Below are positions 1 through 64,000 of a stretch of DNA of 64,000 nt, piece after piece. The notes under the pieces were generated by a model, which was not told where the DNA came from, searched no databases, and worked only from the letters and a program-made list of their open reading frames with translations. The DNA comes from Nymphaea colorata (taxonomy: Eukaryota > Streptophyta > Magnoliopsida > Nymphaeales > Nymphaeaceae), in assembly GCF_008831285.2 (NCBI RefSeq), contig NC_045148.1, positions 9,801,001 through 9,865,000 on the forward strand, read 5' to 3'. The position numbers and the translations under genes are program-made. The first letter of the stretch is position 1, and each line of letters starts with the position of its first letter.

Positions 1-110
1 AGTATAATCTCAATTCTCAAGATAAGGATCACTTAGATCCTAGATTTTGCACTCAAAGGAAAGTAGTTTCTTTGACAATCGATGTTAGGCGACGCTTTGC
101 GGTTCATTGA

Positions 111-386
111 CTTAGAAAAGGTGACAGAGACTTAGCCGTCGAAAGGGATAAGATCTCGCCAAGTCTTGAGGGGAGGCGCAATTATTGGCTCGGTGGCTTC
201 AACTTGCCGTGGGCCTCCCAAGCTTTTCTAGAAAGAAGGTCTGAGAGAATCTCTGAACACTTCCGTGAGATCTATGCGGATTTCTCGCGGCCAAAGTTGG
301 GAACACAATGGCTTGCCATATTCCAAAATGAGAACGACTGTGATTTCTCTTGTGATCTTTTATTTGATCCGCTTTTCCTCCAATGA
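111..386 (+). pseudogene. Unassigned coding remnant
   Basis: The frame is open from just after a TGA at 108-110 to a stop at 384-386. It also reads sensibly upstream of that TGA, so this looks like a piece of a longer, decayed reading frame. The peptide is rich in Arg, Glu and aromatic residues and has no signal peptide or membrane segment. I do not recognise the family. An origin in a transposon-encoded protein is possible because only repeats surround it. There is no promoter or splice evidence. Confidence 0.25.
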
Positions 387-639
387 TCCCGAACTTGGTG
401 TTTCGCACATCGATTATGTTGCTTTTGTTGGCTGATTTGGAGTACCCGCATTGACATTGTTCCATGGGGTGCATTCTGATTTTTCTCTTTTGTTACATGC
501 TCTCCAGTCGAACATTTTAGCTGTGGTTAAAGCTTTTAGCCACTCTGCTTTTATTCAACCTGACACTTTTTCTCTCCTTATTGTGATACTGTGTAACTTT
601 TTGGCATCCATTTCTTTTTGGACATTGTCTGTTTAATAG

Positions 640-1640
640 AGTTCTTTTCAGCTTTTTATCCCTCTCCAAACATAGAGTTTCACATGGCATTATCTGAACC
701 TTTTGTCATTCCCCAATTCCAATCCAACTCTTTGTATACACCAGTTCTTTAGGATTTGTTGGTGCATCTCAAATTCTAGTGCCAATAAGTTCTTCAAACA
801 GTGAAAACAAGTTCAATAGCCAAAGCAATTTCATACATGTGATCTGCATAGTTTATTGACGCTACAAGTCTTCAATGACATAATTTCAACTTTCCTCAAG
901 GAAATCAAAGGCATGTAAAGCGAACTGCTGCTAACGTACCAAGTTTGATTAAATGAAAAAGAAAAAATGGGGAACCTGGTAGATTTTATCATACTATTAA
1001 ACTAGTGAAACTAATTTTTTAGCTTGGGGCACGTCAGGGTATGCACTAAAAACTTAAACCAACTTTTAACTTCACAAGACAGGCACTTAAGGATTGTAGG
1101 TCAATTCTCAAACAGCCGCCTCCTTTGAAAAAAAAAAAGAAAAAAGAAAAAAAAAAGTTGAAATGCGTGTTTAGTTAAATTATACAAATGCCCCTTTAAT
1201 TAAAATATTTTTTAAAAGTAAAAAAAAAAAATGTTTGTCGCCCATGGCTACCCAGCCCGTGATGGGCTGAGCTTTGATACATGGTGAGTAGTTCCCTTCA
1301 TTTCTTTTCTTTTATTTTGCAATCAAATGTGTTTTGTATTTTCCTCTTTTCTTTTCTTTTTAGGTAATCAACCTATGGGATTGACTACGGTTTTTCTTCA
1401 CCTTTTCCTCCATCCGAACACGCCCTAAAAGTGAGGAATATACTTTCAATGTGGTACCTTGCAAAATACACAATCAAATGAATCGTGTGCGGAATGCGTT
1501 GCTGAGAATTCTTGCATCCAAATGTTAAGACTATGCAAAACGACCAACTTATGTTCAAGCGGTATTAAAGAAGACGATTCTCGATATTTTTCATAGATTT
1601 TAAAAATTTAATAATTAGTTAGCCTGGAGAGCAGGAGTTT
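640..1640. other. Non-coding AT-rich stretch
   Basis: I see no gene here. The stretch holds A-rich runs near 1120-1160 and 1200-1230. The second exon of the peptide-gene remnant at 1654-1735 should lie here on the minus strand, but I find no Cys-rich exon. Confidence 0.5.
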
Positions 1641-1653
1641 TAGACCCACTAAC

Positions 1654-1735
1654 CTTGTTTCTTTACCATTAACTCTCGTGCCAAAACTTGATAGAAGACC
1701 AGAAAAGTCAAGTACCAAAGAGAGAGAAAAAGGGC
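1654..1735 (-). pseudogene. Decayed signal-peptide exon of the secreted-peptide family
   Basis: On the minus strand this matches the end of the family's first exon: a hydrophobic stretch, then VLARELMVKKQ, then a phase-1 AAG|GTTAGTG donor as in the intact genes at 17.1 and 3.6 kb. The initiating ATG is gone and an in-frame TAG lies just upstream of the hydrophobic stretch. No second exon is visible. A family-type TATA box survives at 2024-2031, separated by about 180 bases of purine-rich DNA that the intact genes lack. This is a dead copy. Confidence 0.6.
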
Positions 1736-2023
1736 CTACAAAATGGGAATTCAGTGAAGACAAAAGCAGTGGAAAGCCATCACCAAACAACGAGTAATAA
1801 AAGAAAAAAAAAGAGAGAAAACCGATCAATTAATTATATAAAAGTGGAAATTAAGCCAAATACAGAAAGTAATTAAGAAACATGAAAAAGGGGGTGAGTG
1901 ACTAAGTGAGGGAGAGACATGGAGAGGGAGTTGAAGATTAAGATGGCAAAAGAAAAGCGCGGGAGAGAGAGGGCAAAGAGGAGGGAGAGAGTTTTTTGTG
2001 ATTGGGATGCAATCCTCTTAGGC

Positions 2024-2031
2024 TATTTATA
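2024..2031 (-). promoter_or_regulatory. Relic TATA box
   Basis: TATAAATA on the minus strand in the context GGCTATTTATAATG (plus strand), the same context as at 17300, 27482, 44273 and 58220 upstream of the intact peptide genes. It belongs to the dead copy at 1654-1735. Confidence 0.45.
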
Positions 2032-2284
2032 ATGTAGGAAGACTAGAAGGGGATAGAGGCGAGTGGACTTGGTACACGCAAGATTAGATTATCAGACACT
2101 GTGCGTGTGGTCACCATACGCCCTAATGAACTCATCCCACATGTATCTTTTGAAGGGCATCAACCTCTTTCATCTTATTAAGAGAAACTTTGTGGCAAAT
2201 GTTATATTGTCTTGAAAGAGAATCTCCGTTTACAAAAAGCCACAATCAAATTTGAACTACAAAAGGGTTGTTGCAATGGATGGA

Positions 2285-2535
2285 AATTATCGGGCTGGGC
2301 TGCTACCGGGTACCCGTTATCCGGCTCGACTAGAGCATGGGCTTAGAAAAACAAGACCTGGGCCCGGATGGGCCCGATAAGCTGGGGTCTGACCCGATAA
2401 TTATTTTTTTAAAATTTTTATTAATTTATATATATTTATAATATTTTATTACAATTAATTATTTTTTTAAATTTAATCGAGCCAGGCCCGGGGCGGGCTC
2501 CGGCTCGGATTTTTTTGAGTCGGGCCTGCCGTTAT
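2285..2535. mobile_element. MITE-like element with GC-rich ends and AT core
   Basis: The ends are rich in GGGCC/GGCCC words and partly inverted (CGGGCTGGGC at the left, GTCGGGCCTG at the right). They flank a core made almost only of A and T. Similar GGCCC-rich blocks recur near 30.2, 32.0, 38.6 and 45.3 kb. I could not delimit a target duplication. Confidence 0.35.
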
Positions 2536-3599
2536 TGGGAAGGGCACCACTATGCAAATTAAAGTATAGCTGAGGCGTCATCTCTAGGCACAGTAAACAG
2601 CCTGTTTCGCTGGGTAAATGGGGGAAGGCTGAAGGCTTCAGGATGAAATACTGCTCCCACTCTCTAAAAAGTTTAAAACCAAACAGGTACTCGCCAGCCC
2701 TCTTTGAAACCTTTCCGTGTCTGCTTTTCTTGTGAGGACTTTCAACTGCAGTATTTTGTTGTCAACAGATAAAAAAAAAAAGACTTCTGGAGTTCTTTTC
2801 CCCCTTTCCGGAAAAAGCATCTTTTGGCTTTCCTTGTTAAACCTTCAAGTGCATTATTTGTTGTCAACAAACACAAAAGATACTTCTCGAGTACTTTTTT
2901 TCCTTCTAAAAAGAGCATTTTGTGGCTTTCCCAAAATTTCAGACAGAGCTTAACCACCATATAACAAGAAACATTACCACTGAAGCACTATTTGTATTAC
3001 ATATGACACGCAATGGACTTTGTACACGCAGTTTCAAATGAAATATCATGGTAGATCATGCCTCTGGGCGTAATCCTTGAAGGCATATATAACTCATTTT
3101 TTAAGGTACATCCTTAGCAGTATTTTGCATGCTATATATGAGAAAATCTTACTTTTTGTTGATTATAAAGATCTAAGCATTTGTTTTTGCAGTCAAAGTG
3201 GTTGACCGTGTGCTTGATCTCATATATATGACGCTAAAATAATATGAACAACACTTGAAGATACAGCGTTCCTCAATCTCACAAGAAAGGTTTTTTCTTC
3301 GTGGTTTATCATTGCTTCGTGTAAGCCTAATTATATTCCTTTTACCGTTAATACATAGCCATGCATGCCATCAGTCAATAAGCATCTCTTCTAATATATT
3401 TATCTGTGGGGTGAAACCAATGAAGAGAGGCTCATCCATTTGATCGGATGGGACCGTGTTTCATGTGCGTTGATCAGCATCATTAGTTGGAAAAATTTTA
3501 CACATGACTTATGAAAAGAAATAATCTAGAAAATACTCATAAAATTTTAATCATCTAATGATTAGGCCAAGGAGAAGAGATCTTCAAGGACCCACTAAC
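2536..3599. other. No gene recognised; expected place of a missing exon
   Basis: If the first exon at 3600-3696 had an intron of family length, its second exon would fall at about 2.8-3.3 kb. There is no CC-containing minus-strand exon and no GGGRS-type end. The rest is AT-rich with scattered dispersed-repeat words. Confidence 0.4.
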
Positions 3600-3696
3600 C
3601 TTGTTCCTGTACCATTAAATCTCGTGCCAAAACTTGGGAAATGACCAGCAAGGCAAGTACAAAGAGGATTGAAAAGAAAGGCGGCTTGAGCGCCAT
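3600..3696 (-). CDS. Orphan signal-peptide exon, secreted-peptide family
   Basis: An intact first exon of the family starts at ATG 3696. It has a MALK start, a hydrophobic core and a VLA signal cleavage context, followed by RDLMVQEQ. It ends in phase 1 at AAG|GTTAGTG, giving 32 complete codons, the same count as the exons at 17.1 and 44.1 kb. A TATA box lies at 3962-3969. No second exon is visible downstream (lower coordinates), so the gene is either truncated or spliced to a distant, diverged exon. The signal peptide is not decayed, unlike the other orphan copies. A functional product is doubtful. Confidence 0.5.
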
Positions 3697-3961
3697 CTCC
3701 AAGGTTGCAGAGCTAGAGAGCGCGCGCGCGAGAGAGAGAGCCGCTGAAAGGAGAAGTGATCAATTCAAACGCGGTGGGTGTCGCCAAATATATAGAAACC
3801 AGGGAACCAAGAGAAATACAAGGAGTAATTGAGAAACAGGAAAAAGAGGCCTCGCAAAAAGGATGAGTGAGGGGGAAACATGGAGAGGAGGAAGTTGGAG
3901 AAGCAAAGATAGATAGAAGGACAGATATCTCAGTGATTGGAAATGTGCAATCCTGTTAGCG

Positions 3962-3969
3962 TATTTATA
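3962..3969 (-). promoter_or_regulatory. TATA box of the orphan exon
   Basis: TATAAATA on the minus strand, in the same context as at the other peptide genes but about 265 bases from the ATG instead of about 55-100. This is consistent with a small insertion in the leader. Confidence 0.4.
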
Positions 3970-5380
3970 ATTAGAGAGAAAGGGATGGGGGCCGGTGGAC
4001 TTAGTGGGCCAAAGTTAACCATTGGGTCACGCACTTAAAATGATAGCCACAAATCTTGAACTAAAAGTCATACAATACAAGACAATTAGTCTGTTACACC
4101 CAAGGTGGGTTTCTTGGAGAGAAGAATTTTTTCTTCAGCCCAAAAAATAGTCTTTACGTTCATTGGACTTTCAATGACTAGTAAAGATCAGCAGAGTAGA
4201 TCTTAGCTGAGTTTGCTCATTTTGAAAACTAAGAAGAAACCCGACTCCAAGTGGTCGAACTCTTAGAACTCTGTGGCAAACGTCAGTATTTTATCTTGGA
4301 AGAGAATCTGCTCTTACAGAAAGCCTTATTGAAGTTTCAACTCATGACTATGTCCTTAGTACCCCAGCCCTCTTTGGTCCTTCCCACATTTAGCAGGTGT
4401 TTGATGGGCGGCTGAAACTTTTCACGCGTGCTTGTTTTCCTTGTTAAAAGACTTTCTGATGCAAAGCTGCTGAGGATAGGTTCGCGTACCTTTAGGTAAG
4501 GGTTGAATATGTGGAACTGAATACCCCAGCATCAAATGCGTCGTATTTAGTATCGTGTAACTTTTTGGTGGAGTTTTTGTTCTGCATTACACCTTATAAT
4601 AGCATATGACAGATCATGTCCCTCGGGACAACCTTTAGAGGAGGGCATACATGGTCAATGTTTCTTAAGTAAACCTTTAGCAATTCCTTGCATGTTCGGA
4701 CAAAATCTTAGTTACTTTTCGTAAGACATAAAGTGCTGAATGAAAAGTCAAAGATGATATGTTGTGGTTTACTATTGCTTTGTGTGAGCCGAATCCTACT
4801 GATTTACTCTTTCATTTACACATTACATGCACCATATCTCGATGAAGGAAACTTCCTTGGCAATAGGAGATTCGAGAGCATCTTTTGTAATTCGAGCTTA
4901 CCAAACAAAATAAATAGACTTATATGGTGTGTCTCCCACAGCACAGTAGTGAGCAAGTGAGACCCATCGACTATTATAGGGCCCGTTAATTAGTTGGACT
5001 TTTGATTTGAGCCGGCCTCGAACTCGAGTGGCATACGAAACAATTCAGCTTGGGATTTGTTCGGCTCGAGCTTAGAGAGTTGGAGCAGGGCTTAGCTAAG
5101 CTTGAGCCAAGGTTCAGCTAGATCTTGACCAAAATGACTTCCATCCTTTACAATGCATCTTGAATCCAATTAATCGCTATGCACCACGTCAATAGACTTC
5201 CAAGTCGAAATTTGAAAAAGAAAATGTCTTATGTATTATTGCTTAATGAGTTGGCTAGATATGATAATCTCAAAATTTTTTAGTCTACCTAATAACCTCT
5301 TCTTGTGCCTTACAGGAAACATAAAGCGGAGCCCAAATGTAGGCCCTATATTTTTATTAACTATGGTTCTCAACGTAAAA
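3970..5380. repeat. Dispersed repeat blocks
   Basis: No gene seen. The block around 4880-4990 (CCAAACAAAATAAATAGACT, then the GAGACCCATC words) recurs near 7310-7420, 8930-9010, 25380-25520, 30090-30150 and 33900-34020. The stretch around 5010-5115 is rich in alternating GAGCTCGAG/CTCGAGCTT words, like 27920-28440. Confidence 0.4.
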
Positions 5381-6240
5381 GGCTACTGTGCTTTGATCTT
5401 GTTACCAACTAGGCCTTCATTTCTCGGCATGTTTTATCCAACCAACATCATTTTCTATTTGAAGGGACATTTGAACGGGAGGTGAATTCATGGATTAAAG
5501 GCAGTCGAGATCCGTCCATGACTAACAATAGATCCTTTGATCCACCATCTTGCTAGCCCTCAAAATTGTGCATCAACTTCCTATTATGCTTCCGAATTTG
5601 CCTATCTCGCCTTCAGTGAGTCAAACTAAACAGCAGCATGACACGAGTCATTACAATCAAGTCACCACGTCTAAGCCTAAGGCTTCCTCCACCTTCGATT
5701 GTTACAATGTACCACATGGTGACCCGAAGCATCAATGGCACTCTGATGATTTTCTTCAATGTCTGGTATTTGAACCACATGGTAACCCGAGGCATGAATG
5801 GCACTCAGATGCATGTTTTTTACAAGAGAGAAGATTACTCAATTGGGTGGCCACAACATTTATCTAAGCGGATTGCCCAAGCATGTTGCCAAGTGAACCC
5901 GGACCCATCCGGTTCACTTCAGTTAGCTGACCGGCAATATTGTGTGCAACATGCATGCGTGAACATGTACCAAGATACCCAAATTCTCTTTCAGCGAAAG
6001 CTGGAATTGATGACCTAAGACAACAGCAATAAGCCCATTGCATCTGAGGTCCAACTGGAAATGGCCGGCCGGTGGACATAGTCAAGCTAAACCAGCCATA
6101 GTTGGGTCAATCAGGCACATAAATATGATGATACCTAGGCACAACTCGAGCGATAAACGTGGACACGACACAAGACTAGGCTGTCACACCCGACGAGTTG
6201 TGTTGCTTGTGGGGTTCAGCAAGAAATAAACTTGACGTTC
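5380..6240. repeat. Segment duplicated at 24.59-25.24 kb
   Basis: The words AGGCCTTCATTTCTC, AACAATAGATCCTTTGAT and CTCAAAATTGTGCATCA, and the GGTGGACATAG block near 6070, occur in the same order at 24590-25240. The copy here is longer and carries an internal short repeat (5700-5810). No coding content is supported. Confidence 0.6.
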
Positions 6241-7549
6241 AACTGCCCCTCAATGACTACTAAAATTGCCGGAGAGAATTGTTTTAGCTTACTGTACCTT
6301 GGTTGATTTAAAAAAATTACGGGAAAAAGATATCTCGACTTACGCCCTAGTATGAACTCGTCCGACATATATCTGTTGAAGAGCATCAAGCTTCCTTCCC
6401 ATTAAGGAAAACTCTACAGCAGTCCCAAGGGGCGCCATAGTTCAACCGGGCAGCAGGGCGGTTCACGTTTAATGGGTTCGAGGCACAAAATCATGTGTCC
6501 ACTATTACTTTCTGGTGTCAGTAAATGGTGGCAAGTTCGCCATTTGAATTGAAAGGTATATCATACGTCTACCCAAGACATAAAACAAGAGAAAACTTTG
6601 AAGGCCTAAAACACAAATATCAATATTTTATTTTGAAGGAGAATTTCCTATTACATAAAGCCACGATGAAGTCTAAACTCATCAGTGTCAATGCCCTTAG
6701 TAGTCTGATCTCATGAGTGTCAGTATTTTAGCTGGTGTTTGCTGGGCGGTTGAAACGTTTTCAAGCATGGTTTTCCTTATTTAGACTTTCAACAGCACAA
6801 ACACAAAAATACTTTTAGTTTGGTGTACTATTTTTTTTTTCTTCCAATTAAAGAAGCATTTTGAGCCATTTCCAAAATCAATCAGAGTTTAAGAACCCTA
6901 TAACTTGTAGTATATTTCGACTGAAAAGATATTTGCGCTACGATGGACACACATTGAACTTTGTTGCAACGTCTTTTAAATACCATTTACACATTATGGC
7001 GTATGGTAGATCGTGTCCCTTGCCATGATCTTTAGAGTGAGACATAGTTAATGTTTTTTAAGTAAATCTTTGGCGGTTCTTGCCATGCTAGGAGCAAATG
7101 TTACTTTCCGTAAACCAAAAAGAACTAAATGGGAAAAAAAAAAATCACAGATGTTGTTTTACGGTTTAGAGTATTCCATCGTATGAGACGAATCCTACTC
7201 ATTAACTCCATTCATAACTCAGCAGTTGTGAAAATTAAATGTATGGAGAGCTCGAGAAGGAAACCTCCTTATGGCAGATTAAAGGAGAGCTGACGGCATC
7301 TTTTACAGAGACCCACACACCAAACAAAACAAATAGACTTAAATGGTGTCATTCTCTCCCAGAGGCTAGAGCATGAGCGAGACCCATCTACTATGATAGG
7401 CTGGGCCCATTACGTTGCTTAAGAGGAGTGGCAGCTCCTATACGCTTAGATCATATCTGTAAAGTTAGGTTGCAAAAAGAACTGTTCAATAATTAAGTTT
7501 AATGAGTCTAGATTTTGCCTCTTATTCAAATATGCTGGTTTCGGTCAAT

Positions 7550-7552
<3 letters not shown>
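6241..7552. other. Repeat-derived non-coding DNA
   Basis: No gene seen. Blocks near 6950-7100 and 7310-7420 also occur near 4600-4700, 33780-33880 and 25380-25520. Confidence 0.4.

Positions 7553-7588
<36 letters not shown>
7553..7588. repeat. AT microsatellite
   Basis: A pure run of TA dinucleotides. Confidence 0.9.
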
Positions 7589-7735
7589 TGATTGGTATAA
7601 GGCGATTAAGTTTTTTTTCCCCTTTTCGTGAATGGAAGGAAAATAACATCAGAAGCCTTCTTCATCTTTGCTTCCATTGCTGTCAAGAGTACTACTGACG
7701 ATCTCGCACTTTTTTCAGGGACTGTTGTACGTATA

Positions 7736-8638
7736 ATCACCATACGTAAATGCATAAATATATTTAACCTTTAGTAATTAGTATATATTATCATGTTAAT
7801 GTGTATCAGCGACAGTATCCGACCCTGTACATATGTTTCTTACAATCCATTGACCAAACTATAGTTTTTGATCATTCTACTTCAGTATGGTTCGTTCAGG
7901 TTTTTGAAGCTTGAAAATCAACGGCTGCCCATGCATCCAAAATGTTAAAAAGTGCACTATGAAGGTGATCGCAGCGATAAAATTATCATGCCGTATTGAT
8001 GCATCGATAGAGCTTTGGGGTAACTGATGATCTTGAATCACCATACGTAAATGCATAAATATATTTAACCTTTAGTAATTAGTATATATTATCATGTTAA
8101 TGTGTATCAGCGACAGTATCCGACCCTGTACATATGTTTCTTACAATCCATTGTCCAAACTATAGTTTTTGATCATTCTACTTCAGTATGGTTCGTTCAG
8201 GTTTTTGAAGCTTGAAAATCAACGGCTGCCCATGCATCCAAAATGTTAAAAAGTGCACTATGAAGGTGATCGCAGCGATAAAATTATCATGCCGTATTGA
8301 TGCATCGATAGAGCTTTGGGGTAACTGATGATCTTGAATCACCATACGTAAATGCATAAATATATTTAACCTTTAGTAATTAGTATATATTATCATGTTA
8401 ATGTGTATCAGCGACAGTATCCGACCCTGTACATATGTTTCTTACAATCCATTGACCAAACTATAGTTTTTGATCATTCTACTTCAGTATGGTTCGTTCA
8501 GGTTTTTGAAGCTTGAAAATCAACGGCTGCCCATGCATCCAAAATGTTAAAAAGTGCACTATGAAGGTGATCGCAGCGATAAAATTATCATGCCGTATTG
8601 ATGCATCAATAGAGCTTTGGGGTAACTGATGATCTTGA
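7736..8638. repeat. Tandem triplication of a 301-bp unit
   Basis: The string ATCACCATACGTAAATGC starts at 7736, 8037 and 8338, so the period is exactly 301 bp, and each unit ends with GATGATCTTGA. By eye the copies differ at only a few positions (for example ATTGACC versus ATTGTCC, GCATCGAT versus GCATCAAT). I see no reading frame preserved through the unit. It could be a young satellite seed or a tandemly copied regulatory segment. Confidence 0.95.
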
Positions 8639-8639
8639 A

Positions 8640-9274
8640 CTAAGGAAAAGTAGAAAGGAAATGAAGGGAATGTAAAGGTTGAAGGGAAATAAGATGAACT
8701 TGATTTACAACTAAAAAGAAACAAATGAAATTAACTAGAGAAAATGTTACATTTAGAGCTTTTACAATCGAGCCTTGGGTTATAATTTAAATAGAGAAAG
8801 GTGGATCATAGATATACATCCAGTTACATGGATCTGAACAGAACCTAGATCTAGTTACACGAATATGGATTCTAATGTATGGATCCATGCACGAGACCTC
8901 ATAAATAGTTGGTGAATTGACTGCCACCAATCAAAATAAATATGCTTTATTGGTACCCTTCTCTCCCATAGCAGCAACACAGGATAATGAGCAAGCGAGC
9001 GAGTCTGGGCCCAGTACTAGACGCTGTTGCACTATAGAATGAGCGGCTTCCGTTCCACATGAGCATCTTTTGTGGGTCACGAACATCCTCCTGAGGCGTG
9101 AACTAATAAATAGAAATGACAGGCATATGGACACCACGGATATAGAGTGAAAGGTAGAAATTAAGCAATCAAAATCGTGATATTGTTCATCACATGTTAA
9201 AAAACTAGTTGTGATCGCTTAACATGAGCAGGCTCATGATTGACTCATCTTGCGGGTGTGTGGGGTGTGGTGCT
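8640..9274. other. Non-coding, dispersed-repeat target of the copia element
   Basis: No gene seen. The 8930-9260 part is a copy of the dispersed block also present near 25380-25720 and 33880-34230, and the copia element is inserted in it. Confidence 0.4.
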
Positions 9275-9576
9275 TGTTAGCATAATTACAGGGATTGCCT
9301 CCATTTCTTAGGAAGGTGTATCCAATCACAGCCTTTCCTTTATCACTGTTTCCATACCATTCATTTCCTTTTTTCATCAAAGGAATAGTTATGAGAATTC
9401 TGCGTGATTCTCTTACCATAATCTGGTAAGACCTGTTGAGGATTCATCCTCTCTATCCTATATCAAAGAAAATAAAGGAGAGCTCCCTTTCTCGTGGATG
9501 TAGGAATTAGAATGCCGAACCACGTACATGCTTTAGTATTGCTGTGTTCCCTTTCTTTATATCTCGTTTTTTAACA
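9275..9576 (+). repeat. 5' LTR of the copia element
   Basis: 302 bases with TGTTAG/TTAACA ends. Where the 3' LTR has CTCTATAAATTGAGG, this copy reads GTAAGACCTGTTGAGG, so the presumed TATA box is lost here. Confidence 0.95.
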
Positions 9577-9589
9577 TGGTATCAGGTTA
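9577..9589 (+). other. Primer binding site
   Basis: TGGTATCAGGTTA lies directly after the LTR. The first nine bases match the common initiator methionine tRNA primer site (TGGTATCAG). Confidence 0.85.
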
Positions 9590-10354
9590 TTGAAAGGGAT
9601 TCTTGTCTACTGTCTGCCTCTACCTCTAGTTCACGTTTTTCTGATTCCTAGCAACTCCAGACATGACGCCAACAGGCAGAGTTTATTCGAAGGGAGTGAG
9701 GCCGGCAAGCAGAATTTATCTCCCCATCTTCCAAAATTGGGGATTCCTTTGTTCTGTCTTGCTATCAAATATCAAAGAAGATCACAACAAACAGGGAACC
9801 CATCTTCCAAGATTGGGGATTCCTGTTGATCTGCTTTGCTATCAAAGGAGAGAAAAAAAAAGGGGGAAAAACAGGGAATATCCTGCGTCGTTTTTTTCCC
9901 ACAGCAACCTAATTCGCCGTGAAGATTTGGCAGGCGGCACGACTGCAAGTCGAGGATTCGGAGTACCTCTAAGCGAGAACTCACCGTGAGATTAGGCAGA
10001 CGCTTCATCGTCTGTCTCCCATCACAGCGTCACCACTCCACCGCCCGCAGACACTTCATCGTCGGCCTCCCATCACAGAACCGAGAGCGCCGCTCCTGCC
10101 CGCCTGGTGGAACCTCGCCGCTGGCTCGAACCTCGCCGCCCCTACAAGAGAGCGGTATCCACCTTCGCCGGGTGAAGTCGCCGCCGGCTCCTAACGTCGA
10201 ACGGGAAAGCATTCTAAGCGGTGGAGTGCCCTTCTTCATTCTTACATCGCCCCTTTCAGTTCTCCTGTTTCTTTATTGTCGAGAGGAGGAATTTTTTTTA
10301 CCATCCGAAACAGGGCATATTAACTTTGCTTTAGGGCATATTAAATTTGCTTTT
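9590..10354 (+). other. Copia untranslated leader
   Basis: No convincing frame. It has two internal duplications: a CCCATCTTCCAA block at about 9722 and 9800, and a CTTCATCGTC block at about 10004 and 10048. Confidence 0.6.
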
Positions 10355-12365
10355 ATGGCTAGCATTCAAACCTAAGTTACCTGAGTCTGAGTGCGTCTGA
10401 GTGCGGGGTGTCGGTGCGGGGAGTCTGAGTGCGAGGTGGTGCGGGTGTGGGTGCGGGTGTGGGTGCGGGTGCCGGTGCATTTTAAAAAATTTAAGTGCAG
10501 CCGTACGGGAAGACTATTTATTATTATAATTATTAATATATAATAATAATATATATGACAAAATTATCTCTAAACTATAAAATTATTAAATATCAAAATC
10601 AAAATTACAATTTTCTCCATTCCTTTCTTTCTTAATAAGGAGGAAGGGGGCAAAGCGTTCAGTAAGAAGGGTTATTCTTATAACAGTTTTGGTTTTGGAT
10701 AAGTTAAATTAGATCAAAATCCAAATCCAGACCCAAACTATATGACTCGACCGACCGGTTCCTTTTCCTCGTAAATCCAAATCCAGACCCAAACTATATG
10801 ACTCGACCGACCGGTTCCTTTTCCTCGTCTTCCTCTTCCTCGTCTTCCTCTCTAATCTCTATCTCCCTCTTCCTTGCCCTCTCAATCTCACATTCCACAA
10901 GTGAGCATTGACACAGAGAAGAAGAGGAAAGAGCAGTGGCGGCGGGCGGTGCAGCACGGCGGCGCTAGGTATTCCTCCCGTCCTCACCTCTCTTCCTCCC
11001 TCTCCCATCCGTTTCCCCATTTCCTCCCGTCCTCACCTCCCTTCCTCCCTCTTCCATCCGTTTCCTCCTTTCCTCCCGTCCTCACCTCCCTCTCCCATCC
11101 GTTTTCCCATTTCCTCCCGTCCTCACCTCTCTTCCTCCTTTGCTCTCCCTCTCCCTTTTCCCCAAATCGTCCCTTTCTCCCCCCGGGTGCGGTTTGGGTG
11201 CGGGCTCCTCATCGGGTGCTGATTGGGTGCGCACCCGCACCCGAACCCGCACCCGCATCTCTTCGGTGCGGGTGCGAGCTCAAAGGAAACGCACCTAGGT
11301 GACACACATTCAAATTGGAGCTGCTGAAGGAGACGAAAATTCCAGACGATTAAAATCATCTTATCAACATGACAATACATTAAGAAACACGTCCATTCTC
11401 CTCAATGGTGCAAACTATTTAAGTTGGGCCAAGGCTGCACGTCTATTTCTCAATGGAAGATCTAAAACAGGATAAATCAACAGAAAAATCCAGCAGCCTG
11501 CATCTAATGATCCTAGGTATGAGGAATGGGAGTCGGAGAATGATATGGTCATGTATTGGTTAATAAATTATATGGAACCATCTATAGCTAACATGTTCAT
11601 GTATCAAGATATCGTCTAAGGCATTTGGGAGTCGATGAAAGAACTTTTCAGCGAGCACAAAATAATCTTGCTCGTATATATCAAATTCAATGTGAGATTG
11701 CTAATCTCACGGTGGGAAACAAAGATATTCAACTTTATATCGGGCATCTTCGCGGTCTCTTCGATGAACTTCTTCAATACCGACCCGCCACATCGGATCC
11801 CGATATCTTCAAACAACGGTTCGAAGAAGATAAAATTTTCAAAGTGTTAGCTGGTCTCACTGACGACTTTGAAACCTTGTGCAGTCAAATCCTGAACTCT
11901 TCTCCTCTTCCAACATTCAACACTGTCTGCCAAATCATTCAAAGAGAAGTATCCAGGAGAAGAGTCATGAATTCATCCACCAAAGATGAAGTTGCAAGTG
12001 AAAACTCTGAGAAAATGGTGTATGTTTCTCGCACCCAAGAAGGACAGAGACGCAGACCAAACAATATGAGACCACGCAGCAAGATGAAGTGCACTCATTG
12101 CAAAAAGATCGATCACACCCGTGAACGATGCTGGGAGATCATAGGGAGACCCGAGAAGGAGAAACCAACCACATCTTTGAAGGAGATCAATGCGGCAAAT
12201 TTGGTTACCAAGGACGATTTGGAAATTTTTTTTCAAAAGTTCTCCAAGACCAATCTCGTCTCCTCTCAACCTGTCAATGAAAGCTCTGAAGGTAAGACGA
12301 TGACTTTTCTTTCTATGACAAAAAATAACACTTGGTTATTGACTCTGGGGCAACCGATCATATGA
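10355..12365 (+). pseudogene. Copia gag, interrupted by a nested element
   Basis: The start ATG is at 10355. After 16 bases gag is split by an insert at 10371-11306 and resumes after the duplicated target at 11315. Removing the insert and one target copy leaves the frame open across the junction. Stops lie near 11474 and 11618 and a frameshift near 11660. The capsid part (about 11660-12000) is followed by a zinc knuckle CTHC-x4-H-x4-C at 12090-12131, in which the usual Gly before His is Asp. Gag would form the particle that packages element RNA. This copy cannot make a full product. Confidence 0.85.
10371..11306. mobile_element. Nested hAT-like non-autonomous element in gag
   Basis: 936 bases flanked by a perfect 8-bp duplication CATTCAAA (10363-10370 and 11307-11314), the size typical of hAT transposons. 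The ends are weakly inverted (TTACCTGAGT at the left against TCACCTAGGT read from the right). GC-rich GTGCGGGTGCGGG tracts lie inside the left end and GCACCCGCACCCG tracts inside the right end. The interior holds a 56-bp tandem duplication (about 10718-10830) and a CT-rich tract with repeated CCTCCCGTCCTCACCTC. It encodes no transposase. Part of the interior looks like captured host leader or exon sequence. Confidence 0.8.
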
Positions 12366-13599
12366 CTAGCGAATCATCTACACTTAATGAATTTGTAAAA
12401 GATTATAAACAGTCTGTATTCACTGCTGATGGGTCATCCATAAACGTCGAAGGTGCTGGAAAAATGACGTTTTTTTGGAAATAAAAAATCCACAGTTCTC
12501 CTTATTCCAAAACTTGCTGCAAATTTAAATTCAATTAGTAAGATTACTCAAGGTCACAATTGTTTGGCAATTTTTTCTCCCAATGACATGACGTTTTAGG
12601 AACTGATCTCGAAGAAAGTGATTGGTAAGGGTCATCTCCAGAGAGGATTATATGTTCTAGACGATGATTGTTTTAGCCTTCTCACCAACAGCCAACAAAA
12701 CTCTGAGTACCGGATATGGCATTCTAGATTGGGGCCAGATATGGCATTCTAGATTGGGGCATATTTCAAATCAGAGCATCAAACAACTTATTCCTCACCT
12801 CACCACAGAAGATTGGGCGTGCGACGCGTGTGAGTTCTCAAAATTCACTAGACTTCCTTTTCAATCATGTGCAGAAAGATCTTTAGAAATGTTTGATCTT
12901 ATACACTCTGATGTATGGGGGCCGGCTCCTGAGATCTCTCATACCGGATATAGATATTATGTTTCTTTTATTGACGATATGACTCATGTAACTTGGATTT
13001 ATTTCCTCAAAAATAAAAGCGAAGTACCCGATATATTTGAAGAGTTCTATAATCTCATTTATACTCAGTACGGAATCAAGATAAAGAAACTTCGTTCCAA
13101 TAATGGTGGAGAGTATGTTAATGACTATCTTAAAGAGTTTATGTGAAAAAAGGGCATACAACCCCAATATATGTGTGCTGGAACCCCTCACCAAAATGGT
13201 GTTGCAGAGAGGAAAAATCGTCAACTTTTAAACATCGCTCGTGCCCTCATGATACACATGATTGTACCACAAAAATATTGGAATGAAGCCATTGGTACCG
13301 CCTGCTACTTATCCAATCGGATTCCTAATTCTAGCATTGATGGAAAGGTACCTCTTGAACTCCTCCTCAAACGGCCGATCTCCATTAGACATCTCAAAGT
13401 CTTCGGGTGCAAGTGTTATGTCCATGTGCAGGAAAAATTCAGAAATAAATTTCAGAAACGTGCAGTTAAAGGGATTTTTTTGGGATATTCCAGCAAAAAA
13501 CATAGCTACCGATGCCTTGATCCCATTACAAACAAGATGATGGTCTCACGAGATGTAAATTTTTACGAGTCTGAAAAATACTTTGAAAATATACAATAG
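12341..13599 (+). pseudogene. Copia protease and integrase remnants
   Basis: The protease active site DSGA is at 12341-12352, one frame off from gag. A GAG-pre-integrase region follows. A 25-bp duplication (12713-12762) and further frameshifts break it. The integrase shows the HHCC zinc domain (HSRLGH then CDAC) and the catalytic core. The first Asp (HSDVWGP) and the Glu (GVAERKN) are present, but the second Asp is replaced by Asn at 13099-13101 (RSNNGGE). A TGA at 13144-13146 interrupts the core. It would insert element cDNA if intact; it is inactive here. Confidence 0.9.
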
Positions 13600-13707
13600 A
13601 AAGAGAATTCTTCTCAACCCACCAATGAAATCAGCAACATCTCTTGCCCCTTGACTAACATCTTTAATCAAGTACCTCACCGGCAAATCAATGACGTAAA
13701 CTAACCT

Positions 13708-15455
13708 TTGCAGATTCAAGAAGCAACTGGTGAAAGAGGAAATCAAACTCCTACCTTGGACGACACTGATATTCCTCAAGTTAGACCTTCTTCACGTCAA
13801 TGTAGGCTTTCGGTCAGGTTAAGTGATTACTATACCTATCTTGTCACTGACAATATTCATTCTATTGAAAAGTATTTGTCTTTTGACGGATTGCCAGAGC
13901 AGTATAAATCTTATGTTCATGCAACCTACAAACTCGAAGAACCGAAAAATTTTGATGAAGCTAGCAAAGATGTCAGATGGATAGATGCCATGAAAGAAGA
14001 ACTTAGAGCTCATGAAAAAAATCGTACGTGGGAATTTGTCCTTTGTCTGGAGTAAAAGAAATTGGTTGGATGCAAATGGATCTACAAAATTAAATTCAAA
14101 AGCAATGGAGAAGTAGACCGATACCAAGCGCGACTTGTTGCAAAGGGATTCACTCAGACTGAGGGTATTGACTACACAGAGACTTTTGCTCCGGTAGCAA
14201 AAATGAATACAGTAAGGGCTCTTCTTGCTGTTGCTTCCATAAAACGATGGAGTTTCTTGCAACTTGACATTAAAAATGCCTTTTTTCATGGCGAATTGAG
14301 TGAAGAAATATTCATGCATGTTCCAGAAGGTGTCACAAGCAAACCTGATCACGTGTGTAGACTAAAAAAGGCTCTGTATGGTCTCAAACAATCGCCTCGC
14401 ACGTGGTTCTCTCGTCTTAGCCTTGCTCTCAATAAGTATGGCTTCAAACAAGGTAGAACAGATTATACTATGTTCACAGCCACTCGAAATGACAAGGTAA
14501 CTATCCTGCTCGTATATGTTGATGATATTATACTTACTGGAGATGATACCGAGTACATACATATGATAAAGAAGTATCTCAACAAAGAATATGAAATCAA
14601 GGATCTGGGAACTCTTCGATACTTTCTTGGAATTGAAGTCGCTCACTCCAATAGAGGAGTTTTTATTTGTCAACCGAAATACATCATTGATCTTCTAAAA
14701 AAAACAGGTTATCTAGGCTCAAAAGCTGTAGAGACGTCTCTTGAGACAAATTGCAAGCTGAAGAAAGAAGAAGGCAACATTGTCGAAAATGTAGAAAGTT
14801 TTCAGAAACTTGTCGGCAAACTTATATATCTTACAGTCACTCGTCCAGATATAACATACACAGTCATCCTTATCAGTCAATTTACGCATAGACCAAGGTT
14901 TAGCCATGTCGAGGCAACACATAGAATACTGAGATACTTAAAGGGTAGTCCAGGTAAGGGCATTTTGATGAAACGAAATCATTCCCTTACCATATCTGGG
15001 TACTGCGACGCCGACTGGGCCGGAGATCAACATCAGGATACTGCACATTTATTGGGGAAAATCTTGTAACGTGGAAAAGCAAGAAACAAACTGTTGTGGC
15101 ACGGTCAAGTGCTGAAGCCGAATAGAGAGCTATGGCAGTATGCACATGTGAACTCATTTGGATCAAAGCTCTTCTCAAGGATATGAATTTGGATATAAGG
15201 GAATCGATGGAACTGAAGTGCGATAACATGACAGCTATTCATATTGGGGCAAATCCTGTATTCCACGAGCGAACCAAACATATTGAAGTTGATTGTCATT
15301 TTGTTCGAGAAAAAATTCGGGATCACACTATTCGTACTTCACATGTTAGAAGTGAGAATCAGTTGGCTAACGTCTTCACCAAGAGTCTGGGAAAAGGAAA
15401 GCATAAGTATATGATCGACAAGTTGGGACAGATTGATATCTGTCTACCAACTTGA
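13708..15455 (+). pseudogene. Copia reverse transcriptase and RNase H remnants
   Basis: The RT region is well kept from 14062 to 15069 and includes the LVYVDD catalytic motif at about 14509-14526. A TAA at 14053-14055 cuts off its amino-terminal part. RNase H starts with the [10 protein letters not shown] motif near 14998. A frameshift near 15040 and a TAG at 15123-15125 follow, and the last piece (15132-15455) carries the terminal RNase H region. This is the best preserved part of the element. Confidence 0.92.
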
Positions 15456-15464
15456 GTTTGAGAT
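15453..15464 (+). other. Degenerate polypurine tract
   Basis: TGAGTTTGAGAT directly precedes the 3' LTR. Copia tracts are normally an uninterrupted purine run, and this one is broken by T residues. Confidence 0.5.
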
Positions 15465-15755
15465 TGTTAGCATAACTACAGGGATTGCCTCCATTTCTTA
15501 GGAAGGTGAATCCAATCACAGCCTTTCCTTTATCACTGTTTCCATGCCATTCATTTCCTTTTTTCATCAAAAGAACAGTTATGAGAACCATAATCTGGTC
15601 TTGTACTCTATAAATTGAGGATTCATCCTCTCTATCCTGTATCAAAGAAAATAAAGGAGAGCTCACTTTCTCGTGGACGTAGGCATTAGAATGCCGAACC
15701 ACGTACATGCTTGAGTATTGCTGTGTTCCCTTTCTTTATATCTCTTTTTTTAACA
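15465..15755 (+). repeat. 3' LTR of the copia element
   Basis: 291 bases. Unlike the 5' LTR it keeps CTCTATAAATTG (TATA box about 15608-15614), so it could still start transcripts that run outward toward 16 kb. Confidence 0.95.
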
Positions 15756-15760
15756 GTGCT

Positions 15761-16340
15761 GGTGTTTGAATTCTCCCAAACATTTTCAAACTCGAGTTTT
15801 GGCTATTACGCGAACGCTACTTTGAAGATTTTACTGCTGCTTGAAAGAAAGATCAGGTCTCTCTTAAATTTTCGCTTCGATCATGAACATACCAAAAAAT
15901 TAATCAACCCTGGAATGTGCTAATTAAGGAAAAACAGAAACGTCTTTAGTTGAGATACATATATATAAGAAACCCAACACTTTAGAAGCAGTGATATTAT
16001 TTAACCCCAGTGTCCATTGAAAGCCACCACTTTGCTCGCAGTGATCTTATACAAACCACACTGGCCACAGACTTATAGACAACAACTGCAAACAAAGGTT
16101 CCAAGAACTTTTCAACAAAACATGCTACCAAGTTGTAAATGAATAGATCACTGCTAGCTACTGCAGTCATGGAGGATGACGAATCTTCGCTCTGGAGACG
16201 TGTAGGCTGGACTAACGAGAGAGGATGAGTTGCATGCATTCTGGGTAGCAGTATTCCTTCTTCCTCCTCTTGATTATTGAGGAAGTGCTGGATTTTTCTG
16301 ATCATGATCTGCCGCCTCCACGTCTGCCATGGGCGCAAAC
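15761..16340 (-). other. 3' region of the 16.3-kb peptide gene
   Basis: Downstream of the minus-strand stop at 16341. It includes CGGCGGCAGATCATGA-type sequence at 16300-16320, which reads in frame as a GGGRS end after the earlier stop, as at 26.9 and 43.3 kb. The rest, to the copia target site, has no gene. Confidence 0.45.
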
Positions 16341-17201
16341 TCAGTGCCCTCCTTGCTCCTCGCCCTTGAATTGGTCAGCACTGGGCACCTCCTTTTCTTC
16401 ACCATCGCAGCAAGGAGGTGGCGGTACGCTGTATGCAGTGACCGGGGACGATACGGGAGAAGGGGGTGCGTACTCATAACCTTGGGGAGGAATGGAACTT
16501 ATCATCAGTACATAACATTATTACCATTAGTAAGTTACATTAGTTCAATTATAATCTTTCGCCATACAGGGTTATTTTAATTTTCTTAGTTAAGGAACTG
16601 TCTCGGTTGGGGTCCTGACAAAAGGCTCAGCGAAGCCACTTAACCTTACCCATTTCTTTGCTCTGCCCCCTGTGAGGTCTTGAGCATTTGATTGCCCAAT
16701 TAGAGCGCCCCTTTACCTCTTTCATATTTCCCACTTATTTTCTGGCCTATATAGTCAATTTGGTCTAATGGCAAAATTTCACATGAAATTGAATAAACAT
16801 ATGAAATGCATGGAGATTATAAAAATGTCACAAAGATCCAAGTATTCTTTTCCAAGCAATGCTGCTAGGGCAGGGGCCCCTCCCCTTTATCCAAATTAGA
16901 GAGTGAAAGAATGACAGAATTCAATTAAACAAGCAAAAACAAAGATGTAAAATTGTTTAATTTTGTAAAACAAAAATGACAGCTGACATCTACAAATCAA
17001 AGAGCAATATGTTTTCAATGAAGAAACGACTCTCGATATTACTCATAGATTTTAAAAATTTAACAATTAGTTAACCTGGAGAGCAGGAACATGGACTCAC
17101 TAACCTTGTTTCTTTACCATTAATTCTCGTGCAAAAGCTTGGGAGAAGAGCATCAAGACAAGCACCAAGAGGATGGAAAAAGAAGAACGATTTGGCGCCA
17201 T
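16341..17201 (-). CDS. Two-exon secreted Pro-rich peptide (78 aa)
   Basis: Exon 1 (17105-17201) encodes a signal peptide starting MAPNRSS, with a QAFA cleavage context and then RELMVKKQ. It ends in phase 1 at AAG|GTTAGTG. Exon 2 (16341-16480) opens after CCCCAAG and continues in frame as YEYAPPSPV, a Pro- and Ser-rich stretch, then VPPPPCCDGEE and an acidic tail ending GGH. The intron is 624 bp. The TATA box is at 17300-17307. Only the terminal CC of the family's C-C-CC pattern remains. A second stop lies 13 codons on, after a GGGRS end typical of two sister genes, so the present stop looks derived. The product is probably extracellular; its function is unknown. The exon structure is inferred from frame, splice sites and paralogues. 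Confidence 0.65.
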
Positions 17202-17299
17202 CTCTAAGGGGATAAGAGAGGGAGATGAAGTTTAAGAAGGCAAAAGGAAAGAAAGGGAGGGAGAGAGTTTCTTGTGATTGGAATGCAATCCTCTTGGGC

Positions 17300-17307
17300 T
17301 ATTTATA
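17300..17307 (-). promoter_or_regulatory. TATA box of the 16.3-kb peptide gene
   Basis: TATAAATA on the minus strand, about 100 bases upstream of the ATG at 17201, in the shared GGCTATTTATA context. Confidence 0.6.
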
Positions 17308-18112
17308 GTGTACAGAGACTAGAAAGGGCTCAAGGCAAGTGGGCTTGTTCAACCCGAGCTAGCCTTGGGGTCAGGCTCATAAATATGACGCAGACACAAC
17401 TCTCGAGATAAAGTCATACCACGGAAGATTAGGTTGCCACACACCAAAAGTGATTGTGTTGAGGATGGAGGGAAGGGCCTTTCAACTAGGCGGCGGTATG
17501 AATGGGGGAAGGTGGAACCTTCGGCTTTCAACTGCGTATTTATTGTCAACAAACACATATTGAGACTTTTTCCCCCATCTAGAATAAGCATTTGTGGGTT
17601 TTCCTTGTTAAACCTTGGCTTAACCACCATATAACATGAATCTGAAGAAATATTAGTGTTACATATAACATACATTGAACTTTGTACGCCCAATGCCTAA
17701 GTACCTTTTGGACATAAGAAACAGTCAGCTTGGTGGTTTCATATGTCACATCCAAAAGAAAAACTGTGATCGTCAACAAAAGATAGAGACAAAGGGCTGT
17801 CACAATCACATTTAACTTATACCTTTTTTGGCTAACTTAATTAACCATGTCATATTGCAACTGCAAGCAGAAACCTTTGCAAATGAATATGTGAAAACAG
17901 TTTTTTACTTGTTTTCCTGTAGATATGTTTCATTTTGTAGTAATGAAGGTCGGCAAGACCTATCGCTCAGCAGCTTGCTTCGGAACACGTCAAAACAGTT
18001 CCCTACTGTGGTTTTGGTGTCATTCACTTGGATTAATCAGATTACCCTCTTCCTTCGGAACTAAGAACATGAATATCTCATGAGTTTTCCCCCTGATTAC
18101 TGTTAATAGGTT

Positions 18113-18113
<1 letters not shown>

Positions 18114-18162
<49 letters not shown>
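18114..18162. repeat. AT microsatellite
   Basis: A pure AT dinucleotide run that now sits inside a decayed peptide-gene first exon. Confidence 0.9.
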
Positions 18163-18165
<3 letters not shown>

Positions 18166-18205
18166 GAGAGAGAGTGGAAAAGGGGGAACGACGCTTCGGC
18201 GCCTT
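18163..18205 (-). pseudogene. Decayed first exon cut by a microsatellite
   Basis: Minus-strand AAGGCGCCGAAGCG aligns with the ATGGCGCC start of the 17.2-kb gene (ATG changed to AAG). It continues as RSPFSTL and then runs into the AT microsatellite where the hydrophobic core should be. No second exon is seen. Confidence 0.5.
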
Positions 18206-18510
18206 CTCCAAGGCCACGGAGAAATAGAGAAAGATAGAGAGCCCCGGCTGATAAAATCAGAACTGATCAATTCAAACTTGAGATTTGGTGCAAGTTGTCA
18301 TGACTGGCTGTATTATAGTGCGGGAAATTAAGCAAAATATGAAAAGTTATAATTAAGAATCAAGAAAAAGGCCTCCTCACAAGCAAAGGCAGAAAAAAGG
18401 AAAAGAAGAGAGAGGGAGCGAAATGCAGAGGGACTGGGAAAGATTAAAGATGGAGATTAAGGGAGGGAGAGAGATCTAGAGAGTTTTCACTGAAAGGGAT
18501 CTATTACAGG

Positions 18511-18768
18511 CCGGTGGACTTAGTCAAGCCAGGCCAGCCATTGCATGGGTGAGGCACATAAATATGATGATAATTATAACTCTTGTGATGAAAGCTGGGA
18601 AATTAGATGCCGCTGGATTTAGTCAAGCCAGCCAGCCGTCGCATGGGTGAGGCACATAAATATGATGATAAGCACAGCTCTTGGGAGGAAAACTGGGACA
18701 TTAGAGACTTAGAGACCGGTGGACTTAGTCAAGCCAAGCCAGCCATCGCATGGGCCAGGCACATAAAT
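18511..18768. repeat. Three tandem copies of a 99-106 bp unit
   Basis: Units start at 18511, 18610 and 18716 with CCGGTGGACTTAGTCAAGCC or a close variant, and include GCATGGGTGAGGCACATAAA. Single related copies occur near 6070-6170, 17340-17410 and 25080-25150, each next to a peptide-gene promoter or its relic. The unit may belong to the upstream promoter region of the family. Confidence 0.75.
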
Positions 18769-19782
18769 AATTGAATAATTCTTCTTTGATTGAGCCATGC
18801 ACAATCTTGAGACGCTTATGGAATTCAGATCTGCTTAATGTAGTCACATTAACATTTCCCCAACAAAGCAAGTTCCTGCGCAATACTGAACTGTCAGCTC
18901 CATGACATATCTAATCCATGTAGAGAAGGAGATGTCAAAGTTCTACTGATCTACTAACTGTTTCACCTGCTTAACAAATGGCCGAAGAAATTTTTGCAAA
19001 TATATATCAAATTTTCTGCTGGACTTGATTAAGAAGGAGAGAGGACCCATCATGAACTTTCGGTCCAAAACTTAATGTCAACACCATCACCTAGTTTCCA
19101 AGACACTAGGTAGTTGACAACCTACCATTCCCAGTTAATGAACAAATGAGACTCATCAACTGTTCTACACCCTATAGAATGAGTGGCTCCTATATGACAT
19201 AGTTAATTGTTTATGGATATTAAAGGTATATGTCATAGTCACAGAAAACTAGTTTTTTTATATATTTTACACTTTTTGAATTTAAATTAGTTTTAAATTA
19301 CTTTTTAAACAGACAAAATAGATAGTGCAAAGATTCAATGGGTATTGCCCACTGGAGCTAGTATTCGAATCCGCCCACAAGGCTTCTCCTTCCCTTGTCC
19401 GGACCCTAAGTTTTAGGGTTGCGTCCCCTCAGCCACCCCAAAACTATTGTACAGGGAGGGAGAGGAATCTGAAGAGGATTTAAATTGTGATTCTCAATAA
19501 ATGGGGTTGGAGCCCACTTATTTTTTATTGAACCACTTAAGCCCGACGTCACAAATAATTAACTGTACAACGTCACTTCCTTTGAACCAGAATCCAATAC
19601 AATGACTGTTTCAGCGTGAATGATGAACCCCAATGACTGTTCCTTCGATGAAAAACAGCCCGAAACAGTCTGAAAGATCAGCATGTATTTGCTAAAACCA
19701 AAATCCTTAGCTTTGAGATATAATTCAAGAACACTTGTCTTTCTTCAACTACCGTCGCACCAACTGCAGCCTGCAGGCGATC
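18769..19782. other. Upstream region of the receptor kinase gene
   Basis: No gene seen. It contains a copy of the dispersed block with GAGACTCATCAACTG (about 19145-19230) and AT-rich DNA. I could not pick a promoter element with confidence. Confidence 0.4.
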
Positions 19783-22700
19783 ATGAAGTCACCACCACCT
19801 TCCCAGTCCCACCTCCTCCCCTTCCTCATCCTCGTCTCCTTTTCCGTATTCTCCACACTCAGCTTAGCCAATCTCGAAGCAGAGGCCCTTTTGAGATGGA
19901 AAACTTCACTCCACAAGAAAGATTCGCTGTCCTCCTGGACCAGCAACTCCAGTCCCCGCAATTGGACAGGCATCGTCTGCAGCACCTCCGGTTCCATCAC
20001 GGAGATAAACCTCGCCCGCTCTTCCTTGGCGGGCACCCTTGCCTCCTTCAAGTTTTCTGCCTTCCCCAACCTCTCTCGCCTCGTCCTCAGTCTCAACAAT
20101 CTTTCCGGCAGCATTCCCCGGGGGATTGGCACTCTGACCAAGCTTGTCCATCTAGACTTGAGCAGCAACTCGTTCAATGGCGTGGTCACGCCGGAGGTCG
20201 GAAATCTCGTCGACCTCACCACCCTCGATCTCCACGACAACCAACTTACAGGAGCTATCCCTTACCAACTCACCGGCCTCCCCAAGGTCTTAATCTTCGA
20301 TTTGAGTGCCAACATCCTCGCAGCACCGGATCCATCTAAAGCCTCCGGCTTGCCGGCAGCGACATACCTCGGCCTGTCCAACAACAACCTCACCGGTGAG
20401 TTCCCACCCTTCGTGCTTCGTTGCCCCAATTTGGAGTTCCTTGACTTGTCGTGGAACAAGCTGACCGGCAAGATTCCAGCTGAGATTGCCACATCGCTAC
20501 CTAAGCTCCGTTACTTCAATGTCACTAGTAATGGCTTCCAAGGCCCAATACCAACCACGTTGTCAAAATTAGCCAAGCTAGAAGCCATGCATCTTGGCGG
20601 AAACAATTTCTCAGGTCAGATTCCGGAGTGGATCGCCTCTTTCGATAGCCTCCGCATCATCGAGCTCCATGAGAACAGCTTCTATGGCGGCATTCCTGGG
20701 TCTATCGGCCAGCTCAAATCGTTGGAGTGGCTCGATCTACACCAAGCGGGCCTGAATTCAACCATACCTGCGGAGCTTGGTCTCTGTCGGAATCTTACTT
20801 TCGTGAATTTGTCTGATAATAAGCTAACTGGTGCCCTCCCTTGGACTCTTGCTTACTGGAAAAAGATGAGAAACTTAGGCATGTCCGGTAATTCATTAAC
20901 AGGGGAGATAGTTCCCATCTTCCTCACCAACTGGACTCAACTGGACTCTTTGCAACTGCAGAGGAATCAACTTACAGGAAATATACCGCCGGATATCGGA
21001 TTATTGAAGGTTCTCACGCTCCTCTACTTGTTCGAAAATATGATTACGGGCTCAATCCCCTGGTCCTTGGGAAACCTTATCAATCTGAAGCAACTCGACC
21101 TCTCTAGGAACCGGCTCAGTGGCCCCATCCCACCCACAATCGGAAACCTGAAGCAACTCACCCTACTCAGCCTAGTTAACAACACACTGAGTGGAACTAT
21201 CCCTCATGAGATTGGAAACATGAGTTCTCTCAAGCACTTGGATATGAGTTTCAACAATTTGCAGGGTACGCTACCTCAATCCATCACTGAACTTCATAAT
21301 CTGGACTTCTTTTTCGTACTCAGCAACAATCTGTCTGGTGAAATACCACCGAACTTCGGAACCGTTGGAGGCTTAACTAGTGTGAGCTTCGCGAGGAACA
21401 ACTTCTCCGGCTCTTTGCCTTCAGGGATTTGTACTGGCGGGAAACTGATCAACTTCACTGCAAGTCAGAATAATTTCAGTGGGCCATTGCCAGCCACCCT
21501 CAAGAACTGCTCTAGCTTGAGGAGAGTTCGATTGGAGTGGAACCGTCTCTCTGGAGATATCTCCCAATCGTTCGGAGTGTATCCATATCTATGGTACATG
21601 GATGCAAGCAATAACAACCTCTTCGGGGAGATGTCCGTGTCATGGGCACAGTGCAGCAACCTCACTTCCCTCTACCTTGCGAACAACAAAATCTCTGGAA
21701 GAATACCACCGGAGATCGGCCGGTTACCCAAGCTCCAGGACCTCAACCTTGGTTTCAATTCCCTTTCAGGGAAAATTCCATCAGAGTTATTCGGCTTAAG
21801 CCTCATGTTCAGGCTGAATTTGAGTAATAATGGACTCTCTGGCATCATCCCCCTTAACATAGGCCAACTACCAAATCTGGGTACTCTGGATTTATCTTAC
21901 AACAATCTGAGCGGATCAATCCCGCGCGAGATCGGCAACTGTTCGAAACTACAACAACTGAACCTCAGCCACAACCATTTCATCGAGAAGATACCGTTCG
22001 AGTTAGGCAACCTGGTTTCACTGCAAGCAATGCTCGATTTGAGTTCCAACGATCTCACCGGCGAGATCCCGGCACAATTTGGGAAGCTTAAGAATCTAAT
22101 GATCCTGAACCTTTCAAGGAATCAGCTATCCGGTCAGATCCCGTCTGACTTCAGGGACTTGATCAGCTTGGAAAAAGTGGACTTCTCCTACAACCAACTC
22201 TCCGGCCCACTGCCGGACAACAAGGTGATATTGAACTCACCCTCTTCCGCATTCATCGGAAACCACGGCCTATGTGGGAAGGCCAAGGGTCTAATGGAAT
22301 GCCCTACCTCCAACCAAAACAAGAACTCTCGCTCAAAAATCCTAAAGCTAACTATACTGTTACCTGTGACACTTGCGCTGGTACTGCTGATCTTCTGCAT
22401 ATGCGTAATCTATAGGCGACACAGATCCACCTTTATAATCCCCCAGAACCACGATCGGGAGATCGCCATCTGGAAGGTGGAAGGGAAGCTGAGCTTCAAC
22501 GAGATCGCCGCAGCGACAGACAACTTCAGCGACGAGCATTGCATCGGTAGGGGCGGGTTTGGGAGCGTGTACCGCGCAGAACTGCCGTCCGGCCAGATAC
22601 TTGCCGTGAAAAGGTTGGAGGCGACGGAGGAAGGATATCAGGCAGTAGAGGAGAAGAGCTTCCAGAACGAGATCAGAGCACTGACGGAGGCCCGGCACCG

Positions 22701-23742
22701 GAACATTGTGACGCTGTATGGGTTTTGCACCAAGGAGAGGCGCATGTATCTGGTTTACGAGCATCTGGATCGAGGCAGCTTGGGGAACATGCTATACGGG
22801 ACCCAAGGGGAGTGGGAGGCTCTAAGTTGGGCGGCTCGGGTTCGGGTCGTGAGGGGTGTGGCCCATGCACTCTCTTACCTTCACCATGACTGCTCGCCTC
22901 CCATCGTGCACAGGGATATCTCCATCAACAACGTTCTCTTGGATACAGATCTTGAGCCTCGGGTCTCGGACTTTGGTACCGCAAAGGTTCTCGGGCCGGA
23001 TACCACCAGCTGGACCAACGCCGCTGGGTCCTACGGCTATATGGCGCCCGGTGAGTTGCTTTTGCTTAAAAAGTGTTTTAAAAGCATCAAACTTAAGTGA
23101 AATTTGGTTCATACTTTTGTTGATTTCTTTACTTGTAGTTGAGCGTTTGCATGTCTTTTGAAATCAAACAAAAATGAGTTCAGCTTCGTAACCTGCTTTA
23201 ATTCCATTTCTTCAGTATGTGAAAGCATTTTTGTTCATGTAAACATCTTTGAACTATTTCCCATTGGAAGAAGGAACTTAACGTTTTTTTTTTTTGGGTA
23301 ATAGATTGTAATATCTCATGGAAGAAGTCCCCTAATCTGACTTCCTTTCTTTTTTGGGTTTTCTGCAGAATTGGCATATACATTGAGAGTGACGGAGAAG
23401 TGTGATGTCTACAGCTTTGGAGTTGTAACGTTAGAGTTAATGATGGGGAAGCATCCTGGCGACATCATCTCCGTCTTGTCATCGGCGGCAGCCGCACAAA
23501 CTCCCGGTGGCAACCAGGAGTTCTTCCTAAAGGATGTGTTGGACCAGCGGTTACCCTTGCCGACCGGCCAGGTCGCAGGGGAGGTGGTCTTCTTGATATC
23601 CATAGCACTGGCATGCGTCCAGACTAAAGCTGATGCTCGACCCACCATGCGCCACGTCTCCCAGGAGCTCTCTGCTTGCTCTCATGCTTACCTCCCTGAA
23701 CCTCTTGAATCCATCACATTAAGCAGATTAGCCTACCACTAA
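19783..23742 (+). CDS. LRR receptor-like kinase, MIK2-like
   Basis: Exon 1 is 19783-23050 and exon 2 is 23369-23742. The phase-1 intron (318 bp, CCCG|GTGAGT to TTCTGCAG|AA) splits the kinase APE motif. The product is 1213 aa. I chose ATG 19783 because it begins a clean signal peptide (MKSPPPSQS, then a hydrophobic core); the longer frame starts only at a TTG. Order: LRR N-cap, about 31 LRRs, C-cap GLCGK/MECP, a membrane helix near residues 853-875, and a cytosolic Ser/Thr kinase. Catalytic parts are all present: GRGGFGSV near 921, AVKR Lys near 943, HRDIS near 1042, DFG near 1063, APE. The N-cap first Cys is Arg ([10 protein letters not shown]). HRDIS and overall layout fit LRR-XIIb MIK2-like receptors, which sense extracellular cues. 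The ligand is unknown, and it is somewhat longer than Arabidopsis MIK2. Confidence 0.94.
23051..23368 (+). other. Intron of the receptor kinase gene
   Basis: 318 bases from GTGAGTTG to TTTTCTGCAG. A T run lies at 23285-23297. It interrupts the activation segment between YMAP and ELAYT, a position where plant LRR kinases commonly carry an intron. Confidence 0.9.
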
Positions 23743-24199
23743 GGCCTAGTGTCTGAATTGCTTTCTACTTTCTTCATATTTCTTTTGAACATCAACCCGA
23801 TTTTTTATCAGTATATCTACTTGTATAATTTAAATAATTACTTATTTGAAGCAAGCTGTCAGATGCCTAAGATCTGCGATGGTCTTCTTTGACAATCTTG
23901 GACGAGTTACCCTTGGTTAAGTGGTCCGTCGCATTTGCAGAAATCTTGACTTATCCATGTATTTGCAGGAAGCCCCATAGGCACATTCAAATTTTGCTTA
24001 ATTACCAATTACTCAAATTTAAACAACTACATTTCACATGATATTACATTAATAACATGGCCCAGAAAAGTGGCAAATAATATAGTGAAGTTTATCAGCA
24101 TCTTCATCACCATGAGTAACAAAAGAAGCTGCGACATAGAGAAGCAAAAATAAGATCTCCCTCTCTCTCCCCTCCCCCCCCCCCCCCCTCTCTCTCTCT
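23743..24199. other. 3' flank of the receptor kinase; CT/C-rich tract
   Basis: No gene seen. A CT-rich and C-run tract at about 24152-24200 abuts the cellulose-synthase fragment and seems to mark its breakpoint. Confidence 0.5.
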
Positions 24200-24530
24200 T
24201 TTGTTAAGGGCACTTGCAACACCTCCAACAACTCCAACCATGTTCAGGATTGTAAGCGTAAGGGGCGGGAACAACGAAGTAGTCCATTTGAAGAGATAAA
24301 GCTCTCTGAGTCTGAACTCGTCTTCGTCACCAGCTGCTTTTACTGTAACTATGAAGTTTGTGGCCAGTGCTGGTAGCACCTTGAATAGGCCCTCGGAGAT
24401 GGCAAAGAGTTGTGCAAAGATGGCACCAAACACCTAAAATTCTCGTTCGGTACTAATCTTGGATGCTTACTCAGTTACTCTGCTGCTCCATCGAAGTTCA
24501 AGCACTCCATTTGATATGGTGGGAAGGAAA
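24200..24530 (-). pseudogene. Cellulose synthase (CESA) gene fragment
   Basis: Minus-strand translation gives, in order, PTISN, VLELRWS, then after two in-frame stops FGAIFAQLFAISEGLFKVL, TNFIVTVKAAGDEDEF, ELYLFKWTT and NMVGVVGGVASALNK. These are the consecutive landmarks of the C-terminal membrane region of plant cellulose synthases (PTISN, VLELRWSG, HLFA.FQG..K, TNFTVT.KA, ELY.FKWT, N.VGVV.G). About 20 residues are missing between PTISN and VLELRWS. The fragment stops where ALNKGY would continue, at the CT-rich tract. It lacks the catalytic domain, promoter and 3' end. It is a dead, probably captured or duplicated piece; the intact gene is not in this window. Confidence 0.8.
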
Positions 24531-24589
24531 AGTATGATATTTCTATGATCTTCAACGCAAAGGTTAATTGTGCAATGATCTTGTAACAA

Positions 24590-25240
24590 ACCAGGCCTTC
24601 ATTTCTCAGCATGTTTTACTCAACAAATTTTGTTGAACACAAGCTCCATTTGAATGAGAAGTGAATTTACGGATTAAATGCGATCAAGATCCGTCCTTGG
24701 CTAACAATAGATCCTTTGATCTAGCATCTAGCTAGTTCTCAAAATTGTGCATCACCTTCATATATTATGCTTCCGAAATTGTCTATCTCAAGTCAAACTA
24801 AGCAACAGCATGTCATGAGTCATGACAATCAAGTCACCACCTCCAAGCCTAATTAATGCTGTTGATTAGGGAGAAGGTAGCGCAATTGGAAGGCCATGAC
24901 AGTAAATGTTGTTTCCCCATGCATGCTGCCAAGTGGACCCAGACGCAGCCGGTTCACCTCGGTTAAATTAGCTGACAGACAGTATTGTATGCAGCATGCA
25001 TGCATGAAAAATTAATGACCCAAGACATTAATATCAATTCAGAAAACCATTGCATGTAATGTCTAACTGGAAATGGCTGGTGGACATAGGCAAGCCAAAC
25101 CAATCATTGGCTCAGGCACATAAATACGTGACATGCACAACTCCACTGAATAAAAGTTTCGCCAAACAAGATCCCTCTGTCACACGCAAGTTGTGCTTCC
25201 TGTGGGGTTCGGCAAGGAGTAATCTTGACATTCAACTGCC
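24590..25240. repeat. Segment duplicated at 5.38-6.24 kb
   Basis: It shares ordered words with 5380-6240, including AACAATAGATCCTTTGAT and the GGTGGACATAGGCAAGCC region. It is shorter than the other copy because an internal part is lost near 24850. Confidence 0.6.
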
Positions 25241-25259
25241 CCTCAAGAAATGACTAGTA

Positions 25260-26555
25260 AAAATTACCACAGTGAATTTATTTATCTTATTGTAACTTGT
25301 TGGATTTAGTAAAAATTACGAAGAAGAAACCGACTCCAAAAGGTCAACCTTTTCTTTATTAACACTTTTCTTTCACAGAGGACCACACACCAAACAAAAT
25401 AAATAAATTTAAATTGTGTGTCTCTCTCCCATTGTAGCACAGTAATGAGCGAGACCCATCCACTATGATAGGTTGGGCCCATAACGTTGCTCCATAAAAT
25501 GAGTGGCTCCTATATGAGCAATGGAGCATCTTTGCTAGAAGGATATCCTTCTAGCCTATGTGTGCGCAGGTATTGAAAGTATATTGTCATCGTATAAAAA
25601 TGAAAGGTAGGAAGCAATCAAACTCTTAATATTGCTCATCACACGAAGGGGCAGTCGTTGCAGCTGGCTCGCCTTGACACAGACAGGCTCATCGGCTCAT
25701 CTTTGAGATGTTCCAATACATGCCATTACTCTGCGTCCTAAAACACAACATCCACCAGTACTTAGAATTTAAAGTTAGTCTCTAGGCCATAATTAGGTTC
25801 AACCTTATTCATATTTAGACCGACCATTTTCTCCATTTCCATAAGTTTTGGATTGAACCCTGTGCATGTGTTTGGGACTAAAAAAGTAATACACCTTAGT
25901 GCCCACCTCTGGACCCCAAAAGAAGCTGTGTGTACGTGCATAATAAAGTGATATGATTTTAGTCAGGTTCACCCCCACTTAAGAACATTATGGCAAAAAT
26001 AGCTTGCATCCATCTACATATATACATTTTTGATATCATTAACCCATCCCCTTTTTTGGAAAAAGTAAGTTCCCAAAAAGGCTTAAAGTGAAGGCAAAAT
26101 GAAAAAAAAAAAAAAAAGAAATATTATAGGCATCCAAGGTTATTTGACTTTTCAAAGTTGAGTACGACATAAATTCAGAAGCAAGATTTTTGTAGACGAA
26201 AGAAAACAGATCTAATAATTGAAGCATGTGAGGTGGAAAACAGCACTGTACATGTTTGGGCTCTTGCAATTGGTGATGCCCTTCCAATTAAAATAACAGT
26301 ATTTTTTTTATATAATTTAATATATAAATATAATTAATTATAATATATATGTGTCAATCTTAAAAAATAAGTTACCAAACCACTCCAGGGCTCAATATTA
26401 AGGGTTCTTAAAAGGTTAACTTTTTCATTCTTCCCATCTTCAGTTCACTTAATTTGCTTTCGACATTTGGGAACCGAAGCCTAAATGAGCACCTAGCAGT
26501 TGTTTTAGGCAGGCAGGCTCACGGGCTCATTTTTCAACTGTCGTGTACATGCCAT

Positions 26556-26560
<5 letters not shown>
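25260..26560. repeat. Dispersed blocks downstream of the 26.9-kb gene
   Basis: No gene seen. 25380-25720 matches 33880-34230. 25740-25860 matches the start of the 34.4-kb segment (TTTAGAATTC/TTTAAAGTT words). 26090-26290 is a partial copy of the block ending TGCTGGAAAAC near 36350 and 41660. Confidence 0.5.

Positions 26561-26561
<1 letters not shown>

Positions 26562-26615
<54 letters not shown>
26562..26615. repeat. AT microsatellite
   Basis: A pure AT run, followed by a second short run at about 26628-26644. Confidence 0.9.
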
Positions 26616-26617
<2 letters not shown>

Positions 26618-26731
26618 AAGAAGCAAATATATATATATATATATGCTGCAATGCATATTAATTAAGGAACACGGACTTCTTTATTGGAAATAGAAAGCCA
26701 CCACATTCTCCAAGCAGGAACTTATTACATC

Positions 26732-26866
26732 GACACTTTGAGAAAACGCACACTTCCTTAGACTCATGGAAAACTCATAGACGTCACTGCAAATGAGTAG
26801 TAGTAGCACTCCCAGCTTCTTGCTGATCATCCAGAATGCATATACGGCGGAAGGATGCTTATATCA
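26732..26866 (-). promoter_or_regulatory. Highly conserved 3' flank (probable 3' UTR)
   Basis: These 135 bases just past the stop differ at one position from 43141-43275 downstream of the sister gene, while the adjoining coding exon differs at many. They may carry an mRNA stability, localisation or small-RNA target signal, or have been homogenised by gene conversion. Confidence 0.6.
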
Positions 26867-27400
26867 TCATGATCTGCCGCCACCAAGCCCCTGACCTTCT
26901 TGCTCATCAGCTTTGACCACCCCCACCTTCTTTCCAGACTCGCTGTGTTGTGCATCAGCTGGGCAGCAGGTGTAGCCACACATGCGGCAGCCGTAGTCTC
27001 CTGTTATCTATCTCCTGTTAGCTATTGAGGATATTTTCTTAATTTATCGCAAATTAGAGAAAGCATTGTAACGCTAATTGTCCCTTAATTAATTTACTTT
27101 CTCCTGATTTTCTCCTTTGAAATACGGCCTTCAACGGAGGAGAGAGAGAGAGATAAAAAAAAAAAAAGAAAACACATGAGATTTACCCATAGAATAACAG
27201 AAATGAAATATCTGAAGACGATATGAGCATCATTTCAGGTTCATTACCCAAAAGTAATAAATATCTGCTAATTGGAGCGAAGAACAGAAATATTGGAATC
27301 ACAAACCTTGGTCCTTCACTATTTTTCGTGCCAAAACTTGGGGAATGACAAGCAGGACAAGCACAAAAAGGATGGAAAAGGAAGGAAGTTTTAGCGCCAT
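26867..27400 (-). CDS. Two-exon secreted Cys peptide (75 aa), CRMCGYTCC type
   Basis: Exon 1 (27307-27400) encodes MALKLPSFS, a hydrophobic core, the PQVLA cleavage context, then RKIVKDQ. It ends in phase 1 at AAG|GTTTGTG. Exon 2 (26867-27000) follows ATAACAG and reads DYGCRMCGYTCCPADAQHS, then a Lys/Gly-rich tail ending GGGRS. The intron is 306 bp and both junctions keep frame. The Cys pattern is C-x2-C-x3-CC. The mature peptide would be about 51 residues if the signal is cut after VLA. The TATA box is at 27482-27489. The nearest relative is the 43.3-kb gene, with which it shares a nearly identical 3' flank. The compact Cys motif could form disulfides or bind metal. Function unknown; a defence or signalling peptide is a guess. 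Confidence 0.8.
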
Positions 27401-27481
27401 ATCTCTAGGACAACAGCGAAAGGGAAATAGAGGGAGGCAGCTTTCAGAATCAGTGGTAGGAGACTTGCAAACCTCTTACAC

Positions 27482-27489
27482 TATTTATA
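27482..27489 (-). promoter_or_regulatory. TATA box of the 26.9-kb peptide gene
   Basis: TATAAATA on the minus strand, about 82 bases upstream of the ATG at 27400. Confidence 0.6.
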
Positions 27490-28580
27490 ATGTAGATCTA
27501 GAAATGGAAAGAGATAGGGGCAGCTGGATTTTTAGATGGTCCAAATTTACCGACCGACGCATCTCTCGTGATAAAAAAAAAAAAATGTATATATCTCGTC
27601 ATGCAAATACGTCATTCAGTTTGGTAAATCACATAATATACCCGAGTACCCCTAATCGAGAAAGATAAAAAGTATGTGTTCTGTATATCTAAATCGACCA
27701 AATTACAATGCTTTTGCGAGGTTGCGGCCAAGAACTTTACCCCTTGGCTTGTACCGAACTCTTGGTGCTCTAAAGAAAAAAGAGGAGCTCCCTGCAGTGT
27801 CGGTGCCTGGGGCAGACTAGCCATGCATGAGAAAATCATTGGTATGTGAGAAAGTCGTTAGTTCTTGCAGCATGGACAAGGTAAAAGGCGTTGCTACTTT
27901 CACAGCTCACCTCTCAACGCCTATTCTAGGGTTGCAGACGAGCCTGGTCGAGTTTCAATTGAGTTAGCTCGAGCTCGAAGTTGACTTGACTCAAAAATCT
28001 CGAGCTTGAGCACGACTCAGCTTCGTAGTACAAGCTTGAGTTTGAGCTTGACCACATAGCGTTGAGCTCAACTCGCTTAACTCGTTTCATGTTTCCGTTA
28101 ACATTTCTTTTTTCTTTTAACTAGTTTCACTTGTTTTTTCGCTCTAATGCAACTGTGGACTACAATCTAACAGAAAATTCGAGGAAGGAATGCACATATT
28201 CTGCATCCAAATCCAAATATCACCTGAAGAAGAACTTAACAATAGTTCATGACACATTTATGTAGTCTAGTCGAGCTGAGTTTAAATGAGTTGATTTCTT
28301 ACAACTCAAACTCAATTCATTTTAACATTTTGAAGTTTGACTCATTCATTCATAAGTTGAGTTCGAGTCTAGGAGTTTTTACCGAGTAAATTTGAGTTGA
28401 GATGCAGTTAACTCGTCTCATTATGCAGCCCTACTTTTTTTCCAGAATGACTCTGAACACGAAGTGGGGCACCGGTGTTTTTGAAAATCTATTGTAGTGT
28501 CTTTGCCTTATTTGTCGTATAATTAAATCGCAACTCCTAAACAATAAATTAACTCAAAATAGATGTATGTGTTTAAAGTG
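27490..28580. other. Non-coding, with a CTCGAG-rich element
   Basis: No gene seen. 27920-28440 is packed with imperfect GAGCTCGAG/GAGTTGAG words and has partly inverted ends (GAGCCTGGTCGAG at the left, GAGTTGAGATGCAG at the right). It resembles a small non-autonomous element also seen near 5010-5115. Confidence 0.4.
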
Positions 28581-28879
28581 GTTGTTTGATGAAATTCACC
28601 TCATAAAAAATAACGTTATTATTGCAAAAATAGTTTTCAGCCATCTATATGCATGTTGTCGTCATTAATTGAGAGATATTTTTTTAGAAAAAGGAACACA
28701 AATAAAATAGTTGAGGTTTCTAAGGCTGGAAAACAATGGATCAGCTAAGGAATATGTATGGCATTTTTTGTTTTTTTAGGCCTGCCTGATTAGGGACCGT
28801 TGGATTGAATCTGATTTTAGGTTAGCCCTTCCACCACCAAGATGGATTAATCCAATTGTAAAGAAATAGTATTGTACAT

Positions 28880-28946
28880 GTCTGGGCTCTTGCAGGTGGT
28901 GCTGAAATCAGGCTCGCCTGATTAAAATAAAAGTATATTTGTAATA

Positions 28947-29028
<82 letters not shown>

Positions 29029-29111
29029 TAATGAGCAGCTTGCAGTTGTCACCTTCGACATTAATTAGGCAGCAGGGTCACGACTCGTCTTTGAGCGTAC
29101 ATGCCATAATT

Positions 29112-29170
<59 letters not shown>

Positions 29171-29960
29171 AAACGATCTCTTCCAGCACCTTCCGTCGTT
29201 AAATTTAACTTAATTTGATATTAAGAACCATCTCGAGCTTCGGATTGAAACTCTTATAACAGCGGACAACATGATGATATTAAGAACCATCTCCTCCTTT
29301 TACAGTTATTCCTTTACCTTTCAACCAAACAAAGCGTTAGACTGCAAATAGTGGCAAGCTTGACACTCGAATGGTAGAGTATACCGTATACCCACTTTAA
29401 CCTCGCAGCAATCATTGACCTAAGGACAAGTAAAAGAGGAAAGAACCTTGACTTTAGAAAAAATTATTCAATTACAGTGTTACTGTGTTCAAATGAGCGG
29501 GAAATTCCATGTTCGGTGGCAAGCAGGGGTCTTGAGTTCTACAATCTTAGCCTGAAATCACTTGGTCTTGTAAAAGAAAAAAAAAAAGTTAAATTGTCTT
29601 TAAGGTGTAGGAGGAGTCTTCCTTTTTAAGGTAATTTGGTTATTCATGCACCCAAGTCATATACTTTTGTCCCAACTCACATATATACTTGTGATGAAGG
29701 CCTAACATATGGTTTAATTATGCTGCAAAAGTATCAACTTTTAAATTGATAGATGGCAATACATAGTTGCGAGCTGATCAGATCTTGCCAGTAAATTGTG
29801 TTTTGCAAAGCCGATATCGTCCAAAGTCATGTTTTTACTCTCCACATGTCAAATCGAAGTTACATGAGAAAAAGAATTACCATATTTCACGGCCACTTGC
29901 TGGACCACGAAGGTACAGCCTGAGTGGACGTCCATGCTAAGTGACCGTAAAAGCTGATCA
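28880..29960. repeat. Module N, copy 1
   Basis: Ordered landmarks of this module: a GC-rich block with CCTGATTAAAATAAAA, an AT microsatellite, ATGAGCAGCT, the words GATATTAAGACC or ATATTAAGAACC, a GGTTCCATG/GTTCGGTGGC block, GGCCTAACATAT, and finally CATGTCAAAATCGAAGTTAC. Further copies lie at 32.0, 38.6, 45.3 and 47.3 kb. No coding content seen. Confidence 0.6.
28951..29020. repeat. AT microsatellite
   Basis: A pure AT run of about 70 bases; a second run lies at 29114-29171. Confidence 0.9.
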
Positions 29961-30389
29961 TGTAGCATGAAAGGAAAGGAAAAATAGGTAGTGTGCATGA
30001 TCTTTTAGAGGCATGCATATTTAATGATAGGGGGCCGATTAAGTACTGTGCCGCTGCAAGATAAATACACTTAAGTTAAAGGGTGACATTTTTCTTCCAC
30101 AGCAGTACAGTACTGAGCCAGACTCATCTACTATTATAGGCCGGGCCTACTAAGTACTATACCCCTTCGTTGCTTTCCCTTAACATAATGGAGTTTCCTG
30201 TGCGCATGGGGCCCAGCCCGATAAGACCCAGCCCAGGTCGGCCCATCCAGCCTGAAAGCCGGGTATATGGATGAAAAGCAGATTTTTTCTTCAAAAACGT
30301 ATTGTCCGAAACTACTTTTACTCAAATGATTTTGATCAACAAATATATATATAGGTCGACGGATACCAAACCACTTAGGTAAAGAGTAA

Positions 30390-30900
30390 AAACCAGACCT
30401 TTTGAATTCGTGTATAAAAGTGTTTTAGACCAAATTAAGTCATTTTAAAAACAATTTGATATTTCTACTATCAAGTTTTTGAGGCTATAAGGGTAGTTTA
30501 TTTTTTACTATTAAAAGAATATTGTTTAAGTAAAAAAAATGATTGACTTAAAATATTTCTATTACCAAATCACTCTAATAATCATATCTATAAGGTTTGA
30601 TTGCAAAAAAAATATTATAATAATTAACTTTAAGAGGTCTGACCTTTTGAATTTATGTTAAAAAGTGTTTTAAACCAACTTAAGTTATTTTAAAAAATTA
30701 ATATTTCTACTATCAAACTTTTAAAGCTCTAAGGGTAGTTTATTTTTTACTATTAAAAGAATATTGTTTAAATAAAAAATGATTAACTTAAAATATATTT
30801 CTCACCAAATCACTCTTATAAGCTTAGCTATAAGGTTTGACTGCAAAAGAATTAATTTTATGGGGTTTGGATTTGTCTCACCCAAATAGTCTGATTTTCA
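30390..30900. repeat. Tandem pair of a 250-300 bp AT-rich repeat
   Basis: The words AAAAAGTGTTTTA, TAGTTTATTTTTTACTATTA and ATGATTAACTTAAAATAT occur twice in order here. Further copies lie at about 33480-33770, 35300-35640, 35680-36010 and 39910-40110. It is non-coding and of unknown class. Confidence 0.65.
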
Positions 30901-30906
30901 CCAACT

Positions 30907-30929
<23 letters not shown>

Positions 30930-30937
<8 letters not shown>

Positions 30938-31272
30938 TTATTTATTTGTTTCAACAAGACTCTTATGTTGTTTGGCAGGTCAGTGTTGATGACTTCTATG
31001 CTATCTTGGCTTGTATGTTATCTTGAGGAACTTTAGTGACGACAGAAAAGACCTACAGATTTGGTTGAATACGGGGATTGCTCTTGACAAATGCATATAT
31101 ATATATATATATTTATTTATTTATTTGTTTCAACAAGACTCTTATGCTGTTTGGCAGGTCTGTGTTGATGGCTTCTATGCTATCTTAGCTTCTATGTTAT
31201 CTTGAGGAACTTTAGTGACGACAGAAAAGACCTACAAGTTTGGTTGAATACGGGGATTGTTCTTGACAAATG
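30930..31272. repeat. Tandem duplication, 179-bp period
   Basis: TCAACAAGAC begins at 30951 and again at 31130. Both copies run through CTATGTTATCTTGAGGAACT (or its variant) and GAATACGGGGATTG. The 31273-31790 stretch beyond has no clear gene; its GCCTTTCCCCCGTAGGG end resembles the tail of a retroelement. Confidence 0.7.
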
Positions 31273-31999
31273 TTGCGTATTGTGACTGGCCAAGCTTGCC
31301 TGCAAGTCGTTTCTATTGCTTCTAACGGTAGACAGCTGTCGCCTTTCTACTTCAAGATTTGAATGGTTTGCTTGGCCAAGGTGTAGCTTGGTGGGAGGTC
31401 AACAATGATCTACCTGAGGACTTTATCATTCGTCATTACTAATTTCTAATAACAAGCTTTGGATTAGAAGACTCTGAACCATGATTCAAGGATGTCCGCC
31501 CTTCCACAGTTGGCTCAACCATTACAACAACTTATTGCTTCGAGTACAAATTCTGCAACAACAACCTGCTCATGATATTTTGTCACTTTGAACTCAATCA
31601 CTGTAGTTTTGGTTCCGTAACCTTTGGTGTACTCTTGGTTTGTTTTTCCTTTCTTGGCTCGCTCTAGCCGTTAGGGTGGAGTGATTGCCAATTTTTGTTG
31701 TACATATTTTCTTTTGTTAGAATAAAAGGTTAGGGGGCCTTTCCCCCGTAGGGTTGTTGCGGAAAAACAATAATGTTTAAAAATTTTTTAGTATCATTTA
31801 TAAAAATATTCAAAAAACATATTTCAACTATTGTTAAAATTTTGAAAATATAATTCAGCTTCTTCAATGAAAAATTCCTAATTTGAAACATCCTTACGAG
31901 TTTGCAGTCGATGACTATACCTGTTACCCTATATTGAATTAGTACTCTTTAAGAAAAAAAGTGAAGTTGGGTTGGGCTTCAGGCACGCCCACCCACCTG

Positions 32000-32088
32000 G
32001 CCTAATAAGAAGTCGGGCTCACGCTTAACCACAGGCTGGACCTGAGGACCAGCCCAACTTGGTCTGGCCTAATTAAAATAAAAGAATT

Positions 32089-32162
<74 letters not shown>

Positions 32163-33450
32163 CCCCTAAAGCGAAGGCATATTGAAAAAGTGAAATCGTA
32201 TACCCTTCCAGCGTGTTTGACTTTTCAACATTGAGGGTTGTATAATTCACGTGATTTTTTAGAGAAAGGAAAACAAATATACTAATTGATCCGGTTAGTA
32301 AGAATGGGAAACACTGGATCAGATGAGGAATGTATGTGCCATTTTTTGCCGTTTTTCTGTTCTCTCCTTAAGAGTGCTTCTTCTAACATTAATTAGCGAG
32401 GCTCAATGACTCATCTTTTGAGGTGTCATGCACATGCCTTTATATGTAATGTAATCAACCATCTCTTCAAGCACCATCCATGAGTGTTAGGATTTTTTAA
32501 AGTTGTATCTAGGCCATTGAGTCAATCTTATTTGATATTAAGACCATTTCCTACTTTTCTATAAGCTTCGGATTGAAATCTTCTACCAGAAAACAACAAT
32601 AGGACCCATTTCAGTAGCCACTATTCGTTCATGAATGGATTTAAATACATCTGATTTTATAAAGAGAGAAAGAGGGAGATTGAGAGATCTAAAACAACCA
32701 ACCTATTTTGCCATAAGGTATGGTAGTCATGCAAGCCCTTTCATCGGTTTTCCTCACACATTCAAACAGCTCGGTCGTTTCTTTTGACACTAGAAAGAAA
32801 ACTATGAACCATGAAAAGAAACCAAGGCAACACACGGTCACAATTAACAACATTAACGCTCGTTGTTGATGTTGAGATTCGAATCCCAAAGTCGCTGCTA
32901 TATTATTTTTGCGAACGGTGCATGACACTTAAGTTAAAAGGTGTACCATACATCAAAGCAACCCTGGTAAAGGCGAGCAACCCTGGTAAAAGCAGGGAAA
33001 GAGGAAGAAATAATATTGTCTTTTAAAAGGTTATTCAGGTACAGAGCAACTGTGCAGAAATGAGGCGCAGGTTTCATGTGCGGTGGCCCGTGTACTCTAC
33101 CATGTTAGGCTAGGGAAATTTTTTTGTCTTCTAAAAAAGTAACTTCTTTATGTGTTCACGACGTTGTCCTTATCGGAGGAGTCTTCTTCCTGGGCCTAGT
33201 TAATTCGGTTATTTCTGCTCCCCAATTCACATACTTCTTGCCCCTCACTCACAAATATATTTGCGTTACAGGTTTAACATATAGCCTACTCATTATAAAG
33301 TAAACATGTTAAAGAAAAATAAGTAACATGGACACCAAACTTCTTTTTGAAACAAAGCTGACCGGAAAACAGCCCCTGGACATCATCAATCAGCCAATCC
33401 CATCCAATACCTGTCTTGAAATGCGTGGATCATAACAAAAGCCAGCTTTA
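32000..33450. repeat. Module N, copy 2
   Basis: Same ordered landmarks as at 28.9 kb. It includes an AT microsatellite (32093-32159), a CGGTCACAATTAACAACATT block at 32833-32852, and the CATACTTCTTGCCCCTCACT block near 33230. Confidence 0.6.
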
Positions 33451-34129
33451 CTTGAATAAGCTAATTGCCCAAAACCATTGAATTCGTGTTAAAAAGTGTT
33501 TGAAACAAAATGGGAACATTCTAATGTGCTTATAAACAAGAATTTAATATAATTCATGTTTAAGTCAATTTTTGAAAAAAAAAAAAAAAAAACATCTTTC
33601 TACAATCAAAATTTTGTGTTCCAAAAGTAGTTTATTTTTTATTATTTAATAAACATTGTTTAAATAAGAAAACGATTAACTTAATATATGTTTTTCATCA
33701 AATCGCTATTTAAGATAATGTCTTTATGATTAGATTGCAAAAAAATCACTAATTAATTTTAAAATTGTGGGTACAATAGACACACATTAAACATTATGCA
33801 ACGTCTTTTTAAGTACCTTTTACACATCGCGTATGGTAGATCATGTCCCTTGGCATGATCTCTAGAGTCATTCATAGTTAACGATAGGGCCCATTAGGTA
33901 CTATACCACTAAAAAATTAAATGGTGTCTTCCTCTCCCACAGCAGCACTGTAATGAGGGAGGCCCATCTACTATGATAGACCAGGCTCATTAAGCACCAC
34001 TACGGACACTCCATAAAATGAGCAATGGAGCATCTTTGCTATAAGGGTCTCCCACCTCTTCCAACTTATCTGTGTAGAATAGATATTTCAACTATATTGA
34101 CATCATATAAAATGAACTGTAGAAAGCAA

Positions 34130-34960
34130 TCAAACTCCCAATATTGTTCCTTACATGAATGGGCAGTCTGGCAGCTGCCTCCCCTTGACATAAACACGCT
34201 CATCTTTGGGTTGTTCTTACATATGTTATTATTAACCATATACAGTAGTGGAGCCAGAAATTTTATTTCATGGGCACTAAATAAATAATTAACAAATTTT
34301 TAATCGGTCATAAAAAAACAAAATAAATAACTATAACTAGGAACAAAATTACAATTGGCTTTAAAAAGTGATTCAATCAGTTATAGCTGTACCACATGTG
34401 AGCATCTTCTCTAAAACACATCCTCAAGTATTTAGAATTCAAAGTTGTCTCGACAGCTTAATTATGTTCAATCAAAGTTGCCAATAGATTAATATGCCTT
34501 AGTACCTCCTCTTGACCTTGTTTGCCTTGTAAGCCGTAAACCGTGAACACTAGAAACCAATGACTTAAAAAACCGGATGTACGTGCATAATAAAGTGACG
34601 GGGTTTTAGTGAGATTCACCTCACATAAGAACATTATAGCAAAAGTAGTTTGCATCTGTCTACATGTATTTTTGGCATCATGAACTGATCCCAGCCATCT
34701 TTGGGCAAGGAGAAAGTTCCCCAAGACAAATGCATGACTAAACCGTAGGCAAACTATAAAAATTATGTGAAATATTATACACTTCCATGCGTATTTGACT
34801 TGTCAACGTTGAGCACGATATAATTCAGATGCATGATTATTTAGACGAAAGAAAACAAATACAACAATTGAAGTATGTGGGGCTGGAAAACCAAGGTTCG
34901 GATAAGGGGTACCCTAACAAGAGTTGGCCCCTAGGTCAAATATAAACGCTTTTTTACAGG
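34130..34960. repeat. Segment duplicated at 40.11-40.93 kb
   Basis: Long stretches match 40110-40930, for example AACCGGATGTACGTGCAT, AGTGACGGGGTTTTAGTGAG and CATGAACTGATCCCAGCCAT. The left end carries the CAGTAGTGGAGCCAG / CAGTGGCGGAGCCAA word typical of a hAT-like element end. No gene. Confidence 0.75.
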
Positions 34961-36029
34961 GCTTTCCGTTCGTAAGATACAAATTAGCATACAAATTTTG
35001 AGGTCAAAATTCCTGAACTGTTACATCCGATGGAAAACGTTAAAATGAAATGGTTAAATTATGAAAGTACCGCTTCAATAAAAAAAAATTGTTTTAGGAA
35101 AATAAAAAATTAAGAAAGAAACAACTTTGTTGGGCATCAATACCTCAATAAGATGGTCACCCATGTCCAAGTTCAAGCCCAATAGAGCTTAATTCCCAAA
35201 ACCAAGTTTAATTAAATGATTTCCGTCTAAGTGTATTACATGAAGGTCCGATAACTATATATATATATATATAATGGTAGAGACCAAACCATTTGAATAA
35301 GGATGGAAACCAGAACTCTTGAACTATTTTAAACAAAATGTGAATGTCCTAATGTGTTTATAAACAATAATTTGATATAAATCATGTTTCACTTTTAAGC
35401 CACTTTTGCAAAAATGATTGATCTTTCTATTATCAAAATTTTGATATTATAAATTACTTTATTTTTATTATTAAAAAAACATTGTTTTATAAAGAAAATG
35501 ATTAACTTAAAATATGTTTCTCACCATTTTAATCACTCGTTAAGAAAATATCTATAGGGTTAAACTGAAAAAAATATAATTTTAATAATTAATTTTAATG
35601 CATCTAGTTTTGGCTCTAACCCAAATGGTCTGGCTTTTACCAGCTTTTATATATATATAATGCCACTTAGACAAAGGATAAAAACTAGACCTCTTAAATT
35701 CATGTTAAAAATTGTTTTCAACAAAATATGAAGCTTCTAATGTGTTTACAAGCTCTAATTTATTATAAATTATATTTTAGTTTAAGTCAATGTTGTAAAA
35801 AACATCGATCTTTATACTAGCAAAATTTTGATATTATAAGAGTCGTTCGTTTTTTACTATTGAAAAAACATTATTTAAGTAAGAAAACAGCCAACTTAAT
35901 ATATGTTTCCTATTAAATCACTCTTAGGATCATATCTACAAGGTTAGTTGTTTTTAAAAAAAAAAACACACATTTTAGTAATTAATTTCAATAGGCCTGG
36001 CTTTTGTTTGTTTACCCAATTGGTCTGAT

Positions 36030-38300
36030 TTTTACCTACATATTATCAAAACATATTTACATATATAAAGTGGTGTTTCTTATTTAATGAAATCCACTGC
36101 ATATAAAGGACCATTATTGTTGCAAAAATAATTTGCAGCCTTCTATATGTATGTTATCGTCATTAACTGATCTCTGTCTTTTGCCCGACAAAAATGTCCT
36201 CCTAAAGCAACGGCATTTTGAAAAAATGAAATCGCACTACCAATCAAAGCAGATTTGACTTTTCAACGATAAACACTATATAATTCAGATGGTTGATTTT
36301 TAGAGAAAGGAAAACAAATATACGAGTTGAGGTCTCTAATGCTGGAAAACGAAGGATCCGATAAGGTGCATACATTGCATATTTTGCTGTCTTTCCGATC
36401 TCTCCTTAAGAGGGATTCTTCTGTCCACCTTATCCGGGACCGTGGGATTTAAGGATGTCAATATATTCGATTTGAATTGGATATCTGACCGATCTGATCC
36501 GAAAAAATCGGATTGGATTCGGATTTAATAAATGACATCCGATCGGATTCGGATTCTGATACGGATTCGGATCGGATTCAGTTTTAGACAAATATCCTCT
36601 ATCTAATACTTGAAAAATGGCAAAATCCGGTTCAAAATTCGGATTCAGATTCAGATATAAATATAAAAATCAGATTCGAATCGGATTCGGATTGTAAAAT
36701 TGGATTTTGGATTCGGATTCGGATATGACTTTGCTTCGAATATATGAATATCCGAAAAAACGGATATGGTTGAAGATGTATTCGATCCGAATCCGATCGG
36801 TTGACATCCCTAATCGGATTGGATCTGACTTTGAGATTTTTAGATCACATCTTCACTGGAAGAATCCCATCATTTTCTGGTGGACATCTACCAATATTGG
36901 TAATTCTTAACGTAGTTTTGTGCGTCATCCGAAGGGGGTCTTAAAGTAGCTAGTTTTTCTGATGTGAAGTCTTATTTAGATTTCACAAAGATGGGAGGCA
37001 ATTCAAAGGTCCAAATATTTACAACTTTGTAAGTCAACGTTCTTATTTCCACATCAACTAATTCATTAACGCATTCAATCTTGTTCTAGATCGCTGTATT
37101 TTTAAGCTGCGAAATCTGTCGCTGATCAATCTAGTTTGAAAGCTGTCATTAAATAATCTTTTAGTTTCTTATGGTGGGTATCTTACGGCATGGCGCTTCA
37201 GCATTTATTTTCCATCAAATACGTCCACCGTCGAAGCGGCAGCTAGCCACAGTTTCTCTCTGCAACAGTCATTCCTTTTCCAAGCACAATCTAATAGCGG
37301 AGCAAGATCTTTTTTTGGTTGAAGGGGCGATGGTACCAACCAAGTGTCCATTTCAAATCCCTAGGATACCAATACGTTATGCTATAAAAATGAGTGCCTA
37401 TATGCAAGCTGAAGCTTAATGGAGGACGTTACCCATGACACCCGTGTCAAAGAGTTTACCATACATCCACTCGATCTAAAGGCGAGAGGAAGGAGAAGGA
37501 GCGTTCACTTGTTGTGCCTATTGGCCGAAATTGTTCAATTACACTGCATATAAATGTGGCGCAGGTTCCATGTTCAGTCGCCAGCAGGCTCCTTGTGATC
37601 TACAACCTTAGGCCAAATTCACTTAAGCATCATTTGGCAGGAAGAACACTTTTGAAGTGTTCCATGTATCCACCCTAGATTTGGAGACATATTCATGTTG
37701 TTGAGGTAAATTTATTGGACACTTCCATAATCCTCCTGATGTCAAACGACCGTTTAGTCTTTTAAAAAAAACAATTGTAACTTCTTTGTTTTTACGTTGT
37801 CCATATAGGAAGAGGCTTCTTATTTTCAGATAGTTAATTTGGCTATTTCTGCCCCCAACTCACATACTTCTTGCTTTATATACTTCTGTTGAAGTTCTAA
37901 CATATATCCTACTGACTATCAAATGGTTTAATCATGCTTCCCAAGTTTTAACTTTTAAATCCGTTTGGAGGATAGAGGGCAAAACATTGTTGTTAGTTGG
38001 TCAGATTTTGTCACTAAATTGTTTTTGGCAGGCCAGTATCGTCAAAAGTAAACCTTTTACTCTATCTACATGTGACCATGATGCCTGATCATGTAGCTCG
38101 AAAAGAAAATTAAGTAACGTGGACACCGAAATTCTTTTCCAGACAAGGGTGTTGGGAAAATGGCCCCAAGGCAATACCAATCAGCCAATCCCATCTAACA
38201 CCCCACTAGAGATCACCGGTTCATAACAAAAACCAGGTTTTCCTTTAAAAACTTAGTTTCCCAAAACCAGGTTTAATCAAATGATTTTCCTCGATGTCTG
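36030..38300. repeat. Module M, copy 1
   Basis: Ordered landmarks: TATTATCAAAACATATTTAC, GCAACGGCAT, TGCTGGAAAACG, CATCTTCACTGGAA, GGGGGTCTTAAAGT, GTCGCTGATCAATCTAGTTT, AGCCACAGTTTCTCT, ACCATACATCC and TCAAATGGTTTAATCATGCT. The same order is found at 41.3-43.0 kb and, in part, at 46.8-47.3 plus 49.0-49.4 kb. Here the module ends next to a peptide-gene 3' relic, and at 41.3-43.0 kb it ends next to an intact peptide gene. Confidence 0.7.
36454..36812. mobile_element. Element with GGATGTCAA/TTGACATCC ends
   Basis: The left end GGATGTCAATATATTCGAT and the right end CGATCGGTTGACATCC are inverted. Between them are many GGATTCGGAT/ATCCGAATCC words. A related element with GGCTGTCAAC at its left end lies at about 53257-53710. 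It is non-coding and could fold into a long hairpin. Confidence 0.5.
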
Positions 38301-38365
38301 GTATGCTAACGTCTGGTGTTATAAGTCTAAGTCTGGTGTGTGTGTGTATATATATATATATATAT

Positions 38366-38518
38366 TATTATTGGAAATAGAAAGCCACCAGCTCTTATTA
38401 CATCAACACTTTGAGAAAACGCACACTTCCTTAGACTCATGGACAACTCATAGACATCACTGCAAATGAGTTGTAGTAGCACTCCAGCTTCTTGGTGATC
38501 ATCCAGAATGCATATTAG
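38366..38518 (-). pseudogene. Orphan 3' end of a peptide gene
   Basis: It matches the conserved 3' flank of the 26.9 and 43.3 kb genes (TTGGAAATAGAAAGCCACCA, CTTCCTTAGACTCATGGA, CATCCAGAATGCATAT), but the match stops before the coding exon. The exon is replaced by unrelated sequence, so only the tail of a former copy remains. Confidence 0.7.
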
Positions 38519-38569
38519 TCCAGTTGCAGGAAAACAGCGTTGTCCATATTTAAAATCTTGTAAATAGGG

Positions 38570-39084
38570 CTGGGCGTAGGGCAAGCTCGGCCTAGCTTGA
38601 TAATAAGTCGGGATCTGGTTAGGCCGCAGGCCAGCTTAGCTTGGCTGGATTAGATTAAAATAAAATTATATTAAATATTCTAATACTTAAATATAGCTAA
38701 TAATAACAATATATATATGTAATTTTATATATCAATAACAATATTAAATAATATGTTCTCAAGCCAATCTGAGCCCGAGCTTGGTATCCAGTGACCGATA
38801 TCTACCCTACTTAGTGGTCCTTGGTAAAAACCCCACACATGCTTTATAGACCGTCTTGTCAGACAAAAGGTAAATTTTTCATTCTTTCCTTCACCTTAAG
38901 CATGAATAAGCAGTAGCAGTTGTTGTCCCCACTCCACATTAATTCATTGCGCGCTGTCATGTACATGCTTTAGCAGTAGCAGCTGTCAATATGTAATTAA
39001 CCATCACTTCAGGCACCATCTTCGACTGTTCCGGATTTTTAAAAGTTGCGTCTACATTCAACCTGATTTGATATTAAGGCCATT

Positions 39085-39137
<53 letters not shown>

Positions 39138-39930
39138 AAAACAGTTAACCTTTTTTCCCATATGGTAGGGTAAACATGAAAGTCTTCGGTGGTTCATTCC
39201 TTACTAAAAGGAAAATTGTGATCCATGTCAACAAACACAGGCAACATACGGTCACAATTAAGAACATTAGCACTGGATTGTTAAAATTTGTGGTTCAAAT
39301 CCGCATGGTCGCTGCTATGTTCCAACGTATTATTTTTCTAGGCTGTAAATAGTAGCAAGCGCAACCAAAGCAACCCTAATTCTACAAGCAATTAAGGGGG
39401 AGGAGTCTTTGACTTCTCATGCCTATTGGTACAGCGTAATTTTCTTGAAATGAGGGGCAGGTTCCATGTTCGGTGGCTAGCATGGGCCTTGTGTTCGGCC
39501 GTGTTCGGCCAAGGTCACTTTTTGTCTTCTAAAAAAAGAAACTTCTTTGTTTTTCCCCTGTCCATATAAGAGTCTTCTTGCTTTACAAGGAAATTTGGTT
39601 AATTCTGCCCCTAACTCACATACTTCTTGCCCTTAACTCACATATATACTTTTGTTAAAGGCCTAACATATAGCCTACTCACCATAAAGTGGTTTGATTA
39701 AGCTGCCAAACTTTAACTTTTAAATCCATTCAAGGGCAGAGTGCAAAGCATAGTTGTGGGTCAGATTTTGTCATTAAATCGGAATTTTGGCAAGCCAATA
39801 TCTTTAAAAGTCAGGTTTTTACTCTGTTCACACATGTCAAAATCCAAGTTACACGAGAAAAAGAGTAACCATTTTCCGGCCACTTGCCAGACCCGATGGT
39901 ACAACTTGATGTTGTAAGAGTCGTTTTAAT
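38570..39930. repeat. Module N, copy 3
   Basis: It begins with the GGGCTGGGCGTAGGGC block and an AT core, then follows the landmark order of the other N copies. It contains a GA microsatellite (39086-39134) and the CGGTCACAATTAAGAACATT block near 39251. Confidence 0.6.
39086..39134. repeat. GA microsatellite
   Basis: A pure GA run, with shorter GA-rich equivalents at the same place in the N modules near 32665 and 47965. Confidence 0.9.
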
Positions 39931-40109
39931 TGTGTTCATAAATATTAATTTAATGTAAATCATGTTTTAGTTTAAGGGATCTTTCTATTATCAAAATCTT
40001 GACGTTGTAAGAGTCCTTTATTTTTTAATATTAAAAAAACAGTATTTAAGCAAAAAATGATTAACTTAATATACATTACTCACCAAATCACTCTTAAGAT
40101 CATCATAGC

Positions 40110-40930
40110 AAACACTATTAACCACATGCAGTGGCGGAGCCAAAAATTTTATTCCATGGACACTAAATATATAACTACCAAATTTTTAATTGATCATAAA
40201 ACACAAAATAAATAAATATAACTTCGAACAAAATTACAATTGGCTTTAAAAAGTGATTCAATCCTGTACCATCTGTGAACATCTTTTCTAAAACACATCC
40301 TCAAGCATTTAGAATTTAAAGTTGTCTCGAGACCTTAATTATGTTCAATAATTTAATATTAAGGCCATTTTCTAGCTTCTGTTCCGTAAGCTTTGGATTG
40401 GACTCTACTTACGTGTTTGTGGGCAAGAAATTATGGCCAATAGATTAATAGAAACCTTAGTATCTCCTCTTTGTCCTTGTTTGCCTTGTAAGCCGTAAGC
40501 CGTGCACTAAAAACCATCGACTTAAAAAAACCGGATGTACGTGCATGATAAAGTGACGGGGTTTTAGTGAGATTCACCTCACATAAGAACATTATAGCAA
40601 AAGTAGTTTGCATCTGTCTACATGTATTTTTGGCATCATGAACTGATCCCAGCCATCTTTGGGCAAGGAGAAAGTTCCCTAAGAAGAAATGCATGATTAA
40701 CCGTAGGCAAACTAAAAAAAAAAAAAGTGAAATATTATACGCTTCCATGCATATTTGATTTGTCAATGTTAAGCACGATATAATTCAGATGCATGATTAT
40801 TTAGACGAAAGAAAACAAATATAATAATTGAAAACATATATAATAATTGACACATGTGGGGCTGGAAAACCAAGGTTCGGATAAGGGTTACCTAACAAGA
40901 GTGGGCCCCTGAATCAAATATAAACGCATA
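40110..40930. repeat. Segment duplicated at 34.13-34.96 kb
   Basis: The partner copy of the 34.1-kb segment, with CAGTGGCGGAGCCAA at its left end. 40931-41330 holds no recognisable gene. Confidence 0.75.
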
Positions 40931-41329
40931 ATACAAATCAGTTGGCTCAAGCCCAGTTTTCACGTCATCCAAATCACATAAATCAAACTTGTGTTTTACC
41001 TTCAAAATTTGGTTTTGGGTTATCATCCAAACACCTCATTTGTAGTTCCTTGAATGCTATGAAAAAACTTGCGTTTTGTAAACCATAAAAGTTTAAATTT
41101 TGTAAACCGTAAAAGTTTAAATTATTGATAGAGAATGATCATCGAGGAAATTGGTGAAGTTGGCCAATGGTAGGTGGTCAATCTCCATTTCGAATATATG
41201 GAGAGTCAACGTCCTATACTTTAAAAAGAGGCATTGATATGCAACTTGAAGCATAGCAAAATAATGTTCGAAACCACAAGTTGGCCTAAACCTTACATAC
41301 TAAAGTGGTTTTTATTTTTTTTCCCAAGT

Positions 41330-42970
41330 AGTCTGATTTTTACCTATATATTATCAAAACATATTTACATATATAATGTGATTTTTTTTTAATGAAAATC
41401 CACTGCATATGAAAGACCATTATTATTGCAAAAATAATTTGCAGCCTTTTATATGTATGTTATCTTCATTAATTGATCTGTGTCTTTTGCCCGACGAAAA
41501 TGTGCCCCTAAAGCAACGGCATATTAAAAAAAAAAAGAAATCGCACTACTGTTCAAAGTAGATTTGACTTTTCAACGATAAAGACTATATAATTCAGATG
41601 ATTGATTTTTAGAGAAAGGAAAACAAATATACGAATTGAGGCCTCTAATGCTGGAAAACGATGGATCCGATAAGGTGCATACATTGCATATTTTGCCGTC
41701 TTTCCGATCTCTCCTTAAGAGGGATTAGGGATTCTTTTGTCCACCTTACCAGGGACCGTCGGATTGAATCTGACTTGAGATTTTTAGGTCACATCTTCAC
41801 TGGAAAGAATCCCATCATTTTCTGGTGGACACCATTCTTAACATAGTTTTGGTCGTCATCCAAAGGGGGTCTTAAAGTTGCTTATTTTTCTAATGTGAAG
41901 TCTCGTTTGGATTTCACGAAGATGGGAGGCAATTCAAAGGTCCAAATATTTAGAACTTTGTAAGTTAACATTCTTATTTCCACATCAACTAATTCATTAA
42001 CGGATTAAATCTAATTCTAGATCGGTGTATTTTTAATATGCGAAATCTGTCGCTGATCAATCTAGTTTGAACGCAGTCATTAAATAATCTTTTCATGGTG
42101 GGTATTTTCTTAGGGTTGGCACTTCAGCATTTAATTTCCTTGAAATGTGTCCACCGTCGAAGCGGCGGCTAGCCACAGTTTCTCTGCAACAATTATTCCT
42201 TTCCCAAGCCCAATCTGTATCTCGGTATACCCCCTCTATTTAATAGTAGAGCAAGAATTTTTTGGCTGATGGTACCAGCCAAGTTTTCATTTTAATTCCT
42301 GGGACACAAACACTTTATGTTATAAAAACAAGTAACTATATGTAAGCTGAAGCATAATAGGAGACCGAGACCTTACTCATGGCACTCGCGTCAAAATGTT
42401 TACCATACATCCAATTCAACCTCAAAGCAATCTTGGACCTAAAGGCGAGTGGAAGGGAAAGGAGTCTTCACCTTCTTGTGTCTATTGGCAAAAATTATTC
42501 AATTACAGCGGTGCCACCATATAAATGTGGTGCAGGTTCCATGTTCCGTCGCCAGCAGGCTTCTTGTCTTCTAAAACCTTAGGCCAAGTTCACTTAAGCG
42601 TCATTTGGCAGGAAGAACACTGACTTTTAGTCTTTTAAAAAAACCAATTGTAACTTCTTTGTTTTTACGTTGTCTTTATAAGAAGAGTCTTCTTATTTTC
42701 ACATAATTAATTTGGCTATTTCTGCCCCCAACTCACATACTTCTTGCTTCAAACTCGCATATATACTTCTGTTGGAGGCCTAACATATATGCTCCTGACC
42801 ATCAAATGGTTTAATCATGCTGCCAAACTTTTAACTTTTAAATCCGTTTGGAGGATAGAGTCCAAAACATTGTTGTAAGTTGGTCAGATTTTGTGAGTAA
42901 GTTGTTTTTGGCAGGCCAATATCGTCAAAAGTAAAGCTTTTACTCGGTCTGCATGTCAAAAATCTAAGTT
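41330..42970. repeat. Module M, copy 2
   Basis: Same order of landmarks as 36.0-38.3 kb, shortened by small deletions. It lies directly beyond the 3' end of the 43.3-kb peptide gene. Confidence 0.7.
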
Positions 42971-43140
42971 AAACGAGAAAAAAAACGACTATTTTCCAGA
43001 GAAAGAAGCATGTATACATGCGAAAATAAGAAGACTCCATGTATACATGCGAACATGCATATTAAATAAGGAACAGGAACTTCTTTATTGGAAACAGAAA
43101 GCCACCAGCATTATCCAACCAGTATCTTATTACATAGATA

Positions 43141-43275
43141 GACACTTTGAGACAACGCACACTTCCTTAGACTCATGGAAAACTCATAGACGTCACTGCA
43201 AATGAGTAGTAGTAGCACTCCCAGCTTCTTGCTGATCATCCAGAATGCATATACGGCGGAAGGATGCTTATATCA
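43141..43275 (-). promoter_or_regulatory. Conserved 3' flank of the 43.3-kb gene
   Basis: 135 bases with one difference (GAGACAACG against GAGAAAACG) from 26732-26866. Confidence 0.6.
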
Positions 43276-44196
43276 TCATGATCTGCCGCCACCAACCCCC
43301 TGACCTTCTTGCACATCAGCTTTTGCCACCCACACCTTCTTTCCAGTCTCTTTGTATTCTGCATCAGGTGGGCAGCAGGAGTATCCACACCAGCCATTAT
43401 TGCAGCCAACAGGGGGTGGATCGATTTGTCCGTACTGATCTTTCGCAGTCAAATCTTTCAAACCTGCTACTAAGTTGGAATGCAAATAATTATGGGTAAT
43501 TAATACGTATATTAACTAGATCAGCTTTCACTCTAACACACATGCACTCACACAACGGCTAGCCATCCAATGATCTATCTCTATCCCCTGTTAGCTCTGG
43601 AGGATGTTTTCTTATTGTATGGCAAATTAGAGACAGCCTAGTAGCTTAATGCGGCCCTCGTTAAAAACTTATATATATATATATATTATTAAAAGAAATT
43701 AACATGAATTGACAGCTTAGAAGGTCCTATATATAACTACGCTTGAAGAAAATAAATAACAACTAATGTCGGGCTTTAGGAAGAGCAATTTTACGGAAAA
43801 CATACAGATACTAGACTTTATGGTCATAGGTCGTCTATTCCAAGAAAACGAAACGGTGAAGTCTAAATTACAAAGATAAAAACCAATTAAGTAGTTTCTT
43901 GAAGAGTTTGAAATACTGCCTCCAAAGGAGAAGAGAGCAAAAAAACAATAAGTGGGAAACGAATGTGTTTTTACCCGTAAAATAACAGATACAAAATATC
44001 CGAAGAGGATGTGACCATCATTTCAGATTTATTACCCGTAAAGTTGTAAATATCGGATAATTGGATCAGAGAAGAGAGATATCCTTAGGATTCACAAACC
44101 TTGGTCCTTCACCATTTGTCGTGCCAAAACATGGGGGAAGACCAGCAGTACAAGCACAAAGAGCATGGAAAAGGAGGAAGAAAGCTTTAGCGCCAT
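43276..44196 (-). CDS. Two-exon secreted Cys peptide (94 aa), CNNGWCGYSCC type
   Basis: Exon 1 (44100-44196) encodes MALKLSSSFS, a hydrophobic core, the PHVLA cleavage context, then RQMVKDQ. It ends in phase 1 at AAG|GTTTGTG. Exon 2 (43276-43463) follows GTAGCAG and reads LKDLTAKDQYGQIDPPPVG, CNNGWCGYSCCPPDAEYKE, then a Lys-rich tail ending GVGGGRS. The intron is 636 bp. The Cys pattern is C-x4-C-x3-CC. Mature length would be about 70 residues. The TATA box is at 44273-44280. Compared with the 26.9-kb gene it has 18 extra residues ahead of the Cys motif, and over the aligned C-terminal 34 codons nine codons differ, all changing the residue. It is probably extracellular; function unknown. Confidence 0.8.
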
Positions 44197-44272
44197 ATCT
44201 TTGGGACAAGAGGGACAGGGAAAGAGTAGGAGGGAGCGTTCAGTGGTAGGGAACATGCAAACCCTCTTACGC

Positions 44273-44280
44273 TATTTATA
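44273..44280 (-). promoter_or_regulatory. TATA box of the 43.3-kb peptide gene
   Basis: TATAAATA on the minus strand, about 77 bases upstream of the ATG at 44196. Confidence 0.6.
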
Positions 44281-45300
44281 ATGTAGATGTGGATGGGGAA
44301 AGAGATAGGGGCAGCTGGATTTTTAGATGATTCAAAATAAAAGACATATGTTTCGTCACGCTCACTGCGTCATCCAGTTTGCCAAATCATAACATATCCG
44401 AATACCTCTAATCGAGAAAGAGAAAAAGTATGCGTTGTGTATTATCTAAATCAACCATATTAAAATGCTCAAGAACTATGCCCTTTAACTGGCACTGAAC
44501 TCTCGGTCCTCCAGGAAAAAAGAAAAGAAAGAGGAGCTCCACGCTGTTTCGCCTACAGCATCGGTGCCTGGGGCAGACTACCGATGCGTGACACAATCAT
44601 CTGCGTGTGACAAAGTAAAAAGCGTCGACTGGCGCCACTTTCATTGGCCACCTCGCAACACCTATTCCTCATCGAAATTCTGGACCTCAAGCACAGCTGG
44701 ACCCCAAGTCAAGTTCCAATGCACCATCTGGAGCTTGACGTCGACGATATAGCACTGAGCTCGACGTGCTAAACCACGTTAAATCAAATGATTTTGATCA
44801 TATATATACATATATATATATACGCTATGTAATTCAGATGGAGAAAAGAAAACAAATACAAAAATTAAGGTTTTTAAGGCTGGAAAACGATGCATCAGAC
44901 AAGGAATATATATGGCATTTATTGCTGTTTTTGGGTTCTCCCCTCTTAAGACAGATTGAGTTGAGCACATGCGCAGTAAGAACATGGAGACATTTTGGTG
45001 ATTTTTTTTTTTAAATGCCTTTTCTAGTTTTTTACTCTTTTTATTTTCATTTTAGTCTTCACAAAAAGTTTTCTTTGTTATCTTTTTATAAACTGAAGGT
45101 ATTTTCATCTAACCATACTCTGCCCACAAATATGCGCATACAACCAGGTTCGTTCTTAAGAGGGCTTCTATTGTCCTCTTTTTCAGGGACCATTGGATTG
45201 GATCCGACTTGAGATATTTAGGTCGCATTCACGTGAAGAACACCATCATTTTCTGGTGGATACCGACGAAGATGGATCAATCAAATTGTACTGTTCATGT
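44281..45300. other. Upstream region and module fragments
   Basis: No gene seen. 44281-44660 matches the upstream region of the 26.9-kb gene (27490-27870), including AGAGATAGGGGCAGCTGGAT and CGGTGCCTGGGGCAGACTA. 44800-45300 is a partial module M (TGCTGGAAAACG-like and CATCATTTTCTGGTGGA words). Confidence 0.5.
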
Positions 45301-45990
45301 TTGGACTCTTGCAAGTAGGCTGGGCCTGTCCTAGCCCGATGAAAAGTCAGGCTTACGTTAGGCCGCTGCTCAAACTTGAGGACCAACCAGGTTTGGCCCA
45401 GTTCGCATAAATATAATCAAATATATAAATATAATTAAAAATGACAATGATATATATATAAGACCCAAGCCCGAGTTGGTTCAGGTAGATGCTCACCCCG
45501 ACTTGCAAGAGGTCCATGCTTGACTCACACAAGCTTCCCACGTGGTCTAAGGGGACTGCCTTTTCCCAATCTGCAAGGAAAATTTTGTTCATCTTCCCTT
45601 CACCTTAATGTTCGGGGTACTTTGAAGGAACCCTAGCTTAATGAAAACATGCAAGCCCTTTGATCGATGGGCCTCACACACTCTAACAGCTCGGTGGTTC
45701 TGGTTTCATTCCTAGACTAAATGGAAAATTTAAATCCTTACCTTAAACATAGACAACATACGGTCACAATTTATTGCATTATGCCCGGTTGTTAAAGTTT
45801 GTGATTTAAATTTCATTGTCATTGTTACATTCCAGCATGTTATTCTTTTATGCTGCAAATAGTGGTAAGTATGACACTTGAGTTGAAAAATGTACTGCAT
45901 CTTAAGACCTAAAGGCAAGGGGAAAGAGCGCAACTTATTGTTGGTAGAAACTATGTACAAATGAGGCTCAGGTTCCATGCTTTTGCATCG

Positions 45991-46060
<70 letters not shown>

Positions 46061-46090
46061 CTGTGTAGAAACAAGTCGGCAGTCATTGGC
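45300..46090. repeat. Module N, copy 4 (partial)
   Basis: It starts with GGCTGGGCCTG and TAGCCCGAT words and contains the CATACGGTCACAATTTATTG block at 45758-45777. It ends at an AT microsatellite (45992-46059). 46090-46780 has no recognisable gene. Confidence 0.5.
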
Positions 46091-46789
46091 CACAGTTTTT
46101 TGCGTGCGTTACTTACGGTGGCAAAGCCCGATATATACGCTCTACTCTCACTAGTGTACTTATATTTTATTTTTCAACGGTATATTTTCCATTTAAACGA
46201 TGAACTTTGATTTTTATGCCAATTTTCTGCATCTTTAAACCTGATCAAATTCCTGAAATTTGCCTTTATAGAGGTAGAACTTTTTCTTTTATCTATTCTT
46301 GACTGTTTTCCTGTGACCATTTTGGAATACAATTCATCTGAATATGTTCAAGATGTATGTGCAATAATTAAAGTTTGTAAGTCCGCCGACAGAAATTTTT
46401 TTTTTTTTTGTATTGAAAATTTTGCCGGAAGCCGTCTAAGAAATGAACGATATTAATAAATTGCACCGCAAATTTTAGACCTCCTCATAAAGTATTCAAG
46501 TTTTCCAAAGTAGGTTATACGATGAGACCCTAACACTGACTACGTATTAGGGGCTGGACATGATAAAAATGCCCTTGATGGTATAGTAGAGACTCCTTTG
46601 GACGTCAAAGAAACTCTATAAAACAACTTCTTCTAAGAAGATGAAGGTACCCTTTCTAGAGAAATGGTGGTACACGGCTTCCCGTAAGTATAGAAATTAG
46701 CCTCCAATTTGGTAAGAAAAATTGAACTTTGTTTTCCAAAAAAAAAAACATTTTAGGAATTAATTTCAATAGGCCTGGTTTTTGTTTTT

Positions 46790-47340
46790 TCACCCAAGTG
46801 GTCTGATTTTTACCTATATATTATCAACTCATATTTCCATTTATAAAGTGGGTGTTTTTTTTAAATGAAATCCACTGCATATAAAATATCATAATTATTG
46901 CAAAAAATAATTTGCATCCTTCTATAGGTATGTTATAGTCATTAATTGATCTCTGTCTTTTGCTCGAGAGAAATGTCCCCCCTAAAACGACGGCATATTA
47001 AAAAAAATGAAATCGTACTACCGTTCAAAGCATATTTGACTTTTCAACGATAAGCACTACATAATTCAGCCGATTGATTTTTTAGAGAAATGAAAACAAA
47101 TATATTAATTGAGGTCTCCAATGCTGGAAAACGATGGATCCGGTAAGGAGCATGTATTGCATTTTTTGCCGTGTTTCCGATCTCTCCTTCTTATCGGGAA
47201 TGGACGGATTGAACGTGACTTGAGATTTTTAGGTCACTTCAAATTCCATCATTTTGAAGTAGACACCCACCAAGATGGATCAGTCCAATTGTAAGATAAT
47301 AACACTCTTCACATTTGGACTCTTCTTGTAAGTAGGGCTG
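46790..47340. repeat. Module M, copy 3, first part
   Basis: It corresponds to the first third of module M. The continuation lies at 49005-49440 (TTCTTAACATAGTTATGG onward). The two parts are separated by a copy of module N. Confidence 0.6.
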
Positions 47341-48990
47341 GGGCTGGCTTGACTCCATAGAAGGACATGCTCTATGGGTACAGCAGCGGTGGAGAGAAAA
47401 ATCTGGCTAAAGGGTGCCAAATATAAAATTTTAAATTTTAAGGAGCACTAACTTGTAACTAAAAAAAAATACTCAAAAATATCAATACACAATTAAGAAA
47501 ATTTTTGTGTTTTATGTGGGCAACTGCCCACACGTAGCCCCTACCTCCCTCTGCCCCCTAGGGGGACAGCCTTGTCCCAATCTAAAAAAGGTAAAATTTT
47601 GCCCTTTTTTCGTCTTCCTTTCAGCTTGAGGTTTGAGGTACTTTGTAAGAACCCAAAGCATGAATGAGCAGCTAGCAGTTGTCCCTATCGACATAAATTA
47701 ACCAGTCTCACCGGGGTTGGTTGTCATGTACATCAGTGCATGTCATTATTCCATGCGTAATAGACCAGTTCTTCAAGCATCTTCTACACGATTTTTTAAA
47801 GTTGTGTCTAGGCCACTAGATTCAACCTCATTCGATTTTCAGAACTTTCCTTCTTTTCCAAGATATTCGAATTGGAGCTCTTACAACAGCAACAACAATA
47901 TCATCCATTTCAGTAGCCACTCTCGTTCCTAAATTGACATAAGAGCTTCTTATTTATAGACATAGAGAGGGAGAGAGATTTAAAGGATGTAACTTTTTTT
48001 GCCATACGATATGGTAAACATACAAGCCTTTTCATCGGTTGGCCTCACACATTCAAACAGATCGGTGCTTTCATTCTTCACTAAAAGGAAAATTATGATC
48101 CTCAACTAAAATCAAAGACAACATATGGTCACAACTAGCGACATTAACGCTCAGTTGTTAAAGTTCTTGATCTGAATCCTACGGTGTGTTCTTGTTATAG
48201 GCTGCAAACAGTAATAATCATGACACTCCTGTTAAAGGATGTACTGTATATCTACTTAGACCCCCTAACAGGCCTGGACTTAAAGGCATGGAGAAGGGGG
48301 AGGAGCCTTGATTTCTTGAGCTTATTGGCTAAAAAAAAATTATGCAGGTACATCGTATTACCATATTCGTTGGCCAGCAGGGGTCTCGAGCAATACCATG
48401 TTAAGCCAGGGTCACTTTTTGTCTAATGAAAAAAGTTAACTTCTTCGCTTTTACAGTGTCGGTCTTGGGGGAGGAGTCTTCTTTTTTTAACATAGGTAAT
48501 TTGGTTTTTTCTGCCCCTAACTCACATATGTACTTCTGTTAAAGGCCTAACATATAACTTACTCACGATAAAATGGTTTGATTATGCTGCCAAAGTTTAA
48601 CTTTTAAATCCGTTTGGAGGACAACGGGCAAAACGTAGTTGTAAGTTAGTCAGATTTTGCCATTAAATCGGGCTTCTGGCAAGTCAATATGGTTTTTACT
48701 CTGTTTACATGTCAAAATCGAAGTTACATGAGAAAAAGAATGACCATTTTCCGGCCACTTGCCAGACCACGATGGTACAGCTTGAGCTACCCATGCTAAG
48801 TGACCTTGAATCCTTATCATGTAGCTCGAAATGAAAAATATGAAACATGGATACCAAAACTCTTTTTCAGACAAAGCTGACCGGAAAAATGGCCCCAGAG
48901 CATTCCCAATTAGCCAATCTAATCTAACACCCGTCTAGAAATGACTGGATCATAACAAAAGCCAGGCTTTCCTTCAAAAACTTAATTGCC
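47320..48990. repeat. Module N, copy 5, inside module M
   Basis: The landmark order of N is seen again, here with a CAGCAGCGGTGGAG element (about 47382-47560) near its start. It splits copy 3 of module M. Confidence 0.55.
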
Positions 48991-49004
48991 CAAAACCTGG
49001 TTTA

Positions 49005-49440
49005 ATTCTTAACATAGTTATGGGCGTCATCCAAATGGGGTCTTAAAGTTTGCTTATTTTTTTAATGTGAAGTCTTAATTGGATTTCACAAAGATGGGAG
49101 GCAATTCAAAGGTCCCAATATTTAGAACTTTGTAAGTCCACATTCTTATTTCCACATCAACTAGTTCATTAACTGATTAATATGAACGGATTCAATCCAG
49201 TTCTAGTTCGCTGAATATTTAATCTCCGAAATCTTTCGCTGATCAATCTACTTTGAACTCTGTCATTAAATAATCGGGTATTTTCTTAGGGTTGACACTT
49301 CAGCATTTAATTTCCATCAAATATTACCACCTCGAAGCGGCAGGTAGCCACAGTTTCTCTCTGCAACAATTATTCCTTTGGCAAGCACAAGCCATAGCTG
49401 GGTATAACCCCTCTATCTAATAGCGGAGCAAAAAATTTTT
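49005..49440. repeat. Module M, copy 3, second part
   Basis: GGGGTCTTAAAGTTTGCTTA, CGCTGATCAATCTACTTTGA and AGCCACAGTTTCTCTCTGCA follow in the M order. 49441-50249 holds a hAT-like fragment (49675-49860) and no gene. Confidence 0.6.
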
Positions 49441-50257
49441 TGGCTGAAGGGCATTCGAATCATCAGACAGGTTAGGTTTGGTGTGGGCATCTTCTGTAAT
49501 ATTTTAATCATTATTATAGTACAATTTCAAGTCCTTTTAAATAATTTTTTTTATTTCTGGTGTCCCATTGATCTCAGCCACTACCTCTAAAAAAAAATTG
49601 GAATGATACTGACGAGTTGGGTATCACTGCTACAGTCATGGGAGACTATGAAACTTCTTTGTGCATGGTAGGAGAGGCGGTGGTGGATCTAGAAAAAATT
49701 CCAGGGCACTCATTCATACATTTCTATATCCAAAAGGGCACTGTGCATATAAGAGAACAAATATTTAAAAAGTGCTGATATAAAAAGTAAAGAAACGTTG
49801 AAAGGTTCGTGCGTGCAACTGCTCACACCAGCTCATATGTAGCTCACGTTCACAGTGGGAGCTCAGAGAATGTAATCGACTTCGTGATCTTTCACTTCTG
49901 TTACACAGGGGAAAAGGGGGGTGTGGACTTCCTGGAGCAGACACTCCATCAACCTCACTCCTTGAATCGTTAATTTAGTATTCAAACTTATGTGAACTTG
50001 TGTCTAGTTATATAGAGTAGCCCCACGACATCCGGTCACTGCCGGATGATAAATTGAAAATTTGTTAACCACATATTTAGTGACTCATGGGAAAAAAAAA
50101 ATTTTCTGCGCTCCTGCTGCTACAAGTTTGGAATATTGTAACTTATTATCTGCAGTAATTAGCTTAATCATATTTCACAAACGTGCACACATGGTTATTT
50201 TTCCCCTGTTAAGAAACTGTCGCGGATCAAACTCACACCTCCTTCATGACGGCTAAT

Positions 50258-50437
50258 CAGTGGCAAATCTAGAAAAATTTTTTAGAGGGGCACTGATTAA
50301 CAGGTTTTTATACTTGAAGGGACACTTACATGTATAACAAAGTAAATATTAAACGTTCTTAATCTAAAAATGAAAGAAAATTAGGAAGCTGATGTGGGGC
50401 AATTGCCCACACCAGCATAAATGTAGCTCCGCCACTG
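50258..50437. mobile_element. 180-bp hAT-type MITE
   Basis: The ends CAGTGGC and GCCACTG are inverted, and 8-bp flanks match at seven of eight bases (CGGCTAAT and CGGCTAAC). Inside the right end is the palindrome GGGCAATTGCCC. Related copies or fragments lie near 34246, 40130, 47382, 49675, 53838 and 55350. It has no coding capacity and depends on a transposase from elsewhere. Confidence 0.75.
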
Positions 50438-51014
50438 CGGCTAACCCACCCTGGCATAGGCTGTGGAGCACAGTAACTTAACCTTACCCTTGGGTGATCT
50501 GTCTCATTTAATCTCTCGAAGATTTTTTACATAACTTATTGCCAAATTAGAGGTAGCCTCCTAAAACTTGTCTTTAACATTCTTTTTTGCCTATAATCAA
50601 TTTTATGTGGCTCCGCCTTTGATATATTTGCATGGGGAATTATTCTTTTATTTAAGAACATAAATGACGTTTAATATGACCGTAAAAGTGATCTTACATG
50701 TAGTACCTTGTAAAAATGCACAATTAATAAAAAGAATTTCGGCATGTAGCCATCGTATCAATGTGGCACGTCGACCAAACTTATTGGACCGGCTTGAGCA
50801 AAAAGTTGGATTCACTAAGGGTGGGTTTGGATACAACCACAACACGAGGTTTGGGAAGCAAAATGACGTTTTCCTTCTCGAACAATGTTCGGAGGGCGTT
50901 TGGACCAACTCCAAACTGGATTTCTGAAAACCCATTTTGCTGAAAACAGTGTTTTCTTTCACATTTTTAACAACCTACTGGGGGGTCTTTGACGTTTTTC
51001 TTTTACCATTTCTT
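50438..51014. other. Relic peptide-gene intron and unrelated DNA
   Basis: 50480-50570 resembles intron sequence near 27010-27060 and 43570-43640 (CTTATTGCCAAATTAGAG-like words). This suggests an old peptide gene here whose second exon is gone. Confidence 0.35.
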
Positions 51015-51101
51015 CTACCTTTTCAGGAGCAAAAACTCAGAAGGAGTTGAGCAAGATACGAGCACAGTGAGGAAGGAAAAGAAAGAACCGTTCAGCACCA
51101 T
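51015..51101 (-). pseudogene. Diverged first exon of the peptide family
   Basis: ATG at 51101 opens MVLNGSFFSFLTVLV, alignable with the family start MALK..SFSILFVLV. The frame then loses the hydrophobic core and the VLAR cleavage context and stops at TAG 51015-51017. The TATA position is degraded: the context CATTCCTCTTAGACTAAGAG replaces AATCCTCTTAGGCTATTTAT. Probably dead. Confidence 0.45.
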
Positions 51102-51125
51102 CTCTAACACGCGAGAGGGAGAGGA

Positions 51126-51285
51126 GAAAACGTTTAGTCCCTATACGAAAACCCTCTGAAGCCCTACGAAGAATGGAGGAGAAAACGGTTAACCTAAAAG
51201 CAAAAGGCCTTCTAAACCCTAAGAAGAAACTAAAAGAGAAAAAAACGTTTAATCCCAAAACAAGAAACTCTCTAAACCCTAAGGG
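51126..51285. repeat. Three tandem units with telobox-like motifs
   Basis: Units of about 55-61 bp begin with GAAAACG or AAAACG at 51126, 51181 and 51242. The last two contain CTAAACCCTAAG, a plant telobox-type motif. They lie in the leader position of the dead first exon at 51.1 kb. Confidence 0.6.
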
Positions 51286-53240
51286 TGTGTGTTTGTCAAT
51301 CGGTGGTTGGAAATTGCATTCCTCTTAGACTAAGAGTAATGTACATATAGAGATATATTACAACAAAATGTGCCAGAGCCAGAGCCTGATCTCTGCCACT
51401 GGTAGAGCTAGAGATCAAGCGGCCACTGTTGTCATAAATGGCATAAAATTAGTAGCGCCTGTGAAAAAAGACTGTGGTGTTAATGTAGCAACAGAAATTG
51501 ACCGATTTTAACTGGCCCTAGCGCCAGACTGTTATGGCGCTACACTACCTAAAGCAAGAGCCGTTGTGTTCACTGGTGCTACCACTACCGTTGATGATTT
51601 TTCCTTCCTTTTTTTTTTTAATAATCAGAGATATTTTTACATATTAATCTTCCACAAGTAATACAAAATGTACAGTCTTGCTTAAGTTGCAAACAGTATT
51701 TATACATAATTTACCACGTACATGCTCCCTTGAGAGCGCCAGTACAGAAGGAAACCAGAAACCTCAAGTGAGAATATGTCATATGTAAACATAGGATCCC
51801 AAAAAATTACGAAAAAGAAGCTAATATTGTTTTTGAAGTGAGAAAGATGAAGCATGTCAGCCAGATATAAGCTAATTCCCCTCCATAGAAATCAGAGAGC
51901 AGAAAACCGTAAAACCTATCGGCCAGACGTATTGGCAAGGCCAATAGCACGTATGCCTCCAAAACGTTAAAAAAAAATACACATCACTTTCTCCTTCCAC
52001 ATAAAAGCTTGCAACATCCACACCCCCGCACTGAACTCGACCTCGTTCACCCCGTATATCGCAAGTTGTGACCCTAAAAAAAAAACCATTAACTCAAGAA
52101 CTGATATGCATTAAGTGGTGGGGTTTCTTAAGAAATTCACCCCATAGAAGAACATTATTGCAGAAGTAATTGCAGCCCTTGTTCCTGTGGCACTGATAAC
52201 AGTAAAAGAAAAGCTTACCTTAAAGGTGGGTAATTGCTCAAGCTAGCCGGTGAAGACACCCTTCCCACAACCCCACATGTCTTCCCCCAGCAACAACTTC
52301 AATTAGTCTCTCTTTAACATCAGTATTTCTTCAAAAAGGAGGAAAATGATAAGGACCAAGCTTCAGCAAGCTCTTGAACCTTGAACTGTGACCAGTCCTA
52401 ACACCATCATTGGCTGAAAGCTAATGCTGAAACTTGCATCTCTATTTCATCAGCTAATTAGGTGTCGCATGCTATGTGTGCGCCGAGCCAAAGAATGCAA
52501 AAAATGTATCAAAGGCTATTCTCCCTAACTACTCGGATCCTCATTGCTTCCACAACATGTTAAGCTCTCCGAATCCCAACCACTCTTTGTGCAGCCCCCA
52601 CTGCAGCCAACCCTTCCTCAAAGTCCTCCATTATAGGAATAGGGTGGTACTCTTCTTTTGGTGTTTTATATACATTCATAAAACTTCAGCGTTTATGAAT
52701 TCTTCAACATGGTTTCCTTTGAATGGATTGACAAATTTTAACCTTGAAAATGCTTGTTCCTGGGGATGTTAGTTTTAACCCCTTCATCTTTTCCCTTCAT
52801 AGTTTTGCAGTTGTGGCGGTTTGTATAAATAATTTATATCCACGAGAATCAAACGAAAAGCCAGCTTTTGATCGGACTTTAGGCTCCATTACCAAGTAGA
52901 CCCCATAGAAGAAATTGGCCACCTGTGTATGGGTAGGTCGCCCTACCGTGTACATAGTGGACCCTTCGGAGACTGATGAGACTTTTCATTCATCGTTGAG
53001 GTACGTGGCCCCTTTTAATAAGAAGGTTCCATAGACTAGATATATATCATTGTCCAAATCTGACCATCTCAGTTAAAAGGATGCGGGTCCATCAGATGAA
53101 AATCCTTGGGAAATTTTTTATTTCTTGCTAACACTTTGTCCATCCTTGTAAAAAACACGGCTTGATTATTCAGATTTTTTATTAAACACTGTAGTTTTCC
53201 CTTAAAACCATCAAATAAAGCAAAATTTTCATTCACATGA
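51286..53240. other. No gene recognised
   Basis: Both strands were read. No long frame with domain-like content, no LTR and no clear terminal repeats. 52200-52770 has a more even base composition and could be part of a transcript, but I cannot support an exon. Confidence 0.4.
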
Positions 53241-53256
53241 AATGCTAGTTATAATT

Positions 53257-53710
53257 AGGGCTGTCAACTCATCACATTGAAATCAAGTACACTTTTAACT
53301 ATATCTGCTTTTTCAAATATTCATATGTTCATATCCGAATTTGGATTCAAATAAAAATTAGAAAAAATCATATCTGAATATGAATCTAAATCAAATTTCA
53401 CAATTTGAATCGGACCCGAATCCGTTTTTTACATTCATGTTTGAATTTGAAGCCGAACTTTGAATTAAATTCAATAGATTTTCAAAATGTAAGAGTATTG
53501 GATATAGGATACTTATTTCTACACTTGATCTGGATCCAAATCTGAATCTGATCGGTCATTTATATATTCCAGTCTGAATCCAAATCCAATCCGTTGTCCA
53601 TTTTTTATATCTGAATTTGATCTAACTACTAAATTGGATAGATTTTTTTTTTTTGCATTGGATTTTTTCAAAACGGTTCTATTGAACATCTGAGTCAAAT
53701 CGGATATTGA
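53257..53710. mobile_element. Element with GGCTGTCAAC end and TCTGAATC-rich core
   Basis: Related to 36454-36812: many GAATCCAAATC/GATTTGGAT words between partly inverted ends. The adjoining 53838-54030 block has CAGAGGCGGAGCC and CTCCGCCCCTG inverted ends of the hAT-like type. Confidence 0.4.
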
Positions 53711-54769
53711 CAAAAACGTGATCCGGCGCTAGAAAGTCACTTTTGCGGTTTTTTTTTTCGTTTTTAATAATGTGATGGCAGAGTGATCCAAGGCATCCAA
53801 GAGATGATCGAATGGCATCATCCCAAAAGGGCAGCTCTAGCAGAGGCGGAGCCAGGATTTTTTTCATGGGCGGGGCCGACAGTCCAACATCTGAATCCAT
53901 GTAGGACCAACTGAATTCAAATTTAAAAAATAAATGGCGCAATTAAAATTTTATTTTTTTCAATGTAAATTTTTTTTTTTCATTAGCCGGAATGAGGCCA
54001 TGGCCTAGGCTCCCCCCTCCCTCCGCCCCTGGGCCCAGTGTAATACACCATAAAAGAATGGGCCCCGGTGGAGCTTGTTTGTATGCGTCCTAGCAGCTTT
54101 GTTAGTTTTGGCCCCACCCACTCAACTCCTCTGGTCTCGTCTCTCAGGTCCTTTACAAGGTGGTGTTAGGTATACAATGTCTTCTTCCACACAATAACAA
54201 TTATTTTGGAGTAGGTGGCCAAGACCCACCGCCCACTAAACCCTGAAGCTCCTACCTAATTCCTTCTATTCTGAAAATATAAATAAGTGTTTGTATGTCT
54301 AGAGTGGCCCTTTTTTCTCTGCCATTGCCCCAACCCCCTCAAGAATTCTTTCGCCAAATGATTTAATGGACTCGGCTGAGCTGAAAGGGTCTGGAGAGAT
54401 TAATGGCCAAGTTGTATTTCTTGACACAAATGAAGACCACCGGGGTTTGCCTAAGTTGTTATGAATGTGTGCCCCTTTAATAAGAGGCACTTAAATTTCT
54501 CTTAATTCAAAACTAAACTAACACCTAACTCTTTAAGGGCCCATCATTTATAGTGTTTCTTGGGTAAGCAGGCTGCTCAAGAATAGAGCTCAAGCCCTCA
54601 CTCAAACCCGGGTTTGTTCTTTGTGTTTTCAAGTGTTTCTCTTTTTCTATCAAGTTGTAACTTGCATTATACCATCAAATTTTGAAACAAAACTGACCAC
54701 CTACCAACCAAACATAGTCTATTTCTCATGAAGCACACCAGAAACATAACATATGTGAAAAAAAAAAAT

Positions 54770-56560
54770 GCATGCTCCCACTATTCCATCACATGGCCTA
54801 ACTTTGTCGTCTTTCTTTATCTACTGACAATGACAACGTGACATGCATTGTCGCTGGTGCGCGATATTCTATGCCAGCTTTGCTCAATAAACATCAACCA
54901 GCGAAGGGCATTATCTTTTACCCTTAAGAGCATTTCTCTTTGTCTAGAGTATCTTCATTTTTTCCACCTCTTCCTATCTTCATTTTTTCCACCTCTTCGT
55001 TTTTTCTCCTTTTCTGATCAGTTTTCTTTCTGTTTTCATCCTCGAAAACAAGCTTCTTTTCACGTAGTTTACACACGTTCAAGGAGGTTTCTATTAATGC
55101 CGTTTTACCGGCTGCTCGTGATGTTGCTGGCGCTGCATACCTTTTTTTATTGTTCACACTCTTTCATGTGGATGCAATGAGAATCTGAACTTATTGGTTC
55201 CTTTTGTCTCAAACTTGCGACTCTAAATCGACTCTCGCTAATAGAATTTGTATAAGAAAATCAATTTCCTTTAACAATCAGCGGCAGATTCCGTCCAGGA
55301 TTTTGTGGCAGTTTTTTAGCTAAAACATTTGACAAAGTTGAGATATGTAGGGGCGGAGATACATGGTCATTGGTGTGAGCCATTGCCCACACCAGTCCAT
55401 TAAGATTCTCATTCAAATGTTTAAATTGTAACATGATAATTCAAACATTACTGGAGAACCTGATGTACTTTAAGTGTCCCTCAGTCAGAAAATTTGGGTT
55501 CCGTCTTACATGGCATGAAGCCTATACCCAAATCCAAATTCGGATTCAAACCCAATTCTGAACCATTTGTGACCGGACCCAGTTGAAACTTTTTTAACTT
55601 GATGTAGTCACTGGGCTTAACTTTTTCGCCTTTCTTTAATAAGTGACAATCAAAGCTGGTTATATGTGTTATGGTTAATCATAAAAATACCCTTTGCTCG
55701 TATAAAAAAAACAAGTTTTTAGTAAGATAAAAATGAAAATAAAAATAAAAAGTGAAAATGATTATAAATGACATGTTTTTTTTCTTACGGAAACATTTCC
55801 TTTCTTTTATATTATAGCGTACTTGTACCTGCATGGCACATGCATAACGATGCATGCAACCTTTAGTCTGCATTATCGCTAGTGCACAGTGACGCGCAGC
55901 TTTGCCCATTCACATCACGAAAAGAAAATGCCCCGATTAAAATACAACAAAGAAACATGTAAAGGCGTAAAAAATAATTGTGAAGAAAGAAAAAGTCTAA
56001 AATGTTCACTACTTTATAAAAATTTTCATAAATATATTATCTTCCTTTTGGTGTTGCATGCACAGTGATGTGCACGCAACTCAATCTTGAATCTGCAACG
56101 ACGATTTTCCTTTTCCTACTTCTCTTTTTTCTCACAAGTTGTCTGATCATCTTTTTTCAGAAAAATCCCACTGTATCCTTGTTAACATTGTTTCTCTGTC
56201 AGCAAATCGATTTTCTGCGGAGAGGGAGAATAGTGAAGACTCCCCTGAGTTGAAGCAAGCCTGAAGGATGCCTAAAATTGAGTAACGAAAGACGAATACT
56301 TTTCCCCATAAGGCGTATAATATATACTCATCAACCTGCATGTTCTTAGCGTGCACAGTGGTTTCACTTTACTTGGGTACGCGTGATATTGTAAAAGGGA
56401 ACTCATAAATAGTGTGCTAAGATGCACAAAGTTCTGCATTATGCTTCAAGGAGAAACATACAAGCGTTACACAGCGTGGGCTTACTCTGCCATCGCTTTA
56501 TTTCAGCATCAACTTTAAGAAGTTGATGCACTCCTGGTTCACACTGATGAATTACGTAAA
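54770..56560. repeat. Segment duplicated at 60.98-62.71 kb
   Basis: GACAACGTGACATGCATTGT, CTGCTCG..GTTGCTGGCGCTGC and CGCGTGATATTGTAAAAGGG occur in both places in order. The last part is the 3' flank of the nine-module gene. The 55130-55600 part also matches 58350-58650, the far-upstream region of the same gene, which implies an additional lost gene copy to the left. Confidence 0.65.
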
Positions 56561-56564
56561 GGCT

Positions 56565-57795
56565 TCAGTTTTGTCCTGCAGCCTTTGCTGCAGCCTGCTT
56601 TCTGAACTGTGCAAACTCTGCAGCCGAGCAGCATTTGTGGCCGCAGTTATGTCGGCATGGTCCTTGGTGGAAGCCTCCGTGCATATCTTCAGCACCCTTC
56701 ATGACAAACTCCGCGTATTCCTCAGCCGAGCAGCATTTGTGGCCGCAGTAGTGATGGCAGCCTCCGTGCATATCTTCAGCACCCTTCTTGACAAACTCGG
56801 CGTATTCCTCAGCCGAGCAGCATTTGTGGCCGCAGTAGTGATGGCAGCCTCCGTGCATATCTTCAGCACCCTTCTTGACAAACTCGGCGTATTCCTCAGC
56901 CGAGCAGCATTTATGGCCGCAGTAGTGATGGCAGCCTCCGTGCATATCTTCAGCACCCTTCTTGACAAACTCGGCGTATTCCTCAGCCGAGCAGCATTTG
57001 TGGCCGCAGTAGTGATGGCAGCCTCCGTGCATATCTTCAGCACCCTTCTTGACAAACTCGGCGTATTCCTCAGCCGAGCAGCATTTGTGGCCGCAGTAGT
57101 GATGGCAGCCTCCGTGCATATCTTCAGCACCCTTCTTGACAAACTCGGCGTATTCCTCAGCCGAGCAGCATTTATGGCCGCAGTAGTGATGGCAGCCTCC
57201 GTGCATATCTTCCGCACCCTTCTTGACAAACTCGGCGTATTCCTCAGCCGAGCAGCATTTGTGGCCGCAGTAGTGAGGGCATCCGTGGCCGCCTCCATGC
57301 ATATCTTTGAGCGCATCGGCGCTGGCTTCCTTTTTCACAAACTCAGCATATTCTGCTGCCGAGCAGCACCTGTGGCCGCAGTAGTAACGGCATCCATGAC
57401 CGTATCCACCACCGCCGTGACCGTAGCCGTAGCCGTACCCTCCTCCGTGCTTGTCATCGTTGATTTGGTTCACGTCCGCTTCCTTGGAACCTACTCGCAA
57501 AGGCAAAGATGAATGAGAATGACGTGAAACTCGTTTACTGACTTAGCAGAAACATCAGCATGAAAGAGTCTGCAAGTGGAACGTCGAGGTAGAAAGCTAA
57601 TGAGTCTACTGCCATGGCCCTCCACTAATATCAAGAAGTGCTAAAAGTAAAAGGAAACTAGAAACAGAGACGGCTGTTGATCAGGAATAACAAGACAGAA
57701 AACAAGCAACTCATTTAGACACAGAAACAGAGATTTCATCTTCTCCCTGCAATTAATAACATCTCAAATCTAAGAAAATGTATATAACGGAGAGG

Positions 57796-57838
<43 letters not shown>

Positions 57839-58164
57839 AAAGAACAGCAGTTAAACAAAGGAAAACGAGAGGGGAACTTAGCGCAGTAAAAGCTACAGAA
57901 ACTGAGGATTTGAATGACATAAAACTGTCGCAAACTCCGTTTTCGTGCTAGAATGAACAAGTTTTTTCAACTAGTTTACACGTTAAGCGGGTACATGTAA
58001 CTTTAGTGCCTTCAAAACGGGCTAATGTTGCCATCCTGCATGGAACTTAGAAAAGGAAAAAAAAAAAGAACAAAGAGACCACGTTGATTCTCACCCAGAA
58101 CTGGGGAGAAGGCCAAGAGAAGGAGAACAAAGAGAATAGAGGGGGAAGCAAGCTTGTGCGCCAT
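56565..58164 (-). CDS. Nine-module CxxxCxxxCC secreted repeat protein (331 aa)
   Basis: Exon 1 (58095-58164) encodes the signal peptide MAHKLASPS, a Leu-rich core and SPVL. It ends in phase 1 at CTGG|GTGAGA. Exon 2 (56565-57490) opens after GAGTAG and restores frame as GSKEADVNQINDDK. A Gly/Tyr/His stretch follows, then nine modules of the form CHHYCGHKCCSAEEYAEFV with linker KKGAEDMHGG. Seven modules are 29-aa (87-bp) near-identical repeats; the first (CRYYC) and last (CRHNC) are diverged. The intron is 604 bp with an AT microsatellite. The TATA box is at 58220-58227. Each module pairs four Cys with several His, so metal binding or disulfide-linked miniproteins are possible. KK in the linkers could be processing sites. 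The two-module paralogue lies at 62.7 kb. No known function assigned. Confidence 0.9.
56721..57330 (-). repeat. Coding 87-bp tandem array, seven units
   Basis: CTCAGCCGAGCAGCATTT starts at 56721, 56808, 56895, 56982, 57069, 57156 and 57243, exactly 87 bp apart. Units differ by single bases. The silent variant TTATGGCCG occurs in units 3 and 6 only, 261 bp apart, which points to a three-unit block duplication. Confidence 0.95.
57799..57837. repeat. AT microsatellite in the intron
   Basis: An AT run in the nine-module gene's intron. The two-module gene has one at the matching place (63325-63353). Confidence 0.85.
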
Positions 58165-58219
58165 AGCTCCTTAACTAAAGAGTGTAGCTTGTGACGAGAA
58201 ACGCTTTACCCTCTCAGCC

Positions 58220-58227
58220 TATTTATA
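58220..58227 (-). promoter_or_regulatory. TATA box of the nine-module gene
   Basis: TATAAATA on the minus strand, about 56 bases upstream of the ATG at 58164. Confidence 0.7.
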
Positions 58228-58932
58228 ATGTTCACGAAAGTGGGGAAAGTAAAAGGTGAATCGTAAAGATGGAGAGTTACTTTCTCTGCTTCAATTATTC
58301 AACCTTATGCAAAGTTTGTCATTTTGCGATCAAAACGTGAGGAACAGCCATTGGCTGCTCGTGATAGTGTTGGAGCTGCGTAGCTTCCCATTGCTTGCAA
58401 CCCTTTCTTTTGAATCCGAAGTCTGGATTCGTTTCCACTTCCAGGACTCCAAATCGACTAGCTTTAATTGGATTAATTTTATAGAAAGAAAACCAAGCTC
58501 CATTAACAGTCTACTGCAGATCCAATCCGAGACGATTTGGTGGCAGTTTCTCTGCTTAACTACAATGTTTGAGTAGATCAAATAGCCTAAAGTTCATACT
58601 CAAATCTGAATCTAGATCTGAATCTGAACCATTTATGGCCGGACGCAGTACCAACATTATTCGTAAAATTGACAGCGGACAGTGGACTGTCGTGTAGGGA
58701 GCCTTCTTCAATCTCATCCTTGAAGCACGTGGCCCCTTTTGATGAGAAAGATCGTCTGAATTGCGTGGAAGCTGCCTTCTGGTGCAGTTTCTGCCATTTC
58801 CAGAATCAAATGCATTTGTCCTTGTCCGCTGTGTGTACGAATGTCTGAAATGGGTGATAACAGTTTTGCACAAGTTAAACAACGGTAAAAAGAGCAGGAA
58901 AAAAATAAAAAAGGGTATTGCTTTATCTCTTA

Positions 58933-59010
58933 GGGTTGTGGCGCAACCGGTTACACAAGCGGCTGTTGAGCAGCAGGTCGTTTGTTCAAATCTCGTGACT
59001 GCTTCGTGAG
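58933..59010 (+). mobile_element. tRNA-derived SINE head
   Basis: An A-box-like TGGCGCAACCGG (58938-58949) and a B-box-like TGTTCAAATC (58983-58992) are about 45 bases apart, as in RNA polymerase III promoters of tRNA-derived SINEs. No tRNA cloverleaf is complete, and the 3' end is not delimited. Confidence 0.5.
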
Positions 59011-59342
59011 AACTAACTTAACATAGCCAAGGCTTTGGAGGCAAGACAATGGCTCTCTGTGAAAACCGACAAAGAATGAGCTAAAGTGAACTCCATTATT
59101 TATCTATCTTTCAGAAAGGTTCAAATTAAATATTAGACTCATCAAACACTTGAAGGAAAGGAATTATTTTAAGATGAAACATCATCTATGCAAATCAAAA
59201 AGCATATTCGGCATCCAGTATTATACTCCCTAACACACCGCCGTTGATTTGAAAAATAACTCTGCATTTCATCTGTACTTCAGCACCGTTTCTTTTCAAT
59301 GAACATTTTTCCCACTGGATCTCTGTGAGTTCCTTTCTTCCT

Positions 59343-59525
59343 AGTCGAGGGTGTTAGCATATAATTCCTTCTTTCACAAGTTAGGAGTGAGTGGGGAGAT
59401 TAGTCGGGAGTGTTAGACATGCAATAACTTCTTCTACAAGTTGTTTTGGAGTGAGTGGGGAGATTAGTCGGGAGTGTTAGACATACAATAACTTCTTCTA
59501 CAAGTTATTTGGGAGTAAGTGAGGG
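59343..59525. repeat. Three tandem units of about 58-64 bp
   Basis: TAGTCGAGGGTGTTAG or TAGTCGGGAGTGTTAG starts at 59343, 59401 and 59465, followed each time by CTTCTTCTACAAGTT or a variant. Non-coding. Confidence 0.75.
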
Positions 59526-60980
59526 GATACGCCGAAGCTCCCATGCAACTTTTCATCCTTTAAGGTTCTATGTTTTTGGGTACTGCCTAATTTTTGCACC
59601 AATCCTTTCACGATTTGTTTAATTCTTTAAAGCTGGATTCCTTTTTTTCAGGGGCGGAGGGAGGGGGGGCTCGGGCCATGGCTCGGGTGAGTCGGGAACA
59701 AAAAAAAATTATATGTAAAAAATCAAAGTTTAGTCCGACCCGTCGCTCCTCTTGATCTTACCGTCGCTCCTTTTGGCCCGACTCACACATGGTTTGCCCC
59801 GCTCCTAACTTCCCCCTCGTCTTCTTCTTTTGTTTGGTTCTCTGTAGGCGTTATGCTTTGGTCGGCAGCACCATAATTTTAACGAGCCACTTGTTGAATA
59901 ATTAAAATGCTATGAGTCGGGACTCGGGAGTGGGCGTTCAGGACTTTGAATAATTAAAATGCCCGTCATGAGAAAAATGAGGACGCTTTTGGGAATAATA
60001 AAAATAAAAAAAGAATTAAATAAAAATGATGGCGTGTGGAAGGTTGGCGTGGCCCTCGTGACTGTCGGTGTCGTATACTCAAAAATTCACCTCTAATAAA
60101 ATGAAGAAGGTGGGCGAATCTTTTGACGCCCGCTTGTAAAGGGCATTTTTGTCTTTTTGAACATGCAGATTTTCCATTTTCAATTTTGTCCAGGTTTTTC
60201 TTTTGGCGATATGGAAGTATAACGTCTTTCATTCCATTAAATTTGAAGCTCGTGGAGAAAAATTATGTAAAAATATTTTTCTTTTTTTATTACAAGTGAA
60301 AAGTTATTCTACTGATCTTATTTGAAGTTGATAATCCACACGTTATAGTAAAAGATAATATATATATGAATTGGTTAACAAGTTCAAGTTCTCTAGGCTC
60401 CAACAAAGCTGCGTTAGAGCTCTCTGAGTTTCTAAGCATCAGCCCCTAAGCTTGAGCTGTGTGGCGTATGCCACTCTAGTAGAGTTCAAGCCGAACCTAA
60501 GAATCCTACCTTTAATAGACTAATTAATTAAAGAGGTTTGAAATTCTCTATTAAGGAGCACTAATATAAGAAATCTTATGCGTAATAAACTAATTAGGTG
60601 GAAAACCAACATGCAAATTAAAAATTATGTGGGTCTATTGCAAGACAAGAACCGGCCAGCAGGGGCCCTGGCCCCGCCCCACCCCTACCTAAAAGAAAAA
60701 TAATAATAATTTACATGTGAGTTAAAAAATATCTTTATTTTATATAAAAATTTTGTAAAATAATAGTTTTAGCTCTTGAAAAAATTTTAAAACTATAATT
60801 CAACCTCTCTCATAAAAATTTGCGGCCCTCTACCGACAAGCCCAACATCTACAAGCCCAACATCTAACTCCTTAAGGTAAGGTCCCATCATTTGTGGCCT
60901 CTCTCGTAGAGAAAGGTCCCATCATTTGTGGCCTCTCTCATAGAATCCCTTTATGCTCCAGCAACATAATATTTTTTATC
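59526..60980. other. No gene recognised
   Basis: 59650-59970 carries GGGGCGGAGGGAGG and repeated CTCGGG/CCCGAC words like the ends of the hAT-type elements. The rest is AT-rich without coding signal. Confidence 0.4.
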
Positions 60981-62715
60981 GACAATAATAGAAATGCCTG
61001 TTCCTACTGTTCCGTCACATGGTCTACCTTGCTCGCCTTCGTTTAGTAGCAAGTGACAACGTGACATGCATTGTCGTTGGTGCAGCCTTGCTCAATAGAC
61101 ATTAATGAGCCCTTAAAGGGCGTTTCTCTTTATCTAGAGTATCTTCATCTTTTCTTTCGCGTTTGATTGTTTGAAATTTTGATTCGAGGATGAAAATTTC
61201 AGAAACATAATTCATCTTCAAATTAGAATGAAATCAAAATTACATGTTTTAGTTTCCTAATGTTAGAAACAATATACTTTATTTGTTTAATAATTTTAAT
61301 ATCTTAAAAATGAGCATTTGGTTTCTAAAATTCCATGATTCTATGGTATATCAAACGCCCCCTTGGATTTCCTTTTTGTTTTTCTCCTCTTCTGATTAAG
61401 GGCATTTTTAATCTTTTTTTGTTTTCATCTTTTCCTCCTAAAAACAAGGTTTTAGTGCTAAAACAAGCTTCTTTTACTGGCTGCTCGTGTTGTTGCTGGC
61501 GCTGCTTACTTCTTTTTTATTGTTCACAGGTGCAGTCAGAATCTGGACGTATTAGTTCTTTTTTGTTTCAAACTTACGACTCTAAATCGACCATCACTAA
61601 TCAAATTTGTGTAAGAAAACTATGCTCCATTAACAGTCCGCGGCAGATTCAGTCCAGGATTTGGTGGTAGTTTCTTTACTTAGCTAAAGTATTTGACAAA
61701 GTTATACATGTGGCATGAAGCCTATACCCAAATCCAAATTCTAATTTGAATCCAAATAAGAACCATTTGGGAGGGGATCCAATTCCACACTTCATGCCAT
61801 TCAGTTGGAGTGCTTTATGAAAGAATAGAACTTGTCATCAACTGTCAAGTAAAGCTAGTTATATGCAAACTCGTGTGTACAAGAATTTGTGCATAATAAC
61901 CAAAATAACTTTGATATCAAAAAGTAAAAAGCTATAAAGAAAGTTAAAAGTTCAAAAAATACATTTTTTTTATAAGAAGCTTCTAAAATGTACCAATAAA
62001 TGATTTACTTATCTTTTCTTGGAAAAAGGATTTTTTAATTTTCCCACTTTAACCTTATATGAGGGGCTCCTTTTTTGTTATTTGCACTTTTGGTTCAAAG
62101 GCATTTTAGTCTTTTGCTCCTGAATTGCATTGTGTGTTCCGCTCCGCTCAATGAATCTCTTTATTAACGTTGTCTTTTATAAGCAAATTGATTTTTGTAG
62201 AGGGGGAGAGTAATCAAGTCTCTCTTGAATTCAAGCTTAAATGTTACCTATGGTTGTGTTTGTTTCACCATGAATCTCAGATGAACCGGGATTTGAAATT
62301 ATATGATCTCAGATTCATAGATTTCTAATCACCCTTAAATCCATGGTTTTTAATATGTAGCATAGATTTCTAATCACCCTTAAATCGTTTAAACTCAGGA
62401 TCTATCAAAGGCTATCAAACAACCAAAAGCGCATATGTTTTAGCCTATAAGGTATATAATATTTACTAATCAACCTGTGGCTGTACATTCTCAGCGTGCA
62501 GAGTGGTTTCATTTTACTTGCGTACGCGTGATATTGTAAAAGGGAACTCATAAAATAGTGTGCTAAGATGCACAAGCTTCTGCATTATGCAAAATGGAGA
62601 AACATACAAGCATTATACAGCATGCAGCGTAGGCATCGGCTGTCGTCGCTTTATTCCAGCATCAACTTTAAGAAGTTGATGCACTTCCCATACATACTGA
62701 TGAAGTGCAGAAAGC
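60980..62715. repeat. Segment duplicated at 54.77-56.56 kb
   Basis: The partner copy; its right end is the 3' flank of the two-module gene. 61480-61750 matches 55130-55600 and 58350-58650. Confidence 0.65.
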
Positions 62716-62717
62716 CT

Positions 62718-63322
62718 TCAGTGTTGGCCTGCAGCCTGCTTTGTGAACTCTGCAAACTCTGCAGCCGAGCAGCATTTGTGGTGGCAGAAGTAATGGCAAT
62801 GGTGACCAAAACCATCGGCAGTGGCTTTCTTATTTACAAACTCAGCATATTCTGCTGCCGAGCAGCACCTGTGGCCGCAGTGGTAACCGCATCCGTGTCC
62901 ACCACCGCCATGACCGTGGCCGTAGCCACCACCGCCGTGGTAGTACCCTCCTCCGTGCTTGTCATCGTTGAATTGGTTCACGTCCGCATCCTTGGAACCT
63001 ACTGCAAAGGCAATTATGAATGAGAAGCACGTGAAATTCGGTTACCGAATTAGCAGAAACAGGAGCATGAAAGAGTCTCCAAGTGGAACGTCGACGTAAA
63101 ATGCTAACGCTTCTGCCGCCATTGCCATCGACTAACATCAACAAAAGCTAAAAGGAAAATGAAACTACATACAAACAGAGACCGCTCTTGAACAGGGCAT
63201 AACTAGCAAGAAAACAAGCAACTCATTTACAAAGAAAAAGAGAGAGAGATATATATGACATTTTGGTTTCATGTTCTCTGCAATTAATAACATCCCAAAT
63301 CTAAGAAAATGTACATTAAAGA

Positions 63323-63353
<31 letters not shown>

Positions 63354-63701
63354 CGCATTTAGCAGCTAAACTAAGGAAAAAGAGAGAGAAAACTGAATGT
63401 AGCGATTACCTAAAAACGCATTAAGAAACTGACGACTTGGATGAAATAAAGCTGTCGCAAACCTAGTTTTCGAGCTAAAATTAACAAGTTTTTTCTACTA
63501 GTTTACACGTTAAGCGGGTTCCCACTGTAACATTTGTGCCTTCAAAATGGGGTAGTGCCGCCACCCTGCATGGAACCTTAGAAAAGGAAAAAAGAAAAGA
63601 AAAGGAACCATGAGACCACCTTGATGCTCTCCCAGAACTTGGGAGAAGGCCAAGAGAAGGAACACAAAGAGAATAGGGAGGGAAGCAAGCTTCTGCGCCA
63701 T
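62718..63701 (-). CDS. Two-module CxxxCxxxCC secreted protein (about 120 aa)
   Basis: Exon 1 starts at ATG 63701 with MAQKLASLP, a hydrophobic core and SQVLG. At the site where the 58.1-kb paralogue has its GT donor this gene reads GA (63631-63630). An in-phase donor CAAG|GTGGTC lies 12 bases on (exon 1 then 63620-63701). Exon 2 (62718-62998) reads GSKDADVNQFNDDK, a Gly/His/Tyr stretch, then CGYHCGHRCCSAAEYAEFV and CHYFCHHKCCSAAEFAEF, ending AAGQH. The intron is about 621 bp. The TATA-like box is at 63764-63771. Two modules is probably the ancestral number. Whether it still splices correctly is the open question. Confidence 0.72.
63325..63353. repeat. AT microsatellite in the intron
   Basis: An AT run at the same intron position as in the nine-module gene. 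Confidence 0.85.
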
Positions 63702-63763
63702 AGCTCCTTAACTAGAGAGTGCAGAGTGTAGCTTGTGATGCTAAACACACCTCACTCTTGACC

Positions 63764-63771
63764 AATTTATA
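63764..63771 (-). promoter_or_regulatory. TATA-like box of the two-module gene
   Basis: TATAAATT on the minus strand, about 63 bases upstream of the ATG at 63701. The last base differs from the TATAAATA of the sister genes. Confidence 0.55.
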
Positions 63772-64000
63772 ATGGTCAAGAAGTGGGGGGGAGCAAAAAG
63801 TGAATAATTCAACAGGGAACTGTTCTCTCTGCTTCAATTATTCAATCTTATCCAAAGCTTGTCATTTTTTGATCAATGTGGGGAGCAGCCATTGGGTGCT
63901 TCTGATATTGGTGGGGCTACCGGGGCTGCGGTAGCTTTCCATTGCTTTCACCCTTAAAGAGTGGGAAAAGAAATGGATGGAGAGGTAAGAAAATAGGGAG
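63772..64000. other. Upstream region of the two-module gene
   Basis: It matches 58240-58400, upstream of the nine-module gene (CTCTGCTTCAATTATTCAA, GCAGCCATTGG words). No further gene before the window edge. Confidence 0.5.

Follow-up and report, generated by a model that had tools for sequence, protein, structure and literature searches.

The closest described systems are plant glycine-rich proteins (GRPs) of class II, in which GG(X)3GG repeats characterise the Gly-rich region (PMC5852109). AtGRP3, a class II GRP of Arabidopsis, requires its Cys-rich C-terminus to bind the extracellular domain of WAK1, according to PMC4777284. CrGRP of dodder is reported, in PMC7576778 and PMC8096328, to be a class II cell-wall GRP with the epitope Crip21 and a ligand of tomato CuRe1; its activity resides in a C-terminal Cys-rich stretch, and recognition by tomato is not regarded as its native role. 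DC7.1-type GRPs (celery P0010 and Nymphaea colorata P0001 and P0004; Pfam model PF07172) each combine a hydrophobic, signal-like N-terminus, a Gly-rich part, and two copies of C-x3-C-x3-CC-S-A. Our literature searches found no paper on DC7.1 as a cysteine/glycine-rich protein, nor on agNt84; for N. colorata together with glycine-rich, no paper on the genes described here was found, judged by titles and the beginnings of abstracts.

We analysed a 64,000-nucleotide stretch of the N. colorata genome (the window), which carries tandemly arrayed genes that probably encode DC7.1-type GRPs of class II. Like AtGRP3, the predicted proteins have a putative signal peptide and, in loci 4 and 5, a Cys-rich C-terminus, a likeness in overall layout. 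CrGRP differs from the water-lily proteins in having six cysteines at another spacing. Relative to DC7.1-type GRPs, we note the following differences. First, one gene of the array (locus 4) has nine modules. Second, loci 1–3 have no Gly-rich stretch.

Gene structure and extent of the array

Five two-exon loci on the minus strand were read as in-frame models, and all five show what the initial annotation had described, i.e., a first exon starting with MA, a phase-1 intron, and junctions that keep frame; the first two codons are ATG GCG in each. These exons and the neighbouring family features, in window coordinates, are as follows:

16341..16480, minus strand: locus 1 exon 2, CC only; in-frame model
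17105..17201, minus strand: locus 1 exon 1, signal peptide; in-frame model, tblastn homology to the other first exons
26867..27000, minus strand: locus 2 exon 2, C-x2-C-x3-CC; predicted acceptor not the counterpart of that of locus 3
27307..27400, minus strand: locus 2 exon 1; in-frame model, tblastn homology
43276..43463, minus strand: locus 3 exon 2, C-x4-C-x3-CC; in-frame model
44100..44196, minus strand: locus 3 exon 1; in-frame model, tblastn homology
56565..57490, minus strand: locus 4 exon 2, nine C-x3-C-x3-CC-S-A modules; in-frame model
56668..57281, minus strand: 87-bp tandem array in locus 4 exon 2; 7.1 copies, 98% matches, 29 aa per unit
58083..58164, minus strand: locus 4 exon 1; an alternative donor would place its end at 58095
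62718..63001, minus strand: locus 5 exon 2, annotated isoform X1; the earlier acceptor lay at 62998
63620..63701, minus strand: locus 5 exon 1, annotated DC7.1-like GRP; annotated protein placed on the DNA
3600..3696, minus strand: further exon 1 of the type of loci 1–3; TATAAATA at 3962–3969; tblastn
1652..1729, minus strand: decayed exon 1 with no start codon; TATAAATA at 2024–2031; tblastn
68113–68941, minus strand: annotated neighbour gene just outside the window, isoform X4 (P0002); fits the protein exactly

The first exons of loci 1–5 measure 97, 94, 97, 82, and 82 bp, respectively. Locus 4 has two phase-1 donors, giving a first exon of either 70 bp, as read earlier, or 82 bp; comparison with the homologous annotated gene near 68.9 kb favours the 82-bp donor. 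At locus 5, the isoform X1 acceptor lies 3 nt upstream of the one chosen earlier. A hydrophobic N-terminus starting with MA, a putative signal peptide, was seen in all five loci by reading of the sequence. Upstream of loci 1–4, TATAAATA was found 63–106 bp before the ATG, as had been claimed for these four, and at locus 5 we read TATAAATT.

A kept frame is in itself weak evidence, since with the stated donors several acceptors (three at locus 2, seven at locus 3) keep both phase 1 and an open frame. Support for the gene models comes mainly from homology instead. In a gene-structure test, ten proteins were tried on 22 genomic stretches; 4 of the 10 fitted exactly, and all four, which are annotated N. 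colorata models, have a first exon of 82–97 bp followed by a phase-1 intron. The five loci match this structure. The suggestion that the exon structure hides the family from annotation need not hold, given that four annotated relatives share it.

The cluster of five is present but forms part of a larger tandem array on the minus strand of C11, where about 11 copies, some intact and some decayed, extend over ~74 kb. Beyond the five loci, the window holds two more copies of exon 1, with one annotated gene just outside it, and further copies reach 75.4 kb in window coordinates (tblastn and DNA comparison within the genome); weak tblastn rows outside the named copies (E about 0.01 to 1) were treated as chance. 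For the exon 1 at 3600–3696, no second exon was recognisable, either by tblastn or among many frame-keeping candidates, none of which was family-like by eye. Decayed copies were also found at ~65.7–67.0 kb, at ~71.2 kb, and at ~74.2–75.4 kb, the last with an in-frame stop. The annotated gene outside the window carries at least two family modules, the first being C-x2-C-x3-CC. The possibility that isoform X4 arises from an upstream exon 1 spliced into locus 5 was rejected, as this protein is read wholly from its own copy. An Rfam search of the window returned nothing at the gathering score.

The Cys module and its relatives

The Cys motif reads C-x2-C-x3-CC in locus 2, C-x4-C-x3-CC in locus 3, and C-x3-C-x3-CC in loci 4 and 5, with CC alone in locus 1, in agreement with the earlier reading of C-x(2–4)-C-x3-CC in four loci. 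The DC7.1-type module (C-x3-C-x3-CC-S-A and then an acidic/aromatic stretch) is present in loci 4 and 5, and both modules of locus 5 are of this type. Loci 1–3 do not have it, their CC being followed by DG, PA, and PP. By reading, a Gly-rich region follows the signal peptide in loci 4 and 5 and is absent from loci 1–3; one GG(X)3GG stretch was seen in locus 5, none in locus 4, and none in loci 1–3. The Cys-rich C-terminal domain of a class II GRP is found in loci 4 and 5, with the module as in annotated GRPs, and locus 5 is 99% identical to the N. colorata protein named by NCBI 'glycine-rich protein DC7.1-like isoform X1'.

The module itself had been thought to set these genes apart from GRPs, which did not stand: annotated GRPs of N. 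colorata carry C-x3-C-x3-CC-S-A, and so does the celery DC7.1-like protein, where C-x3-C-x3-CC-SAAEEA appears twice. A profile search of the protein set, with a nine-row alignment including loci 1–3 as the query, gave ten matches (six from N. colorata, three from Victoria cruziana, and the celery DC7.1-like protein, the last at only E = 0.09). With exon 2 of locus 5 as the query and E values of up to 1 accepted, a search of the plant's own genome gave 33 matches, distributed as 14 on C11 (the array), 12 on C2, 6 on C7, and one chance-like match on C12. Among the C2 loci read, 11 of 11 (at nine places) carry C-x3-C-x3-CC; all six C7 loci read carry C-x3-C-x(3–5)-CC, the exact x3 spacing occurring in one of them. 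By these sequence comparisons, C-x3-C-x3-CC is the GRP family's own module, shared by the C2 cluster, Victoria, and celery, with a spacing variant on C7. Loci 4 and 5 accordingly read as DC7.1-type GRPs of an already known family, and a new Cys-peptide family was rejected for them, the module being present in annotated GRPs. The view of a cluster of two-exon Cys-peptide genes that recall GRP/CORA proteins was borne out.

In the comparison with PF07172 (curated cut-off 30 bits), locus 5 scored 34.2 bits, above the cut-off, but this match disappears when the signal peptide is removed; PMC2912341 names PF07172 as one of the models for which an earlier release produced a false match through the signal peptide. 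The full locus 4 protein gave no match, its first 107 aa scoring 20.2 bits, below the cut-off, and neither loci 1–3 nor the annotated neighbour isoform X4 matched. The celery DC7.1-like protein scored 53.6 bits, and a PF07172 search of the whole genome gave two matches, neither of them in the array. Two other profile hits were set aside: PF17162 on locus 4 (27.2 bits, cut-off 27, with no stretch passing alone) as an artefact of the repeats, and PF12669 on locus 2 (15.1 bits against a cut-off of 27) as chance.

Locus 4 contains nine matches to C-x3-C-x3-CC-SA and 36 Cys residues, and is an unusual expansion, in which one module probably became nine through tandem duplication of the 87-bp unit. 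The exon 2 sequences of loci 4 and 5 give a dN/dS of 0.24, and their first exons give 1.01. A PDB sequence search, limited to the N-terminal 149 aa of locus 4, found one match, at E = 0.15. AlphaFold, given locus 4 exon 2 as a single sequence, returned a mean pLDDT of 58.3 and a pTM of 0.31.

Status of loci 1–3

The first exons of loci 1–3 score 48–59 against GRP first exons from C2, C7, and Victoria. Among 81 background hydrophobic peptides, 76 score 39 or less and five score 91 or more, the latter, by their scores alone, probably being family members missed by the filter; shuffling gave 0 of 1000 for each of the three first exons. With a score of 38, the first exon of locus 4 does not rise above the background. 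The first exons of loci 2 and 3 align at the DNA level with those of loci 4 and 5 (72–74% over 76–78 nt); locus 1 has no DNA match to loci 4 or 5, and locus 3 compared with the locus 5 protein gives E = 0.15. Loci 1–3 are best read as array members whose mature part has diverged, the Gly-rich stretch being absent and, in locus 1, most of the Cys motif as well. A new peptide family with no relation to GRPs is highly improbable: loci 1–3 have neither Gly-rich sequence nor PF07172 matches, but the module of loci 4 and 5 is common to annotated GRPs, and the exon 1 DNA match joins loci 2 and 3 to loci 4 and 5 within one same-strand array.

As diverged array members, loci 1–3 could be decaying pseudogene copies, conserved merely through recent duplication, a reading to which we give somewhat less than an even chance. 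Exon 2 of loci 2 and 3 is unconstrained by dN/dS (1.21; one pair, 44 codons) and falls below the 3′ UTR in conservation (identical sites, 110 of 128 vs. 187 of 194, p = 0.001). Between two matching blocks, the DNA comparison leaves 25 bp in locus 2 vs. 189 bp in locus 3; the part with the locus 3 acceptor is missing from locus 2, whose predicted acceptor is therefore a different one; a MAFFT alignment of this stretch did not reproduce the upstream matching block. Locus 1 stops early relative to loci 2 and 3, the DNA of their last codons falling in its 3′ UTR, and retains CC alone. Other copies of the array are plainly decayed, and loci 1–3 were not found in the protein set, where locus 3 served as its own query and loci 1–3 as alignment rows in a word-limited search, so that absence is not proved. 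However, all three loci have kept their frames open and retain a TATA box as well as a donor site fit for splicing, and the loci 2/3 pair gives a dN/dS of 0.30 in exon 1.

This same contrast between a conserved signal exon and a mature exon at 1.21, together with a Cys motif retained in two of the three loci, would also suit a fast-diversifying secreted peptide family, active in signalling or defence and grown from the GRP array. We consider this unlikely, all the more so given the locus 1 figures: exon 1 of locus 1 gives 0.92 and 0.93 against loci 2 and 3, and its exon 2 gives 0.43 against locus 2. The value of 1.21, moreover, is a point estimate from a single informative pair, and a genome search with exon 2 of locus 3 gave two candidates, loci 3 and 2 themselves.

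Proposed function and significance

Exon 1 encodes the predicted signal peptide, and the mature protein comes from exon 2. By analogy with AtGRP3/WAK1 and CrGRP/CuRe1, this protein would be secreted to the cell wall, where the Cys modules may bind the ectodomains of wall-associated receptors or other wall partners. We propose this binding mechanism only tentatively. More modules would then make a multivalent ligand or cross-linker. A bolder and rather improbable extension takes locus 4 as a multivalent Cys/His protein, with nine 29-residue-type modules behind a single signal peptide, the majority of the modules being nearly identical and of recent expansion, that might act as a polyvalent receptor ligand, as a metal-binding wall cross-linker, or, after cutting at Lys-Lys sites, as a source of many small peptides; loci 1–3 would in addition be a water-lily peptide lineage released from the GRP scaffold and now diversifying.

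The array does not open a new peptide class. For annotation, the point is that two array genes with this exon structure are annotated, while the search of the protein set turned up none of the three diverged copies. In an early-branching flowering plant, the array shows a known wall-protein family changing among tandem copies, with modules multiplied in one copy, the Gly-rich body absent in others, and the signal exon kept.

Extent and composition of the array

In the window (Nymphaea colorata, C11, 9801001–9865000), the initial annotation described a cluster of five two-exon, minus-strand genes for secreted Cys peptides (loci 1–5), in which exon 1 encodes only a signal peptide and exon 2 is short. 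Loci 1–5 are all present at the coordinates claimed, and reading of the sequence gives a sensible two-exon model for each; however, the array is larger. A tblastn search, run with the exons over the window and 40 kb of flanking DNA to either side, together with copy-to-copy DNA comparison, yielded about 11 copies. All of them lie on the minus strand, and they span 1.65–75.4 kb in window coordinates (those beyond 64 kb lie outside the window).

Members of the array, with the method for copies outside loci 1–5
1652–1729, minus, decayed exon 1 (tblastn)
3600–3696, minus, intact exon 1 without recognisable exon 2 (tblastn)
16341–17201, minus, locus 1
26867–27400, minus, locus 2
43276–44196, minus, locus 3
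56565–58164, minus, locus 4
62718–63701, minus, locus 5
~65.7–67.0 kb, minus, decayed copy (tblastn/DNA comparison)
68113–68941 (68.1–68.9 kb), minus, intact gene, annotated protein P0002 (tblastn; exact two-exon protein fit)
~71.2 kb, minus, fragment of a copy (tblastn/DNA comparison)
74.2–75.4 kb, minus, copy with an in-frame stop (tblastn/DNA comparison)

For loci 4 and 5, the analysis shows the gene structure and the kinship. By DNA similarity the copies fall into two groups, one comprising loci 1–3 and the two left copies, the other loci 4 and 5 with the copies to their right. Between locus 5 and the 68.9 kb gene, exon 2 is 98.2% identical over 224 aligned bases. The latter gene is annotated as 'LOC116263739 isoform X4', yet it is a separate tandem copy; the LOC116263739 gene model may span neighbouring copies.

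The array is interspersed with other elements. A Copia-type retrotransposon (9274–15755) lies to the right of the 3696 copy and to the left of locus 1; its direct terminal repeats of ~300 bp are 88% alike, and one of its open frames matches RVT_2 (209 bits). A 301-bp unit occurs in three tandem copies of about 99.5% identity at 7735–8639. Between loci 1 and 2 is an LRR receptor-like kinase gene (19735–23742, plus strand), one long frame of which holds the LRRs and the first part of the kinase domain, the rest being probably a 123-aa frame at 23371–23742. Many diverged direct repeats, several at offsets near 5 kb, lie around and between loci 2 and 3 (28000–49500), where tblastn found no peptide-family exon beyond those two loci.

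Relationship to DC7.1-type glycine-rich proteins

Locus 5, which differs by a single residue from the matching N. colorata database protein, carries the name glycine-rich protein DC7.1-like isoform X1, so the suggestion that the family had been missed in annotation fails there; for loci 1–3 it is supported, not proven. A protein search with locus 3 found nothing, and a profile that included rows for loci 1–3 retrieved annotated paralogues, with loci 1–3 absent from the results (proteins of about 66–210 aa, candidates picked by shared words). This profile search returned ten proteins (P0001–P0010): six from N. colorata, three from Victoria cruziana, and a celery DC7.1-like protein (P0010), weak by E-value (0.09). 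The celery protein carries two modules with the same spacing as in loci 4 and 5 and scores 53.6 bits on PF07172.

Genome searching (E up to 1; match counts are lower bounds) located three clusters of the family: on the window's contig C11, on C2 at 1.48–1.57 Mb, and on C7 at 20.05–20.25 Mb. Among the 18 loci read, C-x3-C-x3-CC is found in 11 of 11 on C2 (nine places), and C-x3-C-x(3–5)-CC in six of six on C7, one with exactly x3; the single C13 locus, retrieved by PF07172 alone, is without the Cys motif. The celery modules and the C2 loci speak against the earlier view that the Cys motif sets the family apart from glycine-rich proteins (GRPs). When an exact two-exon fit of the ten proteins was tried on 22 genomic stretches, four fitted (P0001, P0002, P0004 and P0005), and in all of these a phase-1 intron follows 82–97 bp; P0003 and P0008 had no such fit on these stretches, and the remaining four are from other species.

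The PF07172 check had a divided outcome. Locus 5 scores 34.2 bits (cut-off, 30), but the match is gone without the signal peptide, which the model is described as covering (PMC2912341), and a whole-genome search with exons read apart gave two matches, none inside the array. In a scan of ten items, only P0003 and P0010 passed the cut-off, P0004 and P0006–P0009 scored below it, and there was no match for P0002, for P0005 or for locus 5 reduced to its mature part; P0008 is listed with PF07172 in precomputed annotation. Because of this signal-peptide dependence and the lack of array matches in the genome search, the assignment to the family is not made on Pfam alone but is based on gene structure and the Cys module.

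Kinship and selection across the two exons

Against GRP exon 1s, exon 1 of loci 1–3 scores 48–59. Five of 81 background peptides reach at least 91; judging from those scores, they are family exons missed by the filter. None of the remaining 76 exceeds 39. The control is a rough one, since most of the background is not known to be signal peptide. Locus 4 exon 1 (38) lies inside the background range, and its kinship is drawn from exon 2 and from DNA that matches locus 5 at 76% across 1257 bases. Copy comparison gave no DNA match of locus 1 exon 1 to loci 4/5, and when the genome was searched with exon 1 of locus 2, the only matches were loci 2 and 3 and the 3696 copy. The likeness of locus 2 exon 2 to GRPs is limited to CGY-x-CC, and that of locus 3 exon 2 is not significant. 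TATAAATA occurs 14 times (5.0 expected from shuffles), six of them upstream of array copies, and CATTATAAAT five times (0.6 expected), all on the minus strand and upstream of array copies. Loci 1–3 are linked to the family by their exon 1 and its phase-1 intron, along with the TATA box and their place in the array.

By NG86, exon 2 is under constraint in loci 4/5 (dN/dS 0.24; locus 4 vs. the 68.9 kb gene, 0.29). Locus 5 vs. the 68.9 kb gene gives 0.94 at very low divergence, loci 1/2 0.43 over 34 poorly alignable codons, and loci 2/3 1.21 over 44 codons. Exon 1 values are 0.30 for loci 2/3, 0.92 and 0.93 for locus 1 vs. 2 and 3, 1.01 for loci 4/5, and 0.69 for locus 4 vs. the 68.9 kb gene. Loci 2/3 differ at 18 of 128 exon 2 sites vs. 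7 of 194 in the 3′ UTR (p = 0.001), which fits relaxed or diversifying evolution and a 3′ UTR conversion tract alike.

Module expansion in locus 4 and a possible role

With the 82-bp donor, the favoured of two, locus 4 encodes 335 aa (36 Cys, 37 His) with nine C-x3-C-x3-CC-S-A modules; its structure model was too poor for use. The modules derive from an 87-bp tandem array (7.1 copies, 98%), and at this likeness the expansion is recent. A 329-aa open frame antisense to exon 2 (56523–57512, plus strand) probably reflects the 87-bp period being a multiple of three.

According to a review, class II GRPs combine a signal peptide with GG(X)3GG repeats and, at the C-terminus, a motif rich in Cys (PMC5852109). 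AtGRP3 is reported to need its Cys domain to bind the extracellular domain of WAK1 (PMC4777284), and tomato CuRe1 to be bound by a Cys-rich stretch of a GRP from dodder (PMC7576778; PMC8096328). By analogy with AtGRP3 and the dodder GRP, the products of loci 4 and 5 would be secreted to the wall, where they may act by binding through their modules, possibly in a multivalent manner.
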